Below are positions 1 through 52,415 of a DNA stretch of 52,415 nt, one piece after another. Each line of letters starts with the position of its first letter. Position 1 is the first letter of the stretch. Made by a program: the position numbers and the translations under genes. The notes below the pieces were generated by a model. The model saw only the letters and a list, made by a program, of their open reading frames with translations. It was not told the origin of the DNA and made no database searches. Source of the DNA: Bacillota bacterium (GTDB lineage Bacteria > Bacillota > Clostridia > Peptostreptococcales > Anaerovoracaceae); assembly GCA_017459895.1 (NCBI GenBank), contig JAFUCA010000011.1:1-52415 (forward strand), written 5' to 3'.

Positions 1-19
1 CAAATCCGGTCGTCTCCGC

Positions 20-55
20 AAAAACAAGGCAGCGCCGAAGGCGCTGCCTTGTTTT
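20..55. terminator. Perfect 16-bp hairpin, bidirectional terminator
   Basis: Arms at 21-36 and 40-55 pair perfectly around a GAA loop. The stem is GC-rich in the centre and is bounded by AAAA and TTTT, so it can end transcription from either side. It lies right against the 3' end of the tRNA-like remnant on the minus strand. Confidence 0.8.
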
Positions 56-145
56 GGCGGAGACAGAGAATCGGGATTCGAACCCGAGAGGGTGTTGCCG
101 TGAAAAACGGCTTTTCGAGATCTGCGTCCTCTGTGAGATTGAATA
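55..145 (-). other. tRNA-like 3' remnant
   Basis: Read on the minus strand, the segment has a T-arm (TCGGG stem, TTCGAAT loop, CCCGA stem) and ends in CTCCGCCA next to a terminator. It also has a small GCC-GTTTTTCAC-GGC hairpin that could be a serine-type variable arm. There are 13 bases between the T-stem and CCA instead of 8, and no matching 5' acceptor strand, D-arm or anticodon arm, so it is not a working tRNA. It could be the scar of an element that integrated at a tRNA 3' end. A reading frame of about 100 codons across it on the plus strand is spurious. Confidence 0.4.
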
Positions 146-321
146 TCTCGAAAAGTCCTTCGCAAGCGTGTGATTATATGGGAAGTTCACGGCTCGGGAC
201 GGTCTGGATTCGAGATTTGAAGCCGCCCGATGCGATGAGATCTCTGACGGCAGGCATTGTCCAGCCTTTGCAGGAAGAAGAATTCGGGTTTCAGCGCATT
301 TCCGATCATCAAAATCTCGAA
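112..321. repeat. Nested inverted repeats, TCTCGAA word (copy 1)
   Basis: TTTTCGAGAT (112-121) pairs with ATCTCGAAAA (145-154), and TTCGAGATTT (209-218) pairs with AAATCTCGAA (312-321). The core TCTCGAA/TTCGAGA is thus used four times in alternating orientation in a gene-free stretch (146-427). The same word builds a second element at 17503-17670. No promoter or coding sequence is evident between 146 and 400. Confidence 0.6.
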
Positions 322-427
322 GATCCGTTCCTTGATATATGCGACCCGGGTTTCGGATCCTTCAGGTGATTGAAAAGATATAGGGTTTCAGTTAAAATTC
401 ATATATATGATCGGCAGGGAAACACCT

Positions 428-1186
428 ATGAACAACAGAGAAAAAAGAGCGTTGATACACCAGAAGCTGGAGGTCATGAAACGTTGTTATCAGGAACGTA
501 ACACAGACAATTTCGATTTGTTTTACGATACGTTTTTTGACAGAAGCAAGATGACTGTCATTATTGGAACGGATAACGGCCCATGGTTCCATTCGATGGG
601 GCAGATCCGCTGGCTGATCACCTACGACTGGGAAAAGTGGGGAAGTCTTCAGATAGATACATGGAACTTCAGAATCTATGAATCAGATAATCATGATGTT
701 GTCAGAGTCAGAGGGGTTCTGGATTTTCAGATGGACCGCGTATGGGACATCGATATTCTTATGATCTTCAGTAAGGGAGTGAATGAATACAGCTGCCGCC
801 TGATGCAGTTTAAGATTCCGCGTAATGAGATCCGTCCGGTAGTGATCCTCAATGGGAGCGAGAAGGAACAGGCAAAATCCGAGAAAGAGATGAAAGATCT
901 GATCACGCTGAATGGAAATGTGAGCAATGATCTGATGCGGGAGCATCTGGCGCAGAGCGTCAGATCAATGCTCCGGGAGCAGAGACCGTATCTTGACAAT
1001 ATCGATGTGCGCGAAGAGATGATCTATATGGAGGAGTGCGGCGATGGGTACCTGTTCGCATTGACCGGGTTCTGTGTGCATAGTGAGCTGAACGCCTTGA
1101 TGCCGTTCCGAATGGTCGGGATAGGACGGGGGTACGGGATCCTGGACGCGGAATTTTCGCACCCATTCGTCAGCGATCTGGGATAA
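428..1186 (+). CDS. Hypothetical protein, NTF2/SnoaL-like appearance
   Basis: A 252-residue soluble protein with no signal peptide or membrane segment. I chose the ATG at 428 because GGCAGGGAA lies 8 bases upstream, whereas the in-frame ATG at 407 has no ribosome site. The sequence reads as two similar alpha/beta halves, each opening with a helix rich in Arg, Glu and Gln (residues ~3-25 and ~140-165) followed by beta strands with conserved-looking Trp and Phe. This resembles tandem SnoaL/NTF2-like cone folds, but I see no catalytic signature and the family call is a guess. It stands alone, followed by a transposase unit, and no operon partner is visible. Confidence 0.6.
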   Translation: MNNREKRALIHQKLEVMKRCYQERNTDNFDLFYDTFFDRSKMTVIIGTDNGPWFHSMGQIRWLITYDWEKWGSLQIDTWNFRIYESDNHDVVRVRGVLDFQMDRVWDIDILMIFSKGVNEYSCRLMQFKIPRNEIRPVVILNGSEKEQAKSEKEMKDLITLNGNVSNDLMREHLAQSVRSMLREQRPYLDNIDVREEMIYMEECGDGYLFALTGFCVHSELNALMPFRMVGIGRGYGILDAEFSHPFVSDLG

Positions 1187-1206
1187 GGCTTATCACAAGA
1201 CAGCAA

Positions 1207-2093
1207 GACAGGGGACGGTTCTCCGTCTTAAAATATAGAAACTGACGCACGTTGCAGAAGAAATCGCCAGAATTTACATATATTGACAAATCTCCATATC
1301 GGTACTATTCTAATCATGAGGTGATGAAGATGCCTAGAAGAGCGCGACAAAGAAGCTGTACCGATATTTATCATGTAATCCTGCGGGGAATAAACCGGCA
1401 GCAGGTTTTCTATGATGAGGAGGACTATGAGTATTTCATTCGTCTTTTGAATCGATTTCAGAACGTGTCTCAATATGAGGTCTATGCATACTGCCTGATG
1501 GGAAACCATATACACCTGCTGATCAAAGTAACTCAGGAGCCGCTAGGAAAAATATTCCAAAGAATCGGTGCTGCGTTTGTTTACTGGTATAACCTGAAGT
1601 ACCAGCGTGTAGGACATCTCTTTCAAGACCGATTCAAAAGCGAACCTGTAGAAACCGAGGGGTATTTTTTGACCGTTCTGAGATATATCATATGGAATCC
1701 AGTAAAAGCCGGACTCTGCGTATCTCCCTTCGACTATCCTTATAGCAACGCGAAGGCGATTCTATCTCAGAGGAGGCCAGTCTTTCCTTGTAATCTTACG
1801 ACCGATGAATTGGCGGAGTATATTGCGCAGGATAAGGAAGATGTCTGTATGGACATCTTTGAGGGACCACGCCGCGGTATGACCGAATCTGCGGCAAAGG
1901 ATCTGATTCGCAAAGAATTCGGAACGACCTTTCCCACAATAAGCAAAGAAAACCGTGAAACGCTGAATTCGTCCATAATTCGTCTTTTCAAACAGGGCAT
2001 ATCGATCCGGCAGCTCAGCAGACTGACGGGAATTTCCAAATCGATTATTGAGAGAGCTGTCAGATAGGATAAGACGGAGAACCGTCCCCTGTC
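1207..2093 (+). mobile_element. REP-associated transposase unit in 24-bp inverted repeats
   Basis: A perfect 24-bp inverted repeat at 1207-1230 and 2070-2093 brackets the transposase gene. Each arm holds its own small hairpin (GACGG-TTCT-CCGTC and its mirror), the structure expected of REP sequences recognised by RAYT/TnpA-REP proteins. The core CAGGGGACGG with a matching hairpin is, from memory, a common REP-type word in Firmicutes. The unit sits between two unrelated accessory genes. Confidence 0.75.
1330..2067 (+). CDS. REP-associated tyrosine transposase (RAYT, Y1 family)
   Basis: This 245-residue protein belongs to the Y1/HUH single-strand transposase superfamily (IS200/IS605-like, RAYT branch), which nicks and rejoins single-stranded DNA at palindromic repeats. 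It opens with MPRRAR and a TDIYHVILRGINRQ strand. The HUH motif is GNHIHLL at about residue 60, and the catalytic Tyr is in LRYIIWNPVKAG at about 120. The C-terminus (residues ~185-245) ends in a helix-turn-helix-like ISIRQLSRLTGISKSIIERAV. Start 1330 is chosen because GAGGTG lies 6 bases upstream. Active-site residues look intact, so it may be functional. Confidence 0.88.
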   Translation: MPRRARQRSCTDIYHVILRGINRQQVFYDEEDYEYFIRLLNRFQNVSQYEVYAYCLMGNHIHLLIKVTQEPLGKIFQRIGAAFVYWYNLKYQRVGHLFQDRFKSEPVETEGYFLTVLRYIIWNPVKAGLCVSPFDYPYSNAKAILSQRRPVFPCNLTTDELAEYIAQDKEDVCMDIFEGPRRGMTESAAKDLIRKEFGTTFPTISKENRETLNSSIIRLFKQGISIRQLSRLTGISKSIIERAVR

Positions 2094-2241
2094 CTGCCTC
2101 AGTTCCCCAGAGCAGCCGGATGAAAGAGATCCGCAGCTTCTTTGAGGGGCGGTTCAGGTGAGTGAGTCAGGGTACGCGGTCAGGGTGCGCTTCAACTTTG
2201 TTTCTGCTACCAGATCGCTCCCACCAGATCACCCACCGGAG

Positions 2242-2497
2242 CTACCATAAAAACATCATTTCCCGGTCAGGATGGTAGGACCCTACCATATAAAGCGGGA
2301 AATGCCTGTTTGATGGTAGGATATTGACTGCATGCAGCAGAGGAGAGAACAAATTTGTTGTCAAGCAATCTTATGTGGGACGATTTTGCTGTCGGCAATC
2401 GTTCTGCAGGTACGCGCCTACCATATCATCTGGTTTTTCGCAGGATATGGTAGCGTGCTACCATAATTGAGCAGGAAATGCGATTTCGTGGTAGGCG
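2242..2497. repeat. Nested palindromic array of CTACCAT/ATGGTAG words
   Basis: Seven exact copies of CTACCAT or its complement lie at about 2242, 2272, 2283, 2313, 2418, 2447 and 2458, plus a CGTGGTAGG variant near 2487. ATGGTAGG-AC-CCTACCAT (2272-2289) is a perfect hairpin. It is nested inside a longer imperfect palindrome whose outer arms also share a CATTTCCCG/CGGGAAATG word (2242-2319). The gap 2094-2620 holds no gene I can support; a 13-codon frame near 2119 (MKEIRSFFEGRFR) may be a C-terminal scrap. Confidence 0.65.
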
Positions 2498-2625
2498 AGC
2501 GCTGAAAGCGAAGGCACCGCCGCATCTGTGTTGAACGATAATGCCTGCAGCGAATAACCACGGCGGAAGTCACAGCGACTTCTGCTTTTTTGATTGCCGG
2601 CCTGGAGGTATCAAAAGACAAAAGA

Positions 2626-2661
2626 GTTGATATTATAACGTTAAAGCGTTATAATATCGAC
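2626..2661 (+). promoter_or_regulatory. Promoter inside a palindromic operator of the first HTH/HipA pair
   Basis: TTGATA (2627-2632), 17 bases, TATAAT (2650-2655) form a near-consensus promoter. The same bases form an inverted repeat, GTTGATATTATAACG (2626-2640) against CGTTATAATATCGAC (2647-2661), matching at 14 of 15 pairs. A dimer of the adjacent HTH protein bound here would cover both boxes, the usual layout of antitoxin autorepression. Confidence 0.7.
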
Positions 2662-2690
2662 ATACAGGCAGCAGGGGAAGAATAATCTAT

Positions 2691-3143
2691 ATGAATAATA
2701 CAAACTTCAACAGCGCTCTGGAGCAATCGGGAAAAAGTATGTACGCCGTATCGAAACGTTCCGGTGTTCCATATACAACGATCAATGAAATCCATAACGG
2801 GAAAAAGGATATCAACCAGTGTGCCGCAGGTACAGTATATCGGATCGCGGCAGCGCTTGATGTACCCGCAGATACGATTCTGAATGAGATCCATTACCTG
2901 GATGGTGTGAAGGGCAAATACAAAGGGATCGATTATATATGGTCAACGGGAGACTCCAGTCAGATCACATTTGAGTTCGAAGGGAAAAACGTCATTTTAA
3001 GCGTCGGAAAGATATACAACATCCCCTCCAGAATCGAATACTATCAGGTGATCGCAGGCTGGATGATCAAGGAGTACATTGCCAAGGCAGAGTGGAAGAA
3101 AGAGAATCTTGCCAGAATCGAAAGGATCCGTCGCGATGAATGA
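2691..3143 (+). CDS. XRE-family HTH protein, HipB-like antitoxin
   Basis: A 150-residue protein with an N-terminal XRE helix-turn-helix (residues ~8-65: MYAVSKRSGVPYTTINEIHNG, then VYRIAAALDVPADTILNE). A beta-rich C-terminal domain (residues ~70-145) ends in a charged helix. It is likely the DNA-binding antitoxin and autorepressor for the kinase gene that follows, binding the palindrome at 2626-2661. Its stop overlaps the next start in ATGAATGA (3136-3143), so the two are translationally coupled. The C-terminal domain is longer than in classic HipB (~88 residues) and its fold is unknown to me. Confidence 0.8.
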   Translation: MNNTNFNSALEQSGKSMYAVSKRSGVPYTTINEIHNGKKDINQCAAGTVYRIAAALDVPADTILNEIHYLDGVKGKYKGIDYIWSTGDSSQITFEFEGKNVILSVGKIYNIPSRIEYYQVIAGWMIKEYIAKAEWKKENLARIERIRRDE

Positions 3144-4302
3144 AAGCTATATTCTCATGCACCGGGATACGCCGTGTGCGCTCATTGCCATCGACCGTGA
3201 CAGCGGCGCATTGACAGAATACGAGGTCATCCGAAAAGAATATACTCCGTTTCTGGGGAATGCTGATGAACGGCTCATGAAGATATGGTGGGAGCATCGG
3301 GCAGTGCCCGGATCCCGGAAGGAGATGGAAGAAATCATACGGGAAGCCGGATGCGAAAACAGCAAGGGGTATCTCGCGAAGAACCTTGCGCTGAGCATGA
3401 CGGATACCTACTGGATCTGTCCGGTGGAAACGGAACTCTCCTGGCAGGATGTGAACCTGTACCGCAGCACGAAGACCTCTGCAGATGTTGTAACACTTCA
3501 CAATGCGTCCTCGTATGACCCGAATGCATCCCTTGGCGGAGAGATGAATAAGTACTGGGATGTCAGCGGGGATGAACCAGTTCTGGTCAAGAGAGCCTAT
3601 CGATCCTACGGTCAGCAGAGCATCAATGAATTGTTCGCAACGAAAGTGCATGAACGTCAGAATGCGGAGATCCCCTTCGTCAGCTACACAATCGAAACGG
3701 CCGACGATAATGCGGTTCTGTCACGCTGCCGGGCGTTCACTTCGCAGCGGGTCGAGTTCATATCCGCATATGAAATTCTCCATTCCCAGAAGCGGAGAGC
3801 GAGTCGGTCAGAATACGATCAGTTCATCGATGCGTGTGAGAGACAGGGGCTGGACAGAGATGAAATGCAGCGATTCATGGATTATCTGATCCTGAGCGAT
3901 TTTGCCATCAGCAATACGGATGAGCATTTACAGAATTTCGGTGTTCTCAGGGATACAGAAACTATGGAACTCATCGGACCGGCGCCGGTGTTCGATTCGG
4001 GAAACAGCATGTTTTTTGACGTATCGCAGAACCAGCCTTTACAGAGAAAAGAACTCCTGGAGAGAAAAATCAATTCGTTCCACAGCCGGGAAGAAAAGAT
4101 GCTCAGTCACGTAAGAGACCGGGACGCCGTTGATGCTGACGCGCTGCCCACCGATGCAGAAGTGAAAGAGTTCTATGAATCCCATGGGATTCCCCCTGCA
4201 AAGGCTGGCTTCATCGCGGAGAGTTATCATAATAAACGGCTACTTCTGAGAGATTTCCAGAGAGGAAGGAGCATTTCCTTGTTTCGCGAAAAGATAATGT
4301 GA
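3136..4302 (+). CDS. HipA-like Ser/Thr kinase toxin
   Basis: 388 residues. A Gly-rich ATP loop with a nearby Lys (LVKRAYRSYGQQSINE, ~160-175), the catalytic-loop-like NTDEHLQNFGV (~260) and a metal-binding FDSGNSM (~290) match the HipA kinase core. Classic HipA enzymes phosphorylate aminoacyl-tRNA synthetases and stop growth. The N-terminus (MNESYILMHRDTPCALIAID) is a short lead-in, not clearly the usual HipA N-terminal subdomain, so the protein may resemble HipT-type short kinases. Start 3136 overlaps the HTH stop. A paralogue with the same motif order lies at 32985-34190. The target is unknown. Confidence 0.8.
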   Translation: MNESYILMHRDTPCALIAIDRDSGALTEYEVIRKEYTPFLGNADERLMKIWWEHRAVPGSRKEMEEIIREAGCENSKGYLAKNLALSMTDTYWICPVETELSWQDVNLYRSTKTSADVVTLHNASSYDPNASLGGEMNKYWDVSGDEPVLVKRAYRSYGQQSINELFATKVHERQNAEIPFVSYTIETADDNAVLSRCRAFTSQRVEFISAYEILHSQKRRASRSEYDQFIDACERQGLDRDEMQRFMDYLILSDFAISNTDEHLQNFGVLRDTETMELIGPAPVFDSGNSMFFDVSQNQPLQRKELLERKINSFHSREEKMLSHVRDRDAVDADALPTDAEVKEFYESHGIPPAKAGFIAESYHNKRLLLRDFQRGRSISLFREKIM

Positions 4303-4354
4303 TCACGCAGGAACCCTCCGTGACGCGCTGCAGATCGTATCGTGAACAATGAAA

Positions 4355-4481
4355 AATCTGCAACGGTATATGGGAAACTGTTGCAGATTCGTGTTGCTCA
4401 ATTTGAGAAGCTCAATCACAGCCTTAAATTACCCCATTTGATATCGAAATCCAGGGGTGAAACCAGCCTTTGTTGCAGATT
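4355..4481. repeat. Inverted repeats of the TTGCAGATT word (copy 1)
   Basis: AATCTGCAAC (4355-4364) and GTTGCAGATT (4380-4389) form a perfect 10-bp hairpin, and a third GTTGCAGATT lies at 4472-4481. GAAACTG words surround it. The same words build a larger cluster at 50450-50676. It fills the gap between the HipA-like gene and the acetyltransferase (4303-4631); no coding sequence is convincing there. It could also act as a terminator for the kinase gene. Confidence 0.6.
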
Positions 4482-4631
4482 TCGAAAACAGAGACAGGAA
4501 ACTGCAATTCGTTTCCGGCATTTCCGACGTTTCCAGCCGATGGTGCAGAGCGGATTGATTCGCAAAGGCCATCTGCCGCAGGAAATGTTCCTCAGTCTCC
4601 GTAAGGCCGCGCTGCATCTCTGCAAGGGGGG

Positions 4632-5138
4632 TTAGTAATATTTCCTCCGAACGACCTCGTACGTCCAGTTGGGATCCTTGGATTCCCGCGCGATCCGTCC
4701 GGGCGCGCTCTCTACCGCGTCTCCGGTAAGAATGAAACCGGCCTTTTCGTAGACGTGGGCGCCCCGGTCATTGTTCGGATAGTGGATCAGCTCCACGCAG
4801 CCGATGGAGGGGAATTCTTTTTTGAACTGCTCACAGCAGGCATCCAGCGAACGGACGCCGTATCCGTGTCCCTGCTCCCTGCGGTCGATCATGATCCGGT
4901 GCAGGAAAACATAGTCCGGGTCGTTTTCCTTTGACTTATCGCCTTCCACGAAATAATAAAGCACAAACCCGATGAGCTTCTCGTCATCGTAGATGGCCTT
5001 CGGGATGAAGGTGGGCTCCACGTAGCACTCCGCCATGGACCACAGATTGTCTTCCACGAAGGGCATCTGCTCCGGTTCCATCTCCAGCTCGGTCACTGCC
5101 ATCAGATTCTCTCTGGTTACTTCTCTCAGTTCGATCAT
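4632..5138 (-). CDS. GNAT acetyltransferase, diamine/spermidine type
   Basis: 168 residues in a single GNAT fold. The acetyl-CoA loop is in the segment IMIDRREQGHGYGVRSLDACC (R-x-x-G-x-G/A-like, ~85-105), and the late motif is IHYPNNDRGAHVYEKAGFI (~120-138), the pattern seen in BltD/PaiA-like polyamine N-acetyltransferases. It probably transfers acetyl from acetyl-CoA to an amine. AGGAG lies about 9 bases before the start. It is the last gene of a minus-strand operon, 14 bases after the larger acetyltransferase. The precise substrate cannot be read from sequence. Confidence 0.8.
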   Translation of the reverse strand: MIELREVTRENLMAVTELEMEPEQMPFVEDNLWSMAECYVEPTFIPKAIYDDEKLIGFVLYYFVEGDKSKENDPDYVFLHRIMIDRREQGHGYGVRSLDACCEQFKKEFPSIGCVELIHYPNNDRGAHVYEKAGFILTGDAVESAPGRIARESKDPNWTYEVVRRKYY

Positions 5139-5152
5139 GGTCTTCTCCTTCG

Positions 5153-6466
5153 TTAAAAGTCTGTATTGCTGTAGGGTTTCTGGCTGTAATATAGGGTGGC
5201 ATCCAGCCGCCTAAGAGCCGCGGGGTCATCAGTCCGCACCGCTCCCAGTTCGTACAAAGGCTGGAGCCGCGCCGCGTTCATCAGCAGGGCGTTCAGGTCG
5301 CTTTCGCTGCAGCGGATCGTTACATCCGCGGATGCTCCCGCCTCATCAGAGGATGCTCCCGCAGGATCCGCGGATGCTCCCGCCGCAAGCGTTCCCTGCT
5401 CCAGCAGCCGCCATCCGCCCTGGGGCCCGCCGGCTTCCATCACCAGGTACCGGACAGCCTTTGCGAAGGCGTCCTCGTATTCGATGCGCGCCGTCACGGT
5501 ATCCATTCCTGTGGGGCGGTCTGCCGTCAGACGGAAAAACTCCGGATAGTCCACGATCTTGTACATGTAGCCGATGAACTCCCGGCTGACCTGCAGGTAA
5601 CCGTAGGGCAGATACTCCATGGACAGATCCTGGGGATCGGAGAGAATGTGATAAAAATTCTCATCTCCCGAGGAGATCTTCACCGACTGAGCCAGGTCTG
5701 CCTGCCGGCGCAGATACTCCAGAAAGCTGGTGAGTGTCTCCGCGTCAAGGTGAATCAGTTCCGTGACGTTGATCCGGTTCTGGGTGAAGTTGGTTTCGCT
5801 GGCGTTCTCGAACCGATAGGCCAGGTAGCCGGTCATCCTGCCATCCTGGAACGCCCCCAGACGGATGGTCACCTCATCGGCACGCAGATCCCCCAGCTCC
5901 TCTCCCGTCTTGCGGATCATGCCGTGGGTCACGGCAGCCGCAGCGGTATAGCAGTCGATCATGGCATCGAAATCGTCCTCGTTGAGGAATCGCAGATCCC
6001 TTGTGATCCCGCCCTTGGGCAGGTTGACGGTGGGAAGATGATACAGAGCCCGTTTGCTTCCCAGGCCGTAGCCCATGTTGCGGTAGAACGTGATGTTGAA
6101 GGGCAGGAGGGGCAGGACCGGGCTGTTCAGCTCTTTCGCCCGGTCTTCGTAATACTTCATCATCTGCAGCGCCAGGCCCTTCTTCTTGTGCAAAGGATGG
6201 ACGGCCAGGGACATCAGCCCCAGCGCCGGGGTCATGACGCCGTACAGATTCATATCGAAGTGCACCAGCTTCATGGAGGCCATCAGGGTCTCGCCGTCAA
6301 ACAGGCCGACGTATTCCACGTCCGGAAGCTGGATGTTGCGCAGATTTCTCTGCCGGTGCTCCTCGTAGCAGGCAGCGTCCAGATCCTTGAAGGCCGGATA
6401 GGCGTTCAGGTAGATGGTCAGGTATTGTTCGATGTCCTGGGGTTTCAGTTCCCGGATGGTATACAT
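5153..6466 (-). CDS. Eis-like GNAT acetyltransferase with SCP2-type C-terminus
   Basis: 437 residues. The N-terminal GNAT domain carries MSLAVHPLHKKKGLALQMM (acetyl-CoA loop, ~85-105) and LLPFNITFYRNMGYG (~120). A second GNAT-like half (~155-290) and a C-terminal sterol-carrier-like domain follow. This matches the Eis/YvbK-like family, some of whose members acetylate amines on aminoglycosides or peptides. An unusual Ala/Gly/Ser/Asp-rich insert (~365-385) is built from three seven-residue repeats. AAAGGAGG precedes the start, and 14 bases separate it from the next gene. Confidence 0.82.
   Translation of the reverse strand: MYTIRELKPQDIEQYLTIYLNAYPAFKDLDAACYEEHRQRNLRNIQLPDVEYVGLFDGETLMASMKLVHFDMNLYGVMTPALGLMSLAVHPLHKKKGLALQMMKYYEDRAKELNSPVLPLLPFNITFYRNMGYGLGSKRALYHLPTVNLPKGGITRDLRFLNEDDFDAMIDCYTAAAAVTHGMIRKTGEELGDLRADEVTIRLGAFQDGRMTGYLAYRFENASETNFTQNRINVTELIHLDAETLTSFLEYLRRQADLAQSVKISSGDENFYHILSDPQDLSMEYLPYGYLQVSREFIGYMYKIVDYPEFFRLTADRPTGMDTVTARIEYEDAFAKAVRYLVMEAGGPQGGWRLLEQGTLAAGASADPAGASSDEAGASADVTIRCSESDLNALLMNAARLQPLYELGAVRTDDPAALRRLDATLYYSQKPYSNTDF
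5330..5383 (-). repeat. 21-bp in-frame tandem repeat in the Eis-like gene
   Basis: GGATGCTCCCGC recurs at 5330, 5351 and 5372, a strict 21-base period. On the coding strand this gives three seven-residue units starting GASAD, GASSD and GASAD. It adds a flexible linker just inside the C-terminal domain and probably varies in copy number between strains. Confidence 0.75.
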
Positions 6467-6490
6467 GGCAGTTCCTCCTTTTCTGTCAGG

Positions 6491-7639
6491 TTATTTCGAA
6501 AGGATCGGGACGCCTTCCTCGATCAGCTCCTGCATATACTCATCGATCAGCGCAAGGCCTGTCTCCAGTTCATGAGCGTGGGACAGGGTGATCCGGAAGG
6601 TGTGAGGCATATAGAAGCAGTCGCCGTGGCAGACCAGCACGCCTTTGCGGTCCAGCAGATCGTCGGCAAACTTCTGTGCCGGTACATCCAGATCATAGTG
6701 TACCAGATAGGTGGTGGAATAGGAATCCGCGTACTGATGCAGATAGGGATTTTTCTCGATCCAGCGGTCGATGACCTTCTTGTTGGCTTCCACGATGCCG
6801 CGGGATCTGGCAAAGATCTTCTCCCGGTGCTTCAGTGCCAGACCGAAGATCCATTCGTCGAAGACGCCGCCGCAGATGGAATCATAGGATCTCCAGTTGA
6901 AGAGGGTCTTTCTCGTCTGCGCATCCCGGCAGATGATCCAGCCCACCCGGGTGCCGGCCATGGAATAGATCTTGGAGGAGCTGGCGGTAACGATCGCCTT
7001 CTCGTACAGATCCACGAAGGAGGGCATGTACTCCTCGTCCAGTCCCCGGTACATCTCATCGCAGATCACCCAGGCATCCGCAGCCTTTGCGATCTCGATG
7101 ATCTCCTGCATTTCATCCAGCCGCAGCAGCGCTCCGGTGGGGTTGTTGGGATTGGTGAACATGATGGCCTTGGTATTCTGATCCACGCGGCTGCGCAGCT
7201 CCTCCATGTCCAGCACGTAGCCCGCTTCCGGCTTCAGCCACACGTCCCGGACCTCGGTCCCGATGGAGCGGGGGATGGAGAAAAACTGCTGGTAGTTGGG
7301 CATGATGGAGACGATGTTGTCCTCCGGATCCAGTAGACCGTAACAGACCGTGCTGTTGGCGCCGGTACCGCCGTGGCAGAGGATCACATCTTCCGCCTGG
7401 ATGCCCCGGTACATGTCCGCGATGGCCTGCCGGGTCTGGGGAGTTCCCTCGAATCTGGGATAGCCCAGATTCATCTTCGCCAGGTCCTTAAGAAATGCAT
7501 CCATGTCCTCGCCGGTGAGCTCGAACAGTTCCTCCACGGTCATGGGGAGCACGCAGCTGCCGCCCAGGTAATATTTGTTCTTCTCGCTGTCACAGGCCGG
7601 GTTCAGCCAGTTTTCCAGATCAAAGCTGTCGATTCTCAT
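6491..7639 (-). CDS. PLP-dependent class I/II aminotransferase
   Basis: 382 residues, fold type I. The PLP lysine is in SSSKIYSMAGTRVGWI (~225-240), preceded by NPNNPTG (~165) and VICDEMYRGL (~190), which hold the usual Asn, Asp and Tyr contacts. It should move an amino group between an amino acid and a keto acid; aspartate- or capreomycidine-synthase-like members are possible, but the substrate is unknown. Strong AAGGAGG before the start. Sharing an operon with an ornithine-cyclodeaminase family enzyme and acetyltransferases suggests breakdown or modification of a basic or unusual amino acid. Confidence 0.85.
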   Translation of the reverse strand: MRIDSFDLENWLNPACDSEKNKYYLGGSCVLPMTVEELFELTGEDMDAFLKDLAKMNLGYPRFEGTPQTRQAIADMYRGIQAEDVILCHGGTGANSTVCYGLLDPEDNIVSIMPNYQQFFSIPRSIGTEVRDVWLKPEAGYVLDMEELRSRVDQNTKAIMFTNPNNPTGALLRLDEMQEIIEIAKAADAWVICDEMYRGLDEEYMPSFVDLYEKAIVTASSSKIYSMAGTRVGWIICRDAQTRKTLFNWRSYDSICGGVFDEWIFGLALKHREKIFARSRGIVEANKKVIDRWIEKNPYLHQYADSYSTTYLVHYDLDVPAQKFADDLLDRKGVLVCHGDCFYMPHTFRITLSHAHELETGLALIDEYMQELIEEGVPILSK

Positions 7640-7670
7640 TGTCTCCTCCTTGTGCTTCTATAAACGGTTC

Positions 7671-8684
7671 CTACAGATCCATAATCGTTCCGGCGCCCTT
7701 TTCCTCCGCCAGGGCGATGGCCATCTTGGCGGTGACCAGGTCCAGCGCCGCAAGACCCGTGGCATCGAATACCGTGATGTCTTCCTCGGATGTCCTGCCC
7801 GGGATCTGCCCTGCCAGCACCTGCCCGATCTCGCCGCAGATGCTCTCCGGGCTGATGAGTCCCATCTTCGCCGGGATCTCCATCTCGCCCACCGTGCAGC
7901 ACTGCTTCGCGTCGTCCGCGAAGGCTCTGGCCACGGTGAAGATTTCCGGATCGATCTCTTCCTTGCCGATCATATCGGCGCCGATGCAGGAGAGGTGTGT
8001 GCCGGGGCGGAGCCAGTCCTTCATGATCAGAGGCGCCGTGCTCCGGGTAATGGTCAGGATCACATCCGCCTGGCCGGAGGCTTCTCTCAGATCCTCCATG
8101 GCCTCGAAGCTGACATCGGTATCAATGGCAAGCTCCCGCTGCAGCCGCCCCCGGATATCCTTCGCGAACCGCTTCGCGCCTGCCGCATCCAGCGGATCCA
8201 CGACGATGACCCTGGTCAGCTGCGGCATCTCCAGCAGGGTCGCCCCCAGCAGATAGATCGCCTGCCGCCCGGCTCCCACGATCAGAAGCGTCCGGCTGTC
8301 CTTTCGGGCCAGTGCCCCTGCGCCCACCGCAGCCGCGGCGCCGGTACGCATGCTGGTGATGTAGGAGGCATCCATGCATCCTACCGGGATCCCGGTGGTG
8401 GAATCAAAGGCCATGAGCACACCGGTGAACACCGGAAGTCCGGCTTCCGCATTGTGAGGGAAGTTGTTCAGGAGCTTGGCCCCGTGGATACCGACGCTGC
8501 CGAAGACCCCTCCGGAACGGATATCACAGACCGCCTCCTGCTCCGGGAAGTGGTGCTCCACCAGCGGCCAGGCCACGACTCTGCCTTCCGCCTTTTCTTT
8601 ATATACGCTCTTCACACCCCGGATCACCGCGGGCATTTCCAGAACTTCTTCCAGTTCACTGCGCTTCAGAAACATGATACTCAT
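7671..8684 (-). CDS. Ornithine cyclodeaminase / mu-crystallin family enzyme
   Basis: 337 residues. The substrate-side segment FGSVGIHGAKLLNNFP (~60-75), CMDASYITSMRTGAAAAVGAG (~105-125), and the Rossmann motif LLIVGAGRQAIY (~135-145) are typical of the family. Members use NAD(P) to deaminate ornithine to proline, reduce imines (ketimine reductase) or interconvert alanine and pyruvate. AAGGAGGATTATC precedes the ATG. It is first in the operon with the aminotransferase and two acetyltransferases, and lies downstream of the terminator that closes the symporter unit. It may supply the proline pathway together with proC at 34184, but that is inference. Confidence 0.85.
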   Translation of the reverse strand: MSIMFLKRSELEEVLEMPAVIRGVKSVYKEKAEGRVVAWPLVEHHFPEQEAVCDIRSGGVFGSVGIHGAKLLNNFPHNAEAGLPVFTGVLMAFDSTTGIPVGCMDASYITSMRTGAAAAVGAGALARKDSRTLLIVGAGRQAIYLLGATLLEMPQLTRVIVVDPLDAAGAKRFAKDIRGRLQRELAIDTDVSFEAMEDLREASGQADVILTITRSTAPLIMKDWLRPGTHLSCIGADMIGKEEIDPEIFTVARAFADDAKQCCTVGEMEIPAKMGLISPESICGEIGQVLAGQIPGRTSEEDITVFDATGLAALDLVTAKMAIALAEEKGAGTIMDL

Positions 8685-8798
8685 GATAATCCTCCTTCTC
8701 CTTCGCTCTCAGCGGAGCGACGAATGTTTCTTCGTGCCTTTATCATAGTACGATCCTAAGCCATCATGAAACCGGAACTTTTTATAATCTTTTATAAA

Positions 8799-8829
8799 CG
8801 CAAAAAAGCTGCCTTGGCAGCTTTTTGCG
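8799..8829 (-). terminator. Rho-independent terminator after the symporter
   Basis: CGCAAAAAAGCTGCC (8799-8813) and GGCAGCTTTTTGCG (8816-8829) pair around a two-base centre; on the minus strand the hairpin is U-rich on its 3' arm. It lies 40 bases past the symporter stop and splits the sigma-54 unit from the OCD operon. Confidence 0.8.
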
Positions 8830-8869
8830 CATGTTAGGATACATTTCCAAATTTGAATGAAGGAGCGTG

Positions 8870-10666
8870 TTATTTTTTTCCGGACTCGAGTCTGATCTGA
8901 GCCGCTTTGCTGTCCTTTACCATTCCAACGATATCCCTGCCTCCGAGGATCGCCATGATGAAGATCATGACAGCACCTACGCCGAAGGAAGCCCATGTCA
9001 TGCCGATTCCCATCGCCTTGACATGGAAGAAGAAGGAGAGAATGTAATGTCCGGCAAATATGATGGCAACGCCGATCCAGAAAGCTTTCCATCCGGCAGT
9101 ATCTGCGCCGAGCCAGCCGAAGAATCCCTTCCCGTCACAGCGTTCGGATTCCGGAATTTCATTGGATTCTTTCATTTCACGGCCAAGGTCGACCCAGCTG
9201 GTCTTCTTCGCCTGTTCATACTCCGGCTTCGTACACAGGCTGACGATGATCATTACCGGAATGGAAATAAATACACCGATATGTACCGCATGCAGACCAT
9301 GCATCAAAGTACCGGGGCTCCCGGTGGTAATCCATGCATACATAGCCCATACAAGAGCACCTAGCCCTCCGGAAATCGTGGAAGCCAATGCGCCTGCGGT
9401 GGTCGATCTCCTCCAGAACCAGGCGCTCATGGTCGGCGCGAATAGTCCGGACAGACAGATCGCCTGTGCCAGTACCCACAGAGGAACCAGGATCGGCAGC
9501 CACAGAGCGGCGGCGATTCCGACAACAACAACGATGATGACGGAGATCCGGCTGGCTCTGACCGCCTGCTTGTCCGTTGCGTTCTTGTTAATGAAGCTCT
9601 GGTAGATATCCTTGGTGATAATGGTGACACCGTTCATCGCGAAGGAAGATCCGCAGGAAATGATGGTCATCAGCAGACCCACCAGGATGATAACACCAAC
9701 GAAGGTATTGGAGAAATTGATCGTAAACCATGCATAGAGTCCATCTCCCGAGAGTCCTTCCGGGATGGTGATCTTCCCAATTGTTGCGCCGACAAGGATC
9801 GCCATGCCGGCCAGGAAAGGCATAACATTATAGTAGGATCCACCCAGAACTGCCAGCATTCCGTTGGAAGAGACCTTCGGTGTCTTCCCTACGTATGCCC
9901 ACATATACATCCACGGATCCGCCAGATAAAAGACACCCAGCGTCAGCGCATATGTCGTGAACACGGACTTATCCAGTGCGAAGAAATTCGTAAAATCGGC
10001 CGGGAGGACATCATAGAATGCCTCTGTAACCACAGTGGGGTTGTCTGCGACCATCTTGTAGGCGATACCTGCGAACAGAATAATTCCAATCGCCTGCAGG
10101 ATGGACTGGAACCACTGCGTGATCAGCGCAGAATACTGTCCGGCAGTTACGAGATACAGCAGAATGATGATCGATGAAACAACAACGCCGAAGGTCGTAC
10201 TTGTATTGAATACCACTGTCATTGATGTAGCGATCGCCAGGAACTGCATGCCCGTCAGGATCGTCGGTCTGGTCAGAGAAACAAGAGCGGCCGGGATTCT
10301 CATCTTCTCCCCATATCGTTCACAGATAAAGTCTGAGATCGTGACCGCGCCGGTCTTCCTTCCAAAGAAGTTCAGCCTCCTGGAAAACAGGATTGTGAAC
10401 AAAGCACATCCGGATACAACGAATAATGATGCCCACATCTGAGAAATGCCGGAAGCCATACCATTTCCAACGTACCCGGATACGCTGGCACCTCCAACAT
10501 ATCCGCCCAGATAAGCGGTAGCGAGCAGCCAGAACGGAGCTCCACGGCCGGCCAGAAGGAAATCATCCGCCGACTTCGCCATGCGGCTGAACCACATTCC
10601 GGCTCCGATGAAGCAGAGCACCAGAATGATCAATACTATGATAGATATAACTACTACTGAACTCAT
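8870..10666 (-). CDS. Sodium:solute symporter (SSS family)
   Basis: 598 residues with about 13 hydrophobic segments, beginning VVVISIIVLIILVLCFIGAG. SADDFLLAGRGAPFWLLA (~35-50) followed by YLGGYVGGAS is the SSS signature region for sodium binding. The soluble C-terminal tail (~500-530) precedes a further hydrophobic pair. It should import a small solute (amino acid, carboxylate or similar) with sodium. The ribosome site AAAGGAGGG sits on the stop of the upstream amidohydrolase, 13 bases away, so both are one operon from the sigma-54 promoter at 12171-12189. The imported solute is probably what the amidohydrolase cleaves. Confidence 0.88.
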   Translation of the reverse strand: MSSVVVISIIVLIILVLCFIGAGMWFSRMAKSADDFLLAGRGAPFWLLATAYLGGYVGGASVSGYVGNGMASGISQMWASLFVVSGCALFTILFSRRLNFFGRKTGAVTISDFICERYGEKMRIPAALVSLTRPTILTGMQFLAIATSMTVVFNTSTTFGVVVSSIIILLYLVTAGQYSALITQWFQSILQAIGIILFAGIAYKMVADNPTVVTEAFYDVLPADFTNFFALDKSVFTTYALTLGVFYLADPWMYMWAYVGKTPKVSSNGMLAVLGGSYYNVMPFLAGMAILVGATIGKITIPEGLSGDGLYAWFTINFSNTFVGVIILVGLLMTIISCGSSFAMNGVTIITKDIYQSFINKNATDKQAVRASRISVIIVVVVGIAAALWLPILVPLWVLAQAICLSGLFAPTMSAWFWRRSTTAGALASTISGGLGALVWAMYAWITTGSPGTLMHGLHAVHIGVFISIPVMIIVSLCTKPEYEQAKKTSWVDLGREMKESNEIPESERCDGKGFFGWLGADTAGWKAFWIGVAIIFAGHYILSFFFHVKAMGIGMTWASFGVGAVMIFIMAILGGRDIVGMVKDSKAAQIRLESGKK

Positions 10667-10679
10667 CTGTTTCCCTCCT

Positions 10680-12095
10680 TTACTTCCTGTACTTCTCCAT
10701 GATATCTCTGTTCAGATCAAGCGGCGGCTCCTGGTCTGCGGGCAGCAGGCACTCATATACCCGGCCGTCCATGCGCTCCCGCCATTCCGCCTGTGCCGCT
10801 TCCAGGATCTCCGGCTGGCAAAGCAGATCTGCCGCAGTCATGGAAATCACCTTCGCTGCACAGTCCATGCTCTTCTGGCCCATGGTGTCACCTGCACAAC
10901 GAGCCACACCCCAGTGGTGCCATCCACAGCCCTGCATACCCATAGCGATCCAGGGGGCTGCGTATGGTGCGCACCAGCTGTATTCCGAGGTGTCACACAG
11001 CACTGTGAATCCACCTTCAAAGGGATCCAATTCCGTAGGCAGTCCGGTCTCCGGCTGTCCAATAGCTCTCTGAATCGCCTTCGCCTTCTCCTGTTCTTCT
11101 TCTGAAAAGGCTGGTACACCGATCGTCTCCATATTCTTATAGAAGCGTTCCGCCAGCACCTTGTTAGGAATCTTATGATGGGTAACCGTGATGACCTCTT
11201 CCTCTACGGTGGTCTCCGTAGCAATGGCTCCAGCCTTTGCACAGTTATCCACGCGCTTCAGGGTATCCAGCATTTCTTCTGTCGTGGTGAATCGTCCGAT
11301 GACCCACACTGTCGTATAATCCGGCACTACACTGGGAAATTCCGGACCTGTCGCAGTGTACGTGTAGTTAATGGTGTTTGCCGCATCCGGCGGATTGCCC
11401 GGATAAATGTGCTCTCTCAGGATGTCGATGCCGTGCCCCATGAGCTGGCCTGCATCCAATGCGCTTCTCCCATGCCAGGGGGAATTGCCATGGGATGTTC
11501 TCCCTTTGAAATGATATTTCTTGCTGAAGTATGCCTGGCAGCTGTCGTAATTGGCTTTGGTGTAGCTCCAGGGATGCCAGTCAAGAAAGGCATCCACACC
11601 ATCGAAGCATCCGGCTCTCCCCATGTAGGGTTTGCCCAGACACAGCTCCTCTGCCGGGGTTCCAAAGAGCTTCACGGTTCCCTGTAATCCAAACTTCTCC
11701 ATTGCATTCTTAACAGCAATGGCTGCCTTGGCGCCGCCGGTACCGAGAAGATTGTGCCCGCATCCCTGGCCGGGCGCACCTGGCACCACCGGACATTTCT
11801 CCAGTTTCTCTCCGTCCTGAGAAAGACCCGGCAGAGCATCGTATTCGGCACTGATCCCGATGACCGGGCGGCCGCTGCCATAGGTTGCAATAAATGCTGT
11901 GGGCATTCCTGCAACACCTGTCTCAACCTCGAATCCATTCTTCTTCATCAGATCGATAAGGGCTGCTGAGGACTCAAATTCCTGCAGAGAAAGCTCCGGG
12001 TGTTCCCAGATAAATTTCTCCGTTTCATAGAATTCCTGTGTGTTTTCTTCGTTCCATTGAACGATGTAGTCCTTGACTTCTTTTAGGTTTTTCAT
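10680..12095 (-). CDS. M20 family amidohydrolase, AbgB-like
   Basis: 471 residues of the M20/ACY1 metallo-amidohydrolase family. Metal-site elements appear in order: GISAEYDALPGLSQ (~75), GCGHNLLG (~110), FGTPAEELCLGKPYM (~145) and a late HHWGVARCAGDTMGQKSM (~400). A dimerisation domain lies in the middle. This order and length fit p-aminobenzoyl-glutamate hydrolase subunit B and related aminoacyl amidases. It should hydrolyse an amide such as an N-acyl amino acid. GGAGGA precedes the start. First gene of the sigma-54 transcript with the symporter. Confidence 0.85.
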   Translation of the reverse strand: MKNLKEVKDYIVQWNEENTQEFYETEKFIWEHPELSLQEFESSAALIDLMKKNGFEVETGVAGMPTAFIATYGSGRPVIGISAEYDALPGLSQDGEKLEKCPVVPGAPGQGCGHNLLGTGGAKAAIAVKNAMEKFGLQGTVKLFGTPAEELCLGKPYMGRAGCFDGVDAFLDWHPWSYTKANYDSCQAYFSKKYHFKGRTSHGNSPWHGRSALDAGQLMGHGIDILREHIYPGNPPDAANTINYTYTATGPEFPSVVPDYTTVWVIGRFTTTEEMLDTLKRVDNCAKAGAIATETTVEEEVITVTHHKIPNKVLAERFYKNMETIGVPAFSEEEQEKAKAIQRAIGQPETGLPTELDPFEGGFTVLCDTSEYSWCAPYAAPWIAMGMQGCGWHHWGVARCAGDTMGQKSMDCAAKVISMTAADLLCQPEILEAAQAEWRERMDGRVYECLLPADQEPPLDLNRDIMEKYRK

Positions 12096-12170
12096 TCAAT
12101 CATTCCTCCGACTCACAACTACTGCCCGAAGGCAGGCTGCCTCCGGGAACTCTCCTGTTGTCTTGATACG

Positions 12171-12189
12171 CCGCAAAAAAGATGCCAAA
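12171..12189 (-). promoter_or_regulatory. Sigma-54 promoter of the amidohydrolase-symporter operon
   Basis: On the minus strand TTTGGCATCTTTTTTGCGG gives GG, exactly 10 bases, then GC, the required -24/-12 spacing, with the TGGCA and TTGC context. It lies about 80 bases before the amidohydrolase start, and an enhancer-binding activator gene sits just beyond. Confidence 0.8.
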
Positions 12190-12272
12190 GACAAAACATA
12201 TATACTCAAAAACCGATGATAAAGCAGCAGTGAACCGGAAGGGATGCCTGCGGAAGCCTTGCAAACAGTTGT

Positions 12273-12300
12273 TTTGAGCGGTCTGTGTTTTCCGCTCAAA
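12273..12300. promoter_or_regulatory. Palindromic upstream activator site
   Basis: TTTGAGCGG (12273-12281) and CCGCTCAAA (12292-12300) form a perfect 9-bp inverted repeat with a 10-base centre. A further CTCAAAA half lies at about 12304. It is about 90 bases upstream of the -24 box at 12185, the usual place for an enhancer. The likely binder is the product of the gene at 12446-14005. The rest of the gap 12096-12445 holds only this, the promoter and a terminator. Confidence 0.6.
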
Positions 12301-12374
12301 CCTGCTCAAAAAATAATTGCAGTACTCTCTCATCATGTTCCGAGCAATTCATTCCTAACGATTCACAACTTCTG

Positions 12375-12429
12375 ATAATTCAAAAAGGACTTAATTCATT
12401 CAATTTGACTTAAGTCCTTTTTGAATTAT
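12375..12429 (-). terminator. Perfect 20-bp inverted repeat, terminator of the activator gene
   Basis: Arms at 12375-12394 and 12410-12429 match perfectly with a 15-base loop. On the minus strand the stem follows the activator stop by 17 bases. Its arms hold a CCTTTTT/AAAAAGG block. It is longer than most terminators and belongs to the window's set of long intergenic hairpins. Confidence 0.7.
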
Positions 12430-12445
12430 TCGCATTTCCGAAGAA

Positions 12446-14005
12446 TTACTCCTGGAGATATTTTCGGATTTTTCGATATGCCGTGCTTTGGCTCATCCCC
12501 AAGGCATCGGCCACCTTATAACTGCTGCCGTATGTACGGTAAGCTTCAAGCAGTATCTCCCGTTCATTTTTTTTCAGTTCCTCTCTTCTTTCTGCCAGAG
12601 AGTATTCCTTGCCCTGATCCTGGGGATCTGTCTTCACTTCCCATGGGTCATGTGTCTGATCCTCTTCGGGAATGAGAACGATTCCTTCTGTGACCACCAA
12701 TCGTTCAATGAAGTTTTCAAGTTCACGCATATTCCCTTTCCATGGCTGCCGCAGGATGTACTCCCGACATTTTTCTTCAATGGAGAGTTCTTTCCCATAG
12801 CGTCTGGTAAACTGGTCAGCAAATAACTGTACGGCTGGCATAATATCTTCCTTCCGCTCCCGAAGCGGAGGAATCGTAATGGGTACTACGTTAAGGCGGT
12901 AATATAAATCTTCCCGGAATTTTTCCTCTTTGACGAGACGACTGAGGCTCTTATTTGTTGCCGCAATCACTCTGACATCCACAGTGATCTCCTCAGTTCC
13001 TCCGACTCGCGTGATTCTGCGGTTTTGCAGGAAATGCAGCAGCTTGACCTGCAGCGCCAGCGGCAGTTCGGAAATTTCATCCAGCAGAATTGTCCCGCCG
13101 TTGCTGGACTCGATCAGTCCGGCCTTTCCCTTACGGCCTGCGCCGGTAAATGCTCCGCTGACGTAGCCGAACAGTTCTGATTCCAACAGAGCCGGTGGAA
13201 TCGCACCGCAGTTGATCTCTGTCATTTTCTGATCGGCTCTGGATCCGGTGTAATGAATATACCTTGCCAGAAGGCTCTTGCCCACCCCGGTCTCTCCTTC
13301 GATCAGAATGGTCGATGGCGTATCCTTGATCACATTCGCTAAGCGAAGAATGTCCTGCATTTTGGCACTGGCTGCAATAATCTTTGGTTCGCGGTCAGCA
13401 CATTCTCTTTTTCGGGCCCTTCGTTCTTCAAAGTAATGCCCGATCCCCTGGGTTTCCTTGCTCAGCGTCGAATTGGTAACGACCCCGAAAATCTCCCCGT
13501 CGGTATCTGCTACAGGCACCCCTGCGACAACAAACTGTTTGTCATGATTTATCAGCTGCGGAACCATAACACGCCGTCCCTCTCGCAGCGCAATGGCTCC
13601 CACCGAGGGGTCAAACAACGTTTCTTTTTCCAGTTCGATATTGCTTCTCCCCAGGAGGTTTGCCCTGGAGAGTCCTGTGGTGTCCTCAAAATATTTATTG
13701 ATCCGAAGGGTTCTGCCTTCGATATCCGATACGTAAATGCTGGTCGGACTCTGGTCGATGATCAGATTGAGATCCCGGCTGAATCCGATGATGCTTCTGA
13801 TCCCTTCGAACAGATCCTGCAGAGATTCTGCCTTTTCCGGAAGGATCTCTGTTTCGATTGCCGCGAATCCGATTCCCCCGATCAGCTTACGGTACTCCTC
13901 ATACTCCTGTTGCAGAGCATCACGGAACGCTTCCAGACTGTTGATCCTCATCTCTTGCTTTTGCATAATCCCCTGCTCCTCTCTGATTTCTGAAGATGGC
14001 TGCAT
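12446..14005 (-). CDS. Sigma-54-dependent transcriptional activator (PAS-AAA-Fis)
   Basis: 519 residues. An N-terminal coiled region leads into a PAS domain (~85-190: IDQSPTSIYVSDIEGRTLRINKYFEDTTG). The AAA+ core has Walker A GETGVGKS (~240), the sigma-54 contact loop GAFTGAGRKGK (~295) and Walker B GGTILLDEISELP (~315). The C-terminal Fis-type HTH ends with YKVADALGMSQSTAYRKIRKYL. It should drive sigma-54 RNA polymerase after sensing a ligand through PAS. Start 14005 has GGAG five bases upstream, but ATG 13966 with AGGGG is equally good. It is divergent from the PucR gene and next to the promoter at 12171. Confidence 0.9.
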   Translation of the reverse strand: MQPSSEIREEQGIMQKQEMRINSLEAFRDALQQEYEEYRKLIGGIGFAAIETEILPEKAESLQDLFEGIRSIIGFSRDLNLIIDQSPTSIYVSDIEGRTLRINKYFEDTTGLSRANLLGRSNIELEKETLFDPSVGAIALREGRRVMVPQLINHDKQFVVAGVPVADTDGEIFGVVTNSTLSKETQGIGHYFEERRARKRECADREPKIIAASAKMQDILRLANVIKDTPSTILIEGETGVGKSLLARYIHYTGSRADQKMTEINCGAIPPALLESELFGYVSGAFTGAGRKGKAGLIESSNGGTILLDEISELPLALQVKLLHFLQNRRITRVGGTEEITVDVRVIAATNKSLSRLVKEEKFREDLYYRLNVVPITIPPLRERKEDIMPAVQLFADQFTRRYGKELSIEEKCREYILRQPWKGNMRELENFIERLVVTEGIVLIPEEDQTHDPWEVKTDPQDQGKEYSLAERREELKKNEREILLEAYRTYGSSYKVADALGMSQSTAYRKIRKYLQE

Positions 14006-14208
14006 TATATCTCCGCTTTAATATCATAGCGCCGGCAAATCTGTTGCTCAAAGCAAATGTTTTATAAAAAAATATAATATAACAGCTTACTAAATACCTG
14101 TATTCATTAAAATATTGCCATTATACCACCCTGATTTATGATATTATATAAATATCCACCGTGATATTTATCAAATCATTTCATCCGTTTCACCCAGGGA
14201 GACATGCC

Positions 14209-15414
14209 ATGATTTACACCGTATCCGATTATTACAACACCTTCAAAGAGCATCTGCAGATCGTCGCCGGAAGCGGCGGTATGTCGAATCCCGTCACCGC
14301 CTGCGGACTGCTGGACTATGAACTGATCCCGGAGCTGAAGGAAGCCTATTTCCAGTCCAACTTTCACGAGCATCAGCTGATCCTCACGTCTCTGGTCTAC
14401 ACCCGGGACAATCCCTACGGGATCCTGGACGCGGTGAAGCATCTGGCAAGCAAAGGCTGCAGCGGCCTTGTGATCAAGAACGTCTTCCGCCTGCCCATCT
14501 CCGAATCCATCGTACGGTATGCAGACGCGAAGAACTTCCCCCTGTTTCTGATCCCGGTCCGCGGCCTGGAGCTGAGCTTCGAGGATATCATCTACACCGT
14601 CAACCGGCGCAGCGAGCTGCAGCAGCACGCGGAATACCACCGCAGCATCCTGGACCGGCTGATGGCGCAGGATCTTCGCGGGGAGGAGGCCAGCCTTTGC
14701 GCGATGCAGCTGAACCCGTCCTTTCGTGACCGGTTCTTCGCGGTGTTCGCCCAGCTGGATGAATTTATGAGCGACAGGCAAAAGCTGGATCTCATGAACA
14801 ATTACATTAACTCGGATCACAGCAGCTTCGAGGACTTCGCCGGATTGCTGGAGGACGGGCTGATCCTGATCAAGAGCTCGGACCAGCTGCAGAATTATTA
14901 CACGGATTTCTATATCGACGGAATGCTGGACAGTCTCGGGGCGGCGGGAGACGTAACGGCCGCCGGCATCAGCGATATGCACCACAGTTTGGAGGATCTG
15001 GGAGAGGCGCTGAAGGAGGCCTTCTTCGCGGCGCGGTATCAGAACATCTCCCCCGGCAGACGCCGGTACAGTGAGCTTGGCAGCTACCGGCTTCTGTTTC
15101 AGATCTGCGATGAGCCGCATACGCGAAGCTATGTCCGCAGGGTTCTGGATCCCATCGAAGAGTACGATTCCATGAACAGGGGCTCCCTGATGGAGACGCT
15201 GGAGGAATATGTGAAGGCCGACTGCGATATGGCAAAGGCTGCCGCGGTCCTGTCTCAGCACGAGCAGACGATCCGATACCGGCTGAACCGCATCTTTGAG
15301 ATCACGGATCTTGACCGGAAATCCTACGAGGACATGCAGCAGCTCGTCCTGGCATGCCGGCTGAAGCTGGCGAGGCAGGCGATGACCGGATCCGGGCCGG
15401 CGGCAATGAATTGA
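14209..15414 (+). CDS. PucR-family transcriptional regulator
   Basis: 401 residues. The N-terminal PucR/DUF2-like sensory domain (~1-125: IYTVSDYYNTFKEHLQIVAG ... LASKGCSGLVIKN) is followed by a middle domain (~130-320) and a C-terminal helix-turn-helix of the PucR type (~330-385: LEEYVKADCDMAKAAAVLSQ, then EQTIRYRLNRIFEITDLD). PucR-type proteins respond to small metabolites, including purines. ATG 14209 is preferred because AGGGAG is seven bases upstream. It is divergent from the sigma-54 activator, so it may help control that gene or the nearby purine permease; this is inference. Confidence 0.85.
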   Translation: MIYTVSDYYNTFKEHLQIVAGSGGMSNPVTACGLLDYELIPELKEAYFQSNFHEHQLILTSLVYTRDNPYGILDAVKHLASKGCSGLVIKNVFRLPISESIVRYADAKNFPLFLIPVRGLELSFEDIIYTVNRRSELQQHAEYHRSILDRLMAQDLRGEEASLCAMQLNPSFRDRFFAVFAQLDEFMSDRQKLDLMNNYINSDHSSFEDFAGLLEDGLILIKSSDQLQNYYTDFYIDGMLDSLGAAGDVTAAGISDMHHSLEDLGEALKEAFFAARYQNISPGRRRYSELGSYRLLFQICDEPHTRSYVRRVLDPIEEYDSMNRGSLMETLEEYVKADCDMAKAAAVLSQHEQTIRYRLNRIFEITDLDRKSYEDMQQLVLACRLKLARQAMTGSGPAAMN

Positions 15415-15415
15415 T

Positions 15416-15540
15416 AAAACTTCCACAACTGTCTTAAAAATCGAGTTGTGGAAGTTTTCGTTGATTTTTGACCGGATCGATAGTACAATATAATCACAAA
15501 ACTTCCAAAACACCAAAAAATAATAAGTTGTGGAAGTTTT
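15416..15540. repeat. AACTTCCACAAC inverted and direct repeats around a promoter
   Basis: AAAACTTCCACAACT (15416-15430) and AGTTGTGGAAGTTTT (15444-15458) are a perfect 15-bp hairpin starting one base after the PucR stop. The right arm recurs exactly at 15526-15540, facing a shorter AAAACTTCCA at 15498-15507. Between the two sits TTGATT (15461-15466), 17 bases, TACAAT (15484-15489), a plausible promoter for the ATPase. The first hairpin may end PucR transcription; the second could be an operator or leader hairpin. Confidence 0.7.
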
Positions 15541-15568
15541 GTTGGAAATACATGAGGAGGATCCTGTC

Positions 15569-17011
15569 ATGATGATCGGCCGAACCGAAGAAAAAGAGTT
15601 CCTTCAGTCTCTGATGGAGGAGGAAGAACCACAGTTTGTTGCAGTCTTTGGAAGAAGGAGAATCGGGAAGACCTATCTCGTAAGAGAGAGTTTCGGACAT
15701 AGTTTTTTCTTCCAGCATACGGGTATCAGCAATCATTCGCTGGAACCGGGCTCACGAAAGCAGGCGCAGCTCGATAAATTCGCGGAATCCCTTGCGGAAT
15801 CCGGGCATGGGTGTGCCGAGAAGCTGACGTCCTGGGATCAGGCATTTCATCAGCTGAAAGAAGCGATCACACAGTCTCCGGAAAAGAAAAAGGTCATCTT
15901 CATCGACGAATTGTCCTGGATGGATACGAAGGGCAGCGGATTGATCTCAGCCCTTGAAAGCTTCTGGAACGGATTTGTTACTGCGCGAAAAGAAAAGGAC
16001 GTGATCCTGATCGTTTGTGCTTCGGCAACGTACTGGATGATGGATCATATCGTCAATGCCAGAGGGGGACTTCATAACCGGCTTACGGGGCAGATCCACC
16101 TGGGTCCGTTCTCATTGCGGGAGTGTGAAGAGTATCTGGAGTCAAAGAAGATCGTGATGACCAGACATCAGATCCTGCAGTGTTATATGATCATGGGAGG
16201 TGTTCCGTATTACTGGAGCCTGATCAAAAAAGGAAAGAGCCTTCCGCAGAATATAGATGAACTTTTCTTCAGAGAGAATGCGCCGCTGCAGAATGAATAC
16301 GATAATCTCTACAGTGCGTTATTTGACAAGCCTCAGCAGTATATGGAGATCGTTGAGGCCCTGAGTAATGTGAACAAGGGAATCACGCGGGATGAGATAT
16401 GCCGGAGCACGGGGATCGCAAGTTCGGGAGAATTGTCAAAAAAACTCAGAGAACTGGAAAACTGCGGCTTCATCCGGAAGTATATTCCTTTTGGGTATAA
16501 AGAAAAGAACTGTCTGTATCAGCTCATCGACAATTATACTTTGTTCTATTACAATTTCCTGAGACAGAGGACTCATGATGAGAACTTCTGGGAGAATCAG
16601 ATCAATACACCCAGGGTAAACACATGGAGCGGAATCTCCTTTGAGAAGGTCTGCCTGGAACACATTCCCCAGATCAAGAAAGCGCTGGGGATATCCGGGG
16701 TACAGACAGAAGTGAACGCATGGCAATGCCGGGCGGATCCGGACAAAGGAATCTATGGGTCGCAGATCGATCTGCTCATCGCGAGAAAGGATCAGGTCAT
16801 CAATATCTGCGAGATGAAGTATTCGGAGTCGGATTATCTCCTCGATGCAGGATTTGACCGGGCGCAGAAGCGAAGGTTCTCCGATTTCAGAACGGTAACG
16901 AAGACAAAATACGCACTGCATTCCACGCTGATCACGACGTACGGAGTGGTGAAAAATGCTTACGCAGGTGAATTGCAGGCAGTCATCACCGGCGATGATT
17001 TGTTTCAATAG
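15569..17011 (+). CDS. DUF234-type AAA ATPase with nuclease-like C-terminus
   Basis: 480 residues. Walker A is GRRRIGKT (~32) and Walker B VIFIDELSWMD (~112), with a sensor-like NRLTGQIHLGPFS (~165). A winged-helix segment (~270-320: ITRDEICRSTGIASSGELSKKLRELENCGFI) follows. The C-terminal DUF234 region has IDLLIARKDQVINICEMKY (~410), a D-(x)n-E-x-K pattern like PD-(D/E)xK nucleases. Such ATPases are widespread in archaea and anaerobes, and their role is unsettled. ATG 15569 is favoured by AGGAGG eight to nine bases upstream. It stands alone, framed by palindromic DNA upstream. Confidence 0.85.
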   Translation: MMIGRTEEKEFLQSLMEEEEPQFVAVFGRRRIGKTYLVRESFGHSFFFQHTGISNHSLEPGSRKQAQLDKFAESLAESGHGCAEKLTSWDQAFHQLKEAITQSPEKKKVIFIDELSWMDTKGSGLISALESFWNGFVTARKEKDVILIVCASATYWMMDHIVNARGGLHNRLTGQIHLGPFSLRECEEYLESKKIVMTRHQILQCYMIMGGVPYYWSLIKKGKSLPQNIDELFFRENAPLQNEYDNLYSALFDKPQQYMEIVEALSNVNKGITRDEICRSTGIASSGELSKKLRELENCGFIRKYIPFGYKEKNCLYQLIDNYTLFYYNFLRQRTHDENFWENQINTPRVNTWSGISFEKVCLEHIPQIKKALGISGVQTEVNAWQCRADPDKGIYGSQIDLLIARKDQVINICEMKYSESDYLLDAGFDRAQKRRFSDFRTVTKTKYALHSTLITTYGVVKNAYAGELQAVITGDDLFQ

Positions 17012-17143
17012 TCCGGCGTGGGTATGATTCATCTCAAATCCCATCATCCGAAAGTATGAGTTTCACCAGAAGAAAGACGGCCTGAAAACCCGGAACCCCA
17101 GCATTTGCAGCGGTTTAGACGGTATGAGAGAGCCTTTTCCCCC

Positions 17144-17194
17144 TGACTTCACTTCCCGTGACGCATCCCGTATAATCGGTCGTACGTGAAGTCA
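17144..17194 (+). promoter_or_regulatory. Promoter bracketed by a 9-bp inverted repeat
   Basis: TTCACT (17148-17153), 17 bases, TATAAT (17171-17176) is a good promoter for the small gene at 17208. TGACTTCAC (17144-17152) and GTGAAGTCA (17186-17194) form a perfect inverted repeat across it, overlapping the -35 box and the start region. A repressor bridging both arms would block it. Confidence 0.65.
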
Positions 17195-17207
17195 GGAGGT
17201 ACAACAG

Positions 17208-17324
17208 ATGAGTGAAATCATAGGCAATCTGACCGTGGGCGTGGTCATCGTTTTCTGCGCTGTGTCGGCGTTTCTAATCCTCTGGCCGGGGAAGAGTTCC
17301 GGCGGAAGAAAGAAAAAAGATTAA
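17208..17324 (+). CDS. Small single-pass membrane protein (38 aa)
   Basis: The frame encodes MSEIIGNLTVG, a hydrophobic stretch VVIVFCAVSAFLILW (~12-26) and a Lys/Arg tail GRKKKD. One membrane helix with a positive, cytoplasmic C-terminal tail is the likely topology. AGGAGGT lies seven bases before the ATG, a good promoter lies at 17148-17176 and a GC-rich hairpin follows, so it looks like a complete monocistronic gene. It recalls FeoB-associated small membrane proteins but lacks their Cys pairs, so no function is assigned. Confidence 0.65.
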   Translation: MSEIIGNLTVGVVIVFCAVSAFLILWPGKSSGGRKKKD

Positions 17325-17354
17325 GCATTCGGATGCTTTGCCCGGGAAGAGCCC

Positions 17355-17400
17355 GAGAGCCCTGCTGCCGCTGCTGTGAGCGTGCCGCGGGGCTCTCTTT
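17355..17400 (+). terminator. Hairpin terminator after the small membrane protein
   Basis: GAGAGCCC (17355-17362) pairs with GGGCTCTC (17390-17397), with further internal pairing, and TTT follows. It lies 30 bases past the stop of the 38-residue gene. Confidence 0.55.
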
Positions 17401-17502
17401 CGCTTTCGCGCCCGGCGGTTCTGAGGAAAACATAGTGTCCCACAATTCATTTTGCTCTCTACGGAAGGGGCTTTCGATATTTTAGAGATTGAGAGTATAT
17501 CT

Positions 17503-17670
17503 GATCTCGAATATTCCTTCCGCAAAGTCTGGGCGTCTCCCTCCAATTCGAGATTTCGCCCTAAATGAAGGGTCAAAGTCTCGAATCAAGGTCGCCTTGA
17601 AACTGATATTCATAAAGTTAAGAAGGAATATTCGAGATCCATCTTTCTTTGGAAGCCGCAAATCTCGAAT
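17503..17670. repeat. MITE-like element with 18-bp inverted ends, TCTCGAAT word (copy 2)
   Basis: An 18-bp perfect inverted repeat (17503-17520 and 17622-17639) bounds a 137-bp unit. The 8-mer ATTCGAGA/TCTCGAAT occurs five times in alternating orientation, at about 17506, 17545, 17580, 17631 and 17663. No reading frame is convincing. The word is shared with 112-321, so the two are probably members of one palindromic family. It occupies most of the 17325-17758 gap. Confidence 0.7.
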
Positions 17671-17758
17671 GTTCGTTTCTGATGTTCTTGCGAAAAAGCC
17701 GGTACTGTCATCCGAAGCCGGTCTGTGATATCATAAAGGTACTCGAAAGGAGGTTCCT

Positions 17759-18697
17759 ATGAATATCGAACCGGCAGAGGGAAACCCGGATCGCCGGGCG
17801 CGGCAGATCTACGATCGATTCCTGATGCGCGCTTCCAGAGACGATGAGTTTCACGACTGGGCGGAATACCGGACCGCTCTGACGGACTTCATCCGGAAGA
17901 GCACGCCGGCCGGCGGCTCGCTTCTGATTCTTGGCGCCGGCAAGTGCAACGACCTGGATCTTGGGAGGCTGGCGGACCACTGCGGACGGATCACGCTGTC
18001 GGATTACCGGCCGGAGCTGGCGGAAGAAGCCTGGCGCCGGTACGGATTGTCCCCGTCGGAGCGGCTGGATTTCGCCGAATCGGATTATGTGGGGATCACG
18101 GACGAGGCGTATGTGGAATATACGAGGTTGCTGCTGGAGGTAATGCAAAGGCTGGAGGAAGGCGCAGGAGATAGCCTGCAGGAGGCGGCCGGTCCGCAGC
18201 TGCGCGCATTGCTGGATGGCATGGAGCGGATCTACCGGGACAACGAGACCTATGCGGTACGGCTGGGCGAGAAGGACTATGACAACGCGGTCGTCTGCGG
18301 GGTGCACAGCCAGTTGAACAATTCCTTCCGGGGGCTGTTTCAGTACGCTCAGAAGGATGCCGAGGACCGGCGGGGGAAGCTTCGGTTTGCGGAGGAGCTG
18401 AATGCCGCGGTTTTCGCGGCGAGCCGGGAGCACACGGGGCATCTGGTGCGCCGTTTTAACGAAGCGGTCTTCGCCGCCGTCCGGCAGGGAGTGGTCTACG
18501 GCTATGAGAAGAGCATCCTGTACACCCCGAAAGGGGAGCTCAGCCCTGTGATTGCTACGGTGGACGGAGCGAGACAGGCGGAAGAAGCCATTGCGGATGT
18601 TCCAGCAGAGTATGCGATGAACTGCCTGTGGCCCCTGTCCCGCAGGAGAGGCATCCGGTTCGAAATGTCCATCTGCTATCTGCCGGTGAACGGCTGA
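17759..18697 (+). CDS. Methyltransferase-like protein of unknown role
   Basis: 312 residues. SLLILGAGKCNDLDLGRLADHCGRITLSDYRPE (~53-85) looks like the SAM-binding strand-loop (ILGAGxCxD) and the acidic second-strand end of a class I methyltransferase. The rest, including a Leu/Glu-rich helix (~115-150) and CGVHSQLNNSFRGLFQYA (~180), I do not recognise. AAAGGAGG precedes the start. The purine permease begins 21 bases downstream on the same strand, so the two are probably co-transcribed. Substrate unknown. Confidence 0.65.
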   Translation: MNIEPAEGNPDRRARQIYDRFLMRASRDDEFHDWAEYRTALTDFIRKSTPAGGSLLILGAGKCNDLDLGRLADHCGRITLSDYRPELAEEAWRRYGLSPSERLDFAESDYVGITDEAYVEYTRLLLEVMQRLEEGAGDSLQEAAGPQLRALLDGMERIYRDNETYAVRLGEKDYDNAVVCGVHSQLNNSFRGLFQYAQKDAEDRRGKLRFAEELNAAVFAASREHTGHLVRRFNEAVFAAVRQGVVYGYEKSILYTPKGELSPVIATVDGARQAEEAIADVPAEYAMNCLWPLSRRRGIRFEMSICYLPVNG

Positions 18698-18717
18698 AGG
18701 AAGGAAACGAAAGAAGT

Positions 18718-20079
18718 ATGGAAAAACGATTCAAACTCAAAGAAAACAATACCAATGTGCGCACGGAGATCGCCGCCGGAATCACCACCTTCATGACCAT
18801 GGCGTACATCCTGGCAGTGAACCCCAGCATTCTCGGAGCGGCCGGAATGAATCCCAACGCCGTGCTCATCGCGACTTCCCTGGCCTCCGTGATCGGGTGC
18901 TTCTGCATGGGCCTGATGGCCAATCTTCCCTTCGCGCTGTCGGCAGGAATGGGCCTGAATGCGTATCTGGCCTATACCGTCGTCATGGGCATGGGCATCT
19001 CCTGGCACGTGGCGCTGCTGGCGGTGTTCTGCGAAGGATTGATCTTCATTCTGCTTTCGCTGACCAATGTCCGGGAGGCGATCTTCAATGCGATCCCGCT
19101 GCCCCTCAAGCGCGGCGTATCCGTCGGCATCGGTCTGTTCATCGCGTTCATCGGACTGCAGAACGCAGGGCTGTCGGTGGACTCCTCGACGCTGGTGACC
19201 ATCACCAGCTTTACCGAGAATTTCACGACTCACGGGATCTGCGCGCTGCTGGCGATCATCGGCGTCTTCGTTACGGCGATCATGTACATCCGCGGGGTCA
19301 AGGGCTCCATTCTGTTCGGGATCGTGATCACCTGGATCCTGGGGATGATCTGCCAGCTGATCGGCCTCTATGTTCCGGATCCGGAAAGCGGTGTCTACAG
19401 CCTGTTTCCGGCGGGGATCGTCAGCTTTGACTTGTCGGCGCTGGGGGATACCTTCGGAGAGTGCTTCCGGACGGACTTCCATAACGTAGGGATCTTTAAT
19501 TTTATCGTCGTTCTGTTCTCGTTCCTCTTTGTGGATATGTTCGACACCATCGGCACGCTGATCGGCGTCAGCTCCAAGGCCGGCATGCTGGATGAGAACG
19601 GGCGGCTGCCCGCGATCCGTCCGGCGCTGCTTTCGGATGCCATTGCCACCACCTGCGGCGCGATCCTGGGAACCTCCACAACGACCACCTTCGTGGAATC
19701 CTCGGCAGGGGTTGCCGTCGGCGGACGCACCGGTCTGACCGCGATCACGACGGGGATCCTCTTCCTTCTGTCCTGTCTGTTCTCCCCGCTGTTTACCGCC
19801 ATTCCGGCTTTCGCGACGGCACCGGCGCTGATCATGGTGGGATTTCTGATGTTCGAGGGGATCCGGGATCTGAGGTTCGAGCCGGACAACATGACGGATA
19901 CCCTGCCCGCGTATCTGTGCATCATCGCGATGCCGCTGTTCTACAGCATCTCCGAGGGGATCTCCATCGGCTGCATCTCCTACGTCGTGATCAATCTGCT
20001 GTGCGGACGGCGGGAAAAGATCACCATCCTCATGTATGTGCTGGCGGCTCTGTTCGTCTGCAAGTACATCTTCCTGTAG
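18718..20079 (+). CDS. NCS2 purine permease (AzgA/PbuG type)
   Basis: 453 residues with 12 to 14 membrane segments. The opening NVRTEIAAGITTFMTMAYILAVNPSIL, the ALSAGMGLNAYLAYTVV segment (~75-95) and GTSTTTTFVESSAGVAVGGRTGLTA (~315-340) are hallmarks of the hypoxanthine/guanine/adenine permeases. It should import purine bases by proton symport. ATG 18718 is chosen because homology begins there; AAGGAAACG precedes it. Downstream DNA carries the tail of a Crp-like pseudogene on the other strand. No purine riboswitch is visible upstream. Confidence 0.9.
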   Translation: MEKRFKLKENNTNVRTEIAAGITTFMTMAYILAVNPSILGAAGMNPNAVLIATSLASVIGCFCMGLMANLPFALSAGMGLNAYLAYTVVMGMGISWHVALLAVFCEGLIFILLSLTNVREAIFNAIPLPLKRGVSVGIGLFIAFIGLQNAGLSVDSSTLVTITSFTENFTTHGICALLAIIGVFVTAIMYIRGVKGSILFGIVITWILGMICQLIGLYVPDPESGVYSLFPAGIVSFDLSALGDTFGECFRTDFHNVGIFNFIVVLFSFLFVDMFDTIGTLIGVSSKAGMLDENGRLPAIRPALLSDAIATTCGAILGTSTTTTFVESSAGVAVGGRTGLTAITTGILFLLSCLFSPLFTAIPAFATAPALIMVGFLMFEGIRDLRFEPDNMTDTLPAYLCIIAMPLFYSISEGISIGCISYVVINLLCGRREKITILMYVLAALFVCKYIFL

Positions 20080-20461
20080 TCGGCTCAGCGGCATTGCTCA
20101 TCAGGCGGTGGTGAAAGGAGCAGCTGAACCAGCAGGGGGAGAACATCATATGCCGGTCCATGCGAAGGATGAGACAGGGCTCCCGGGCGCTGAGCATTAC
20201 CGGAGCATCAAACAGCAGCAGGCTGTTCGGACCGAAGTCCGCAGCGCTGCTGTTTTCATGTGAAGCGCTTTCGGCGGCAATGCTCCCATCCGCGGCGGTG
20301 CACCGCCCGTCCAGGACGAGGCCGGCGCTCTCCGGTCCCCAGGGCAGGGTCTGCCCCGGCTGCAGCGCGGCAAGGCGGGCGTTGATGCAGGGCAGGAGCA
20401 TCTGCTGATCCTTGGGGGAGATGCCCTGAAACAGATGATATTCATTCAGTGAAGCGTACAT
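20030..20461 (-). pseudogene. Truncated Crp/Fnr-type regulator (sensor domain only)
   Basis: Translation from ATG 20461 gives YHLFQGISPKDQQMLLPCINARLAALQPGQTLPW ... AGLVLDGRC, the opening of a cyclic-nucleotide-binding-type Crp/Fnr domain. It continues to MFSPCWFSCSFHHRLMSN (~103-120), the segment that normally leads into the dimer helix. It then runs into about 25 unrelated residues antisense to the permease and stops at 143 residues. The whole DNA-binding half is missing (normal length ~220). The start overlaps the esterase stop in TAATG, so coupling to the operon was once functional. Confidence 0.6.
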
Positions 20462-21057
20462 TATCTTAGGATCCTTTCCAGCTGGGGGAGCATGATGGCG
20501 GCGATCTCGGCGTGGCCGGCCTCCGACAGGTGCAGGCCGTCCAGGTAGAGGGATCTTCCGGTCTGTAGATCCCCGGGATCCGCCAGCCTTTGCATCATGG
20601 GGGCGAAGAGGTCCAGGCGGTTGCAGAGAAAGGCCTCCGAAAAACCCTTGCTCCATTCGTTCAGCGAAGCAAGCTGCTCGTTCAGGCGGCGAAAATCGCA
20701 CACCGGCTGCCACAGAGGAGAGATCATCTCCGGGACGCAGGGGATGGGCGTTGCGATGACAGGTTTGATCCCGTGGTGGAACAGCTGGTGGATCATCGCC
20801 ATGAAATTGTTCTTGACGATGTCCGTGCTGCCGCAGCAGATGAGATCGTTCGCCCCGCCGATGAGCAGCGCCCGGTCCGGCCGTTCCCCCACGCAGTCCG
20901 GGAGCAGGCGGCAGAGCATGCCGGAGGTTGTGTCCCCGCTGATGCCGCGGTTTAAGATGTCCGCAGAGGTTTGCTCCTGCAGCAGGGAGGTCCAGCGCCG
21001 GCCGGGATCCACCATGGGACCGACCGTGAAGCTGTCTCCGAGACAGACCAGTTTCAT
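20461..21057 (-). CDS. SGNH/GDSL-type esterase
   Basis: 198 residues. Block I is GDSFTVG (Ser ~8), block II Gly is in NRGISGDTTSGM (~38), block III is GGANDLI (~67), and the late D-x-x-H is DGLHLSE (~173-176). All four SGNH elements are present. It has no signal peptide, so it is likely cytosolic and removes acyl groups from a small substrate. AAAGGAG precedes the start, 13 bases after the AEC transporter. It is the second gene of a sigma-54-driven unit AEC-esterase-(Crp fragment). Confidence 0.85.
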   Translation of the reverse strand: MKLVCLGDSFTVGPMVDPGRRWTSLLQEQTSADILNRGISGDTTSGMLCRLLPDCVGERPDRALLIGGANDLICCGSTDIVKNNFMAMIHQLFHHGIKPVIATPIPCVPEMISPLWQPVCDFRRLNEQLASLNEWSKGFSEAFLCNRLDLFAPMMQRLADPGDLQTGRSLYLDGLHLSEAGHAEIAAIMLPQLERILR

Positions 21058-21070
21058 AAACAGACTCCTT

Positions 21071-22030
21071 TCACAGCAAAATGCTGGCGTAGATCGGGAT
21101 GGTGACCAGACTGATCAGCGTGGACAGGCTGACCAGATTGGAAGCGTATTCCCCCTCCAGATCGTAGTATTCACTGAGGATCGCGGTCTGGGCGTGGCAG
21201 GGAAGGGCGGCGGTCAGAATGAAGACCTTGAGGGGCAGGCCGCTGACGGCAACCAGACCCAGATGCCCCAGCAGAGAGAAGGCGCCCCAGATGATCAGCG
21301 GATGCAGGACGAATTTGCCGAACATGATGACGATCTGATCCGCCGTGATCCGCTGCAGTCCCCGGGAGAAGGTCTTGGCCAGATTCGAGCCGATGACCAG
21401 AAGCGAGAGCGGCACGCAGATATCGCCGAGGTACTCCAGGGAGGTCTCCAGAATGGTGGGCAGATGCAGGCCGAAGGCCGCCAGGGCGCAGCCGATGAGA
21501 CAGCCGATCAGACCGGGGCTGAAGACCTTTTTCCAGGAAAAGGCGCGGCCGCCTGCATTGGCGCGCTCCCCGGTGTCCGCAGCCTTTGCGAGAGTGTAGG
21601 CGCCCAGGCTCCAGAACATGACGATGGTGACGAGATAAAACGTGAACAGATAGGGCAGTCCGTCGTGGCCGAAGACGATGCGGTTGATGGGCAGCCCGAT
21701 GAACATCGTATTATTAAAGGTAAAGGTCGTGATGAAGACGGCCTTTTTTTTATGGGGCAGGCGCATCAGGCGCGCCAGCAGGATCCCGATGCCGTGCATG
21801 AGAAAGATCGTGGCGGCGATGATCAGCAGGTTCCAGACGGCGGCCTGCAGCATCTCCGGCGTGAAGCGGTTCTCGATGCTGACGATGGCCAGGGACGGCG
21901 CGGCGATCCGCACGACAGTCGTCGAGAACACCTTGTTGGTATTGTCCGGCCAGAGACTTCGGTTCGTGAAGATGAAGCCGACGGCCAGGATCACGAAAAC
22001 AGTACAGACACTGATGATTCCATTGAGCAT
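21071..22030 (-). CDS. AEC family transporter (auxin-efflux-carrier-like)
   Basis: 319 residues with about ten hydrophobic segments in two halves. FNNTMFIGLPINRIVFG (~105-122) and the later PCHAQTAILSEYYD (~275-290) are the broken-helix regions typical of the AEC/BASS-like fold. These carriers move small organic anions such as malate or other carboxylates. GGAGGAAC precedes the start. Its promoter is a sigma-54 site at 22092-22110, divergent from the AcoR-like activator gene. The activator may therefore control this transporter and the esterase as well as the cluster at 24743. Confidence 0.85.
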   Translation of the reverse strand: MLNGIISVCTVFVILAVGFIFTNRSLWPDNTNKVFSTTVVRIAAPSLAIVSIENRFTPEMLQAAVWNLLIIAATIFLMHGIGILLARLMRLPHKKKAVFITTFTFNNTMFIGLPINRIVFGHDGLPYLFTFYLVTIVMFWSLGAYTLAKAADTGERANAGGRAFSWKKVFSPGLIGCLIGCALAAFGLHLPTILETSLEYLGDICVPLSLLVIGSNLAKTFSRGLQRITADQIVIMFGKFVLHPLIIWGAFSLLGHLGLVAVSGLPLKVFILTAALPCHAQTAILSEYYDLEGEYASNLVSLSTLISLVTIPIYASILL

Positions 22031-22091
22031 GTTTCGTTCCTCCGGTCCGGCCCCGGGGGGCCTCCAATGAATGCATATATAATAAGGTATA

Positions 22092-22110
22092 GTGCAAAGG
22101 CTGTGCCACC
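22092..22110 (-). promoter_or_regulatory. Sigma-54 promoter of the AEC-esterase operon
   Basis: On the minus strand GGTGGCACAGCCTTTGCAC has GG, 10 bases, GC, with the near-consensus TGGCAC and TTGCA boxes. The -12 part coincides with one copy of the dispersed GCAAAGGCTG word. It lies about 65 bases upstream of the AEC start. Confidence 0.85.
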
Positions 22111-22170
22111 GTGAGAAAAACCAGTAATTTCATGTGACAGCGCGCATCGGGCGCGGATAGGAACCTATAT

Positions 22171-22213
22171 GGCACGTGCCTGGAATGTGTCTGCCGCGTG
22201 CCATACATGTGTC
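22171..22213. promoter_or_regulatory. Likely enhancer sites of the AcoR-like activator
   Basis: GGCACGTGCC (22171-22180) is a perfect palindrome, followed by TGTGTC (22186), GCGTGCCA (22196) and TGTGTCA (22208) half-sites. They lie 65-105 bases upstream of the sigma-54 boxes at 22094-22107. The same TGRCAC/GTGYCA half-sites precede the sigma-54 promoters at 24661 and 37930. The remainder of 22031-22451 holds no gene. Confidence 0.5.
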
Positions 22214-22451
22214 ATTGACCCGTCGGGAACGGCTGCCGCATAATATTGGGAACAGGAGCCTACGCGAAGAATGCGTGGAAAATGCACGAAAAATGTGCCA
22301 GGACTGCGAACCGGCAGGATTGGCATACAGATTGCGTCTCATAATATGCAGGATTATAATGGGAACCAGTACAGAGCACCCGGGAATGGCAGACGGAATG
22401 TACAGGATAAGAAGCTATTCATCGCTGTATGGCAGGAGGGAGATGATTACC

Positions 22452-24470
22452 ATGAGTGAGCCTGCAGGTGCAGGAATCACAACGGTAGAGCGTTTGTGGG
22501 ATGAACACATTCTCCGCAGACGTACCATGAGAGATTGCCCGGAGCATTTTTCGAAGGATATATGGGAGTCCTGGCGCAGATCCCGGGATTACGGAGTCGA
22601 TCCTCATAACCGGCAGGATTTCCGCGTGGATCCGGGGGCCTACGACCGGGCGATGGAGAAGAACCGGGAACTGGTGGATGTGACCACAAACTATGTGCTG
22701 CGCCTCTACCGGCATATGATCGGGACCAACCATATCTTTCAGCTGGTGAGCCCCGACGGATTCATTCTCAAGACCATTACCGCTGACCGCAAGATTCTGG
22801 ATATCATCAATCGGGAGGGACTGTCCCTTCTGGAGGGCTCCGTTGTCACGGAAGAAGTGATCGGAACCAACAGCTCCGGACTCTGTCTGTACCTGCAGCG
22901 ACCGGCAGAGGTTCGGGGCGCGGAGCACTATCAGAAGGAGAATCATCTGTTTTGCTGCATATCCGCGCCGATCTTTGACGGGGATACGATGATCGGATGT
23001 CTGACCCTGATGTGTCCGAGGGAAGACGACCAGGCGTTCTCCGGCGGTCTGATCCGGTCCGTTGTCGAGGGGATCCAGAGCGAGATCCAGATGCGAAAGA
23101 CCAATCAGGAGATCTCCCTGACCAACCATCTGATGGACATAATCCTCCAGTCACAGCAGGACGGGATACTTCTTCTGGACCGCACTTATCATATCCGGTA
23201 CCACAACGAACAGGTGATCCGGTATCTGCAGCTGGAGGAATATGACATTGACGGGCGTCATCTGCTGGAACTGGTGGATCCGAAATCCCTTCCGGAGCAG
23301 ATTCGATCGCAGAAACAGGGGTTCCCGCAGATGCCGCTGACCATCATTAATAATGTCGGGAAGAGATGCGATCTGACCGTGCAGATGAGCCGGAGCACTT
23401 TCGAGGACGGGGAGCAGGTCTACAGCGTCAGTCTGAAACCGCTGCGGGAGTCATTCTCTCTGATCAACACCGTCAGCGGATCCCACGCAGCCTTCACCTT
23501 CTCGTCGATGGTACGCACATCCGGGATCATGGTCAAGGCCATCGATCAGGGAATTCAGGCGGCGGCCTCGGATTCCACCGTGCTGATCCAGGGAGAAAGC
23601 GGTACCGGTAAGGAATTAATGGCTCAGGCGATCCACAATGCCAGTTCCCGGGCCGGAGGGCCTTTTATCGCCCTCAACTGCGGCGCGATTCCCAGAGAGC
23701 TGATCGCAAGCGAACTCTTCGGGTATGAAGCAGGGGCGTTCACCGGTGCCAGCAAACAGGGCTCCCCGGGCAAGTTCGAGCTGGCGGATGGGGGGACGAT
23801 CTTTCTGGACGAGATCGGCGATATGTCCTTCAATCTGCAGGTGACGCTGCTTCGGGTGCTCCAGAACATGGAGGTGCAAAGGCTGGGCAGCAAGCGGACC
23901 AGAACCATAGATGTCCGGGTGATCGCGGCCACCAATCGGGACCTGAAACAGGCCATCCGGGATCATACGTTCCGGGAGGACCTGTACTACCGGCTGAACG
24001 TGCTCAATATCTCCATTCCTCCTCTCAGGTCCAGACGGGAGGATATCCGGGCGCTGACCAGGCACTTCATCACGATGTACAACGGCTCCCTGCAAAAGTC
24101 GGTTCATGATGTCACCGAGGAGGCCATGAGGCATCTGTTATCTTATTCCTGGCCGGGCAATGTCCGGGAGCTGGAGAATACCATCGAGAGGGCGATCAAT
24201 TTTTCTACGTCGGACCGGATCACCGCAGAGGATCTGCCGGAGCATATAGTATATGGAGAAATCACTGAGCCGGCCAGTTCTTTTCCCTCGGAGAAAAGCG
24301 CTGCTGCATCCGCTGCTCCGGCTGGGGAATACGCCTCCCTTGTCCAGCTTTTGCATGAGCACGGAGGGAATGTGAAGAAGATCGCGGAGGTGACGGACAT
24401 TCCCCTCAGCACCCTGTATGGGAAACTGACCCGCTATCGCCTGCGAGCCAAAGACTACAAGAAATTATAA
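22452..24470 (+). CDS. AcoR-like sigma-54-dependent activator
   Basis: 672 residues. The N-terminus ([38 protein letters not shown]) and a GAF-type sensory domain (~60-215) match AcoR-type regulators; a PAS-like segment follows (~225-330). The AAA+ core has GESGTGKE (~385), [10 protein letters not shown] (~430) and [12 protein letters not shown] (~450). The C-terminal Fis HTH ends [24 protein letters not shown]. Start 22452 has GGGAG nine bases upstream; ATG 22443 is the alternative. It lies between two sigma-54 promoters (22092 minus, 24661 plus) and probably controls both. Confidence 0.9.
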
Positions 24471-24537
24471 TCTCAGAAATTCTTGGAAATTCTCGTAAAT
24501 TCCAAGAAGATCCGGGAAGCGACCGGAATCGGGAAAC

Positions 24538-24577
24538 GAATGGATGAAAACAAAAGCATTTCGTCCATTCTTTTTTT
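24538..24577 (+). terminator. Rho-independent terminator after the AcoR-like gene
   Basis: GAATGGATGAAA (24538-24549) pairs with TTTCGTCCATTC (24559-24570) and is followed by seven T. A second, weaker hairpin, TTCTTGGAA/TTCCAAGAA (24480-24488, 24500-24508), lies closer to the stop. Confidence 0.85.
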
Positions 24578-24660
24578 GCGCGTCAGAACGTGATGATTTC
24601 AATGGGTTTGCCGTTTGTCACAATCAATGTGCCACGAAAAAACCCGGGGAGACACGAAGC

Positions 24661-24676
24661 TGGCACACGCCTTGCG
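24661..24676 (+). promoter_or_regulatory. Sigma-54 promoter of the M24-dehydrogenase cluster
   Basis: TGGCACACGCCTTGCG has GG (24662-24663), 10 bases, GC (24674-24675), a near-perfect -24/-12 element. TTGTCAC (24615), ATGTGCCA (24627) and GACAC (24651) half-sites upstream resemble the enhancer words near 22171 and 37783. It starts about 80 bases before the M24 gene. Confidence 0.88.
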
Positions 24677-24742
24677 ATTATCTATGGGCAATCCAATCGG
24701 AGAACGAATATTTCACAGTGAAGAGAAGAAAGGAGAACTGAT

Positions 24743-25981
24743 ATGCCACACGGAGGATTTCAGGGAATCGACTGGGAATCGAACATCGATTACGCGCGAA
24801 TGAAGAGAGAGAGACTGGCCAGAGCCAAGGCCAGCCTGAAAGAGAAGGGACTCTCCGCCATCATCTGCTTCGACTTTGACAACATCCGCTACATCACCGG
24901 TACCCACATCGGCGAGTGGAACAGAGACAAGATGAACCGTTACTGCATCCTCATCGACGGCGTCGACGATCCGTTCCTCTTCGACGGAGCGGCTCCGTCC
25001 AAGAGAAAGAGAGTCGACTGGATCCCGGCGGATCACATCATGCCGGCGGTAGGATCCATGAGAGGCGGCATTCCCAAGGAAGCCGGCATGGTGGAGATCG
25101 TCATTGAGGACATCGTGAAGTACCTCAAGGAGTACGGAGCGGACAAGGGCAAGGTCGGCATGGACATCACCGAGATCCCTCTGATCCGGGGCCTGGAGGA
25201 GAAGGGCATCGAGATCGTGGACGGACAGGAGTGCATGGTGGACGCCCGTATCATCAAGACCGAGGATGAGATCCAGCTTCTGAAGCAGTCTGCGGCGATG
25301 GTGGACGCGGTCTACTACGATGTAGCGAAGGCGATCCGTCCGGGCGTTCTGGAGAACGAGCTGGTGGCGCTGGCCAACCAGAAATTGTTCAACTGGGGCG
25401 CAGAGAGAGTCATGTTCGTGAACTCCATTTCCGGAGAGAGAGGAAATCCCCACTCCCATACCTTCTCGAACAGAATGGTACGGCCGGGCGAGATCATCTA
25501 CATGGACATCGGCAACTGCGTGAACGGATACATGACCTGCTACTACAGAACCTTCTGCTGCGGCGTACCGAACGCAGACCAGAGAAAAGCGTATGAGAAG
25601 GCCCACAAGTGGCTGTTCGATGCGGTAGCGCAGATCAAGGACGGAGCGAGCACCGCGGACGTAGCGGCAGTATGGCCGACAGCACAGGAGCTGGGCTTCA
25701 ACAACGAGCAGGAAGCCTTTATGCTGCAGTTCGCCCACGGCATCGGCCTGGGACTGTGGGAGAAGCCGGTCATCTCAAGACTGTTCTCACTGGATCACCC
25801 GTTCACACTGAAGGAAGGCATGACCTTCGCCATCGAGACCTGGTGCCCGTCGGAGGACGGTTCGGGATCTGCGAGAATCGAAGAAGAAGTCGTCGTTCGC
25901 AAGGATGGCGCGGAGCTGATCACGAAGTTCCCGTCGGCTGAGATGACCAGCTGCGGACTTCCGGGATGCCAGTTCCTGTAA
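24743..25981 (+). CDS. M24 (pita-bread fold) hydrolase, creatinase/Xaa-Pro dipeptidase-like
   Basis: 412 residues. An N-terminal creatinase-type domain (~15-160: GLSAIICFDFDNIRYITGTHIGEW) precedes the M24 catalytic domain (~170-400). Metal-site equivalents seen are Asp in YMDIGN (~257), His in FAHGIGLG (~334), Glu in FAIETW (~365) and Glu in ARIEEEV (~380). The second Asp, eleven residues after the first, is Cys (YMTCYYRTF), so a normal two-metal peptidase site is unlikely. Metal-independent or specialised C-N (or other) hydrolases of the family, such as creatinase or ectoine hydrolase, lack parts of this site. The substrate is unknown. AGGAG precedes the start. Confidence 0.8.
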   Translation: MPHGGFQGIDWESNIDYARMKRERLARAKASLKEKGLSAIICFDFDNIRYITGTHIGEWNRDKMNRYCILIDGVDDPFLFDGAAPSKRKRVDWIPADHIMPAVGSMRGGIPKEAGMVEIVIEDIVKYLKEYGADKGKVGMDITEIPLIRGLEEKGIEIVDGQECMVDARIIKTEDEIQLLKQSAAMVDAVYYDVAKAIRPGVLENELVALANQKLFNWGAERVMFVNSISGERGNPHSHTFSNRMVRPGEIIYMDIGNCVNGYMTCYYRTFCCGVPNADQRKAYEKAHKWLFDAVAQIKDGASTADVAAVWPTAQELGFNNEQEAFMLQFAHGIGLGLWEKPVISRLFSLDHPFTLKEGMTFAIETWCPSEDGSGSARIEEEVVVRKDGAELITKFPSAEMTSCGLPGCQFL

Positions 25982-26017
25982 ACAGATCATAAAACCATAA
26001 GAAAGGAAATCAACATT

Positions 26018-27103
26018 ATGGAAGGAACAATGAAAGCAGGATTCTTCTACGGGAAGAATGATATGCGTGTTGAAGAGACCGCTTGTCCGAAAGCAGACGC
26101 AGGCGAAGTTATCATCGAAGTCAAGCGCTGCGGTATCTGCGGCACGGACCTGCATGAATTCAAGGACGGCGCCGGCTCCCACGTAACATTCACGGAGCCT
26201 CATCGGGTCACAGGCGACAAGGTCCCCATCATCATGGGACATGAGTTCGCGGGCGTGATCTGTGAGATCGGCGAGGGCGTCTCCGACCAGTGGAAGATCG
26301 GTGACAGAGTGGCCATCATGCCGCTGCACTCCTGCGGCAAGTGCTACCACTGTCTGCGGGGCGACCGCCACATGTGTGACGAGTATGCCTGCACCGGCCT
26401 GCAGTGGCACTGGGGCGGCTTCGCACCGTACTGCAAGGCGAAGGAATATCAGCTGAACCGGATTCCGGACAGCGTCACCTACGAGCAGGCTGCCTGCATC
26501 GAGCCCACCGCTCTGGCTAACTATGCGATCCAGAGAGGTCACGTCAGCCCTGGAGACAAGGTATTCATCTCCGGCGGCGGCCCGACCGCGGTACTGACTC
26601 TGATGTGCGCCAGAGCTGCCGGCGCCACCAAGATCTACATGAGCGAACCGGCTCCGAAGAGACGCCAGAGACTGCTGGACTTCGGCGCGGATGCAGCCTT
26701 TGATCCGACGGAAGTCGATGTGGTCGAGGAAGTGCTGAAGCTGACCGACGGCAGAGGCGCCGATGTCGTTATCGACTGCTCCGGCGTGGAATCCGCCATC
26801 AACCAGGGCTTCGATATCGTCAAGAAGAGAGGCCACTATGTACAGAGCGGCCTGTCCACCAGACCGTTCACCATCCAGAAGCCTTCGATCTGGGCGGATA
26901 AGGACATCGACCTCTCAGGTCTGTGGTGCTACCAGATTTCCTCCTTCCAGGGCATCCTGGACATGATGGAATCCGGACACCTGCCCAGCATCGAGCGGAT
27001 CGTCACCAAGGTCATCGACCTGGACGACATTCAGCAGGGATTCGAGACACTGGCCTATGACACCGAAGGATCTGAAGTCAAGATCCAGGTATCCTTCGAG
27101 TAA
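26018..27103 (+). CDS. Zinc-dependent dehydrogenase, butanediol-dehydrogenase-like
   Basis: 361 residues of the medium-chain dehydrogenase family. CGICGTDLHEFKDG (~38), GHEFAG (~77) and the structural-zinc segment SCGKCYHCLRGDRHMC (~108-122) are intact, as is the Rossmann GGGPTAVLTLMCARAAGA (~190). The spacing DLHEFKDG ... PHRVTGDKVPIIMGHEFAG resembles (R,R)-2,3-butanediol dehydrogenases, so interconversion of a secondary alcohol and a ketone such as acetoin is plausible and would link to the aco operon at 38005. It follows the M24 gene by 36 bases. Substrate not proven. Confidence 0.82.
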   Translation: MEGTMKAGFFYGKNDMRVEETACPKADAGEVIIEVKRCGICGTDLHEFKDGAGSHVTFTEPHRVTGDKVPIIMGHEFAGVICEIGEGVSDQWKIGDRVAIMPLHSCGKCYHCLRGDRHMCDEYACTGLQWHWGGFAPYCKAKEYQLNRIPDSVTYEQAACIEPTALANYAIQRGHVSPGDKVFISGGGPTAVLTLMCARAAGATKIYMSEPAPKRRQRLLDFGADAAFDPTEVDVVEEVLKLTDGRGADVVIDCSGVESAINQGFDIVKKRGHYVQSGLSTRPFTIQKPSIWADKDIDLSGLWCYQISSFQGILDMMESGHLPSIERIVTKVIDLDDIQQGFETLAYDTEGSEVKIQVSFE

Positions 27104-27146
27104 GTTAAGATCATCATTATCAGTAATTTAATTATAGGAGAAAAAA

Positions 27147-28412
27147 ATGAGCGAAAACCAAAACACCAAGAAGCTCGGTTATTTCTCCATCGCGACCATG
27201 TACATCGCATACTGCTGCTCCTGTACATCGATCCCGAATGGAGGAATCATCGGCGAAGGCTCGACCTTCGGAACCGGACTCGCATCCATCCTGCTGGGAT
27301 GGCTGATCGGATCCATCATCGTAGCCGGTACCACAATGTCGACCTACAAGACGAACACATTCAAAGACATCATCTGGTCCAACATCTTCGGTAAGCACGG
27401 ATCCAGAATCACCTCCGCCATGATGGCGTTCTGCATGTCCTTCTGGGCCTGCTTCGACTTCTTCAACGGCGGCCAGTCCCTCTACAACCTGATGCCGGAA
27501 GGCAGCATGGCCAAGAACCTGGGCTTCTGCATCTGCATCATCCTGCTGGTAGCGGTCACCATCTACGGCGGTGTCAAGGGTACCTCCGGCGTTAAGATCA
27601 TTTCCAACTTAACCGTACCGGTAGCCGTCATCCTGTTCGTTATCATCTACATCGCATCCGTCAACGCGGCTGGCGGCATGGACGCTCTGATGGCCTATCA
27701 GCCGGCAGAGTCCACCGTTACCGTCATCGGCGGCGCGCAGATCATGGTCGGTATGTGGATGGGCGGATTCTGCGGAATCATGGACCTGGCTCCCGGCGCG
27801 AAGAACGGTAAGGTCGTCATCATCGCATCCATCTGCGGCGTTGGCTTCATCATGCTCTGCTTCCTGGTAGGACAGGTCGGCTTCATCGCTACAGATCTGA
27901 AGACACTGGGCGACATCTGCATGAGCCTGGGCGGCGGCATCTTCTGGGTCGGCAACATCTTCGTTATCATCGCACAGGGCAACACCACACCTGCCTGCAA
28001 CCTGATGTACTCTAACTCCTGGCAGAATGCGTTCCGTACCAAGACCAGAACTCCCTTCGCGATCGTCGTTCCGATCATCGCTGCGGTACTGGCATTCATC
28101 ATCATGTACGGCGCAGGCGTTGACTTCATCAACGTTATCACCGATACCGTTTCCACCGTTATGGCTCCGCTGGTCGGCGTCACCCTGGCTTCCTTCTGGA
28201 TCGTCGAGAAGAGAGATCCGGTCATCAAGCAGGTGGAAGAGCTGCCCGGATGGAAGATCCCCGGCATCGTCAGCCTGGCTGCCGGCGTCTGCCTGTCACT
28301 GATCTTCCGGTTCGTGACCGTTACGGGATCTGCCTTCATCGTCGTCATCGTCACCGGCCTGCTCTATGCATGCTGGATGAAGGCCATCGGCAAGAGAGCG
28401 CACGAGCTCTAA
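27147..28412 (+). CDS. NCS1-type permease (cytosine/purine-permease-like)
   Basis: 421 residues with about 12 membrane helices. Helix 1 reads LGYFSIATMYIAYCCSCTSIPNGGIIGEGSTFG, and helices 3, 6 and 8 carry FWACFDFFNGGQSL, MWMGGFCGIMDLAP and NTTPACNLMYSNSW. This is the NCS1/APC core pattern for nucleobases, hydantoins, vitamins or related compounds. It follows the dehydrogenase by 43 bases with AGGAG at its start, and a terminator closes the unit at 28475. It probably imports the substrate of the M24 hydrolase or dehydrogenase. Confidence 0.75.
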   Translation: MSENQNTKKLGYFSIATMYIAYCCSCTSIPNGGIIGEGSTFGTGLASILLGWLIGSIIVAGTTMSTYKTNTFKDIIWSNIFGKHGSRITSAMMAFCMSFWACFDFFNGGQSLYNLMPEGSMAKNLGFCICIILLVAVTIYGGVKGTSGVKIISNLTVPVAVILFVIIYIASVNAAGGMDALMAYQPAESTVTVIGGAQIMVGMWMGGFCGIMDLAPGAKNGKVVIIASICGVGFIMLCFLVGQVGFIATDLKTLGDICMSLGGGIFWVGNIFVIIAQGNTTPACNLMYSNSWQNAFRTKTRTPFAIVVPIIAAVLAFIIMYGAGVDFINVITDTVSTVMAPLVGVTLASFWIVEKRDPVIKQVEELPGWKIPGIVSLAAGVCLSLIFRFVTVTGSAFIVVIVTGLLYACWMKAIGKRAHEL

Positions 28413-28474
28413 AAGACAAGCACTCTGCATCAGACCGCTGATTCAGTGTGAGATATTCCGGGGGAAGGGATACG

Positions 28475-28506
28475 TTTGGTTTTCGTATCCCTTTCTCTGT
28501 ATCAAG
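28475..28506 (+). terminator. Terminator or attenuator between permease and DUF169 gene
   Basis: AAGGGATACG (28475-28484) and CGTATCCCTT (28494-28503) form a perfect 10-bp hairpin followed by TCTCT. It lies 62 bases after the permease stop and 20 bases before the DUF169 start, so readthrough into the downstream genes would be reduced. Confidence 0.75.
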
Positions 28507-28525
28507 GACAAGAAAAGGGGAGTAT

Positions 28526-29275
28526 ATGAAATATAACTGGAAAGAAATCAATGACCGTCTGGTGGCAGCCATCCGGCCTTCCTCCAGCGCGGTGGCGTTG
28601 AAGTACGTGAAGACGGAGGAGGAACTGGCGCAGATCCCGAATGTGAAATTCTGGAGCAAGCCGGGGACTACGGTCTGTACCATGATCGGCGTGGCAGCCT
28701 ACTGGAAGGTCACCGTGGCCCTGCGCTCCGAGAACGCGGATCCCTACTGCGGCAAGACCAACGGAATCCTGAAGAGGGATCAGGACTGGCACTACGGGGT
28801 CTATCTGAACTCCGATCCCATCAAGTGGCACGGACAGCAGGCGGATTCCCGCAAGCACGCCCAGCTGATGCTGCCGGACCTGCCGTCGGATGATCACATT
28901 GCCGTCGTCGTTTCCCCCATCGCTTCCGGCGATATCGAGGAGCCGGATGCCATTATCTTCTCCTCGGATCCCGGCGCAGCCTTCCACCTGCTGGCCGCTT
29001 TCGTGGAGAAGGACAACCACCAGATCGACTTCCCCTTCCGGGGTGAGTCTACCTGCGCGGATACCTGGAATCATACGGCAGTCACAGGACTTCCGGGGAT
29101 CTCCCTGGGCTGCCGGGGGGACCGGTGCTGCGGCGCTCTGGGAAACGGCGAGGTCCGCTACTCCATGAAGACCGAGGATCTGCTGGTGGCGCTGGACGGG
29201 GTGGACCGTCTGAGGTCCGACGGGATCGAATACCCGTACTATCCGGACGGCGTTCTGGATCTGGAGAATCTCTAA
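28526..29275 (+). CDS. DUF169 family protein
   Basis: 249 residues. KYNWKEINDRLVAAIRPSSSAVALKYVKTEEEL opens the DUF169 fold. Cys residues appear at KPGTTVCTMIGVAAYW (~50), ESTCADTW (~178) and GCRGDRCCGALG (~200-210), positions often conserved in this family. The family has no settled function; members often sit beside oxidoreductases and transporters in anaerobes, which fits here. ATG 28526 is chosen for GGGGAG just upstream. The stop is followed at once by a pair of GCAAAGGCTGG words. Confidence 0.75.
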   Translation: MKYNWKEINDRLVAAIRPSSSAVALKYVKTEEELAQIPNVKFWSKPGTTVCTMIGVAAYWKVTVALRSENADPYCGKTNGILKRDQDWHYGVYLNSDPIKWHGQQADSRKHAQLMLPDLPSDDHIAVVVSPIASGDIEEPDAIIFSSDPGAAFHLLAAFVEKDNHQIDFPFRGESTCADTWNHTAVTGLPGISLGCRGDRCCGALGNGEVRYSMKTEDLLVALDGVDRLRSDGIEYPYYPDGVLDLENL

Positions 29276-29299
29276 GCAAAGGCTGGAGCCAGCCTTTGC
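29276..29299. repeat. Head-to-head pair of GCAAAGGCTGG words forming a hairpin
   Basis: GCAAAGGCTGG (29276-29286), AG, CCAGCCTTTGC (29289-29299) is a perfect 11-bp inverted repeat that begins one base after the DUF169 TAA. Paired uptake sequences in Neisseria and Haemophilus sit in this manner just after stops and act as terminators. There is no T-run here, and the next start is 25 bases downstream. Confidence 0.75.
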
Positions 29300-29323
29300 A
29301 CCATGAATGGAAAGGAAATACTG

Positions 29324-31249
29324 ATGGAATATACAAGATTAAAACAGGAGATCAAGGTCAACGGGACCACCTTCAAGAACCGCCTGGTGGTGCCCGCCAT
29401 GGTGACCAGCTACTGTGAGGAGAACGGGATGCCCACGGAGCAGTTCATCGCTTATCACGAGGAGAAGGCGAAGGGCGGCTGGGGCATGATCATCGTAGAG
29501 GATTACGCGGTCGCGCCGAAGGTAGGCGGGTTCACCCGACTGCCGGGCCTGTGGGAGGATGCCCAGATCGAGCCCCATAAGGAGCTGACCCGCCGGGTGC
29601 ATGAAGCCGGCGGCAAGATCTGCGCGCAGATCTACCACGCGGGCCGGGAGACCACCAGCGAGATCATCGGCAAACAGCCGGTGGGACCGTCGGCGGTGAG
29701 AGAACCGTCCCTGCCGGAGACGCCCAGAGAACTGACGAAGGAAGAAATCGAGGAGATTATCGAACAGTTCGGGCAGTGCGCCCGCCGGGTGGTGGAGACC
29801 GGATTCGATGCGGTGGAGATTCACGGAGCCCACGGGTATCTGCTGGGAGCCTTCATTTCGCCGCTGTCCAACAAGAGGACCGATGAATACGGCGGAAGTC
29901 TGGAGGGGAGAGCGAAATTCCCGCTGGCCGTTGTGAAGCGGGTCAGAGAAGCCGTGGGCCCGGACTTCCCGATTATTTTCCGTATGTCTACCACGGAGTA
30001 TGTGGACGGAGGCTTCGCTGTACAGGATGCGATGATGTACTCCCAGCTGCTGGAGGAAGCCGGCGTCGATATGATCCACTGCTCTCAGGGAATCTATGCG
30101 ACAGCCTATACCATCCAGCCGCCGTTTGTCGTTCCGGAGGGGTATTATCAGGATAACGCGGCGGCGGTCAAGTCCGTCGTGGACATTCCGGTCATCGCCG
30201 TCGGCAAGTTCGCGGAGCCCATCATGGCGGAGACCGTGCTGAAGCTGGGCAAGGCGGACATGATCTCCATGGGCCGGGCATCCCTGGCGGATCCCCATCT
30301 GCCCAACAAGCTGTTCGCAGGAGAGACAGAGGACATCATCCGCTGCATCGGCTGCGTACAGGGCTGTATCGGGGATCAGCAGACCGGCGTACGGTGCCTG
30401 GTCAACCCCCGCACCGGCAAGGAATATCTGTATAAGGAAGAACCGGCGGAGGTCCGGAAGAAGGTGCTGGTGGCCGGCGGCGGCGTCGCGGGGAGCGAGT
30501 TTGCCATCGAAGCGGCGCGGAGGGGCCACGAAGTCATCCTCTGCGAATGCGCGGACCGTCTGGGAGGCCAGTGGATCGCAGCCTCTATGCCGGTGGGCAA
30601 GACGGTGTTCACCACCTTCCTGAAGCATCAGAGCAGGGAGCTTGAGAAGCTGGGTGTGGATGTACGCCTTGGCACCGCGGTTACGAAGGAACTGGTGGAT
30701 CAGGAGAAGCCGGATGTGGTTGTTGTCGCTACCGGCGGGACCCCGATTGTACCGCCGATTCCGGGGGTGGACCGGCCGGAGGTCATTGCAGCCAATGACG
30801 TGCTCCTCGGCAGGACCGGACTGACCGTCGGACAGAAGATCGCGGTGATCGGCGGAGGCATGGTGGGCGCGGAGACTGCGGATATGCTGGCACAGCAGCA
30901 GTGTCAGGTCAGCATCATCGAAATGCTTCCCGAAATCGTGCCGGACGGGGAGGAGAACCCCACCTGGTATCTGATGAAGCGTCTGAAGGAAACGAATGTG
31001 GATATCCATGTCAATTCCAGAGTGACGGAGATCGGAGAACGGTCCGTGACCTTTGAGAAGGACGGACAGGCCGTGACGCTGGAGGATGTGGATGCAGTCG
31101 TTCTGGCAGTCGGAGTCCGGCCGGAGAACGGGCTGGCTGCGGAACTGGCAGATGCCGGCTGCGAAGTCTGCGTCATCGGAGACGCGGAACATCCGGACAA
31201 CGGATATCACGGAATTCAGAAGGCCTATGATCTGGCATACAACCTGTAG
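29324..31249 (+). CDS. Old-yellow-enzyme/FeS flavin oxidoreductase (2,4-dienoyl-CoA reductase/BaiCD-like)
   Basis: 641 residues in three parts. The FMN barrel (~1-340) has KNRLVVPAMVTSYC, EIHGAHGYLLGAFISPLSNKRTDEYGGSL (~180-200) and MGRASLADPHLPNK (~315). The 4Fe-4S motif is CIGCVQGC ... C (~340-360). FAD/NAD Rossmann domains follow, with VLVAGGGVAGSEFAIEAARRGHEV (~380) and IAVIGGGMVGAETADMLA (~505). Such enzymes reduce C=C bonds of unsaturated acids, esters or steroids with NAD(P)H. ATG 29324 is preferred over 29303 because GGAAAGGAAA precedes it. Its partner is the DUF169 gene and MFS carrier. Confidence 0.87.
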   Translation: MEYTRLKQEIKVNGTTFKNRLVVPAMVTSYCEENGMPTEQFIAYHEEKAKGGWGMIIVEDYAVAPKVGGFTRLPGLWEDAQIEPHKELTRRVHEAGGKICAQIYHAGRETTSEIIGKQPVGPSAVREPSLPETPRELTKEEIEEIIEQFGQCARRVVETGFDAVEIHGAHGYLLGAFISPLSNKRTDEYGGSLEGRAKFPLAVVKRVREAVGPDFPIIFRMSTTEYVDGGFAVQDAMMYSQLLEEAGVDMIHCSQGIYATAYTIQPPFVVPEGYYQDNAAAVKSVVDIPVIAVGKFAEPIMAETVLKLGKADMISMGRASLADPHLPNKLFAGETEDIIRCIGCVQGCIGDQQTGVRCLVNPRTGKEYLYKEEPAEVRKKVLVAGGGVAGSEFAIEAARRGHEVILCECADRLGGQWIAASMPVGKTVFTTFLKHQSRELEKLGVDVRLGTAVTKELVDQEKPDVVVVATGGTPIVPPIPGVDRPEVIAANDVLLGRTGLTVGQKIAVIGGGMVGAETADMLAQQQCQVSIIEMLPEIVPDGEENPTWYLMKRLKETNVDIHVNSRVTEIGERSVTFEKDGQAVTLEDVDAVVLAVGVRPENGLAAELADAGCEVCVIGDAEHPDNGYHGIQKAYDLAYNL

Positions 31250-31266
31250 GGAAAGACTGTGAGAGA

Positions 31267-32433
31267 ATGATACGGGAATACAGGAAATCCAGAAATATAT
31301 TGTCAGCCATTGTCATCCTGTTCTGGTTTGCCCAGTATGTATACGTGCCATGCCAGACGCCGTTTCTCACCGCCCAGGCGGTGACCTCCTCCATGATCGG
31401 GATCATCGTGGGAGCCTATGGGGTTTCCCAGATGCTTGCCAGGCTGCCGGTGGGGGTCATGGCGGATGTGGCGAACAAACACAAATGGTTTATTCTGTGC
31501 GGCGCCGTTTCTTCGGGGGCGGCGTCGCTGATCCGCATCCTCTTTCCGGGAGGAGGCGGTTTTCTTGTGGCCAATCTTTTTTCCGGACTGGCCTCCGCTA
31601 TGTGGATCTCCTTCATGGCGATGTACCGGAGCTTTTATGACCGGGAGCACCAGCAGGTGGGCACCAGCCGGATCGTTATGTATAACAACATCGGTATGAT
31701 GCTGGGGTTTGTGGGATCCACCCTGTTTTATGATCAATTCGGTATGGGGTTTCTCTGCGTACTCAGCTGTCTGGCGGGAGGGATCGCGGCGGTGCTGGCG
31801 CTGTTTCTGCCGACGGAGCTGCCGGGGGATGCTCAGCGCCTGCAGCAGCCCCGTCCGAAGATCGCAGAGCTGCTTTCTGTCTGCAAAGGCCGGCGTCTCA
31901 TCGTCTTCGCGCTGCTGATGCTGGTTCAGCAGGGGATCCAGATGGCTACGGTCATGTCCTTCACTACCCAGGTCATGAAGGATAACGGCGGCTCCGCCAC
32001 CTTCATCGGGATGGCCTCGGTCATCTATATGCTGTCGTCGGTCGTCATGAGCGTTATTGCGGGAACAAAGATCTGCACCGGCCCGGGATGGAAACTGTGG
32101 GTGCCGCTGACCTTTCTGCTGGTCGCGGGCTACTGCCTGCTGGTGCCGCTGACGCATACGCTGTGGATCTTTGTCCTGCTGCAGATCATCCCCAGCATTT
32201 CCACGGGGATCCTGGTGTCATTTCTGATCGCTGAGTCTATGGTGGGCGTACCGGCAGAAAAGAACTCCACAGCGCTGGGGTTTTTCCAGGCCACCTATGG
32301 ATTGGGCATGACGGCTCTCCCTGTTGTAATGGGGGCTGTGGTGGATGCCTCCTCGATGTTCATGGGGTTCGCGGTGCTGGCTCTGACCGCGGTGCTGGCA
32401 GCAATCGGCGCGGTTTGGTACGGCCGCAGATAA
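31267..32433 (+). CDS. MFS transporter
   Basis: 388 residues with about 12 membrane helices. The loop 2-3 motif is LARLPVGVMADVANKH (~57-72), the G-x-x-x-D-(R/K) signature of the major facilitator family, and a weaker repeat occurs in the second half. It lies 17 bases after the flavoenzyme stop, so it is co-expressed and probably moves that enzyme's substrate or product. The ribosome site is weak (GAGAG). There is no drug-specific signature. Confidence 0.82.
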   Translation: MIREYRKSRNILSAIVILFWFAQYVYVPCQTPFLTAQAVTSSMIGIIVGAYGVSQMLARLPVGVMADVANKHKWFILCGAVSSGAASLIRILFPGGGGFLVANLFSGLASAMWISFMAMYRSFYDREHQQVGTSRIVMYNNIGMMLGFVGSTLFYDQFGMGFLCVLSCLAGGIAAVLALFLPTELPGDAQRLQQPRPKIAELLSVCKGRRLIVFALLMLVQQGIQMATVMSFTTQVMKDNGGSATFIGMASVIYMLSSVVMSVIAGTKICTGPGWKLWVPLTFLLVAGYCLLVPLTHTLWIFVLLQIIPSISTGILVSFLIAESMVGVPAEKNSTALGFFQATYGLGMTALPVVMGAVVDASSMFMGFAVLALTAVLAAIGAVWYGRR

Positions 32434-32486
32434 GTTTCTGCCATTTCTTATTCTATCAGTATGCATCCGGTGACGGCACGAATTCT

Positions 32487-32545
32487 TTGACATTAGTAAC
32501 CAAATTGGCTATAATTATTTATAAATAACCAATCTGGTTACTAAT
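32487..32545 (+). promoter_or_regulatory. Consensus promoter within the operator of the second HTH/HipA pair
   Basis: TTGACA (32487-32492), 17 bases, TATAAT (32510-32515) is a perfect sigma-A promoter. ATTAGTAACCAAATTGG (32492-32508) and CCAATCTGGTTACTAAT (32529-32545) form an inverted repeat, 16 of 17 pairs, with a 20-base centre that holds the -10 box. The AT-rich promoter DNA contrasts with its surroundings. Confidence 0.85.
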
Positions 32546-32557
32546 GGAGAAGCAAGG

Positions 32558-32962
32558 ATGAAGTCAAAGATAAAGGATCTGCGAAGCAGTACGGGGATGA
32601 CACAAAAAGCATTTGCCAAGCGGTTCGGAATTCCGCTCAGCACCCTCAGGAAATGGGAGCAGGGGGAGTCCTCTCCGCCGAAGTACGTGGTCGAGCTGAT
32701 TGCCGGGAATCTGCCGGCCTCAGACGAGAATCAAATCACCGTATCCGGCAAAGAGGGTGCAGTATATTATTATGACAGGAGCCGGCATCTTGTGGAGGAT
32801 GCACGTGCAAACTGTATTCATATCACGGAAGACCTTGAACTTGTGAAGGAGCAGAATCTGGGTCTGTATCTGGACGAACTCTTTGATGCGTTTTATGAAA
32901 TTCAGGAGAAGTTCAACAGGGACTGCAGATTTGATCAGCAGGAAGATATTCTGTGGATCTGA
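32558..32962 (+). CDS. HTH protein, HipB-like antitoxin (second pair)
   Basis: 134 residues. The N-terminal XRE-type HTH (~1-50: IKDLRSSTGMTQKAFAKRFGIPLSTLRKWEQGESSPP) should bind the operator at 32492-32545. The C-terminal half (~60-134) has no family I recognise and ends in an acidic helix. AGCAAGG precedes the ATG. The kinase gene follows by 22 bases. Sequence similarity to the HTH protein at 2691 is low outside the HTH, although both pairs share gene order and the promoter-in-palindrome design. Confidence 0.8.
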   Translation: MKSKIKDLRSSTGMTQKAFAKRFGIPLSTLRKWEQGESSPPKYVVELIAGNLPASDENQITVSGKEGAVYYYDRSRHLVEDARANCIHITEDLELVKEQNLGLYLDELFDAFYEIQEKFNRDCRFDQQEDILWI

Positions 32963-32984
32963 TATCCGAAGGAGTTGACGGCTT

Positions 32985-34190
32985 ATGCCTAAGAAATTAA
33001 GTGATGAATATTACCTCATGCATAAGGATATACCGGTCTGTCTGATGGAGATCGACGAGGACGGCAGGCTCGGCAGCGTTCGTCGAAATGAGTCTGCCCT
33101 GGCGCATTTCCCGCTGGGCGGACAAATGAATAATATGAAATTCCATGAATGGTGGAGAGATCGGGCCATACCCAGAACGAGACATGGGGCGAAGAATGCA
33201 TTACAAAAGCTGGGATACAGCTCTACAGAGAGTGCGTTGGTAAATAATCTGGCCTTGAGTCTGTCGGATTGCTATTGGATCCGGCCGAGGGGAGAAGATA
33301 TCACATGGCAGGATGTCAATCTGTTTTCCAACGACTTCGTTGATACCTTTGGGGATCTTACCATTAATAGAGATCATATTATTGATCTAAGATCAAAGAC
33401 TCGTTTTAACTGTGCGACATCACAGGGAGAATTACAGAAGAAATGGTGTATTGCCCAGGACGGTCGTCGGTACATGATCAAGGGAAACTATGGAGATTCC
33501 TTTCAACAAAGCCTGAATGAGGTTTTTGCGTCTGAACTTCATGAGAAGCAGGGCTTTGAAAACTACACTCCGTACATGCTGACAAGGGTGAAGGTCGATG
33601 GAAATGTGGAAGGACTGGGATGCATGTCTTATGATTTCTGCAGTGAGGAAATCGAATGCATCAGTGCATGGGAAGTGCTGCAGACAGTGAAGACAAAACA
33701 GAATGAATCTCTTTATTTCCCGTTGAAGGAAGCATGCCTTCGCCTGGGGATATCGGAACGGGAATACACTGCCTTCCTGGACTATCAGATCCTGACGGAC
33801 TATCTGCTGACGAATACGGACCGACACATGAACAATATTGCAGTCATGAGGAATCCGGATACGTTGGAAATTCTTGGGTTTGCGCCGATCTATGATTCAG
33901 GGAACTCCATGTTCTATAATAATCCATATGAAAAGATGGATGAAATCCGGCTGAGCGAGATCAGGACACATTCCTTCGTTGAAAAAGAGGTCCGTCTTTT
34001 GAAATACGTCCAGAATCGGGAAATCGTAGATATTAAGAAAGCTGAGATGGATTTCTCAATTTATGAGCAGGATGTGTCCGAACGCCACATCCGTATTCCC
34101 AAACTGAAGCAGCTCTATTCCCACAAGCTGGAACGTCTCGAAGCTTTTCAAAAAGGCGTGGATATCTGGAAGACGAAAAAGTACTACTGA
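32985..34190 (+). CDS. HipA-like Ser/Thr kinase toxin (second copy)
   Basis: 401 residues. The ATP-site segment is YMIKGNYGDSFQQSLNEVFASE (~165-185), the catalytic loop NTDRHMNNIAVMRN (~278), and the metal site YDSGNSMFYNN (~302). ITWQDVNLFSN (~105) and the opening DEYYLMHKDIPVCLMEIDEDG match the copy at 3136 (SWQDVNLYRS, ESYILMHRDTPCALIAIDRD), so the two are paralogues of one branch. Its last seven bases overlap the end of proC on the other strand. GGAG lies about ten bases before the start. The target protein is unknown. Confidence 0.82.
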   Translation: MPKKLSDEYYLMHKDIPVCLMEIDEDGRLGSVRRNESALAHFPLGGQMNNMKFHEWWRDRAIPRTRHGAKNALQKLGYSSTESALVNNLALSLSDCYWIRPRGEDITWQDVNLFSNDFVDTFGDLTINRDHIIDLRSKTRFNCATSQGELQKKWCIAQDGRRYMIKGNYGDSFQQSLNEVFASELHEKQGFENYTPYMLTRVKVDGNVEGLGCMSYDFCSEEIECISAWEVLQTVKTKQNESLYFPLKEACLRLGISEREYTAFLDYQILTDYLLTNTDRHMNNIAVMRNPDTLEILGFAPIYDSGNSMFYNNPYEKMDEIRLSEIRTHSFVEKEVRLLKYVQNREIVDIKKAEMDFSIYEQDVSERHIRIPKLKQLYSHKLERLEAFQKGVDIWKTKKYY

Positions 34191-35119
34191 AGAAAGAAGG
34201 GGTCGGATGAAACATCGCTCTCCATCTCCCCGGCTCGTCTGATTCCGGCTTGCACGGCGCGGCCGATGCTTTCTGCAAAAGGCTGGCTGGCCAGGGTTTC
34301 CATGGACGTAAGGGTGATGCCGCCGGGGGTACACATGCGGTCCAGCATGGCAGCGGGATCTTCGCCTTCGTTCAGCAGAATCCCGCCGGTGCCCAGCAGA
34401 TTTTCCACTGCGAAGGCCCGGGCGTCGGATTCAGTGAAGCCGGCCTGCATACCGGCCTGGATCATGGCCCGGGTGAATTCCAGAACGTAAGCCGGTCCGG
34501 TGCAGCTGAAGGCCGTGAAGGCATCGAACTGCTCCTCGCGGATCCGGCACACTTTGCCCAGGCAGCCAAACAGGGTTTCGGCAAAGGCGATGTCCTCCTC
34601 CGAAGCATCCGGCGCGGGGCAGATGGCGCTGAATCCATGACCGGAAGGACCCAGGGTATTGGGCATGACGCGGATAATCCGCGGGGGAGCAGCAGGCGCA
34701 GCGAGGCTCCCCGAGGCATCTGCGACCTGCGGATCGCCAAGTGTCTGCGTTAGCGCGGCGATGGTGATCCCGGCACATACGGAAATCAACAGCGCATCCT
34801 CCGGGATGTGTTTTCTGTTTTCGGCCAGGGCCTCAGAGGCAGCCTGGGGCGGCACCGCCAGGATTACCGCATCGCAGCGGGGAATCCCGGAATCCCCAGC
34901 CGTGAAGACCCGGACTGCGGATTGCTTCTGCAGCGCGGCTTGCTCCTGCACTTCGACCTGCTTCTGCAGGGCGGCCAGGTGCGTACGATCCCGCCCGATC
35001 ACAGCGATTCTTTCCGCTGGCATCAGGTGCTTCTCCAGGAGCCCCCGGATGATCCCGGCGGCCATGCGGCCGCCGCCCAGAAAGAGCAGTGACCGTTCAG
35101 TCAGCTTATTGTTAATCAT
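34184..35119 (-). CDS. Pyrroline-5-carboxylate reductase
   Basis: 311 residues. The NAD(P) site is SLLFLGGGRMAAGIIRGLL (~9-27), with AVPPQAASEALAENRK (~90-105) and the C-terminal signature CTPGGITLTSMETLA (~268-282). It makes proline from pyrroline-5-carboxylate. It is about 40 residues longer than the usual ~270, partly from a Gln-rich stretch (QKQVEVQEQAALQKQ, ~50-65) and an Ala/Pro-rich loop. AAGGAAAG precedes the start. It is convergent with the second HipA-like gene, overlapping it by seven bases. Confidence 0.88.
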   Translation of the reverse strand: MINNKLTERSLLFLGGGRMAAGIIRGLLEKHLMPAERIAVIGRDRTHLAALQKQVEVQEQAALQKQSAVRVFTAGDSGIPRCDAVILAVPPQAASEALAENRKHIPEDALLISVCAGITIAALTQTLGDPQVADASGSLAAPAAPPRIIRVMPNTLGPSGHGFSAICPAPDASEEDIAFAETLFGCLGKVCRIREEQFDAFTAFSCTGPAYVLEFTRAMIQAGMQAGFTESDARAFAVENLLGTGGILLNEGEDPAAMLDRMCTPGGITLTSMETLASQPFAESIGRAVQAGIRRAGEMESDVSSDPFFLQ

Positions 35120-35185
35120 CTTCTTTCCTTGTTTCTGAATCTGTTGCAGCGCGGTATTGATCCGCGGATTCTTCTTGAAAAGGCT

Positions 35186-35427
35186 GGAGTTTCACGAAAA
35201 GCTGTTTTTGCTGAAATGTGAGACATTTTTCCCACAGCTGAGTAAATCCGGCCTTTCGTGAAACTCCTTTGGGGATTCGGACGCCGCGAATCGTCTGATA
35301 TTCTCATAAAATTAACGATTCGATAAAATTTGAGAATTTGAACAGCGGATAGTCTCACAAAAGATGAGCGTTGCGTCAAAATGAGAAAAAGTTCCCATAT
35401 TCAGAGCAGATCCTATTTTTGTGAGAC
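35186..35427. repeat. Two nested palindromes with GTGAGAC/GAAACTC words
   Basis: GGAGTTTCACGAAA (35186-35199) pairs perfectly with TTTCGTGAAACTCC (35254-35267), with AGCTGT/ACAGCT (35200, 35234) nested inside. GTCTCACAAAA (35352-35362) pairs perfectly with TTTTGTGAGAC (35417-35427). GTGAGAC also occurs at 35218, and GAAACTC-type words recur at 35448 and 35456. The gap 35120-35524 has no gene. The two hairpins lie between divergently read genes (proC start and the activator end). Confidence 0.7.
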
Positions 35428-35524
35428 CCCGTGCGCTTGAAACTCCGTGCGGCGTGAAACTCGTGAGGCGCGAACCCCGCGCGCCGCAACCCCGCGCCGT
35501 TAACCCCTCCGGATGTTCCCCTGT

Positions 35525-37627
35525 CTAACGATACTGCTCGTAATCGATCCCGAACTGCTCCAGCCGCCGGTACATGGTGCGGCGGCTCATGCCCAGGGCC
35601 TTGCCGGCCTGGGTCACATTGCCCGCGGCCTCCTCCAGCGCCGCAATGATCTCTTCACGGGTGCTGCGGATCCCGGGCTTGGGCGGCTGGGGAGCTGCGT
35701 CAGGATAGGCCGGCATCCCATAGAAACGTTCGCCTCCGGCAGGAAAGACGGGCGAAGCGGCCTGCGCGGCAGGAATGGCCTGGGGAAAAGCCTGGCCCGC
35801 CGGAGGGATCTGACCGGAAGTCTCATAGCGCAGCAGCTCCGAGGGCAGGTCTTCCGCCTGGATCGTGTTCTGCTCGCAGATATTGATGGCCCTCTCTATG
35901 GTATTCTCCAGCTGACGCACATTGCCGGGCCAGGGATACCGCTCCATGATCTCCATGGCCTGGGGGGTGATCTGGATCTTCCGGCCGGAGCCGTAGACTT
36001 CTATGAAGTATTCCGTCAGAAGACGGACGTCTCCGGCGCGGTTGCGCAGGGGCGGGACCTCGATGGTCATGACGTTCAGACGGTAATACAGGTCCTCTCG
36101 GAAGGATTTCTCCGCAACGGCCTGGTGCAGGTCCTTATTGGTGGCGGCGATGACCCGGACATTGATAGACTTAGGATACTTGCCGCCGATCCGGACCACT
36201 TCCCGGTCCTGGATCACCCGCAGCAGAGAGGCCTGTACATCCAGAGGCATATCGCCGATCTCGTCCAGGAAGATCGTACCGCCGTCCGCCAGCTCAAACT
36301 TGCCCGGGTTGCCGTCCTTATTGGCGCCGGTGAAGGCGCCCTTTTCATAGCCGAAGAGTTCACTCTCTACCAGGTTCCGGGGCAGCGAGGCGCAGTTGAC
36401 CGCCACGAAGGGGCCGGAGGCGAAGCTGCTGCCCTGATGGATGGCCTGTGCCAGAAGTTCCTTGCCGGTACCGCTTTCCCCCAGGATCAGGATATTGGAA
36501 TCGCTGGCGGCGGACTTGCGGCAGGTATCGGTCAGTCGCTGGGTGGCCTCCGAGGTGCCGATGATGGAATCGAAGGTGTATCTGGCCCGGAAGCCGCTGA
36601 CGCTGCCCGCCAGCTTATTGATCCGGCTGGATTCATTGAGCCTCAGGATGATGCTTCCTCTTAAGCCCGAGGTGTCCCGGACCGACTGGGTGCTGATGTG
36701 GAAGCGTTTCGGCGGCTGCAGGGAGCCGACTCTGGAAATGCTGGCTTCCTTATTATACTGCTCCCGGCTGATCACCGACATGTTGTCTTCCAGGGTGTGC
36801 CGGCCGTCGATGGAGATGAGGTCGAACAGATTCCGGCCCAGGATGTTCTCAAACCGCAGATCCAGCATATTCAGCGCCACGTCGTTGACCTGAATGACCC
36901 GGCCGGCATTGTTCAGCAGGATGATGCCTGAGGTCATGGACTGGATGATGCTGTTGCGCTGGGCGCTGATCAGTTCGATGTCTTCATAGGCCTTGCGGAT
37001 GGACAGTTCCTTGGTGATGCCGTCGGCAGCGCTGATGACCATGCCCAGGGTGTGGGGGTGGACATCAGCGGACCGGCCGGTCAGATTCAGACAGCCGGCG
37101 ATGTCCCCGTTGTTGTTGAAGAAGGGAGCTCCGGAGCAGACGTAGCTTTTATGGGGCAGGAGGTAATGTTCCTCGCCCCAGATCTGGACCGGCTTGCGCA
37201 TGGCCAGACAGGTACCGATCCCGTTGGTACCCACGGCGGATTCCCGGCGGTTGGCCCCGGCCACCATTAGAGAGTGGACCTTCACGTGATCCACAATTTC
37301 CGGATCTCCCAGCAGATCCAGCAGGTAGCCCTCCTTGTCGCAGAAGAGAATATAGAAACCGGAGTTCTTGACCACAGAGTAGAGCCGTTCCATGTAGGGA
37401 CGGACCACATCGATCAGATCCATATTCGCGTTGATGCGGATGTTCAGCTCCTCCGGGGACAGGATCCTCCGCATGGGTTCATAGGGATTGACTCCGGCAT
37501 CCCGGGATCGTTTCCAGGAATCCAGGATTTCAGGACGGACGACAGAATAGTCGGCCTCTTCGCCCCGGATGAAATGCAGCCACAGATCGTGGAGCGCCTC
37601 CTGATAATTCTTCGTGTATTCTTTCAT
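35525..37627 (-). CDS. AcoR-like sigma-54-dependent activator of the aco operon
   Basis: 700 residues. The N-terminus ([41 protein letters not shown]) and GAF-type domain (~65-215) match AcoR, followed by a PAS-like part (~225-330). The AAA+ core has GESGTGKE (~385), [11 protein letters not shown] (~430) and [13 protein letters not shown] (~450). The C-terminal Fis HTH is [31 protein letters not shown] precedes the start. It is divergent from acoA, with a sigma-54 promoter and repeated TGRCAC half-sites between, so it is the expected acetoin-responsive activator. It is a paralogue of the protein at 22452. Confidence 0.92.
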
Positions 37628-37744
37628 GCGCTTTCACCCCTCTGAAGTGTCAGTTCGTACCTTCCGCCTACATTATATAAAGAACTGGCACACTTGTAAA
37701 CCGGCGGCGGCACAGGCTGCGAGGCCGAAAAGGGGAAATCAAAC

Positions 37745-37804
37745 AGTGCCAGCAGCAGAATGACACGGGCCGGCACATCGAATGGCACGTGTCAGGATGT
37801 GCCA
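37745..37804. promoter_or_regulatory. Enhancer half-site cluster upstream of acoA
   Basis: AGTGCCA (37745), TGACAC (37761), GGCACAT (37772), TGGCACGTGTCA (37783-37794, nearly palindromic) and TGTGCCA (37798) are repeats of one half-site, TGRCAC. They lie about 130-190 bases upstream of the -24 box. The gap 37628-38004 holds only these, the sigma-54 promoter and one GCAAAGGCTG word at 37848. Confidence 0.55.
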
Positions 37805-37929
37805 AAATAAGAGCATATCAAACGGGATCCGCTACAGAACAGAAATCCAGCCTTTGCGAGAAAAAATAAACATTGAAATTCCAACATTTTCGGTCGTAAT
37901 CAAGGAAGTTTTCTGAATGTGACACACAC

Positions 37930-37946
37930 TTGGCACCACCCTTGCT
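37930..37946 (+). promoter_or_regulatory. Sigma-54 promoter of the acoABCL operon
   Basis: TTGGCACCACCCTTGCT contains GG (37932-37933), 10 bases, GC (37944-37945), a match to the -24/-12 consensus. It lies about 60 bases before the acoA start. Confidence 0.92.
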
Positions 37947-38004
37947 CTAAATAAGGGCGTCAAACAAAAAAAGAAAACGCAAATGATTTTCAGGAGGTTT
38001 GCTG

Positions 38005-38982
38005 ATGAACGTCAAAGGTTACGAAAAAGAACAGTTACTGGGTTTCTACGAAACCATGTTCCGGATCAGAAGATTCGAGGAAGAAACATTTGAATTTTAC
38101 AAGAAAGGTATGATGGCCGGCCTGGCACACCTGTACATGGGTGAGGAAGCCATCGCCACCGGCGTATGCGCGGCGCTGAGAGAGGATGACTACATCGGTT
38201 CCACCCACAGAGGACACGGACACCTGGTCGCCAGAGGCGCGGACACCGACCGCATGATGGCTGAGATCCTGGGCAAGGAGACCGGATACTCCCACGGCAA
38301 GGGCGGCTCCATGCACATCATGGCCATGGACAAGGGAATTCTGGGAGCCAACGGCATCGTCGGCGGCGAGATTCCCATCACGACCGGCGCGGCATACACC
38401 ATCAAGTACAAGGGCACTGATCAGGTCGCCGTTTCCTTCATGGGAGACTCCTCCACCAACGAGGGAACTTTCCACGAAAGCATCAACATGGCGGCTGCAT
38501 GGGATCTGCCCTGCGTTTACATCATTGAGAACAACCTGTACGGCATCACCGTCGATATCAGAGACGTCACCAAGACACCGGACCTGGCGGTCAGAGCGCT
38601 GGCCTACGATATCCCGGGCGTAGTGGTAGACGGAATGGATCCGGTGGCCGTTTATGAAGCGGCGGTCGAGGCGGTTGCCAGAGCCAGAAGAGGCGAAGGC
38701 CCGACGCTGATCGAGTGCAAGACCTACAGATGGCAGGGTCACCACGTCGGAGATCCGGCCAACTACAGACAGAGAAGAAGCCTGACGGAGAAGGAAGACT
38801 GGATGAAGAGGGATCCGATCCCGGCACTGAAGGCAGCCGTTCTGGAAGAGGGCATAGCTACAGAGGAAGAATTCGCAGCCATTGAGACCGCGGTCGAGGA
38901 AGAGATCCAGGCGGCCGTCAAGTTCGCGGCGGACAGCCCGTATCCGGATGCGGAAGAAGCTTACACCGACGTCCTTGCATAA
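38005..38982 (+). CDS. Acetoin dehydrogenase-type E1 alpha subunit
   Basis: 325 residues, thiamine-diphosphate-dependent. The diphosphate-binding motif GDSSTNEGTFHESINMAAAWDLP ... ENN (~148-178) is complete, and GKGGSMHIM (~95) and HRGHGH (~70) line the active site. Paired with the beta subunit it cleaves acetoin (or decarboxylates a 2-oxo acid) and passes the acyl group to E2. ATG 38005 is chosen because AGGAGG (37992-37997) is seven bases upstream. First gene of the sigma-54-controlled operon, beside an AcoR-like gene, which favours acetoin over pyruvate. Confidence 0.9.
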   Translation: MNVKGYEKEQLLGFYETMFRIRRFEEETFEFYKKGMMAGLAHLYMGEEAIATGVCAALREDDYIGSTHRGHGHLVARGADTDRMMAEILGKETGYSHGKGGSMHIMAMDKGILGANGIVGGEIPITTGAAYTIKYKGTDQVAVSFMGDSSTNEGTFHESINMAAAWDLPCVYIIENNLYGITVDIRDVTKTPDLAVRALAYDIPGVVVDGMDPVAVYEAAVEAVARARRGEGPTLIECKTYRWQGHHVGDPANYRQRRSLTEKEDWMKRDPIPALKAAVLEEGIATEEEFAAIETAVEEEIQAAVKFAADSPYPDAEEAYTDVLA

Positions 38983-39018
38983 GCGGAACTGAGATCAGAA
39001 AGAAAGAGGTTGAATATC

Positions 39019-39993
39019 ATGAGAAATATCAAATATGCAGATCTGATTTGTGAAACACTGGACCAGGAACTGGCCAGAGATGAAAATATCGTTATGCTGG
39101 GCGAAGACATCGGCTTCGACGGGGGCAACTTCAAGTGCACCGTGGGTCTGATGGAGAAGTACGGCGATCTGAGAGTCAAGGATACTCCGATCTCCGAGCA
39201 GGGCTTCGTCGGCATGGGCGTCGGCATGGCGCTGACGGGACTGCGTCCGGTCATCGAGCTGATGTTCTCGGACTTCCTGCTGGTGGCTGCGGACCAGGTA
39301 GTCAACCAGATGGCGAAGATTCGCTATATGTCCGGCGGACAGTGCAACGTTCCGATGACGATCCGCTGCCCCATCGGCGCAGGCAGATCCTCCGCAGCAC
39401 AGCACTCCCAGTCCATGCAGGCCCTGGTTGCTCACTTCCCGGGCATGAAGGTCGTCGTTCCTTCCAACGCGCAGGAAGCGGCGGGACTGCTGAAGACCGC
39501 TATCCGGGACGATGACCCGGTGGTCTTCTTTGAGCACAAGATGGAATACAACAAGAAGTTTGATGTGGACGATGAGATCGAGCCCATCCCCTTCGGCAAG
39601 GCCCGCATCGCCAGAGAAGGGAGTGACATCACCATCGTCGCCACCTCCTCCATGGTCATGAAGAGCGAAGCCGCCGCTGAGAAGCTGGCGAAGGAAGGCA
39701 TCGACTGCGAGGTCATCGATCTGCGTACCATCGTTCCGATGGATACAGAGACCATCATCGAATCCGTCAAGAAGACCGGCAAGCTGATCGTGGTTGACGA
39801 AGCGCACGAAGTCTGCGGCATCGGCGCAGAGGTCGCGGCTGCCGTAGCGGACGATGTGTTCTACTACCTGGACGCTCCCATCGGCCGGATCGGCAACCCG
39901 CAGACACCGCTGCCCTTCAGCCCGGCGCTGGAGTTCCCGCTGATCCCGTCCGAGGAGAAGGTCATCGCGAAGGTCAAGACCTACTTCGAGTAA
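39019..39993 (+). CDS. Acetoin dehydrogenase-type E1 beta subunit
   Basis: 324 residues. MLGEDIGFDGGNFKCTVGLMEKYGDLRVKDTPISEQGFVGMGVGMAL (~20-70) is the conserved TPP-side region, and HSQSMQALVAHFPGMKVVVPSNAQEAAGLLK (~132-160) and LRTIVPMDTETI (~235) complete the transketolase-like fold. It forms the alpha2beta2 E1 with the preceding gene, 36 bases away. ATG 39019 is used; AGAGG lies about ten bases upstream. Codon use is strongly biased to C/G-ending codons, as in the rest of the operon, which suggests high expression. Confidence 0.9.
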   Translation: MRNIKYADLICETLDQELARDENIVMLGEDIGFDGGNFKCTVGLMEKYGDLRVKDTPISEQGFVGMGVGMALTGLRPVIELMFSDFLLVAADQVVNQMAKIRYMSGGQCNVPMTIRCPIGAGRSSAAQHSQSMQALVAHFPGMKVVVPSNAQEAAGLLKTAIRDDDPVVFFEHKMEYNKKFDVDDEIEPIPFGKARIAREGSDITIVATSSMVMKSEAAAEKLAKEGIDCEVIDLRTIVPMDTETIIESVKKTGKLIVVDEAHEVCGIGAEVAAAVADDVFYYLDAPIGRIGNPQTPLPFSPALEFPLIPSEEKVIAKVKTYFE

Positions 39994-40027
39994 TCAGTGC
40001 ATCGCTTTGTAGTCAAGGAGGAACAAC

Positions 40028-41467
<1,440 letters not shown>

Positions 41468-41494
41468 GGGTCAGATCAAGGAGGAATATCAATT

Positions 41495-43249
41495 ATGGCA
41501 GAGATCATTATCATGCCGAAGCTCGGTTTCAATATGAACGAAGGCAAACTGGTGCAGTGGTACAAGGCGGAGGGAGACTCCGTGGCCAAGGGCGAGCCGC
41601 TGTTCTCAGTGGAAACAGATAAAACCAACATGGACATCGAGGCAACTTCCGACGGCGTCGTCCGCAAGCTGTTCATCGAGGAGGGCGAGACCCTTCCGGT
41701 CACACTGCCCATCGCCATCGTCGGCGGGGCGGACGAGGACATCGCAGCGGATCTGGCGGATGCTCAGGCACAGCTGGCAGGTGCGGGCGTGGAGACAGAA
41801 GAAGCGGCTCCGGCAGCTGCGGCTCCCGCGGCGGATGCAAAGGCTGGTGCGGCAGAGGATACGGCTGCTGCGGGAAGCGCTTATGACTATGACATCGCCG
41901 TCATCGGCGGCGGCCCCGGCGGATACGTCGCGGCCATCAAGGGCGCGCAGCTGGGCAAGAAGGTCGTGATCGCTGAGAAGGAGAATTTCGGCGGCACCTG
42001 CCTGAACGTGGGCTGCATCCCGACGAAGGCGCTCCTGCGCAGCGCGGAATCCCTGAAGGAAGTCAAAGAAAGCGCGGCCTTCGGCGTCATCGATGTGGAT
42101 GTTGCCGACGCGAAGCTGGATCTGGTCAAGGTCCAGGCCAGAAAGAAAAAGGTCGTCGGACAGCTGGTGGGCGGCGTCCAGGGTCTGCTGGGCAAGAACG
42201 GCGTTGCCGTCAAGAACGGTGAAGCGGTCCTGAAGGATGCGCATACTCTGGAAGTGGGCGGCGAGACCGTCACTGCGGAGAACGTCATCATCGCTACCGG
42301 ATCCGTCTCCAAGGGTCTTCCGATCGAGATTTCCGATCAGATGAACGTGATGACCAGCACCGAGGCGCTGGATCTGGAGAAGGCTCCGGAGAGCATCGCC
42401 ATCATCGGCGGCGGCGTCATCGGCATCGAGTTCGCATACCTTCTGTCCAGCATCGGAACGCAGGTCACTGTGGTTGAGTTCCTCGACCGGATCCTGCCCA
42501 TGGTAGACGAAGAAATCACACAGCAGGTCACCGCGCATCTGCAGGAGCAGGGCGTGACCATCTATACATCCGCGAAGGTCACCGAGATCACAGCGGACGG
42601 CGTGAAGTTCGAGAAGGACGGCGCCGTGAATGAAGTGAAGGTTGAGACTGTCCTCATGTCCGTAGGCAGAGCGCCGCGGCTGGACGGCATCGATACCGAA
42701 GCGCTGGGCATCAAGACGGAGCGCGGCGCTATCGTCACCGACAGCAGACTGCAGACATCCGTGCCGGGGGTCTATGCCATCGGTGATGTCAACGGCAGGG
42801 TCATGCTGGCCCACACCGCATCCGCGGAAGGTCTGGTTGCCGTGAAGAACATCTGCGGCGAGAAGGCGGAGATGGATTACGACAAGATCCCCAGCGCCAT
42901 CTATATCCAGCCGGAGATCGCCAGCATCGGTCTGACCGAGGCTCAGGCGAAGGAAAAGTACGGCAAGGTCAATGTCGGCCGGTTCCCGATGATGGCCAAC
43001 GGCAAGGCGAAGATCCAGGGCGAGGAAAGAGGCCTGGTCAAGGTCATCGCGGAGCCGAAGTACGGTGAGATCGTCGGCGTGCATCTCTACTGTGTCCACG
43101 CGACGGATATGATCGCAGAGGCCGCGGCGGCAATGAAGCTGGAAGCGACGCCGGAAGAGATCGCAGCCACCGTGCACCCGCATCCGACCGTATCCGAGGT
43201 CGTCATGGAGGCGATGGAAGCTGTCACCGGGAAGGCGATCCACTGTTAG
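41495..43249 (+). CDS. E3 dihydrolipoamide dehydrogenase with N-terminal lipoyl domain
   Basis: 584 residues. A lipoyl domain (~1-75, ETDKTNMDI) and Ala-rich linker precede a complete E3: FAD motif DIAVIGGGPGGYVAAIKGAQLG (~131), redox pair GGTCLNVGCIPTKAL (~165-180), NAD motif IAIIGGGVIGIEFAYLLSSIG (~305) and the C-terminal HPHPTVSE with its catalytic His (~568). It reoxidises dihydrolipoamide with NAD. E3 with its own lipoyl domain is known in some Gram-positive complexes. The N-terminal region looks recently copied from the E2 gene. AGGAGG precedes the start. Confidence 0.92.
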   Translation: MAEIIIMPKLGFNMNEGKLVQWYKAEGDSVAKGEPLFSVETDKTNMDIEATSDGVVRKLFIEEGETLPVTLPIAIVGGADEDIAADLADAQAQLAGAGVETEEAAPAAAAPAADAKAGAAEDTAAAGSAYDYDIAVIGGGPGGYVAAIKGAQLGKKVVIAEKENFGGTCLNVGCIPTKALLRSAESLKEVKESAAFGVIDVDVADAKLDLVKVQARKKKVVGQLVGGVQGLLGKNGVAVKNGEAVLKDAHTLEVGGETVTAENVIIATGSVSKGLPIEISDQMNVMTSTEALDLEKAPESIAIIGGGVIGIEFAYLLSSIGTQVTVVEFLDRILPMVDEEITQQVTAHLQEQGVTIYTSAKVTEITADGVKFEKDGAVNEVKVETVLMSVGRAPRLDGIDTEALGIKTERGAIVTDSRLQTSVPGVYAIGDVNGRVMLAHTASAEGLVAVKNICGEKAEMDYDKIPSAIYIQPEIASIGLTEAQAKEKYGKVNVGRFPMMANGKAKIQGEERGLVKVIAEPKYGEIVGVHLYCVHATDMIAEAAAAMKLEATPEEIAATVHPHPTVSEVVMEAMEAVTGKAIHC

Positions 43250-43383
43250 GAAAGCAAAGAGACCGATCCCGGGGAGCGAATAAAATTTCAGACGTTTCTC
43301 TTACCAAATAACAACCTCCAGTTTGATATATCCCCGGAGATCGTCACTTTATAGCACACACCAGGAAAAGAACTCTACTTCCG

Positions 43384-43419
43384 CAGACGGGATCCGAAGG
43401 CAGCTTCGGGTCCTGTCTG
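43384..43419. terminator. 16-bp hairpin after the E3 gene
   Basis: 43384-43399 and 43404-43419 pair along the full length with two G-U pairs and a four-base loop. There is no T-run on the plus strand, so it may slow or protect mRNA ends rather than terminate. It lies 135 bases after the E3 stop and 111 before lplA; a GCAAAGGCTG word follows at 43438. Nothing else is seen in this gap. Confidence 0.45.
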
Positions 43420-43530
43420 TGTCTGAGGGGGAATCCTCAGCCTTTGCAGATCGATACCGCTTGTCCCGGACGCGACGATGGCGTATACTGAGGAAGAGAT
43501 TATCCGCATGAGGCGAAGAGAAAGGGGTAA

Positions 43531-44529
43531 ATGATGATTTATATCGAAAACAACTGCACGGATCCGTCCTATAATCTGGCTTTTGAGGAATACGTCTTCA
43601 CGAAGATGGATTACGATGAACCGGTGCTGCTGCTGTGGCAGAACGCTCCGGCGGTCATCGTCGGCAAGTACCAGAACACGCTGGAGGAGATTAACTACGA
43701 CTATATCCGGGAGCACGGGGTCAGCGTCATCCGCAGAAACACCGGCGGCGGCGCGGTCTATCACGATCTGGGGAATCTGAACTATTCTTTCGTGATCCAG
43801 GGCGTGGACAATCGGGTGGATTTCAAGACCTTTACCATTCCGGTGGTGAAGGCGCTGCAGTCCCACGGGATCCGGGCGGAGCAGACCGGGCGGAACGATA
43901 TCCTGGCGGACGGGAAGAAATTCTCCGGCAATGCCCAGCAGTTCAGCGGCGGCAAGCTCCTGCACCACGGAACTCTGATGTTCGATGTGCACATGGAGGA
44001 TGTGGCGAAGACGCTTCAGGTCAAGGAGGGAAAATTCAAGTCCAAGGCCACCAAGTCGGTCCGCAGCCGGGTGACGAATCTGAAGCCGCTGTTCGTGGAG
44101 GCCGGGGCGTCCGAGGACATGACGGTGGCGGATTTCAAGGCGCTGCTGCTGGAGTGGTTCCGCCGGGAATACGATGTGAAGGAGGTTCCTCTTACGGAGC
44201 AGCAGCAGCAGGAGGTGCTGGACCTGCAGCAAAGAAAATTCCGAACCGATGAATGGAACTTCGGCAGATCCCCGAAGGCAGATGTAGTCCGGGGCGATTT
44301 CTTCCGCTGCGGGCAGGTGGAATTTCACTTCGGCATTGAGCAGCACCGGATCCGGGAAGTGAAGATCACCGGTGACTTTTTCGCAAGCCGTGATGTGACG
44401 GAGCTGGAGCAGGCCCTGATCGGAATCCCGTATGAACACGACGCGCTGCTCCAGGTTTTGCAGGAGGCAGATCTGGCATCCTATCTGGGAGACGTGACGG
44501 CGGAGGAACTGGTCAGCGTGATCGTGTGA
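43531..44529 (+). CDS. Lipoate-protein ligase A
   Basis: 332 residues. NLAFEEYVFTKMD (~13), NAPAVIVGKYQNTLEEIN (~38-55), the lipoate-site block VIRRNTGGGAVYHDLGNLNYSF (~68-90) and NDILADGKKFSGNAQQ (~123-138, with the active Lys) are the LplA signature. The C-terminal accessory domain is present (~245-332). It attaches lipoate to the lipoyl Lys of the E2 and E3 proteins encoded just upstream, which explains its place at the end of the aco operon. AAAGGGG precedes the ATG pair at 43531/43534; either could start. Confidence 0.92.
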   Translation: MMIYIENNCTDPSYNLAFEEYVFTKMDYDEPVLLLWQNAPAVIVGKYQNTLEEINYDYIREHGVSVIRRNTGGGAVYHDLGNLNYSFVIQGVDNRVDFKTFTIPVVKALQSHGIRAEQTGRNDILADGKKFSGNAQQFSGGKLLHHGTLMFDVHMEDVAKTLQVKEGKFKSKATKSVRSRVTNLKPLFVEAGASEDMTVADFKALLLEWFRREYDVKEVPLTEQQQQEVLDLQQRKFRTDEWNFGRSPKADVVRGDFFRCGQVEFHFGIEQHRIREVKITGDFFASRDVTELEQALIGIPYEHDALLQVLQEADLASYLGDVTAEELVSVIV

Positions 44530-44575
44530 GGAATTTGCCTGATATACGCTTTTTCGGAGCGGGGGCAGGTTGCAG

Positions 44576-44605
44576 TTGACTAACGGCGCGGTGATTCAGT
44601 ATAGT
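44576..44605 (+). promoter_or_regulatory. Promoter of the FeoA leader
   Basis: TTGACT (44576-44581), 18 bases, TATAGT (44600-44605). The expected transcript start, about 44612, coincides with the first base of the closing stem of the structured leader. Confidence 0.65.
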
Positions 44606-44611
44606 GGGTGC

Positions 44612-44738
44612 AACAGAAAAGCATCCGAGATACTCAAATCTGATCAGGCCGTCAGGAGCCGGGCCCTCCGGGGCAGCGAAGTGAGCGAAACGAAGCACAT
44701 GAAGCGGGACAGGATACCGTGCAATGTGCTTTTCTGTT
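44612..44738 (+). promoter_or_regulatory. Riboswitch-like leader with terminator switch, NiCo(czcD)-like
   Basis: AACAGAAAAGCA (44612-44623) pairs perfectly with TGCTTTTCTGTT (44727-44738) as a closing stem. AAGCACAT (44693-44700) pairs with ATGTGCTT (44724-44731), followed by a T-rich tract, as a terminator. The two stems share 44727-44731, so they exclude each other. Inside are CTGATCAGGCC, GGGGCAGCG and GGGACAGG (44706-44713), which I recall as resembling the conserved blocks of NiCo/czcD metal riboswitches. The switch and placement are seen; the class is inferred. It ends 21 bases before feoA. Confidence 0.55.
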
Positions 44739-44758
44739 TATCAGGAAAGGAGCACAAG

Positions 44759-44968
44759 ATGCAGAAACTATCCCACGCCGCCGCAGGTAGCTACACCGTG
44801 AAGTGGATCTTCACCGAACCGGATCTGAAGCAGATCCTCAAGGATCTTTGTATCGAAGTCGGCAAGGAGATTACCGTGATCAGCAACTCCTTCGGACAGA
44901 TCCTGCTGCGTTCCGAAGCAGGGGCCTTCGTCATCGAGGCCGACGCCGCGCTGGGCGTTACTGTGTAG
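44759..44968 (+). CDS. FeoA-domain protein
   Basis: 69 residues, a single SH3-like FeoA domain: Gly in AAAGSYTVKWIF (~10), LKQILKDLCIEVGKEITVISNSFGQILLR (~24-50) with the L-x-x-x-G-I/V-x-x-G-like turn, and a closing FVIEADAALGVTV. FeoA normally supports FeoB iron transport, but no feoB lies in the window, so it may act elsewhere or with a distant partner. AAGGAG is seven bases upstream. The gene sits alone behind a riboswitch-like leader with its own promoter, which suggests metal-dependent control. Confidence 0.8.
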   Translation: MQKLSHAAAGSYTVKWIFTEPDLKQILKDLCIEVGKEITVISNSFGQILLRSEAGAFVIEADAALGVTV

Positions 44969-44984
44969 ATCACCAATTCGATAA

Positions 44985-45202
44985 TAACCGGGATTCCTTA
45001 TTATGCTCCGATACCACCTGTTTAATAAGGAATTTCCGATGATTCATACTTCGGACGAATCTCTCTGAAGGCACAGATTTCTTTGGATTCCTTAATAAAG
45101 GCTGTAATAAACACCATTTTAAGGAATCGAATAAGGGTCTGAAGGGAAATTCCTTAATAGCAGGGGAATTGGGCAAAGATTTAATGAATTCCGGTTATCG
45201 AG
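44985..45202. repeat. Nested inverted repeats of the ATTCCTTA word
   Basis: ATTCCTTATTA (44993-45003) pairs perfectly with TAATAAGGAAT (45023-45033), and GATTCCTTAA (45086-45095) with TTAAGGAATC (45119-45128). A fifth ATTCCTTAA lies near 45149. Outer ends AATAACCGGGATTC (from 44985) and GAATTCCGGTTATCGA (45187-45202) are themselves roughly inverted. The unit starts just after feoA and runs into the first codons of the MazG-like fragment. Confidence 0.65.
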
Positions 45203-45318
45203 ACGACACCATAAACAGGATCCGTCGGTTTACCGAGGAGAGGGACTGGGATCAGTTCCATACGCCGGCCAATCTGGCCAAATCCAGGGGCAGCGCGGCG
45301 AAGTACGATCAGCTGTAG
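45184..45318 (+). pseudogene. Truncated MazG-like nucleotide pyrophosphohydrolase
   Basis: The 44-codon frame gives DDTINRIRRFTEERDWDQFH and then TPANLAKS, the opening helix of a MazG-like NTP pyrophosphohydrolase. It then departs to RGSAAKYDQL and stops. The metal-binding E-x-x-E half and second helix pair are missing (normal length ~100-110). There is no good ribosome site, and the start lies in the palindromic element. A remnant, not a working gene. Confidence 0.6.
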
Positions 45319-45322
45319 CGCG

Positions 45323-45379
45323 AGGAGAACCCCGCAGCGTCGGGAGAAACCCGCAGCGCCAGGAGAAGCCCCCAGCGCC
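45323..45379. repeat. Three 19-bp tandem repeats
   Basis: Units at 45323-45341, 45342-45360 and 45361-45379 share GGAGAA-x-CCC-x-CAGCGYC. The array lies just past the MazG fragment and at the 3' side of the esterase gene. It probably arose by slippage. Confidence 0.7.
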
Positions 45380-45383
45380 AGCG

Positions 45384-46052
45384 CTAAAGAAACGCCCGCA
45401 GCGTCTGGGCAATGGCGGTGCCCAGGACCTGGTGCGCCTCCGGCATCAGATGAAGGGAGTCGACCGGCGAAGGATCGATCAGAACCGCAGCGTCCAGAAA
45501 TCCGCAGGGATTGCCCGTTTCCTGCGCGTAATCGAAGGCGGTCTTTTCGTAGAGGCCGGCCAGTCTTTGAGAGCGGGGCGCGGCGTCTGCGTCAAAGGAA
45601 TCCGCAAAGGGCGATGCAGTGATTCCCTCACCGATGAGGGGCGGCGAAACTACGAGAACGTAGGGAACGCTGCCCTGTTTTATTTCAAGGAACTCCGCGA
45701 TGGTCCGCAGCATCCGGCCGATGCCCTCCGCCAGGGTCTCCGGTTCGGCTGCGAACTGCCGCTTCAGATCGTTGGATCCCAGCATGAGGACGACCGCGTC
45801 GATGGGCTTGTGACTGTTCAGACAGGCCGGAAGGTAGGGGCGGCCGTCTTTCCATTCTTCCTCCGCGGGAGTGTGGGCGCAGGTCCGCCCGTTGCAGCCC
45901 TCCTCGATGATCCGGTACCCGTCTCCCAGAAGGCGTCGGAGCACGCCGGGCCAGCGGACCTCCTCCCCGTAGCGCAGCCCGTCCCGCGGATCGTAACCGT
46001 AGGTATTGGAATCCCCGTAGCAGAGAATGGTCTTCGTATGATCTCTTTGCAT
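45384..46052 (-). CDS. SGNH/GDSL-type hydrolase (arylesterase-like)
   Basis: 222 residues. Block I is ILCYGDSNTYGYDP (Ser ~16), Gly in EEGCNGRT (~57), block III GSNDLK (~91-95), and DSLHLMPEAH (~202-209) holds the Asp/His. The GDSNTYG form and 'CNGRT' match TesA-unlike SGNH arylesterases that act on small acyl esters. No signal peptide. The start follows the transporter stop directly (TAGATG), with the transporter's last codons AAGGAGGAT acting as ribosome site, so the two form one operon. Confidence 0.85.
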   Translation of the reverse strand: MQRDHTKTILCYGDSNTYGYDPRDGLRYGEEVRWPGVLRRLLGDGYRIIEEGCNGRTCAHTPAEEEWKDGRPYLPACLNSHKPIDAVVLMLGSNDLKRQFAAEPETLAEGIGRMLRTIAEFLEIKQGSVPYVLVVSPPLIGEGITASPFADSFDADAAPRSQRLAGLYEKTAFDYAQETGNPCGFLDAAVLIDPSPVDSLHLMPEAHQVLGTAIAQTLRAFL

Positions 46053-46970
46053 CTATAAATCCTCCTTCATGCGCAGTGTTGACAGCCATACCCCTGTCAG
46101 GGTGATGGCGAGTCCCAGGATGGTGTACCAGCCCCACAGATCCCCCATGACCAGGATGCCGGCCACCACGCCGATCACCGTGGAAAGGCTGCTGACGATG
46201 TTGTTGCCAAGGGCCGCATCCACATACTGGAGCAGTTTGTTGTAACAGACATAGGACGCGAAGGCACAGAACACAGCGAGAAACAGCATATGTGCGCAGA
46301 GTCCCGGCGCGCTGAAGGGAATCAGAAAGGTATCCAACCCATGCCCCTGCGCCAGGGCGATCCCGTTGAACAGGATGGCGCCCTCGAAGGCCATGACGGC
46401 TGTCACCGTCGAAGCGTCGAAATCCTCCGAAGCTTTTTTGCTGGAAAGGCTGTACATGCTGGCGGCAACGACGCCGGCGGTCATGCACAGCATTCCGGCC
46501 CGGGTCCCGCCCATGGCGAACGCCGGGGAAAAGAAGGTGGCAACGATCACACCGGCGAAGGTGATGATCAGGCTTGTGACCAGCTTCCAGTCCGCCCGGC
46601 TGCGGAACAGCAGGATCCCCAGGATCAGGGTCATGCAGGGGATGGTGGCGACGAAGATCGCGCTGGTGGAGGCGGAGGTCATCTTCACGCCGTAGGCTTC
46701 CAGAATGGAATAGACGCAGGGTTCGAAAAATCCCGCCAGAAAAAGAAAGGGAATATTCTTTTTGCCTCGCAGCTGGATACGAATCCTGCCGCACACGACC
46801 AGAATGAGAAAAATCCCCGCCGTAATAGCCCACCGGCAGGCCAGAAGCTGCATGGGAGCCATGAACTTCAGCAGGGTAGCCAGAGATATGAAGGCGATGC
46901 CCCAGCCGATGGAGACCATTGCCACCAGAAAGATCGTCAGTATCAGTTTGTTGTTCGCGCTGTGGTCCAT
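46053..46970 (-). CDS. EamA/DMT-family transporter
   Basis: 305 residues with ten membrane helices in two five-helix halves, the drug/metabolite transporter fold. IGWGIAFISLATLLKFMAPMQLLACRW (~18-45) and the second-half equivalents (VVAASMYSLSSKKAS, then GWYTILGLAITLTGVWLSTL) are typical EamA. It exports or imports small metabolites; substrate unknown. ATG 46970 is preferred over 46988. No ribosome site is obvious, but TACAAT lies nine bases upstream, so the message might be leaderless. Partner of the esterase downstream. Confidence 0.8.
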   Translation of the reverse strand: MDHSANNKLILTIFLVAMVSIGWGIAFISLATLLKFMAPMQLLACRWAITAGIFLILVVCGRIRIQLRGKKNIPFLFLAGFFEPCVYSILEAYGVKMTSASTSAIFVATIPCMTLILGILLFRSRADWKLVTSLIITFAGVIVATFFSPAFAMGGTRAGMLCMTAGVVAASMYSLSSKKASEDFDASTVTAVMAFEGAILFNGIALAQGHGLDTFLIPFSAPGLCAHMLFLAVFCAFASYVCYNKLLQYVDAALGNNIVSSLSTVIGVVAGILVMGDLWGWYTILGLAITLTGVWLSTLRMKEDL

Positions 46971-46977
46971 ACGCTGA

Positions 46978-47079
46978 TTGTACCACATATCCGGGTATGA
47001 TAAAATATCCGTGAAGGGACGCAGTCCCGCGAAGAAGGGAGGAGCGAATATGAGCAGGGAATTTCAGACCGTTTCATAA
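46978..47079 (+). pseudogene. Orphan promoter and 9-codon gene start
   Basis: TTGTAC (46978-46983), 17 bases, TAAAAT (47001-47006), then GGGAGGAGCG and ATG (47050). The frame MSREFQTVS stops at 47079 and overlaps the end of the CPBP gene on the other strand. The expression signals are good but nothing is encoded, which suggests the front end of a gene whose body was deleted. Confidence 0.35.
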
Positions 47080-47876
47080 GCCCGGGAGGCCTCTGTCCAC
47101 AGATCCTCCCGGCCGTTTCTGCGGCGGCCGCGGACGATTACCAGAACGCAGAGGATCGCCAGGACGATGGCGCCGGCCAGGCCGCTTTCCGCTCCGAAGA
47201 GAATGTCCTGACTGAAATCCCATCCGGTGTGGATGCCGCAGACGGCCCAGAAGCTACCGTAGTAATAGACGATCAGAGCAAACAGCAGCCCTGCGGTCAG
47301 GACCTGCAGCATGCCGGCGAAGGAAGCGTCAAACAGAAGCCGGTGCAGGAGGCAGCTGAACACCGCGCTGCCCAGGATCGCGGCGGCGGGATGGCGGTAC
47401 CTGCGGCGCAGCTTCTGGTACAGGAAGCATCGGACGACCAGCTCCTCAGCGCCGGCCCGGAGGAAGATCCCAAGCAGGGCGGCGGCCAGGGGAAGCAGAT
47501 CCATGGGATGAAAGGTCAGGTCACTGCTTCCGGTGAGAACGGCGAAAAGGATGCAAAGGCTGCTCAGTCCCAGGCCGGTCAGAAGTCCGGCAAGCCCCAT
47601 CCGCAGCGTATTGCCGCGGCGGTTGTAGGAAATGGCTCTGCGCATCGGGCGGTCGGGCGGATAGAGCAGGATGACCGCCAGGCAGAGGATCCAGACGCCG
47701 ATGTATTCCGAAAGCGAAGCGGGAAGGGCAGAGCTCACCTGAGGAATGCGCAGCAGAAGCTGTCCCAGCAGCCGCCCGGCAGGCACCAGCAGGAAGGCGA
47801 TGCCCCAGGCGAGGGGAAGGATATCCGACCACTTTCCGTAGGGGCGGAGGATTTTTTTCTGAAATGGGGTTGTCAT
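47064..47876 (-). CDS. CPBP-family intramembrane protease (CAAX/Abi)
   Basis: 270 residues with about eight membrane helices. Motif 1 is GAEELVVRCFLYQKLRRRY (E-E-x-x-x-R, ~148-166), motif 2 His is in FSCLLHRLLF (~183) and motif 3 is GIHTGWDF (~222). These are the expected active-site positions of the CPBP/Abi glutamate-type intramembrane proteases. Roles in the family include peptide processing and self-immunity; no peptide gene is seen nearby. ATG 47876 is chosen because AAGGGATC precedes it. It is divergent from the LysR gene, which may regulate it. Confidence 0.82.
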   Translation of the reverse strand: MTTPFQKKILRPYGKWSDILPLAWGIAFLLVPAGRLLGQLLLRIPQVSSALPASLSEYIGVWILCLAVILLYPPDRPMRRAISYNRRGNTLRMGLAGLLTGLGLSSLCILFAVLTGSSDLTFHPMDLLPLAAALLGIFLRAGAEELVVRCFLYQKLRRRYRHPAAAILGSAVFSCLLHRLLFDASFAGMLQVLTAGLLFALIVYYYGSFWAVCGIHTGWDFSQDILFGAESGLAGAIVLAILCVLVIVRGRRRNGREDLWTEASRAYETV

Positions 47877-48014
47877 ATAGATCCCTTGATCCCTTCCGGC
47901 CCGGGCCGGACATCTCCGATCCGGGCACGTTTGATAATCCATTGTAAAACAGACGCGGGAAAAAGTAAATCAACAGCAACTATACTTAAGACACATTTAA
48001 CAAAGGGGCCGGTT

Positions 48015-48890
48015 ATGGAAACAGCAAGATGCAGGGCACTGGTATACGCGGCGGAGCTGGGATCGATCACAAAGGCTGCAGAGCGCATGAACTATACGCC
48101 TTCGGCGGTCAGCCAGCTGATTCAGGCGATGGAGACGGAAATGGATCTCCAGCTTTTGCATAGAAGCAAGCGGGGTGTGGCGCTGACCGAGGAAGGGAAA
48201 AAGATCATTCCGTCGGTAAAGGAGCTGCTGCGTCAGGAGGAACGGATCGATCAGCTGACGGCGCAGATCCACGGACTGGAAACGGGAACCGTTCGGATCG
48301 CGGCGTATTCCAGTGTCGCGACCCACTGGCTGCCGGAAGTCCTGAGGGCGTTTCAGACCGATTATCCGGGAATCGAAATTACTCTGGCGGAGGGGATCCG
48401 GCAGGAGGTGGAGGGATGGCTTGCGGACCGGCAGGCGGACCTGGCGTTCATGACCTATATGGAGCCGATGCCGTACGAGTGGATCTTTCTGGCGGAGGAC
48501 CCGATGATGGCGGTGCTCCATCCGTCCCATCCGCTGGCGAAGGAGAAGGCCTATCCGCTGCGGGCGTGTGAGGAGGAGCCGTTTATCATGCCGGCCCAGG
48601 GCATGGATGAGGATGTCAACCGGATGATCCGGGAGAATGGTCTGGCTCTGAACATCGCGTTCCAGACGCTGGAGAATTTCTCCTGCATCGCGATGATCGA
48701 ACAGAACCTCGGGATGAGCATCATGAACCGCCTGATCACCAAAAGACAGGATTACGATGTCGTGATGCTCCCGCTGGATCCCCCGCAGCATATCCGCTTC
48801 GGGATCGCGGTGCATTCTCTGGAGAGCGCGTCTCCGGCGGTCCGCAGGTTCGTGGATTACGCCGTGCGGATGCTGGGACAGGAGAAGTGA
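48015..48890 (+). CDS. LysR-family transcriptional regulator
   Basis: 291 residues. The winged HTH (~1-60: ARCRALVYAAELGSITKAAERMNYTPSAVSQLIQAMETEM) is followed by the LysR substrate-binding domain (~88-291: GTVRIAAYSSVATHWLPEVLRAFQTDYPGIEITLAEG). It would bind a small effector and control neighbouring genes. AAAGGGG lies before the ATG at 48015; a long frame running further upstream in phase is antisense to the CPBP gene and not part of it. Its divergent partner, the CPBP protease, is the first candidate target. Confidence 0.88.
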   Translation: METARCRALVYAAELGSITKAAERMNYTPSAVSQLIQAMETEMDLQLLHRSKRGVALTEEGKKIIPSVKELLRQEERIDQLTAQIHGLETGTVRIAAYSSVATHWLPEVLRAFQTDYPGIEITLAEGIRQEVEGWLADRQADLAFMTYMEPMPYEWIFLAEDPMMAVLHPSHPLAKEKAYPLRACEEEPFIMPAQGMDEDVNRMIRENGLALNIAFQTLENFSCIAMIEQNLGMSIMNRLITKRQDYDVVMLPLDPPQHIRFGIAVHSLESASPAVRRFVDYAVRMLGQEK

Positions 48891-48920
48891 AGCGGCGCGG
48901 ATGCCCCATAGATGTTTCTG

Positions 48921-49724
48921 TTATTTCAGCCGCCAGAAGGCGCAGGGGGAGGAGGTGACGCACTTGCCGCAGACCTCGCTTCCCTCGCTGTTGGCTCCGG
49001 TGCCGTCTTCGTTGGTGTAAGAGCTTCCGAACTGCGTATAGATCTTCGCGTTTTCCCGGCAGAGGGCATAGCATTTGTGACGGTCATAGCCCTCCGCAGT
49101 CAGCGCTCCCGTGGGGCAGTTTTTCACGCAGACCCCGCAGGAGCCGTTTTTCTTATACAGGCAGTATTCCGCGTCTGCGGGAGCATCCGGCGCCAGGTCC
49201 AGGTTCGTGACCACGGTGCTGAAACGTCCGCAGCAGCCGTGCTTCGTCAGGAGCATGTTGTTGATCCCGAAGGTGCCGAGGCCCGCGGCGTAGGCGATGT
49301 GGCGGTGGGACCAGTCGCTGATCAGGCGCTGCTGATCGAAGGTGGTGGCTTTGGGAGTGATCCCCGCAAGGCCGGCCTTTTCGTGGATCAGGCGGATCAG
49401 CGCTTCGTTCAGCTCACCGAAGAGGGCGTTGGTCTCCTCGTATGCTCTGGCCCACTCGGGGGAGGCCAGAATGCCGGTGGTGCGGTTGGATTTCGCGATG
49501 TCCCGGGTGAAGGGGACGAAGTAGGCGATGATGATCCGGGCCTCCGGGAGCACGTTCTGCGGAAGCTCATGGGTGGGACTGATGAGCTGCGGCAGGCTCT
49601 GGATGTACGGATGATGCGCGTCGGCGAATCCCACCAGCGGCTCCCCGTAGGAAGTGGCGATGGTGTCTCTGGACTGGTATTCCTGAACGTATGCGCGGAT
49701 GAAATCGATGATGGTCTGTTTCAT
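48921..49724 (-). CDS. QueG-like 4Fe-4S protein (epoxyqueuosine-reductase family appearance)
   Basis: 267 residues. ARIIIAYFVPF (~60-70), SDWSHRHIAYAAGLGTFGINNMLLTKHGCCGRFSTVVTNL (~137-175) and CGVCVKNCPTGAL (~196-207) with later CYALC and CGKCVTSSPC give two 4Fe-4S clusters, in the order found in QueG-like proteins. It is shorter than QueG (~370) and lacks its HEAT-like tail, so it is more likely one of the many anaerobe homologues of unknown substrate. AGGAG lies nine bases before the start. Monocistronic. Confidence 0.75.
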   Translation of the reverse strand: MKQTIIDFIRAYVQEYQSRDTIATSYGEPLVGFADAHHPYIQSLPQLISPTHELPQNVLPEARIIIAYFVPFTRDIAKSNRTTGILASPEWARAYEETNALFGELNEALIRLIHEKAGLAGITPKATTFDQQRLISDWSHRHIAYAAGLGTFGINNMLLTKHGCCGRFSTVVTNLDLAPDAPADAEYCLYKKNGSCGVCVKNCPTGALTAEGYDRHKCYALCRENAKIYTQFGSSYTNEDGTGANSEGSEVCGKCVTSSPCAFWRLK

Positions 49725-49950
49725 GACGATGATCTCCTGATAAACCGTGGCTTCTACTATATTGTAACCGAAGATGATCCTTCGGTAAATCTGAAATAAA
49801 TTAATATATTCATTAGATTAACTTAATACATTGGAGCGTGCAAAGGCTGGAGCCGCCCGGCGATGGGGCGTGACCGTTTGGTGGGCTTCTAATGTGCATT
49901 TAACCTGGGTCTGCTATGGTGAAGCCGGATGGGTATTCCGGGAGGTGCTT

Positions 49951-50370
49951 ATGAATCGTAAGAAATCAAGGATCGCTGCCATCGCGGTAATGATGGCCTG
50001 TTTCATGGCCCTGCTTGGGCTTGCGGGATGCGGCGCTGCGGGCGCGGCACCGGAGGATCAGAACGCAGCGCAGGCAGAAGAGACCGCTGCAGAGGAAACC
50101 GCTGTTTCCGCGGCGCCTGATGCTGAGCCGGCAGAGGAGCCTGCGGCTGAAGAGGAGCGGATCAGCGAAGAGAAGGCGATATCAATCGCGCTGAAGGATG
50201 CCGGGCTGTCGGACAGCGACGTGGAATATATCGACGTTGATCTCGACTTCGATGACGGAAGAACAGAGTACGAAGTGGAGTTCCACCGGGGAACCATGGA
50301 ATACGATTATTCCATCGAGGCGTACACCGGGGAGATCCTGGAGAAGGATATCGAACCAGATAACGATTAA
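49951..50370 (+). CDS. Lipoprotein with PepSY domain
   Basis: 139 residues. The N-terminal KKSR, hydrophobic IAAIAVMMACFMALLGLAGC with lipobox LAGC (Cys ~27), indicates a lipoprotein anchored outside the membrane. A Glu/Ala-rich spacer (~30-70) leads to one PepSY domain (~72-136: ISEEKAISIALKDAGLSDSD ... EYEVEFHRGTMEYDYSIEAYTGEILEKDIE). PepSY domains often inhibit proteases or bind ligands at the surface. GGAGGTGC precedes the ATG. No partner protease is adjacent. Confidence 0.85.
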   Translation: MNRKKSRIAAIAVMMACFMALLGLAGCGAAGAAPEDQNAAQAEETAAEETAVSAAPDAEPAEEPAAEEERISEEKAISIALKDAGLSDSDVEYIDVDLDFDDGRTEYEVEFHRGTMEYDYSIEAYTGEILEKDIEPDND

Positions 50371-50449
50371 ACAGGCTGTCCTGATCAGTCCTCGAAAGAG
50401 GGGGGCTTCCGCAGGAATGTGGTGACACCGGCCGATGTGTTCGGGCGGT

Positions 50450-50676
50450 GTTGCAGATTTTTATTTCAACAAGCGAATTCTGCAAAAACTGGTCCGGCAG
50501 GGGGGTAGTTTCGGGGTGGAGCACACTGCATATTGCAGTTTCATTTCGCGGGAAAGGAAATCCGCAGCAAAACCGACGCTTTTGCTGCAGATTCCTGAGA
50601 CTCAGGAACCAGATCTGCAACGGACCACTGAAAAGCTCCCCCCCAGGGCTGTCAAAGACCATCGCTGTTGCAGATT
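50450..50676. repeat. Inverted and direct repeats of the TTGCAGATT word (copy 2)
   Basis: GTTGCAGATT occurs at 50450 and 50667, GCTGCAGATT at 50584, AATTCTGCAA at 50476 and AGATCTGCAA at 50611. ATTCCTGAG-A-CTCAGGAA forms a further hairpin near 50591-50608. CAGTTTC/GAAACTG-like words recur as in the cluster at 4355. No gene is supported in 50371-51094. Confidence 0.65.
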
Positions 50677-50804
50677 TTCATAATTCGAGACGACAACTGC
50701 GGACACCGCCAGTAAGCCGATCCATGGTCAGATTAATTCTGCCACCGGTAAAGGTTCCAAATATCCTTGCTGATAAACCGGGAACAATCATACCCCCAAA
50801 GTTC

Positions 50805-50846
50805 AAAAGGGAGTCCACAGAACCGCGGTTCTGTGATCTCCCTTTT
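50805..50846. terminator. Long perfect-core palindrome, possible bidirectional terminator
   Basis: The centre 50816-50835 is a perfect 20-bp palindrome around CCGCGG. Outer arms AAAAGGGAG (50805-50813) and CTCCCTTTT (50838-50846) also pair. The T-run at the end suits termination on either strand. Confidence 0.6.
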
Positions 50847-50873
50847 ATGACTAATTTTATCGGTGTCCGCTAC

Positions 50874-50955
50874 CTTCCGGCACATTCGTCCGGTAATGCT
50901 TTCAGGTTTTATCGTTGCCTACCAACTTCCGGCACATTCGTCCGGTAATACTTTC
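50874..50955 (+). repeat. Two direct 30-bp repeats
   Basis: 50874-50903 and 50926-50955 agree at 29 of 30 bases, separated by 22 bases. Each contains CCGG-CACATTCGT-CCGG, a small direct pair of CCGG. With only two copies and a short gap this is not a CRISPR array; tandem operator or duplication scar are the options. Confidence 0.6.
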
Positions 50956-51094
50956 GGATTTACGTGTTAGCCCACGGGCAGGATGCGGCCTGCCGTCCTA
51001 AGAGAATTATAATCCGGCTTGTTGTCAGATTCAACAGAAAGTTAATCCCGATGAAAGAGAAACAGGTGGTCTGCGCATATTTCAACTATCGTGC

Positions 51095-51544
51095 CTACCG
51101 CATCAGCTGGCCGCCGTTCACATCGATGGTGGCTCCGTTGATGTAGGTGTTGTGGACGAGGAAGGCGATCACTTCGGCAAGTTCCTCCGGCTGGGCGGCG
51201 CGGCCCAGGGGAATGCCGTCGGCGGTGACGCCTTCTTCTTTTGTCATGGGTGTTTCCACGACGCCCGGGGAGATGCAGTTGCAGAGGATCCCATAAGGCG
51301 CGCCGTTCAGGGCGAAGCATTTCATCATGGATTCCAGGCCTCCCTTGGAGGCACAGTAGTGGGCGCCGGAGAAGAAGCCGCCCCGCTGTCCGGCAATGGA
51401 GGTGAGGGCAATGATCCTGCCGCTGCGCTGCTCCTTCATCTTCCGGTAGACAGCCTTTGTGAGAAAGAATGCCGCCCGGAGATTGACGTTCATCATCCGG
51501 TCCCATTCGTCTTCATCGATCTCTTCAATGGTCTTCGTAACACC
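51095..51544 (-). pseudogene. 3' part of a short-chain dehydrogenase (SDR)
   Basis: From AGVTKTIEEIDEDEWDRMMNVNLRAAFFL through IIALTSIAGQRGG, the active-site HYCASKGG (Y-x-x-x-K) and CISPGVVETPMT to INGATIDVNGGQLMR, this is a normal SDR C-terminal two-thirds. The Rossmann TGxxxGIG start and the first ~85 residues are gone: homology stops at the N-N-A-G motif, where the sequence switches to a fragment of an aldolase gene read the other way. Without the NAD site it cannot work. Confidence 0.75.
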
Positions 51545-51857
51545 CGCAAGGTGGTTCAGGCTGCAGGGGAATACGGCGCTGCAGTCGAGTGCGAGATCGG
51601 TGTGGTGGGCGGCAGCGAAGGCGGAGACTATGAACACAAGATCCGCTACACCGATCCGCTGCGGCATCCGCAAGGTCAATATCGCCACCGCCAGTTTCAT
51701 GAGCACCATGGAACACGCGAAAGCCTACCTGAACGGGGATGGGCCAGCCTTTGCATCGGGCGCGCCGAACTACTTCGGCATGAGTGAAGCCATGGTGCAG
51801 GGGACCTGTGAGAACGTGAAGCATCACATCCGCGTGTTCCGGATGGAGAAGGTGTAG
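51539..51857 (+). pseudogene. Internally deleted class II ketose-bisphosphate aldolase
   Basis: TRKVVQAAGEYGAAVECEIG and VVGGSEGGDYEHKIRYTDP match the middle of a class II fructose/tagatose-bisphosphate aldolase. At about 51657 the frame shifts and the sequence becomes GIRKVNIATASFMSTMEH ... NYFGMSEAMVQGT and VKHHIRVF, the aldolase C-terminus. Roughly 70 or more residues between are deleted, and everything before the first fragment is missing. It joins the SDR fragment head-on near 51540. Confidence 0.7.
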
Positions 51858-51913
51858 ATTAATAATCCGGTTTCACTTCCGCCGCCTCTCCCGCGACCAT
51901 ACGGTAACGAAAA

Positions 51914-51940
51914 CGAGACACCCTTCGGATGTCTCGCTTT
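51914..51940 (+). terminator. Hairpin terminator beyond the aldolase remnant
   Basis: CGAGACA (51914-51920) pairs with TGTCTCG (51930-51936), followed by CTTTT. It lies 57 bases past the aldolase stop and probably ended the intact gene. Confidence 0.65.
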
Positions 51941-51941
51941 T

Positions 51942-52165
51942 GTTATGGTGGAGCATAGGGGGATTTGCGTCTCGCTTCGCGATCCGCCGTCCTGCGCGAG
52001 CCCTCCGAGGCTCGCTTGGACCCGTCGCTACGAAACAGTCCACCGGACTGTTTCGCTTAACGCTCAGGCCCTTTCGGGTTCGATCCCCCTATGTACAAAT
52101 CCCAGAAAACGCCAAAAGACCGCCTGTTGGCGGTCTTTCGTCGTTATGGTGGAGCATAGGGGGAT
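51942..52165 (-). repeat. tRNA-3'-end-like repeats enclosing a branched palindromic unit
   Basis: A 23-bp segment containing TGGTGGAGCATAGGGGGAT is repeated exactly at 51942-51964 and 52143-52165. Read on the minus strand it ends CCCCCTATGCTCCACCA, like a tRNA acceptor end; the second copy extends into GTTCGATCCCCC, a T-arm. CATAGGGGGAT (51954-51964) also pairs with ATCCCCCTATG (52083-52093), enclosing hairpins GCGAGCC/GGCTCGC (51996, 52009) and GAAACAGTCC/GGACTGTTTC (52032, 52045). No full tRNA fits. Reading frames here are the familiar spurious kind. Confidence 0.6.
52115..52138. terminator. Hairpin terminator between the tRNA-like repeats
   Basis: AAAGACCGCC (52115-52124) and GGCGGTCTTT (52129-52138) pair perfectly around TGTT. 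It can act in both directions; on the minus strand it follows the second tRNA-like end directly, as in the arrangement at 20-60. Confidence 0.75.
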
Positions 52166-52281
52166 CGAACACTCAAATTGAGTTTTATCGGTTTCAAAAA
52201 CGTGCATTTTTCAACGGTTACAGCGTTTGAAAGTCCTGTGTCAAAGCAAAAAGTGTTACCAGTGTTACCTGCTGGGTGTTA

Positions 52282-52341
52282 GGGTCGGGTTAAAACCGCC
52301 ATTCCGAGTCGGGTTAATTTAACCAATCCGAGTCGGATTAA
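52282..52341 (+). repeat. Three 24-bp iterons upstream of the last gene
   Basis: GRGTCGGRTTAA begins at 52282, 52306 and 52330, an exact 24-base period, with related spacers (ACCGCCATTCC, TTTAACCAATCC). Just before it, GTGTTACC recurs at about 52253 and 52262. The array ends nine bases before the -35 box, so it is a likely operator for a regulator bound along one helix face. Confidence 0.7.
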
Positions 52342-52349
52342 AAAAGCCA

Positions 52350-52378
52350 TTACCTTTTTCAAATATTTCCTCTACACT
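52350..52378 (+). promoter_or_regulatory. Promoter of the last gene
   Basis: TTACCT (52350-52355), 17 bases, TACACT (52373-52378). It lies between the iterons and the ribosome site, giving a leader of about 25 bases. Confidence 0.55.
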
Positions 52379-52410
52379 GGGTATGAACCAATCACCCGGA
52401 AAGGAGGAAT

Positions 52411-52415
52411 ATGAA
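52411..52415 (+). CDS. Start of a gene cut by the window end
   Basis: AAAGGAGG (about 52400-52407) and ATG (52411) follow the promoter and three iterons at suitable spacing. Only the start codon and two bases of the next are present, so nothing can be said about the product. Confidence 0.55.

What the first reader, a model, noticed from the sequence alone, without database searches (positions are those of the whole stretch)
262..51754. A 10-12-mer, TGCAAAGGCTGG, is strongly over-represented like a genome-wide architecture or uptake motif
Seen: 18 exact GCAAAGGCTG (either strand) in 52 kb, against about 0.1 expected from equal base use; 12 extend to GCAAAGGCTGG and 9 to TGCAAAGGCTGG. Copies sit in unrelated genes in two reading frames and in at least seven intergenic sites, and one pair forms a hairpin immediately after a stop codon (29276-29299). 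Known: uptake sequences of Neisseria and Pasteurellaceae show this mix of coding, intergenic and head-to-head terminator copies; no such motif is established in Clostridia as far as I know. In genes, 8 of 11 copies read GCAAAGGCTG on the coding strand. Inference: a species-level motif for uptake, recombination or chromosome organisation. Near-variants (GCAAAAGGCTGG at 34275, CAAAGGCTG at 48070) may be decayed copies.
Basis: partly seen in the sequence, partly recalled or inferred. Interest (0 to 1): 0.82.

Follow-up and report, generated by a model that had tools for sequence, protein, structure and literature searches.

The report
DNA-uptake-like tag in Clostridia
A draft genome of the Clostridia carries hundreds of copies of one 12-letter DNA word, related species carry altered versions of it, and the best explanation is a self-recognition tag for taking up DNA, a kind of signal known so far only from two families of Gram-negative bacteria.

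Summary
The window holds 21 exact GCAAAGGCTG; the draft genome holds 401 TGCAAAGGCTGG against 0 for the reversed control. Codon usage does not explain it (164 coding copies against 4.5 after synonymous shuffling, all six strand/frame classes). Intergenic density is about twice coding density, there is no overall polarity (85:85), and copies arise by base change. Head-to-head pairs exceed tail-to-tail pairs 10 to 2. In 33 of 49 species of the genus the core GCAAAGGC is abundant, with species-specific tails (dialects); 16 lack it. On a ComEC tree the carriers form essentially one clade. Nearly all genomes examined keep ComEC, ComEA-like and DprA genes and a Tad-type ATPase; N-methyl type IV pilins were found in only 2 of 14. 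Best explanation (0.75): a DNA uptake sequence with dialects, like that of Neisseriaceae, evolved independently and probably read by a Tad pilus or ComEA. Uptake itself is untested, the machinery is equally present in non-carriers, and site positions turn over fast. The listings of my literature searches showed no Gram-positive counterpart.

The parts
262..271 (-). motif copy, TGCAAAGGCTGG, intergenic by my gene calls
4198..4207 (+). motif copy, TGCAAAGGCTGG, in called gene 3136-4302 (sense)
5455..5464 (-). motif copy (C...T flanks), in called gene 5153-6466 (sense)
7081..7090 (-). motif copy (C...C flanks), in called gene 6491-7639 (sense)
11231..11240 (-). motif copy, TGCAAAGGCTGG, in called gene 10680-12095 (sense)
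14450..14459 (+). motif copy (A...C flanks), in called gene 14209-15414 (sense)
14691..14700 (-). motif copy (C...G flanks), in called gene 14209-15414 (antisense)
15232..15241 (+). motif copy (G...C flanks), in called gene 14209-15414 (sense)
18145..18154 (+). motif copy, TGCAAAGGCTGG, in called gene 17759-18697 (sense)
20584..20593 (-). motif copy, TGCAAAGGCTGG, in called gene 20461-21057 (sense)
21580..21589 (-). motif copy (C...C flanks), in called gene 21071-22030 (sense)
22094..22103 (+). motif copy (T...T flanks), intergenic
23876..23885 (+). motif copy, TGCAAAGGCTGG, in called gene 22626-24470 (sense; sigma-54 activator domain)
29276..29299 (.). head-to-head pair of motif copies (29276-29285 +, 29290-29299 -): hairpin directly after the stop codon of 28526-29275, no T-tract
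37848..37857 (-). motif copy (C...G flanks), intergenic
41837..41846 (+). motif copy, TGCAAAGGCTGG, in called gene 41495-43249 (sense; lipoyl domain plus pyridine nucleotide-disulphide oxidoreductase)
43438..43447 (-). motif copy (T...A flanks), intergenic
47553..47562 (+). motif copy (T...C flanks), in called gene 47064-47876 (antisense)
49840..49849 (+). motif copy, TGCAAAGGCTGG, intergenic by my gene calls
51745..51754 (-). motif copy, TGCAAAGGCTGG, in called gene 51630-51857 (antisense)

Best explanation
The motif is a DNA uptake sequence (self-recognition tag for natural transformation) of a clade of Clostridia in the genus of 'Firmicutes bacterium UBA1191'. SHOWN: a directional, non-palindromic word of 12 letters (TGCAAAGGCTGG, with weaker outliers TnA before it and CC after it) stands about every 6 kb, and its 10-letter core about every 2.7 kb, on both strands in nearly equal number, in all reading frames and more densely between genes; related species carry the same core with other tails; the carriers form essentially one clade on a ComEC tree; nearly all genomes examined have transformation genes. 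INFERRED: a DNA-binding subunit at the cell surface, most likely of the Tad/Flp pilus (for example the TadE-like subunit with two conserved YH-x3-C/C-x2-C modules) or the membrane-anchored ComEA, binds the motif in double-stranded DNA from lysed kin, pilus retraction brings it to ComEA and ComEC, one strand enters and DprA/RecA recombine it. Because fragments with the motif are preferred, alleles that gain it spread, so copies build up by point mutation wherever coding constraint allows (molecular drive), and a shift in receptor specificity creates a new dialect.
For: Abundance: 401 12-mers, control 0; commonest 12-mer of a 450-kb sample. Sharp mismatch spectrum: 85 exact against at most 24 for any single substitution. 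Not codon bias: 164 against 4.5 (largest of 30 shuffles 9); strand/frame classes 54/10/28/23/27/22; intergenic 0.63 against 0.34 per kb. No overall polarity: 85 same, 85 opposite to the local gene majority; a 160-kb stretch with 87% of coding bases on one strand has 31 + and 27 -. Mostly substitution, not insertion: 114 of 122 site comparisons ungapped, random positions 7735 of 8040. Outlying bases in 41 intergenic copies: T 0.59 at -4, A 0.56 at -2, T 0.83 at -1, G 0.83 at +10, C 0.59 at +16. Dialects: the 12-mer is abundant in 5 of 49 genus genomes (401, 185, 155, 148, 96), 0-12 in the other 44; core GCAAAGGC at 221-545 per Mb in 33 of 49; tails CTGG, CAAC, CAGT, CA, CC/CT, CTTT found de novo. 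Clade: 23 carriers and 11 non-carriers need 2 changes, shuffled mean 9.4, 0 of 500 as low; fork support 92/87. Head-to-head pairs 10, tail-to-tail 2. Machinery: ComEC in 40 of 49, 17 of 18 of the good genomes, the window genome's protein above the ComEC/Rec2 cut-off; DprA 16 of 16; short ComEA-like HHH_3 proteins 15 of 16; T2SSE-family ATPase 14 of 14, Tad loci read in 8 genomes. Tad genes serve transformation in Micrococcus luteus (PMC4322843, abstract) and Tad pili DNA uptake in Liberibacter crescens (PMC8513845, passages).
Against: No uptake or binding has been measured and no receptor identified. Competence genes and the Tad locus are just as present in species without the motif, so they do not predict it; conversely ComEC was not found in 9 of 49 genomes, among them the carrier G009 (79% complete). 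Site positions are not conserved: 11 of 93 comparisons with motif-positive relatives keep the core in place, 0 of 27 with motif-negative ones, and an identical 10-mer at motif sites (6 of 114, 5%) is hardly commoner than for random gene 10-mers (4%). Motif sites are gapped slightly more often than random positions (8 of 122 against 305 of 8040). Intergenic copies lean 21:12 towards the local gene direction. The copy number (401 12-mers in 2.5 Mb) is below the 943 and 4265 given for two Neisseria species in PMC3630211 (passages). Hairpin pairs lack T-tracts. All 49 genus genomes are drafts of about 30 contigs or more.
Confidence: 0.75

Rival explanations
1. A Chi-like recombination hotspot read by the clade's AddAB/RecBCD-type nuclease.
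For: Chi sites are abundant, short and lineage-specific, and one per about 5 kb is a Chi-like spacing (recalled); the tail GCTGG happens to resemble E. coli Chi (recalled). Intergenic copies lean 21:12 towards the local gene direction.
Against: Chi is oriented with replication (recalled); here orientation over all sites tested is 85:85 and 31:27 on a strongly polarised contig. Twelve specified letters is long for Chi, Chi gives no reason for head-to-head pairs, and tails differ between species of one genus.
Confidence: 0.07
2. A binding site for chromosome organisation (segregation, nucleoid occlusion, domain structuring).
For: Spread over the sampled contigs, spacing slightly more even than random (CV 0.88 against 0.98 +- 0.07, p 0.04).
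Against: KOPS-like signals are polar; parS, matS and nucleoid-occlusion sites are palindromic and far fewer (recalled). No overall polarity. Restricted to one clade inside one genus with changing tails.
Confidence: 0.07
3. Remnants of a dispersed mobile repeat (REP, MITE or insertion-sequence ends).
For: Hairpin pairs after stop codons resemble REP elements; motif sites are gapped slightly more often than random positions (8 of 122 against 305 of 8040).
Against: No conserved flanking unit; 114 of 122 coding sites sit in ungapped orthologous stretches; most copies are single and coding.
Confidence: 0.03
4. Codon-pair or amino-acid usage bias.
For: The sense frame 0 class (Ala-Lys-Ala) is the largest of the six: 54 of 164.
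Against: All six classes occupied, intergenic density higher, synonymous shuffle gives 4.5; not abundant in 44 of 49 genomes of the same genus as the 12-mer, or in 16 of 49 as the core.
Confidence: 0.01
5. Self-marker for a restriction or defence system, or a methylation target.
For: Non-palindromic asymmetric targets occur in type I and III and BREX-like systems (recalled).
Against: Such targets have fewer specified letters and are not enriched to this degree (recalled); the motif also has outlying bases. Methylation was not testable.
Confidence: 0.05

Closest known systems
DNA uptake sequence (DUS) of Neisseriaceae and its dialects
   Same: 10-12 letters, directional, hundreds of copies, conserved core with species-specific tails, coding and intergenic copies, head-to-head pairs, relatives without it; even an AT before the core (intergenic copies read ATGCAAAGGCTGG) as in AT-DUS (PMC3630211, passages).
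   Different: Unrelated letters; Clostridia instead of Neisseriaceae; fewer copies; hairpins without T-tracts; N-methyl type IV pilins not detected in 12 of 14 genomes, so the receptor is unlikely to be a ComP relative; strong turnover of positions.
Uptake signal sequence (USS) of Pasteurellaceae
   Same: Short over-represented word with weaker flanking positions; both strands; several frames (details of USS recalled).
   Different: Other letters, other phylum; the receptor predicted there is a type IV minor pilin (PMC12616744, title and passages).
Tad/Flp-pilus-dependent DNA uptake of Micrococcus luteus and Liberibacter crescens
   Same: Tad locus plus ComEC (and ComEA here) as the uptake genes common to the genomes examined.
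   Different: No uptake motif was mentioned in what I saw of those two papers (abstract; passages).
Chi sites
   Same: Abundant, lineage-specific, recombination-related short word.
   Different: Chi is polar with replication (recalled); this motif is not.

Membership tests
DNA uptake sequence (DUS/USS) | 9-12-letter word in large excess over chance genome-wide | tested here: met
DNA uptake sequence (DUS/USS) | Present on both strands, in several reading frames, and between genes | tested here: met
DNA uptake sequence (DUS/USS) | Head-to-head pairs in excess, often as transcription terminators | tested here: inconclusive
   10 against 2 tail-to-tail, 6 of 10 intergenic, but no T-tracts
DNA uptake sequence (DUS/USS) | Dialects with a conserved core that follow phylogeny | tested here: met
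   presence of the core follows the ComEC tree; that individual tails follow it was not tested, and tails rest on 20-160 kb per relative
DNA uptake sequence (DUS/USS) | Host has natural-transformation genes | tested here: met
   but equally in motif-negative relatives
DNA uptake sequence (DUS/USS) | A surface receptor binds the motif (ComP in Neisseria) | not testable with these tools
   candidate TadE-like subunit and ComEA only by sequence
DNA uptake sequence (DUS/USS) | Motif raises uptake or transformation | not testable with these tools
   needs a cultured isolate
DNA uptake sequence (DUS/USS) | Depleted in recently acquired DNA | not tested
   low-density stretches hold metabolic clusters, no prophage recognised by eye; no statistics
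Chi site | Orientation bias with replication | tested here: not met
   85:85 against local gene majority, used as a stand-in for replication direction; intergenic subset 21:12
KOPS/FtsK-orienting sequence | Strong polarity along replichores | tested here: not met
   (same stand-in)
REP/MITE repeat | Longer conserved unit, inserted between genes | tested here: not met

The most novel reading that the evidence does not exclude
Sequence-specific self-DNA recognition arose independently in Gram-positive Clostridia on a Tad/Flp pilus: a TadE-like pilus subunit with two tandem YH-x3-C/C-x2-C (probably zinc-binding, recalled as Ada-like) modules, or the Flp pilin or ComEA, reads the motif, and changes in it produced at least six dialects within one genus.
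Probability: 0.35. Interest if true: 0.92.

Novelty: new variant of a known kind. Interest (0 to 1): 0.85.

Why it matters
[quoted passage not shown] A third, independent origin in Clostridia would show that the trait evolves repeatedly and probably with another pilus, would give a genus with many dialects for studying how receptor and motif co-evolve, and would predict that bacteria of this clade, relatives of which come from animal gut samples, transform naturally. It also gives a practical handle: tagging DNA with the right dialect might make such bacteria genetically accessible.

Tried and rejected
Codon-pair bias: rejected by synonymous shuffling and frame distribution. Chi and KOPS: rejected for lack of overall polarity, with gene direction as stand-in for replication direction; the intergenic subset leans 21:12. 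Mobile repeat: rejected by flank analysis and ungapped orthologues. Positional conservation as support: tried and not found; the excess over shifted positions (11 against about 0.03) does not allow for protein conservation, so I do not count it as support. An earlier count said 12 shared sites; the right count is 11. Even spacing: weak (p 0.04). A second type IV-like locus (T2SSF protein, four small membrane proteins, PilT-family ATPase) as the uptake pilus: its ATPase has strong matches (E below 1e-70) in 28 of 49 genomes and none in the motif-positive genomes G015 (98% complete), G020 (96%) and G039 (91%), so it does not track the motif; drafts may miss it. PDB sequence search with the TadE-like family: one match, E 0.44, to an unrelated chain. 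Pfam Ada_Zn_binding on its C-terminus: E 1.3, below cut-off, so the zinc reading is recalled, not shown. Low-density stretches as mobile DNA: metabolic clusters by eye, untested. Control: of 30 named loci of at least 15 kb, 29 not matched to a genome of the genus have 0-3.7 GCAAAGGC per 20 kb against 3-17 in the 20 own stretches (the thirtieth, L110, is the genus member G023, 6.2); the motif is the top 10-mer in 14 of 20 own stretches, while two controls have unrelated words at 8 and 6 copies (L151, L153).
Full report
WHAT WAS CHECKED. With one mismatch there are 40 against 3.6 in 100 shuffles, and Markov models of order 1-4 expect 0.12-0.35. The draft genome (2,495,951 bases, 55 contigs, 93% complete, 5% contaminated) has 195 + 206 copies of the 12-mer and none of the reversed control.

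THE MOTIF. In 450 kb of the genome the 12-mer is the commonest 12-mer (85 copies); any single substitution has at most 24. The flanks are otherwise unconserved, except for weak positions that stand out best in the 41 intergenic copies: T at -4 (0.59), A at -2 (0.56), T at -1 (0.83), G at +10 (0.83), C at +16 (0.59) and +17 (0.51), counted from the first G of GCAAAGGCTG as 0. So the full signal reads about TnATGCAAAGGCTGGnnnnnCC. The C at +16 is also seen in antisense (0.58) and sense (0.45) copies.

WHERE IT SITS. Using a simple gene caller of my own (starts are approximate), 206 copies of the 10-mer in 550 kb fall into 164 coding and 42 intergenic (0.34 and 0.63 per kb). Coding copies occupy all six strand/frame classes, and shuffling synonymous codons within genes gives 4.5 on average, 9 at most in 30 trials. 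Orientation against the local gene majority is 85:85 (170 sites in stretches with a clear majority), and a 160-kb piece with 87% of its coding bases on one strand has 31 against 27; the intergenic subset leans 21:12. In 114 of 122 comparisons with orthologues the site lies in an ungapped stretch, so most coding copies arise by base change; random positions are ungapped in 7735 of 8040. Spacing is a little more even than random (CV 0.88 against 0.98, p 0.04).

HAIRPINS. Ten places in the genome have two 10-mers head to head 2-30 bases apart, seven of them 2-6 apart; tail-to-tail there are two. Six of ten are intergenic and four lie within 5 bases after a stop codon by my gene calls, as at 29276-29299 in the window (RNA fold -21.4 kcal/mol for 61 nt, z -2.8). 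I see no T-tract after any of them, and the terminator scan around the window's pair finds nothing. The terminator role is therefore not supported.

RELATIVES AND DIALECTS. The genus holds 49 genomes here. The 12-mer is abundant in five (401, 185, 155, 148, 96) and occurs 0-12 times in the other 44. The 8-letter core GCAAAGGC is abundant in 33 of 49 (221-545 per Mb) and not in 16 (42-191 per Mb; my division by the rounded sizes; the cut at 200 is mine and G021 at 191 is borderline). In 273 genomes of 91 other genera of the family it is lower, the highest row that I noticed being G066 with 343 in 1.7 Mb, about 200 per Mb, against 170 for its control. De novo word counts in sampled stretches find the same core with other tails: GCAAAGGCAAC in G012, GCAAAGGCAGT in G003, TGCAAAGGCA in G019, TGCAAARGCA in G010, G020, G033 and G036, CGCAAAGGC(C/T) in G015, GCAAAGGCTTT in G023, TTGCAAAGGCCA in G011; no such word stands out in G008, G024, G025, G027, G032 and G044 (20-160 kb per relative, so tails are approximate). 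On a ComEC tree of 34 genus members and 4 outgroups the 23 carriers and 11 non-carriers need two changes, shuffled mean 9.4, 0 of 500 shuffles as low; the fork that unites the carriers has support 92/87, and the one non-carrier inside it is the borderline G021. The other 15 genus genomes are not in the tree. Gain once and later diversification is the simplest reading; open forks near the base leave details unsure.

TURNOVER. Genomes of the same dialect are distant (median protein identity about 77% over 26 proteins between the window's genome and G009). Only 11 of 93 site comparisons with motif-positive relatives keep the core in place, and 0 of 27 with motif-negative ones; comparisons are not independent. 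At five of the eleven the tail has changed from CT to CA while the core stays. Identical 10-mers are hardly commoner at motif sites than elsewhere in genes (6 of 114, 5%, against 4%). So the consensus is kept while positions come and go, which fits continuing renewal rather than inheritance of old copies, but gives no support from positional conservation.

WHO IT IS. Some more distant hits are labelled Clostridiales Family XIII. The GTDB family name Anaerovoracaceae is recalled. The name and habitat of the window's own genome are not known to me.

MACHINERY. ComEC matches in 40 of 49 genomes, 17 of 18 good ones, with the window genome's copy at G000:C8 passing the ComEC/Rec2 cut-off; the nine misses include the carriers G009 and G011. 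Short HHH_3 proteins occur in 15 of 16, the window genome's having SLBB plus HHH like ComEA (below the comE cut-off of NCBIfam but above that of the ComEA repeat domain). DprA is in 16 of 16. A T2SSE ATPase is in 14 of 14; eight genomes read in detail have a Tad locus: CpaF-like ATPase, membrane proteins that I take by eye for TadB/TadC (the first not called in G038), a 38-58-residue Flp pilin, TadE-like subunits. N-methyl (PF07963) pilins were found in 2 of 14. The Flp pilin reads TQITDFVN in five motif-positive genomes and TEITDFVN in three motif-negative ones, which may be only ancestry. One TadE-like subunit (L236:13749-14501) ends in two modules YH-x3-C ... C-x2-C whose cysteines and histidines are invariant in eight genomes while the middle of the protein varies. 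It is my favourite receptor candidate, but it is present in motif-negative species too and its DNA binding is inference.

HOW IT MOST LIKELY WORKS. A surface protein of the Tad pilus or ComEA prefers DNA with the motif; retraction and ComEC bring in one strand; recombination spreads alleles that carry the motif; copies accumulate by mutation where constraint is low; receptor changes found dialects. Steps up to the genome pattern are shown; binding, uptake and drive are inferred.

LITERATURE. Neisseriaceae dialects with a CTG core: PMC3630211 (passages). The two Gram-negative families as the only ones known: PMC12616744 (passages). No candidate word of 10 or more letters in Veillonella: PMC5397411 (passages). 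Tad genes or pili in DNA uptake: PMC4322843 (abstract) and PMC8513845 (passages). Uptake words in terminators: PMC1852404 (passages). Searches for an uptake word in Firmicutes or Clostridia, for the motif letters and for k-mer studies listed no counterpart; I saw 15 of 101 and 10 of 23 papers, and the library holds only open-licence papers.

Noticed in passing
L237:7070-10891 (G000:C34): Unusual small type IV-filament-like locus: T2SSF/GspF-like protein, four short proteins that look like one-helix membrane proteins, and a PilT-family ATPase above the PilT/PilU cut-off; the window genome has no N-methyl pilin match, and the ATPase is patchily distributed in the genus.
   Followed up: partly
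L236:13749-14501 and relatives (alignment A2): TadE-like pilus subunit with two tandem cysteine-histidine modules at its end, conserved in the eight genomes compared, with no relative above cut-off in Pfam (sub-threshold TadE only), NCBIfam or PDB sequences.
   Followed up: partly
G000:C14:1334-2386 and G000:C34:335836-336888: The same pilT-like gene occurs at 100% identity on two contigs, which suggests a redundant contig in the draft (stated contamination 5%).
   Followed up: no
L076 and A1: ComEC diverges fast: 47% identity (best segment) to the same-dialect genome G046 (L090), while seven proteins comparable with G046 have a median of 76%.
   Followed up: no
L011 (G000:C6:40001-60000): Cluster of short shell-protein-like genes, aldehyde dehydrogenase-like genes and a glycyl-radical-type enzyme (by eye), probably a bacterial microcompartment operon, with only four motif copies in 20 kb.
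   Followed up: no
window 12446-14005, 22176-24470, 35525-37627: Three proteins with sigma-54 activator domains in 52 kb.
   Followed up: no
G004 stretches (L029, L030, L180, L181): A motif-negative species in which AGCCAAAGTC (5 copies against 0.1 expected in 80 kb) is mildly over-represented and shares CAAAG; possibly another weak dialect.
   Followed up: no
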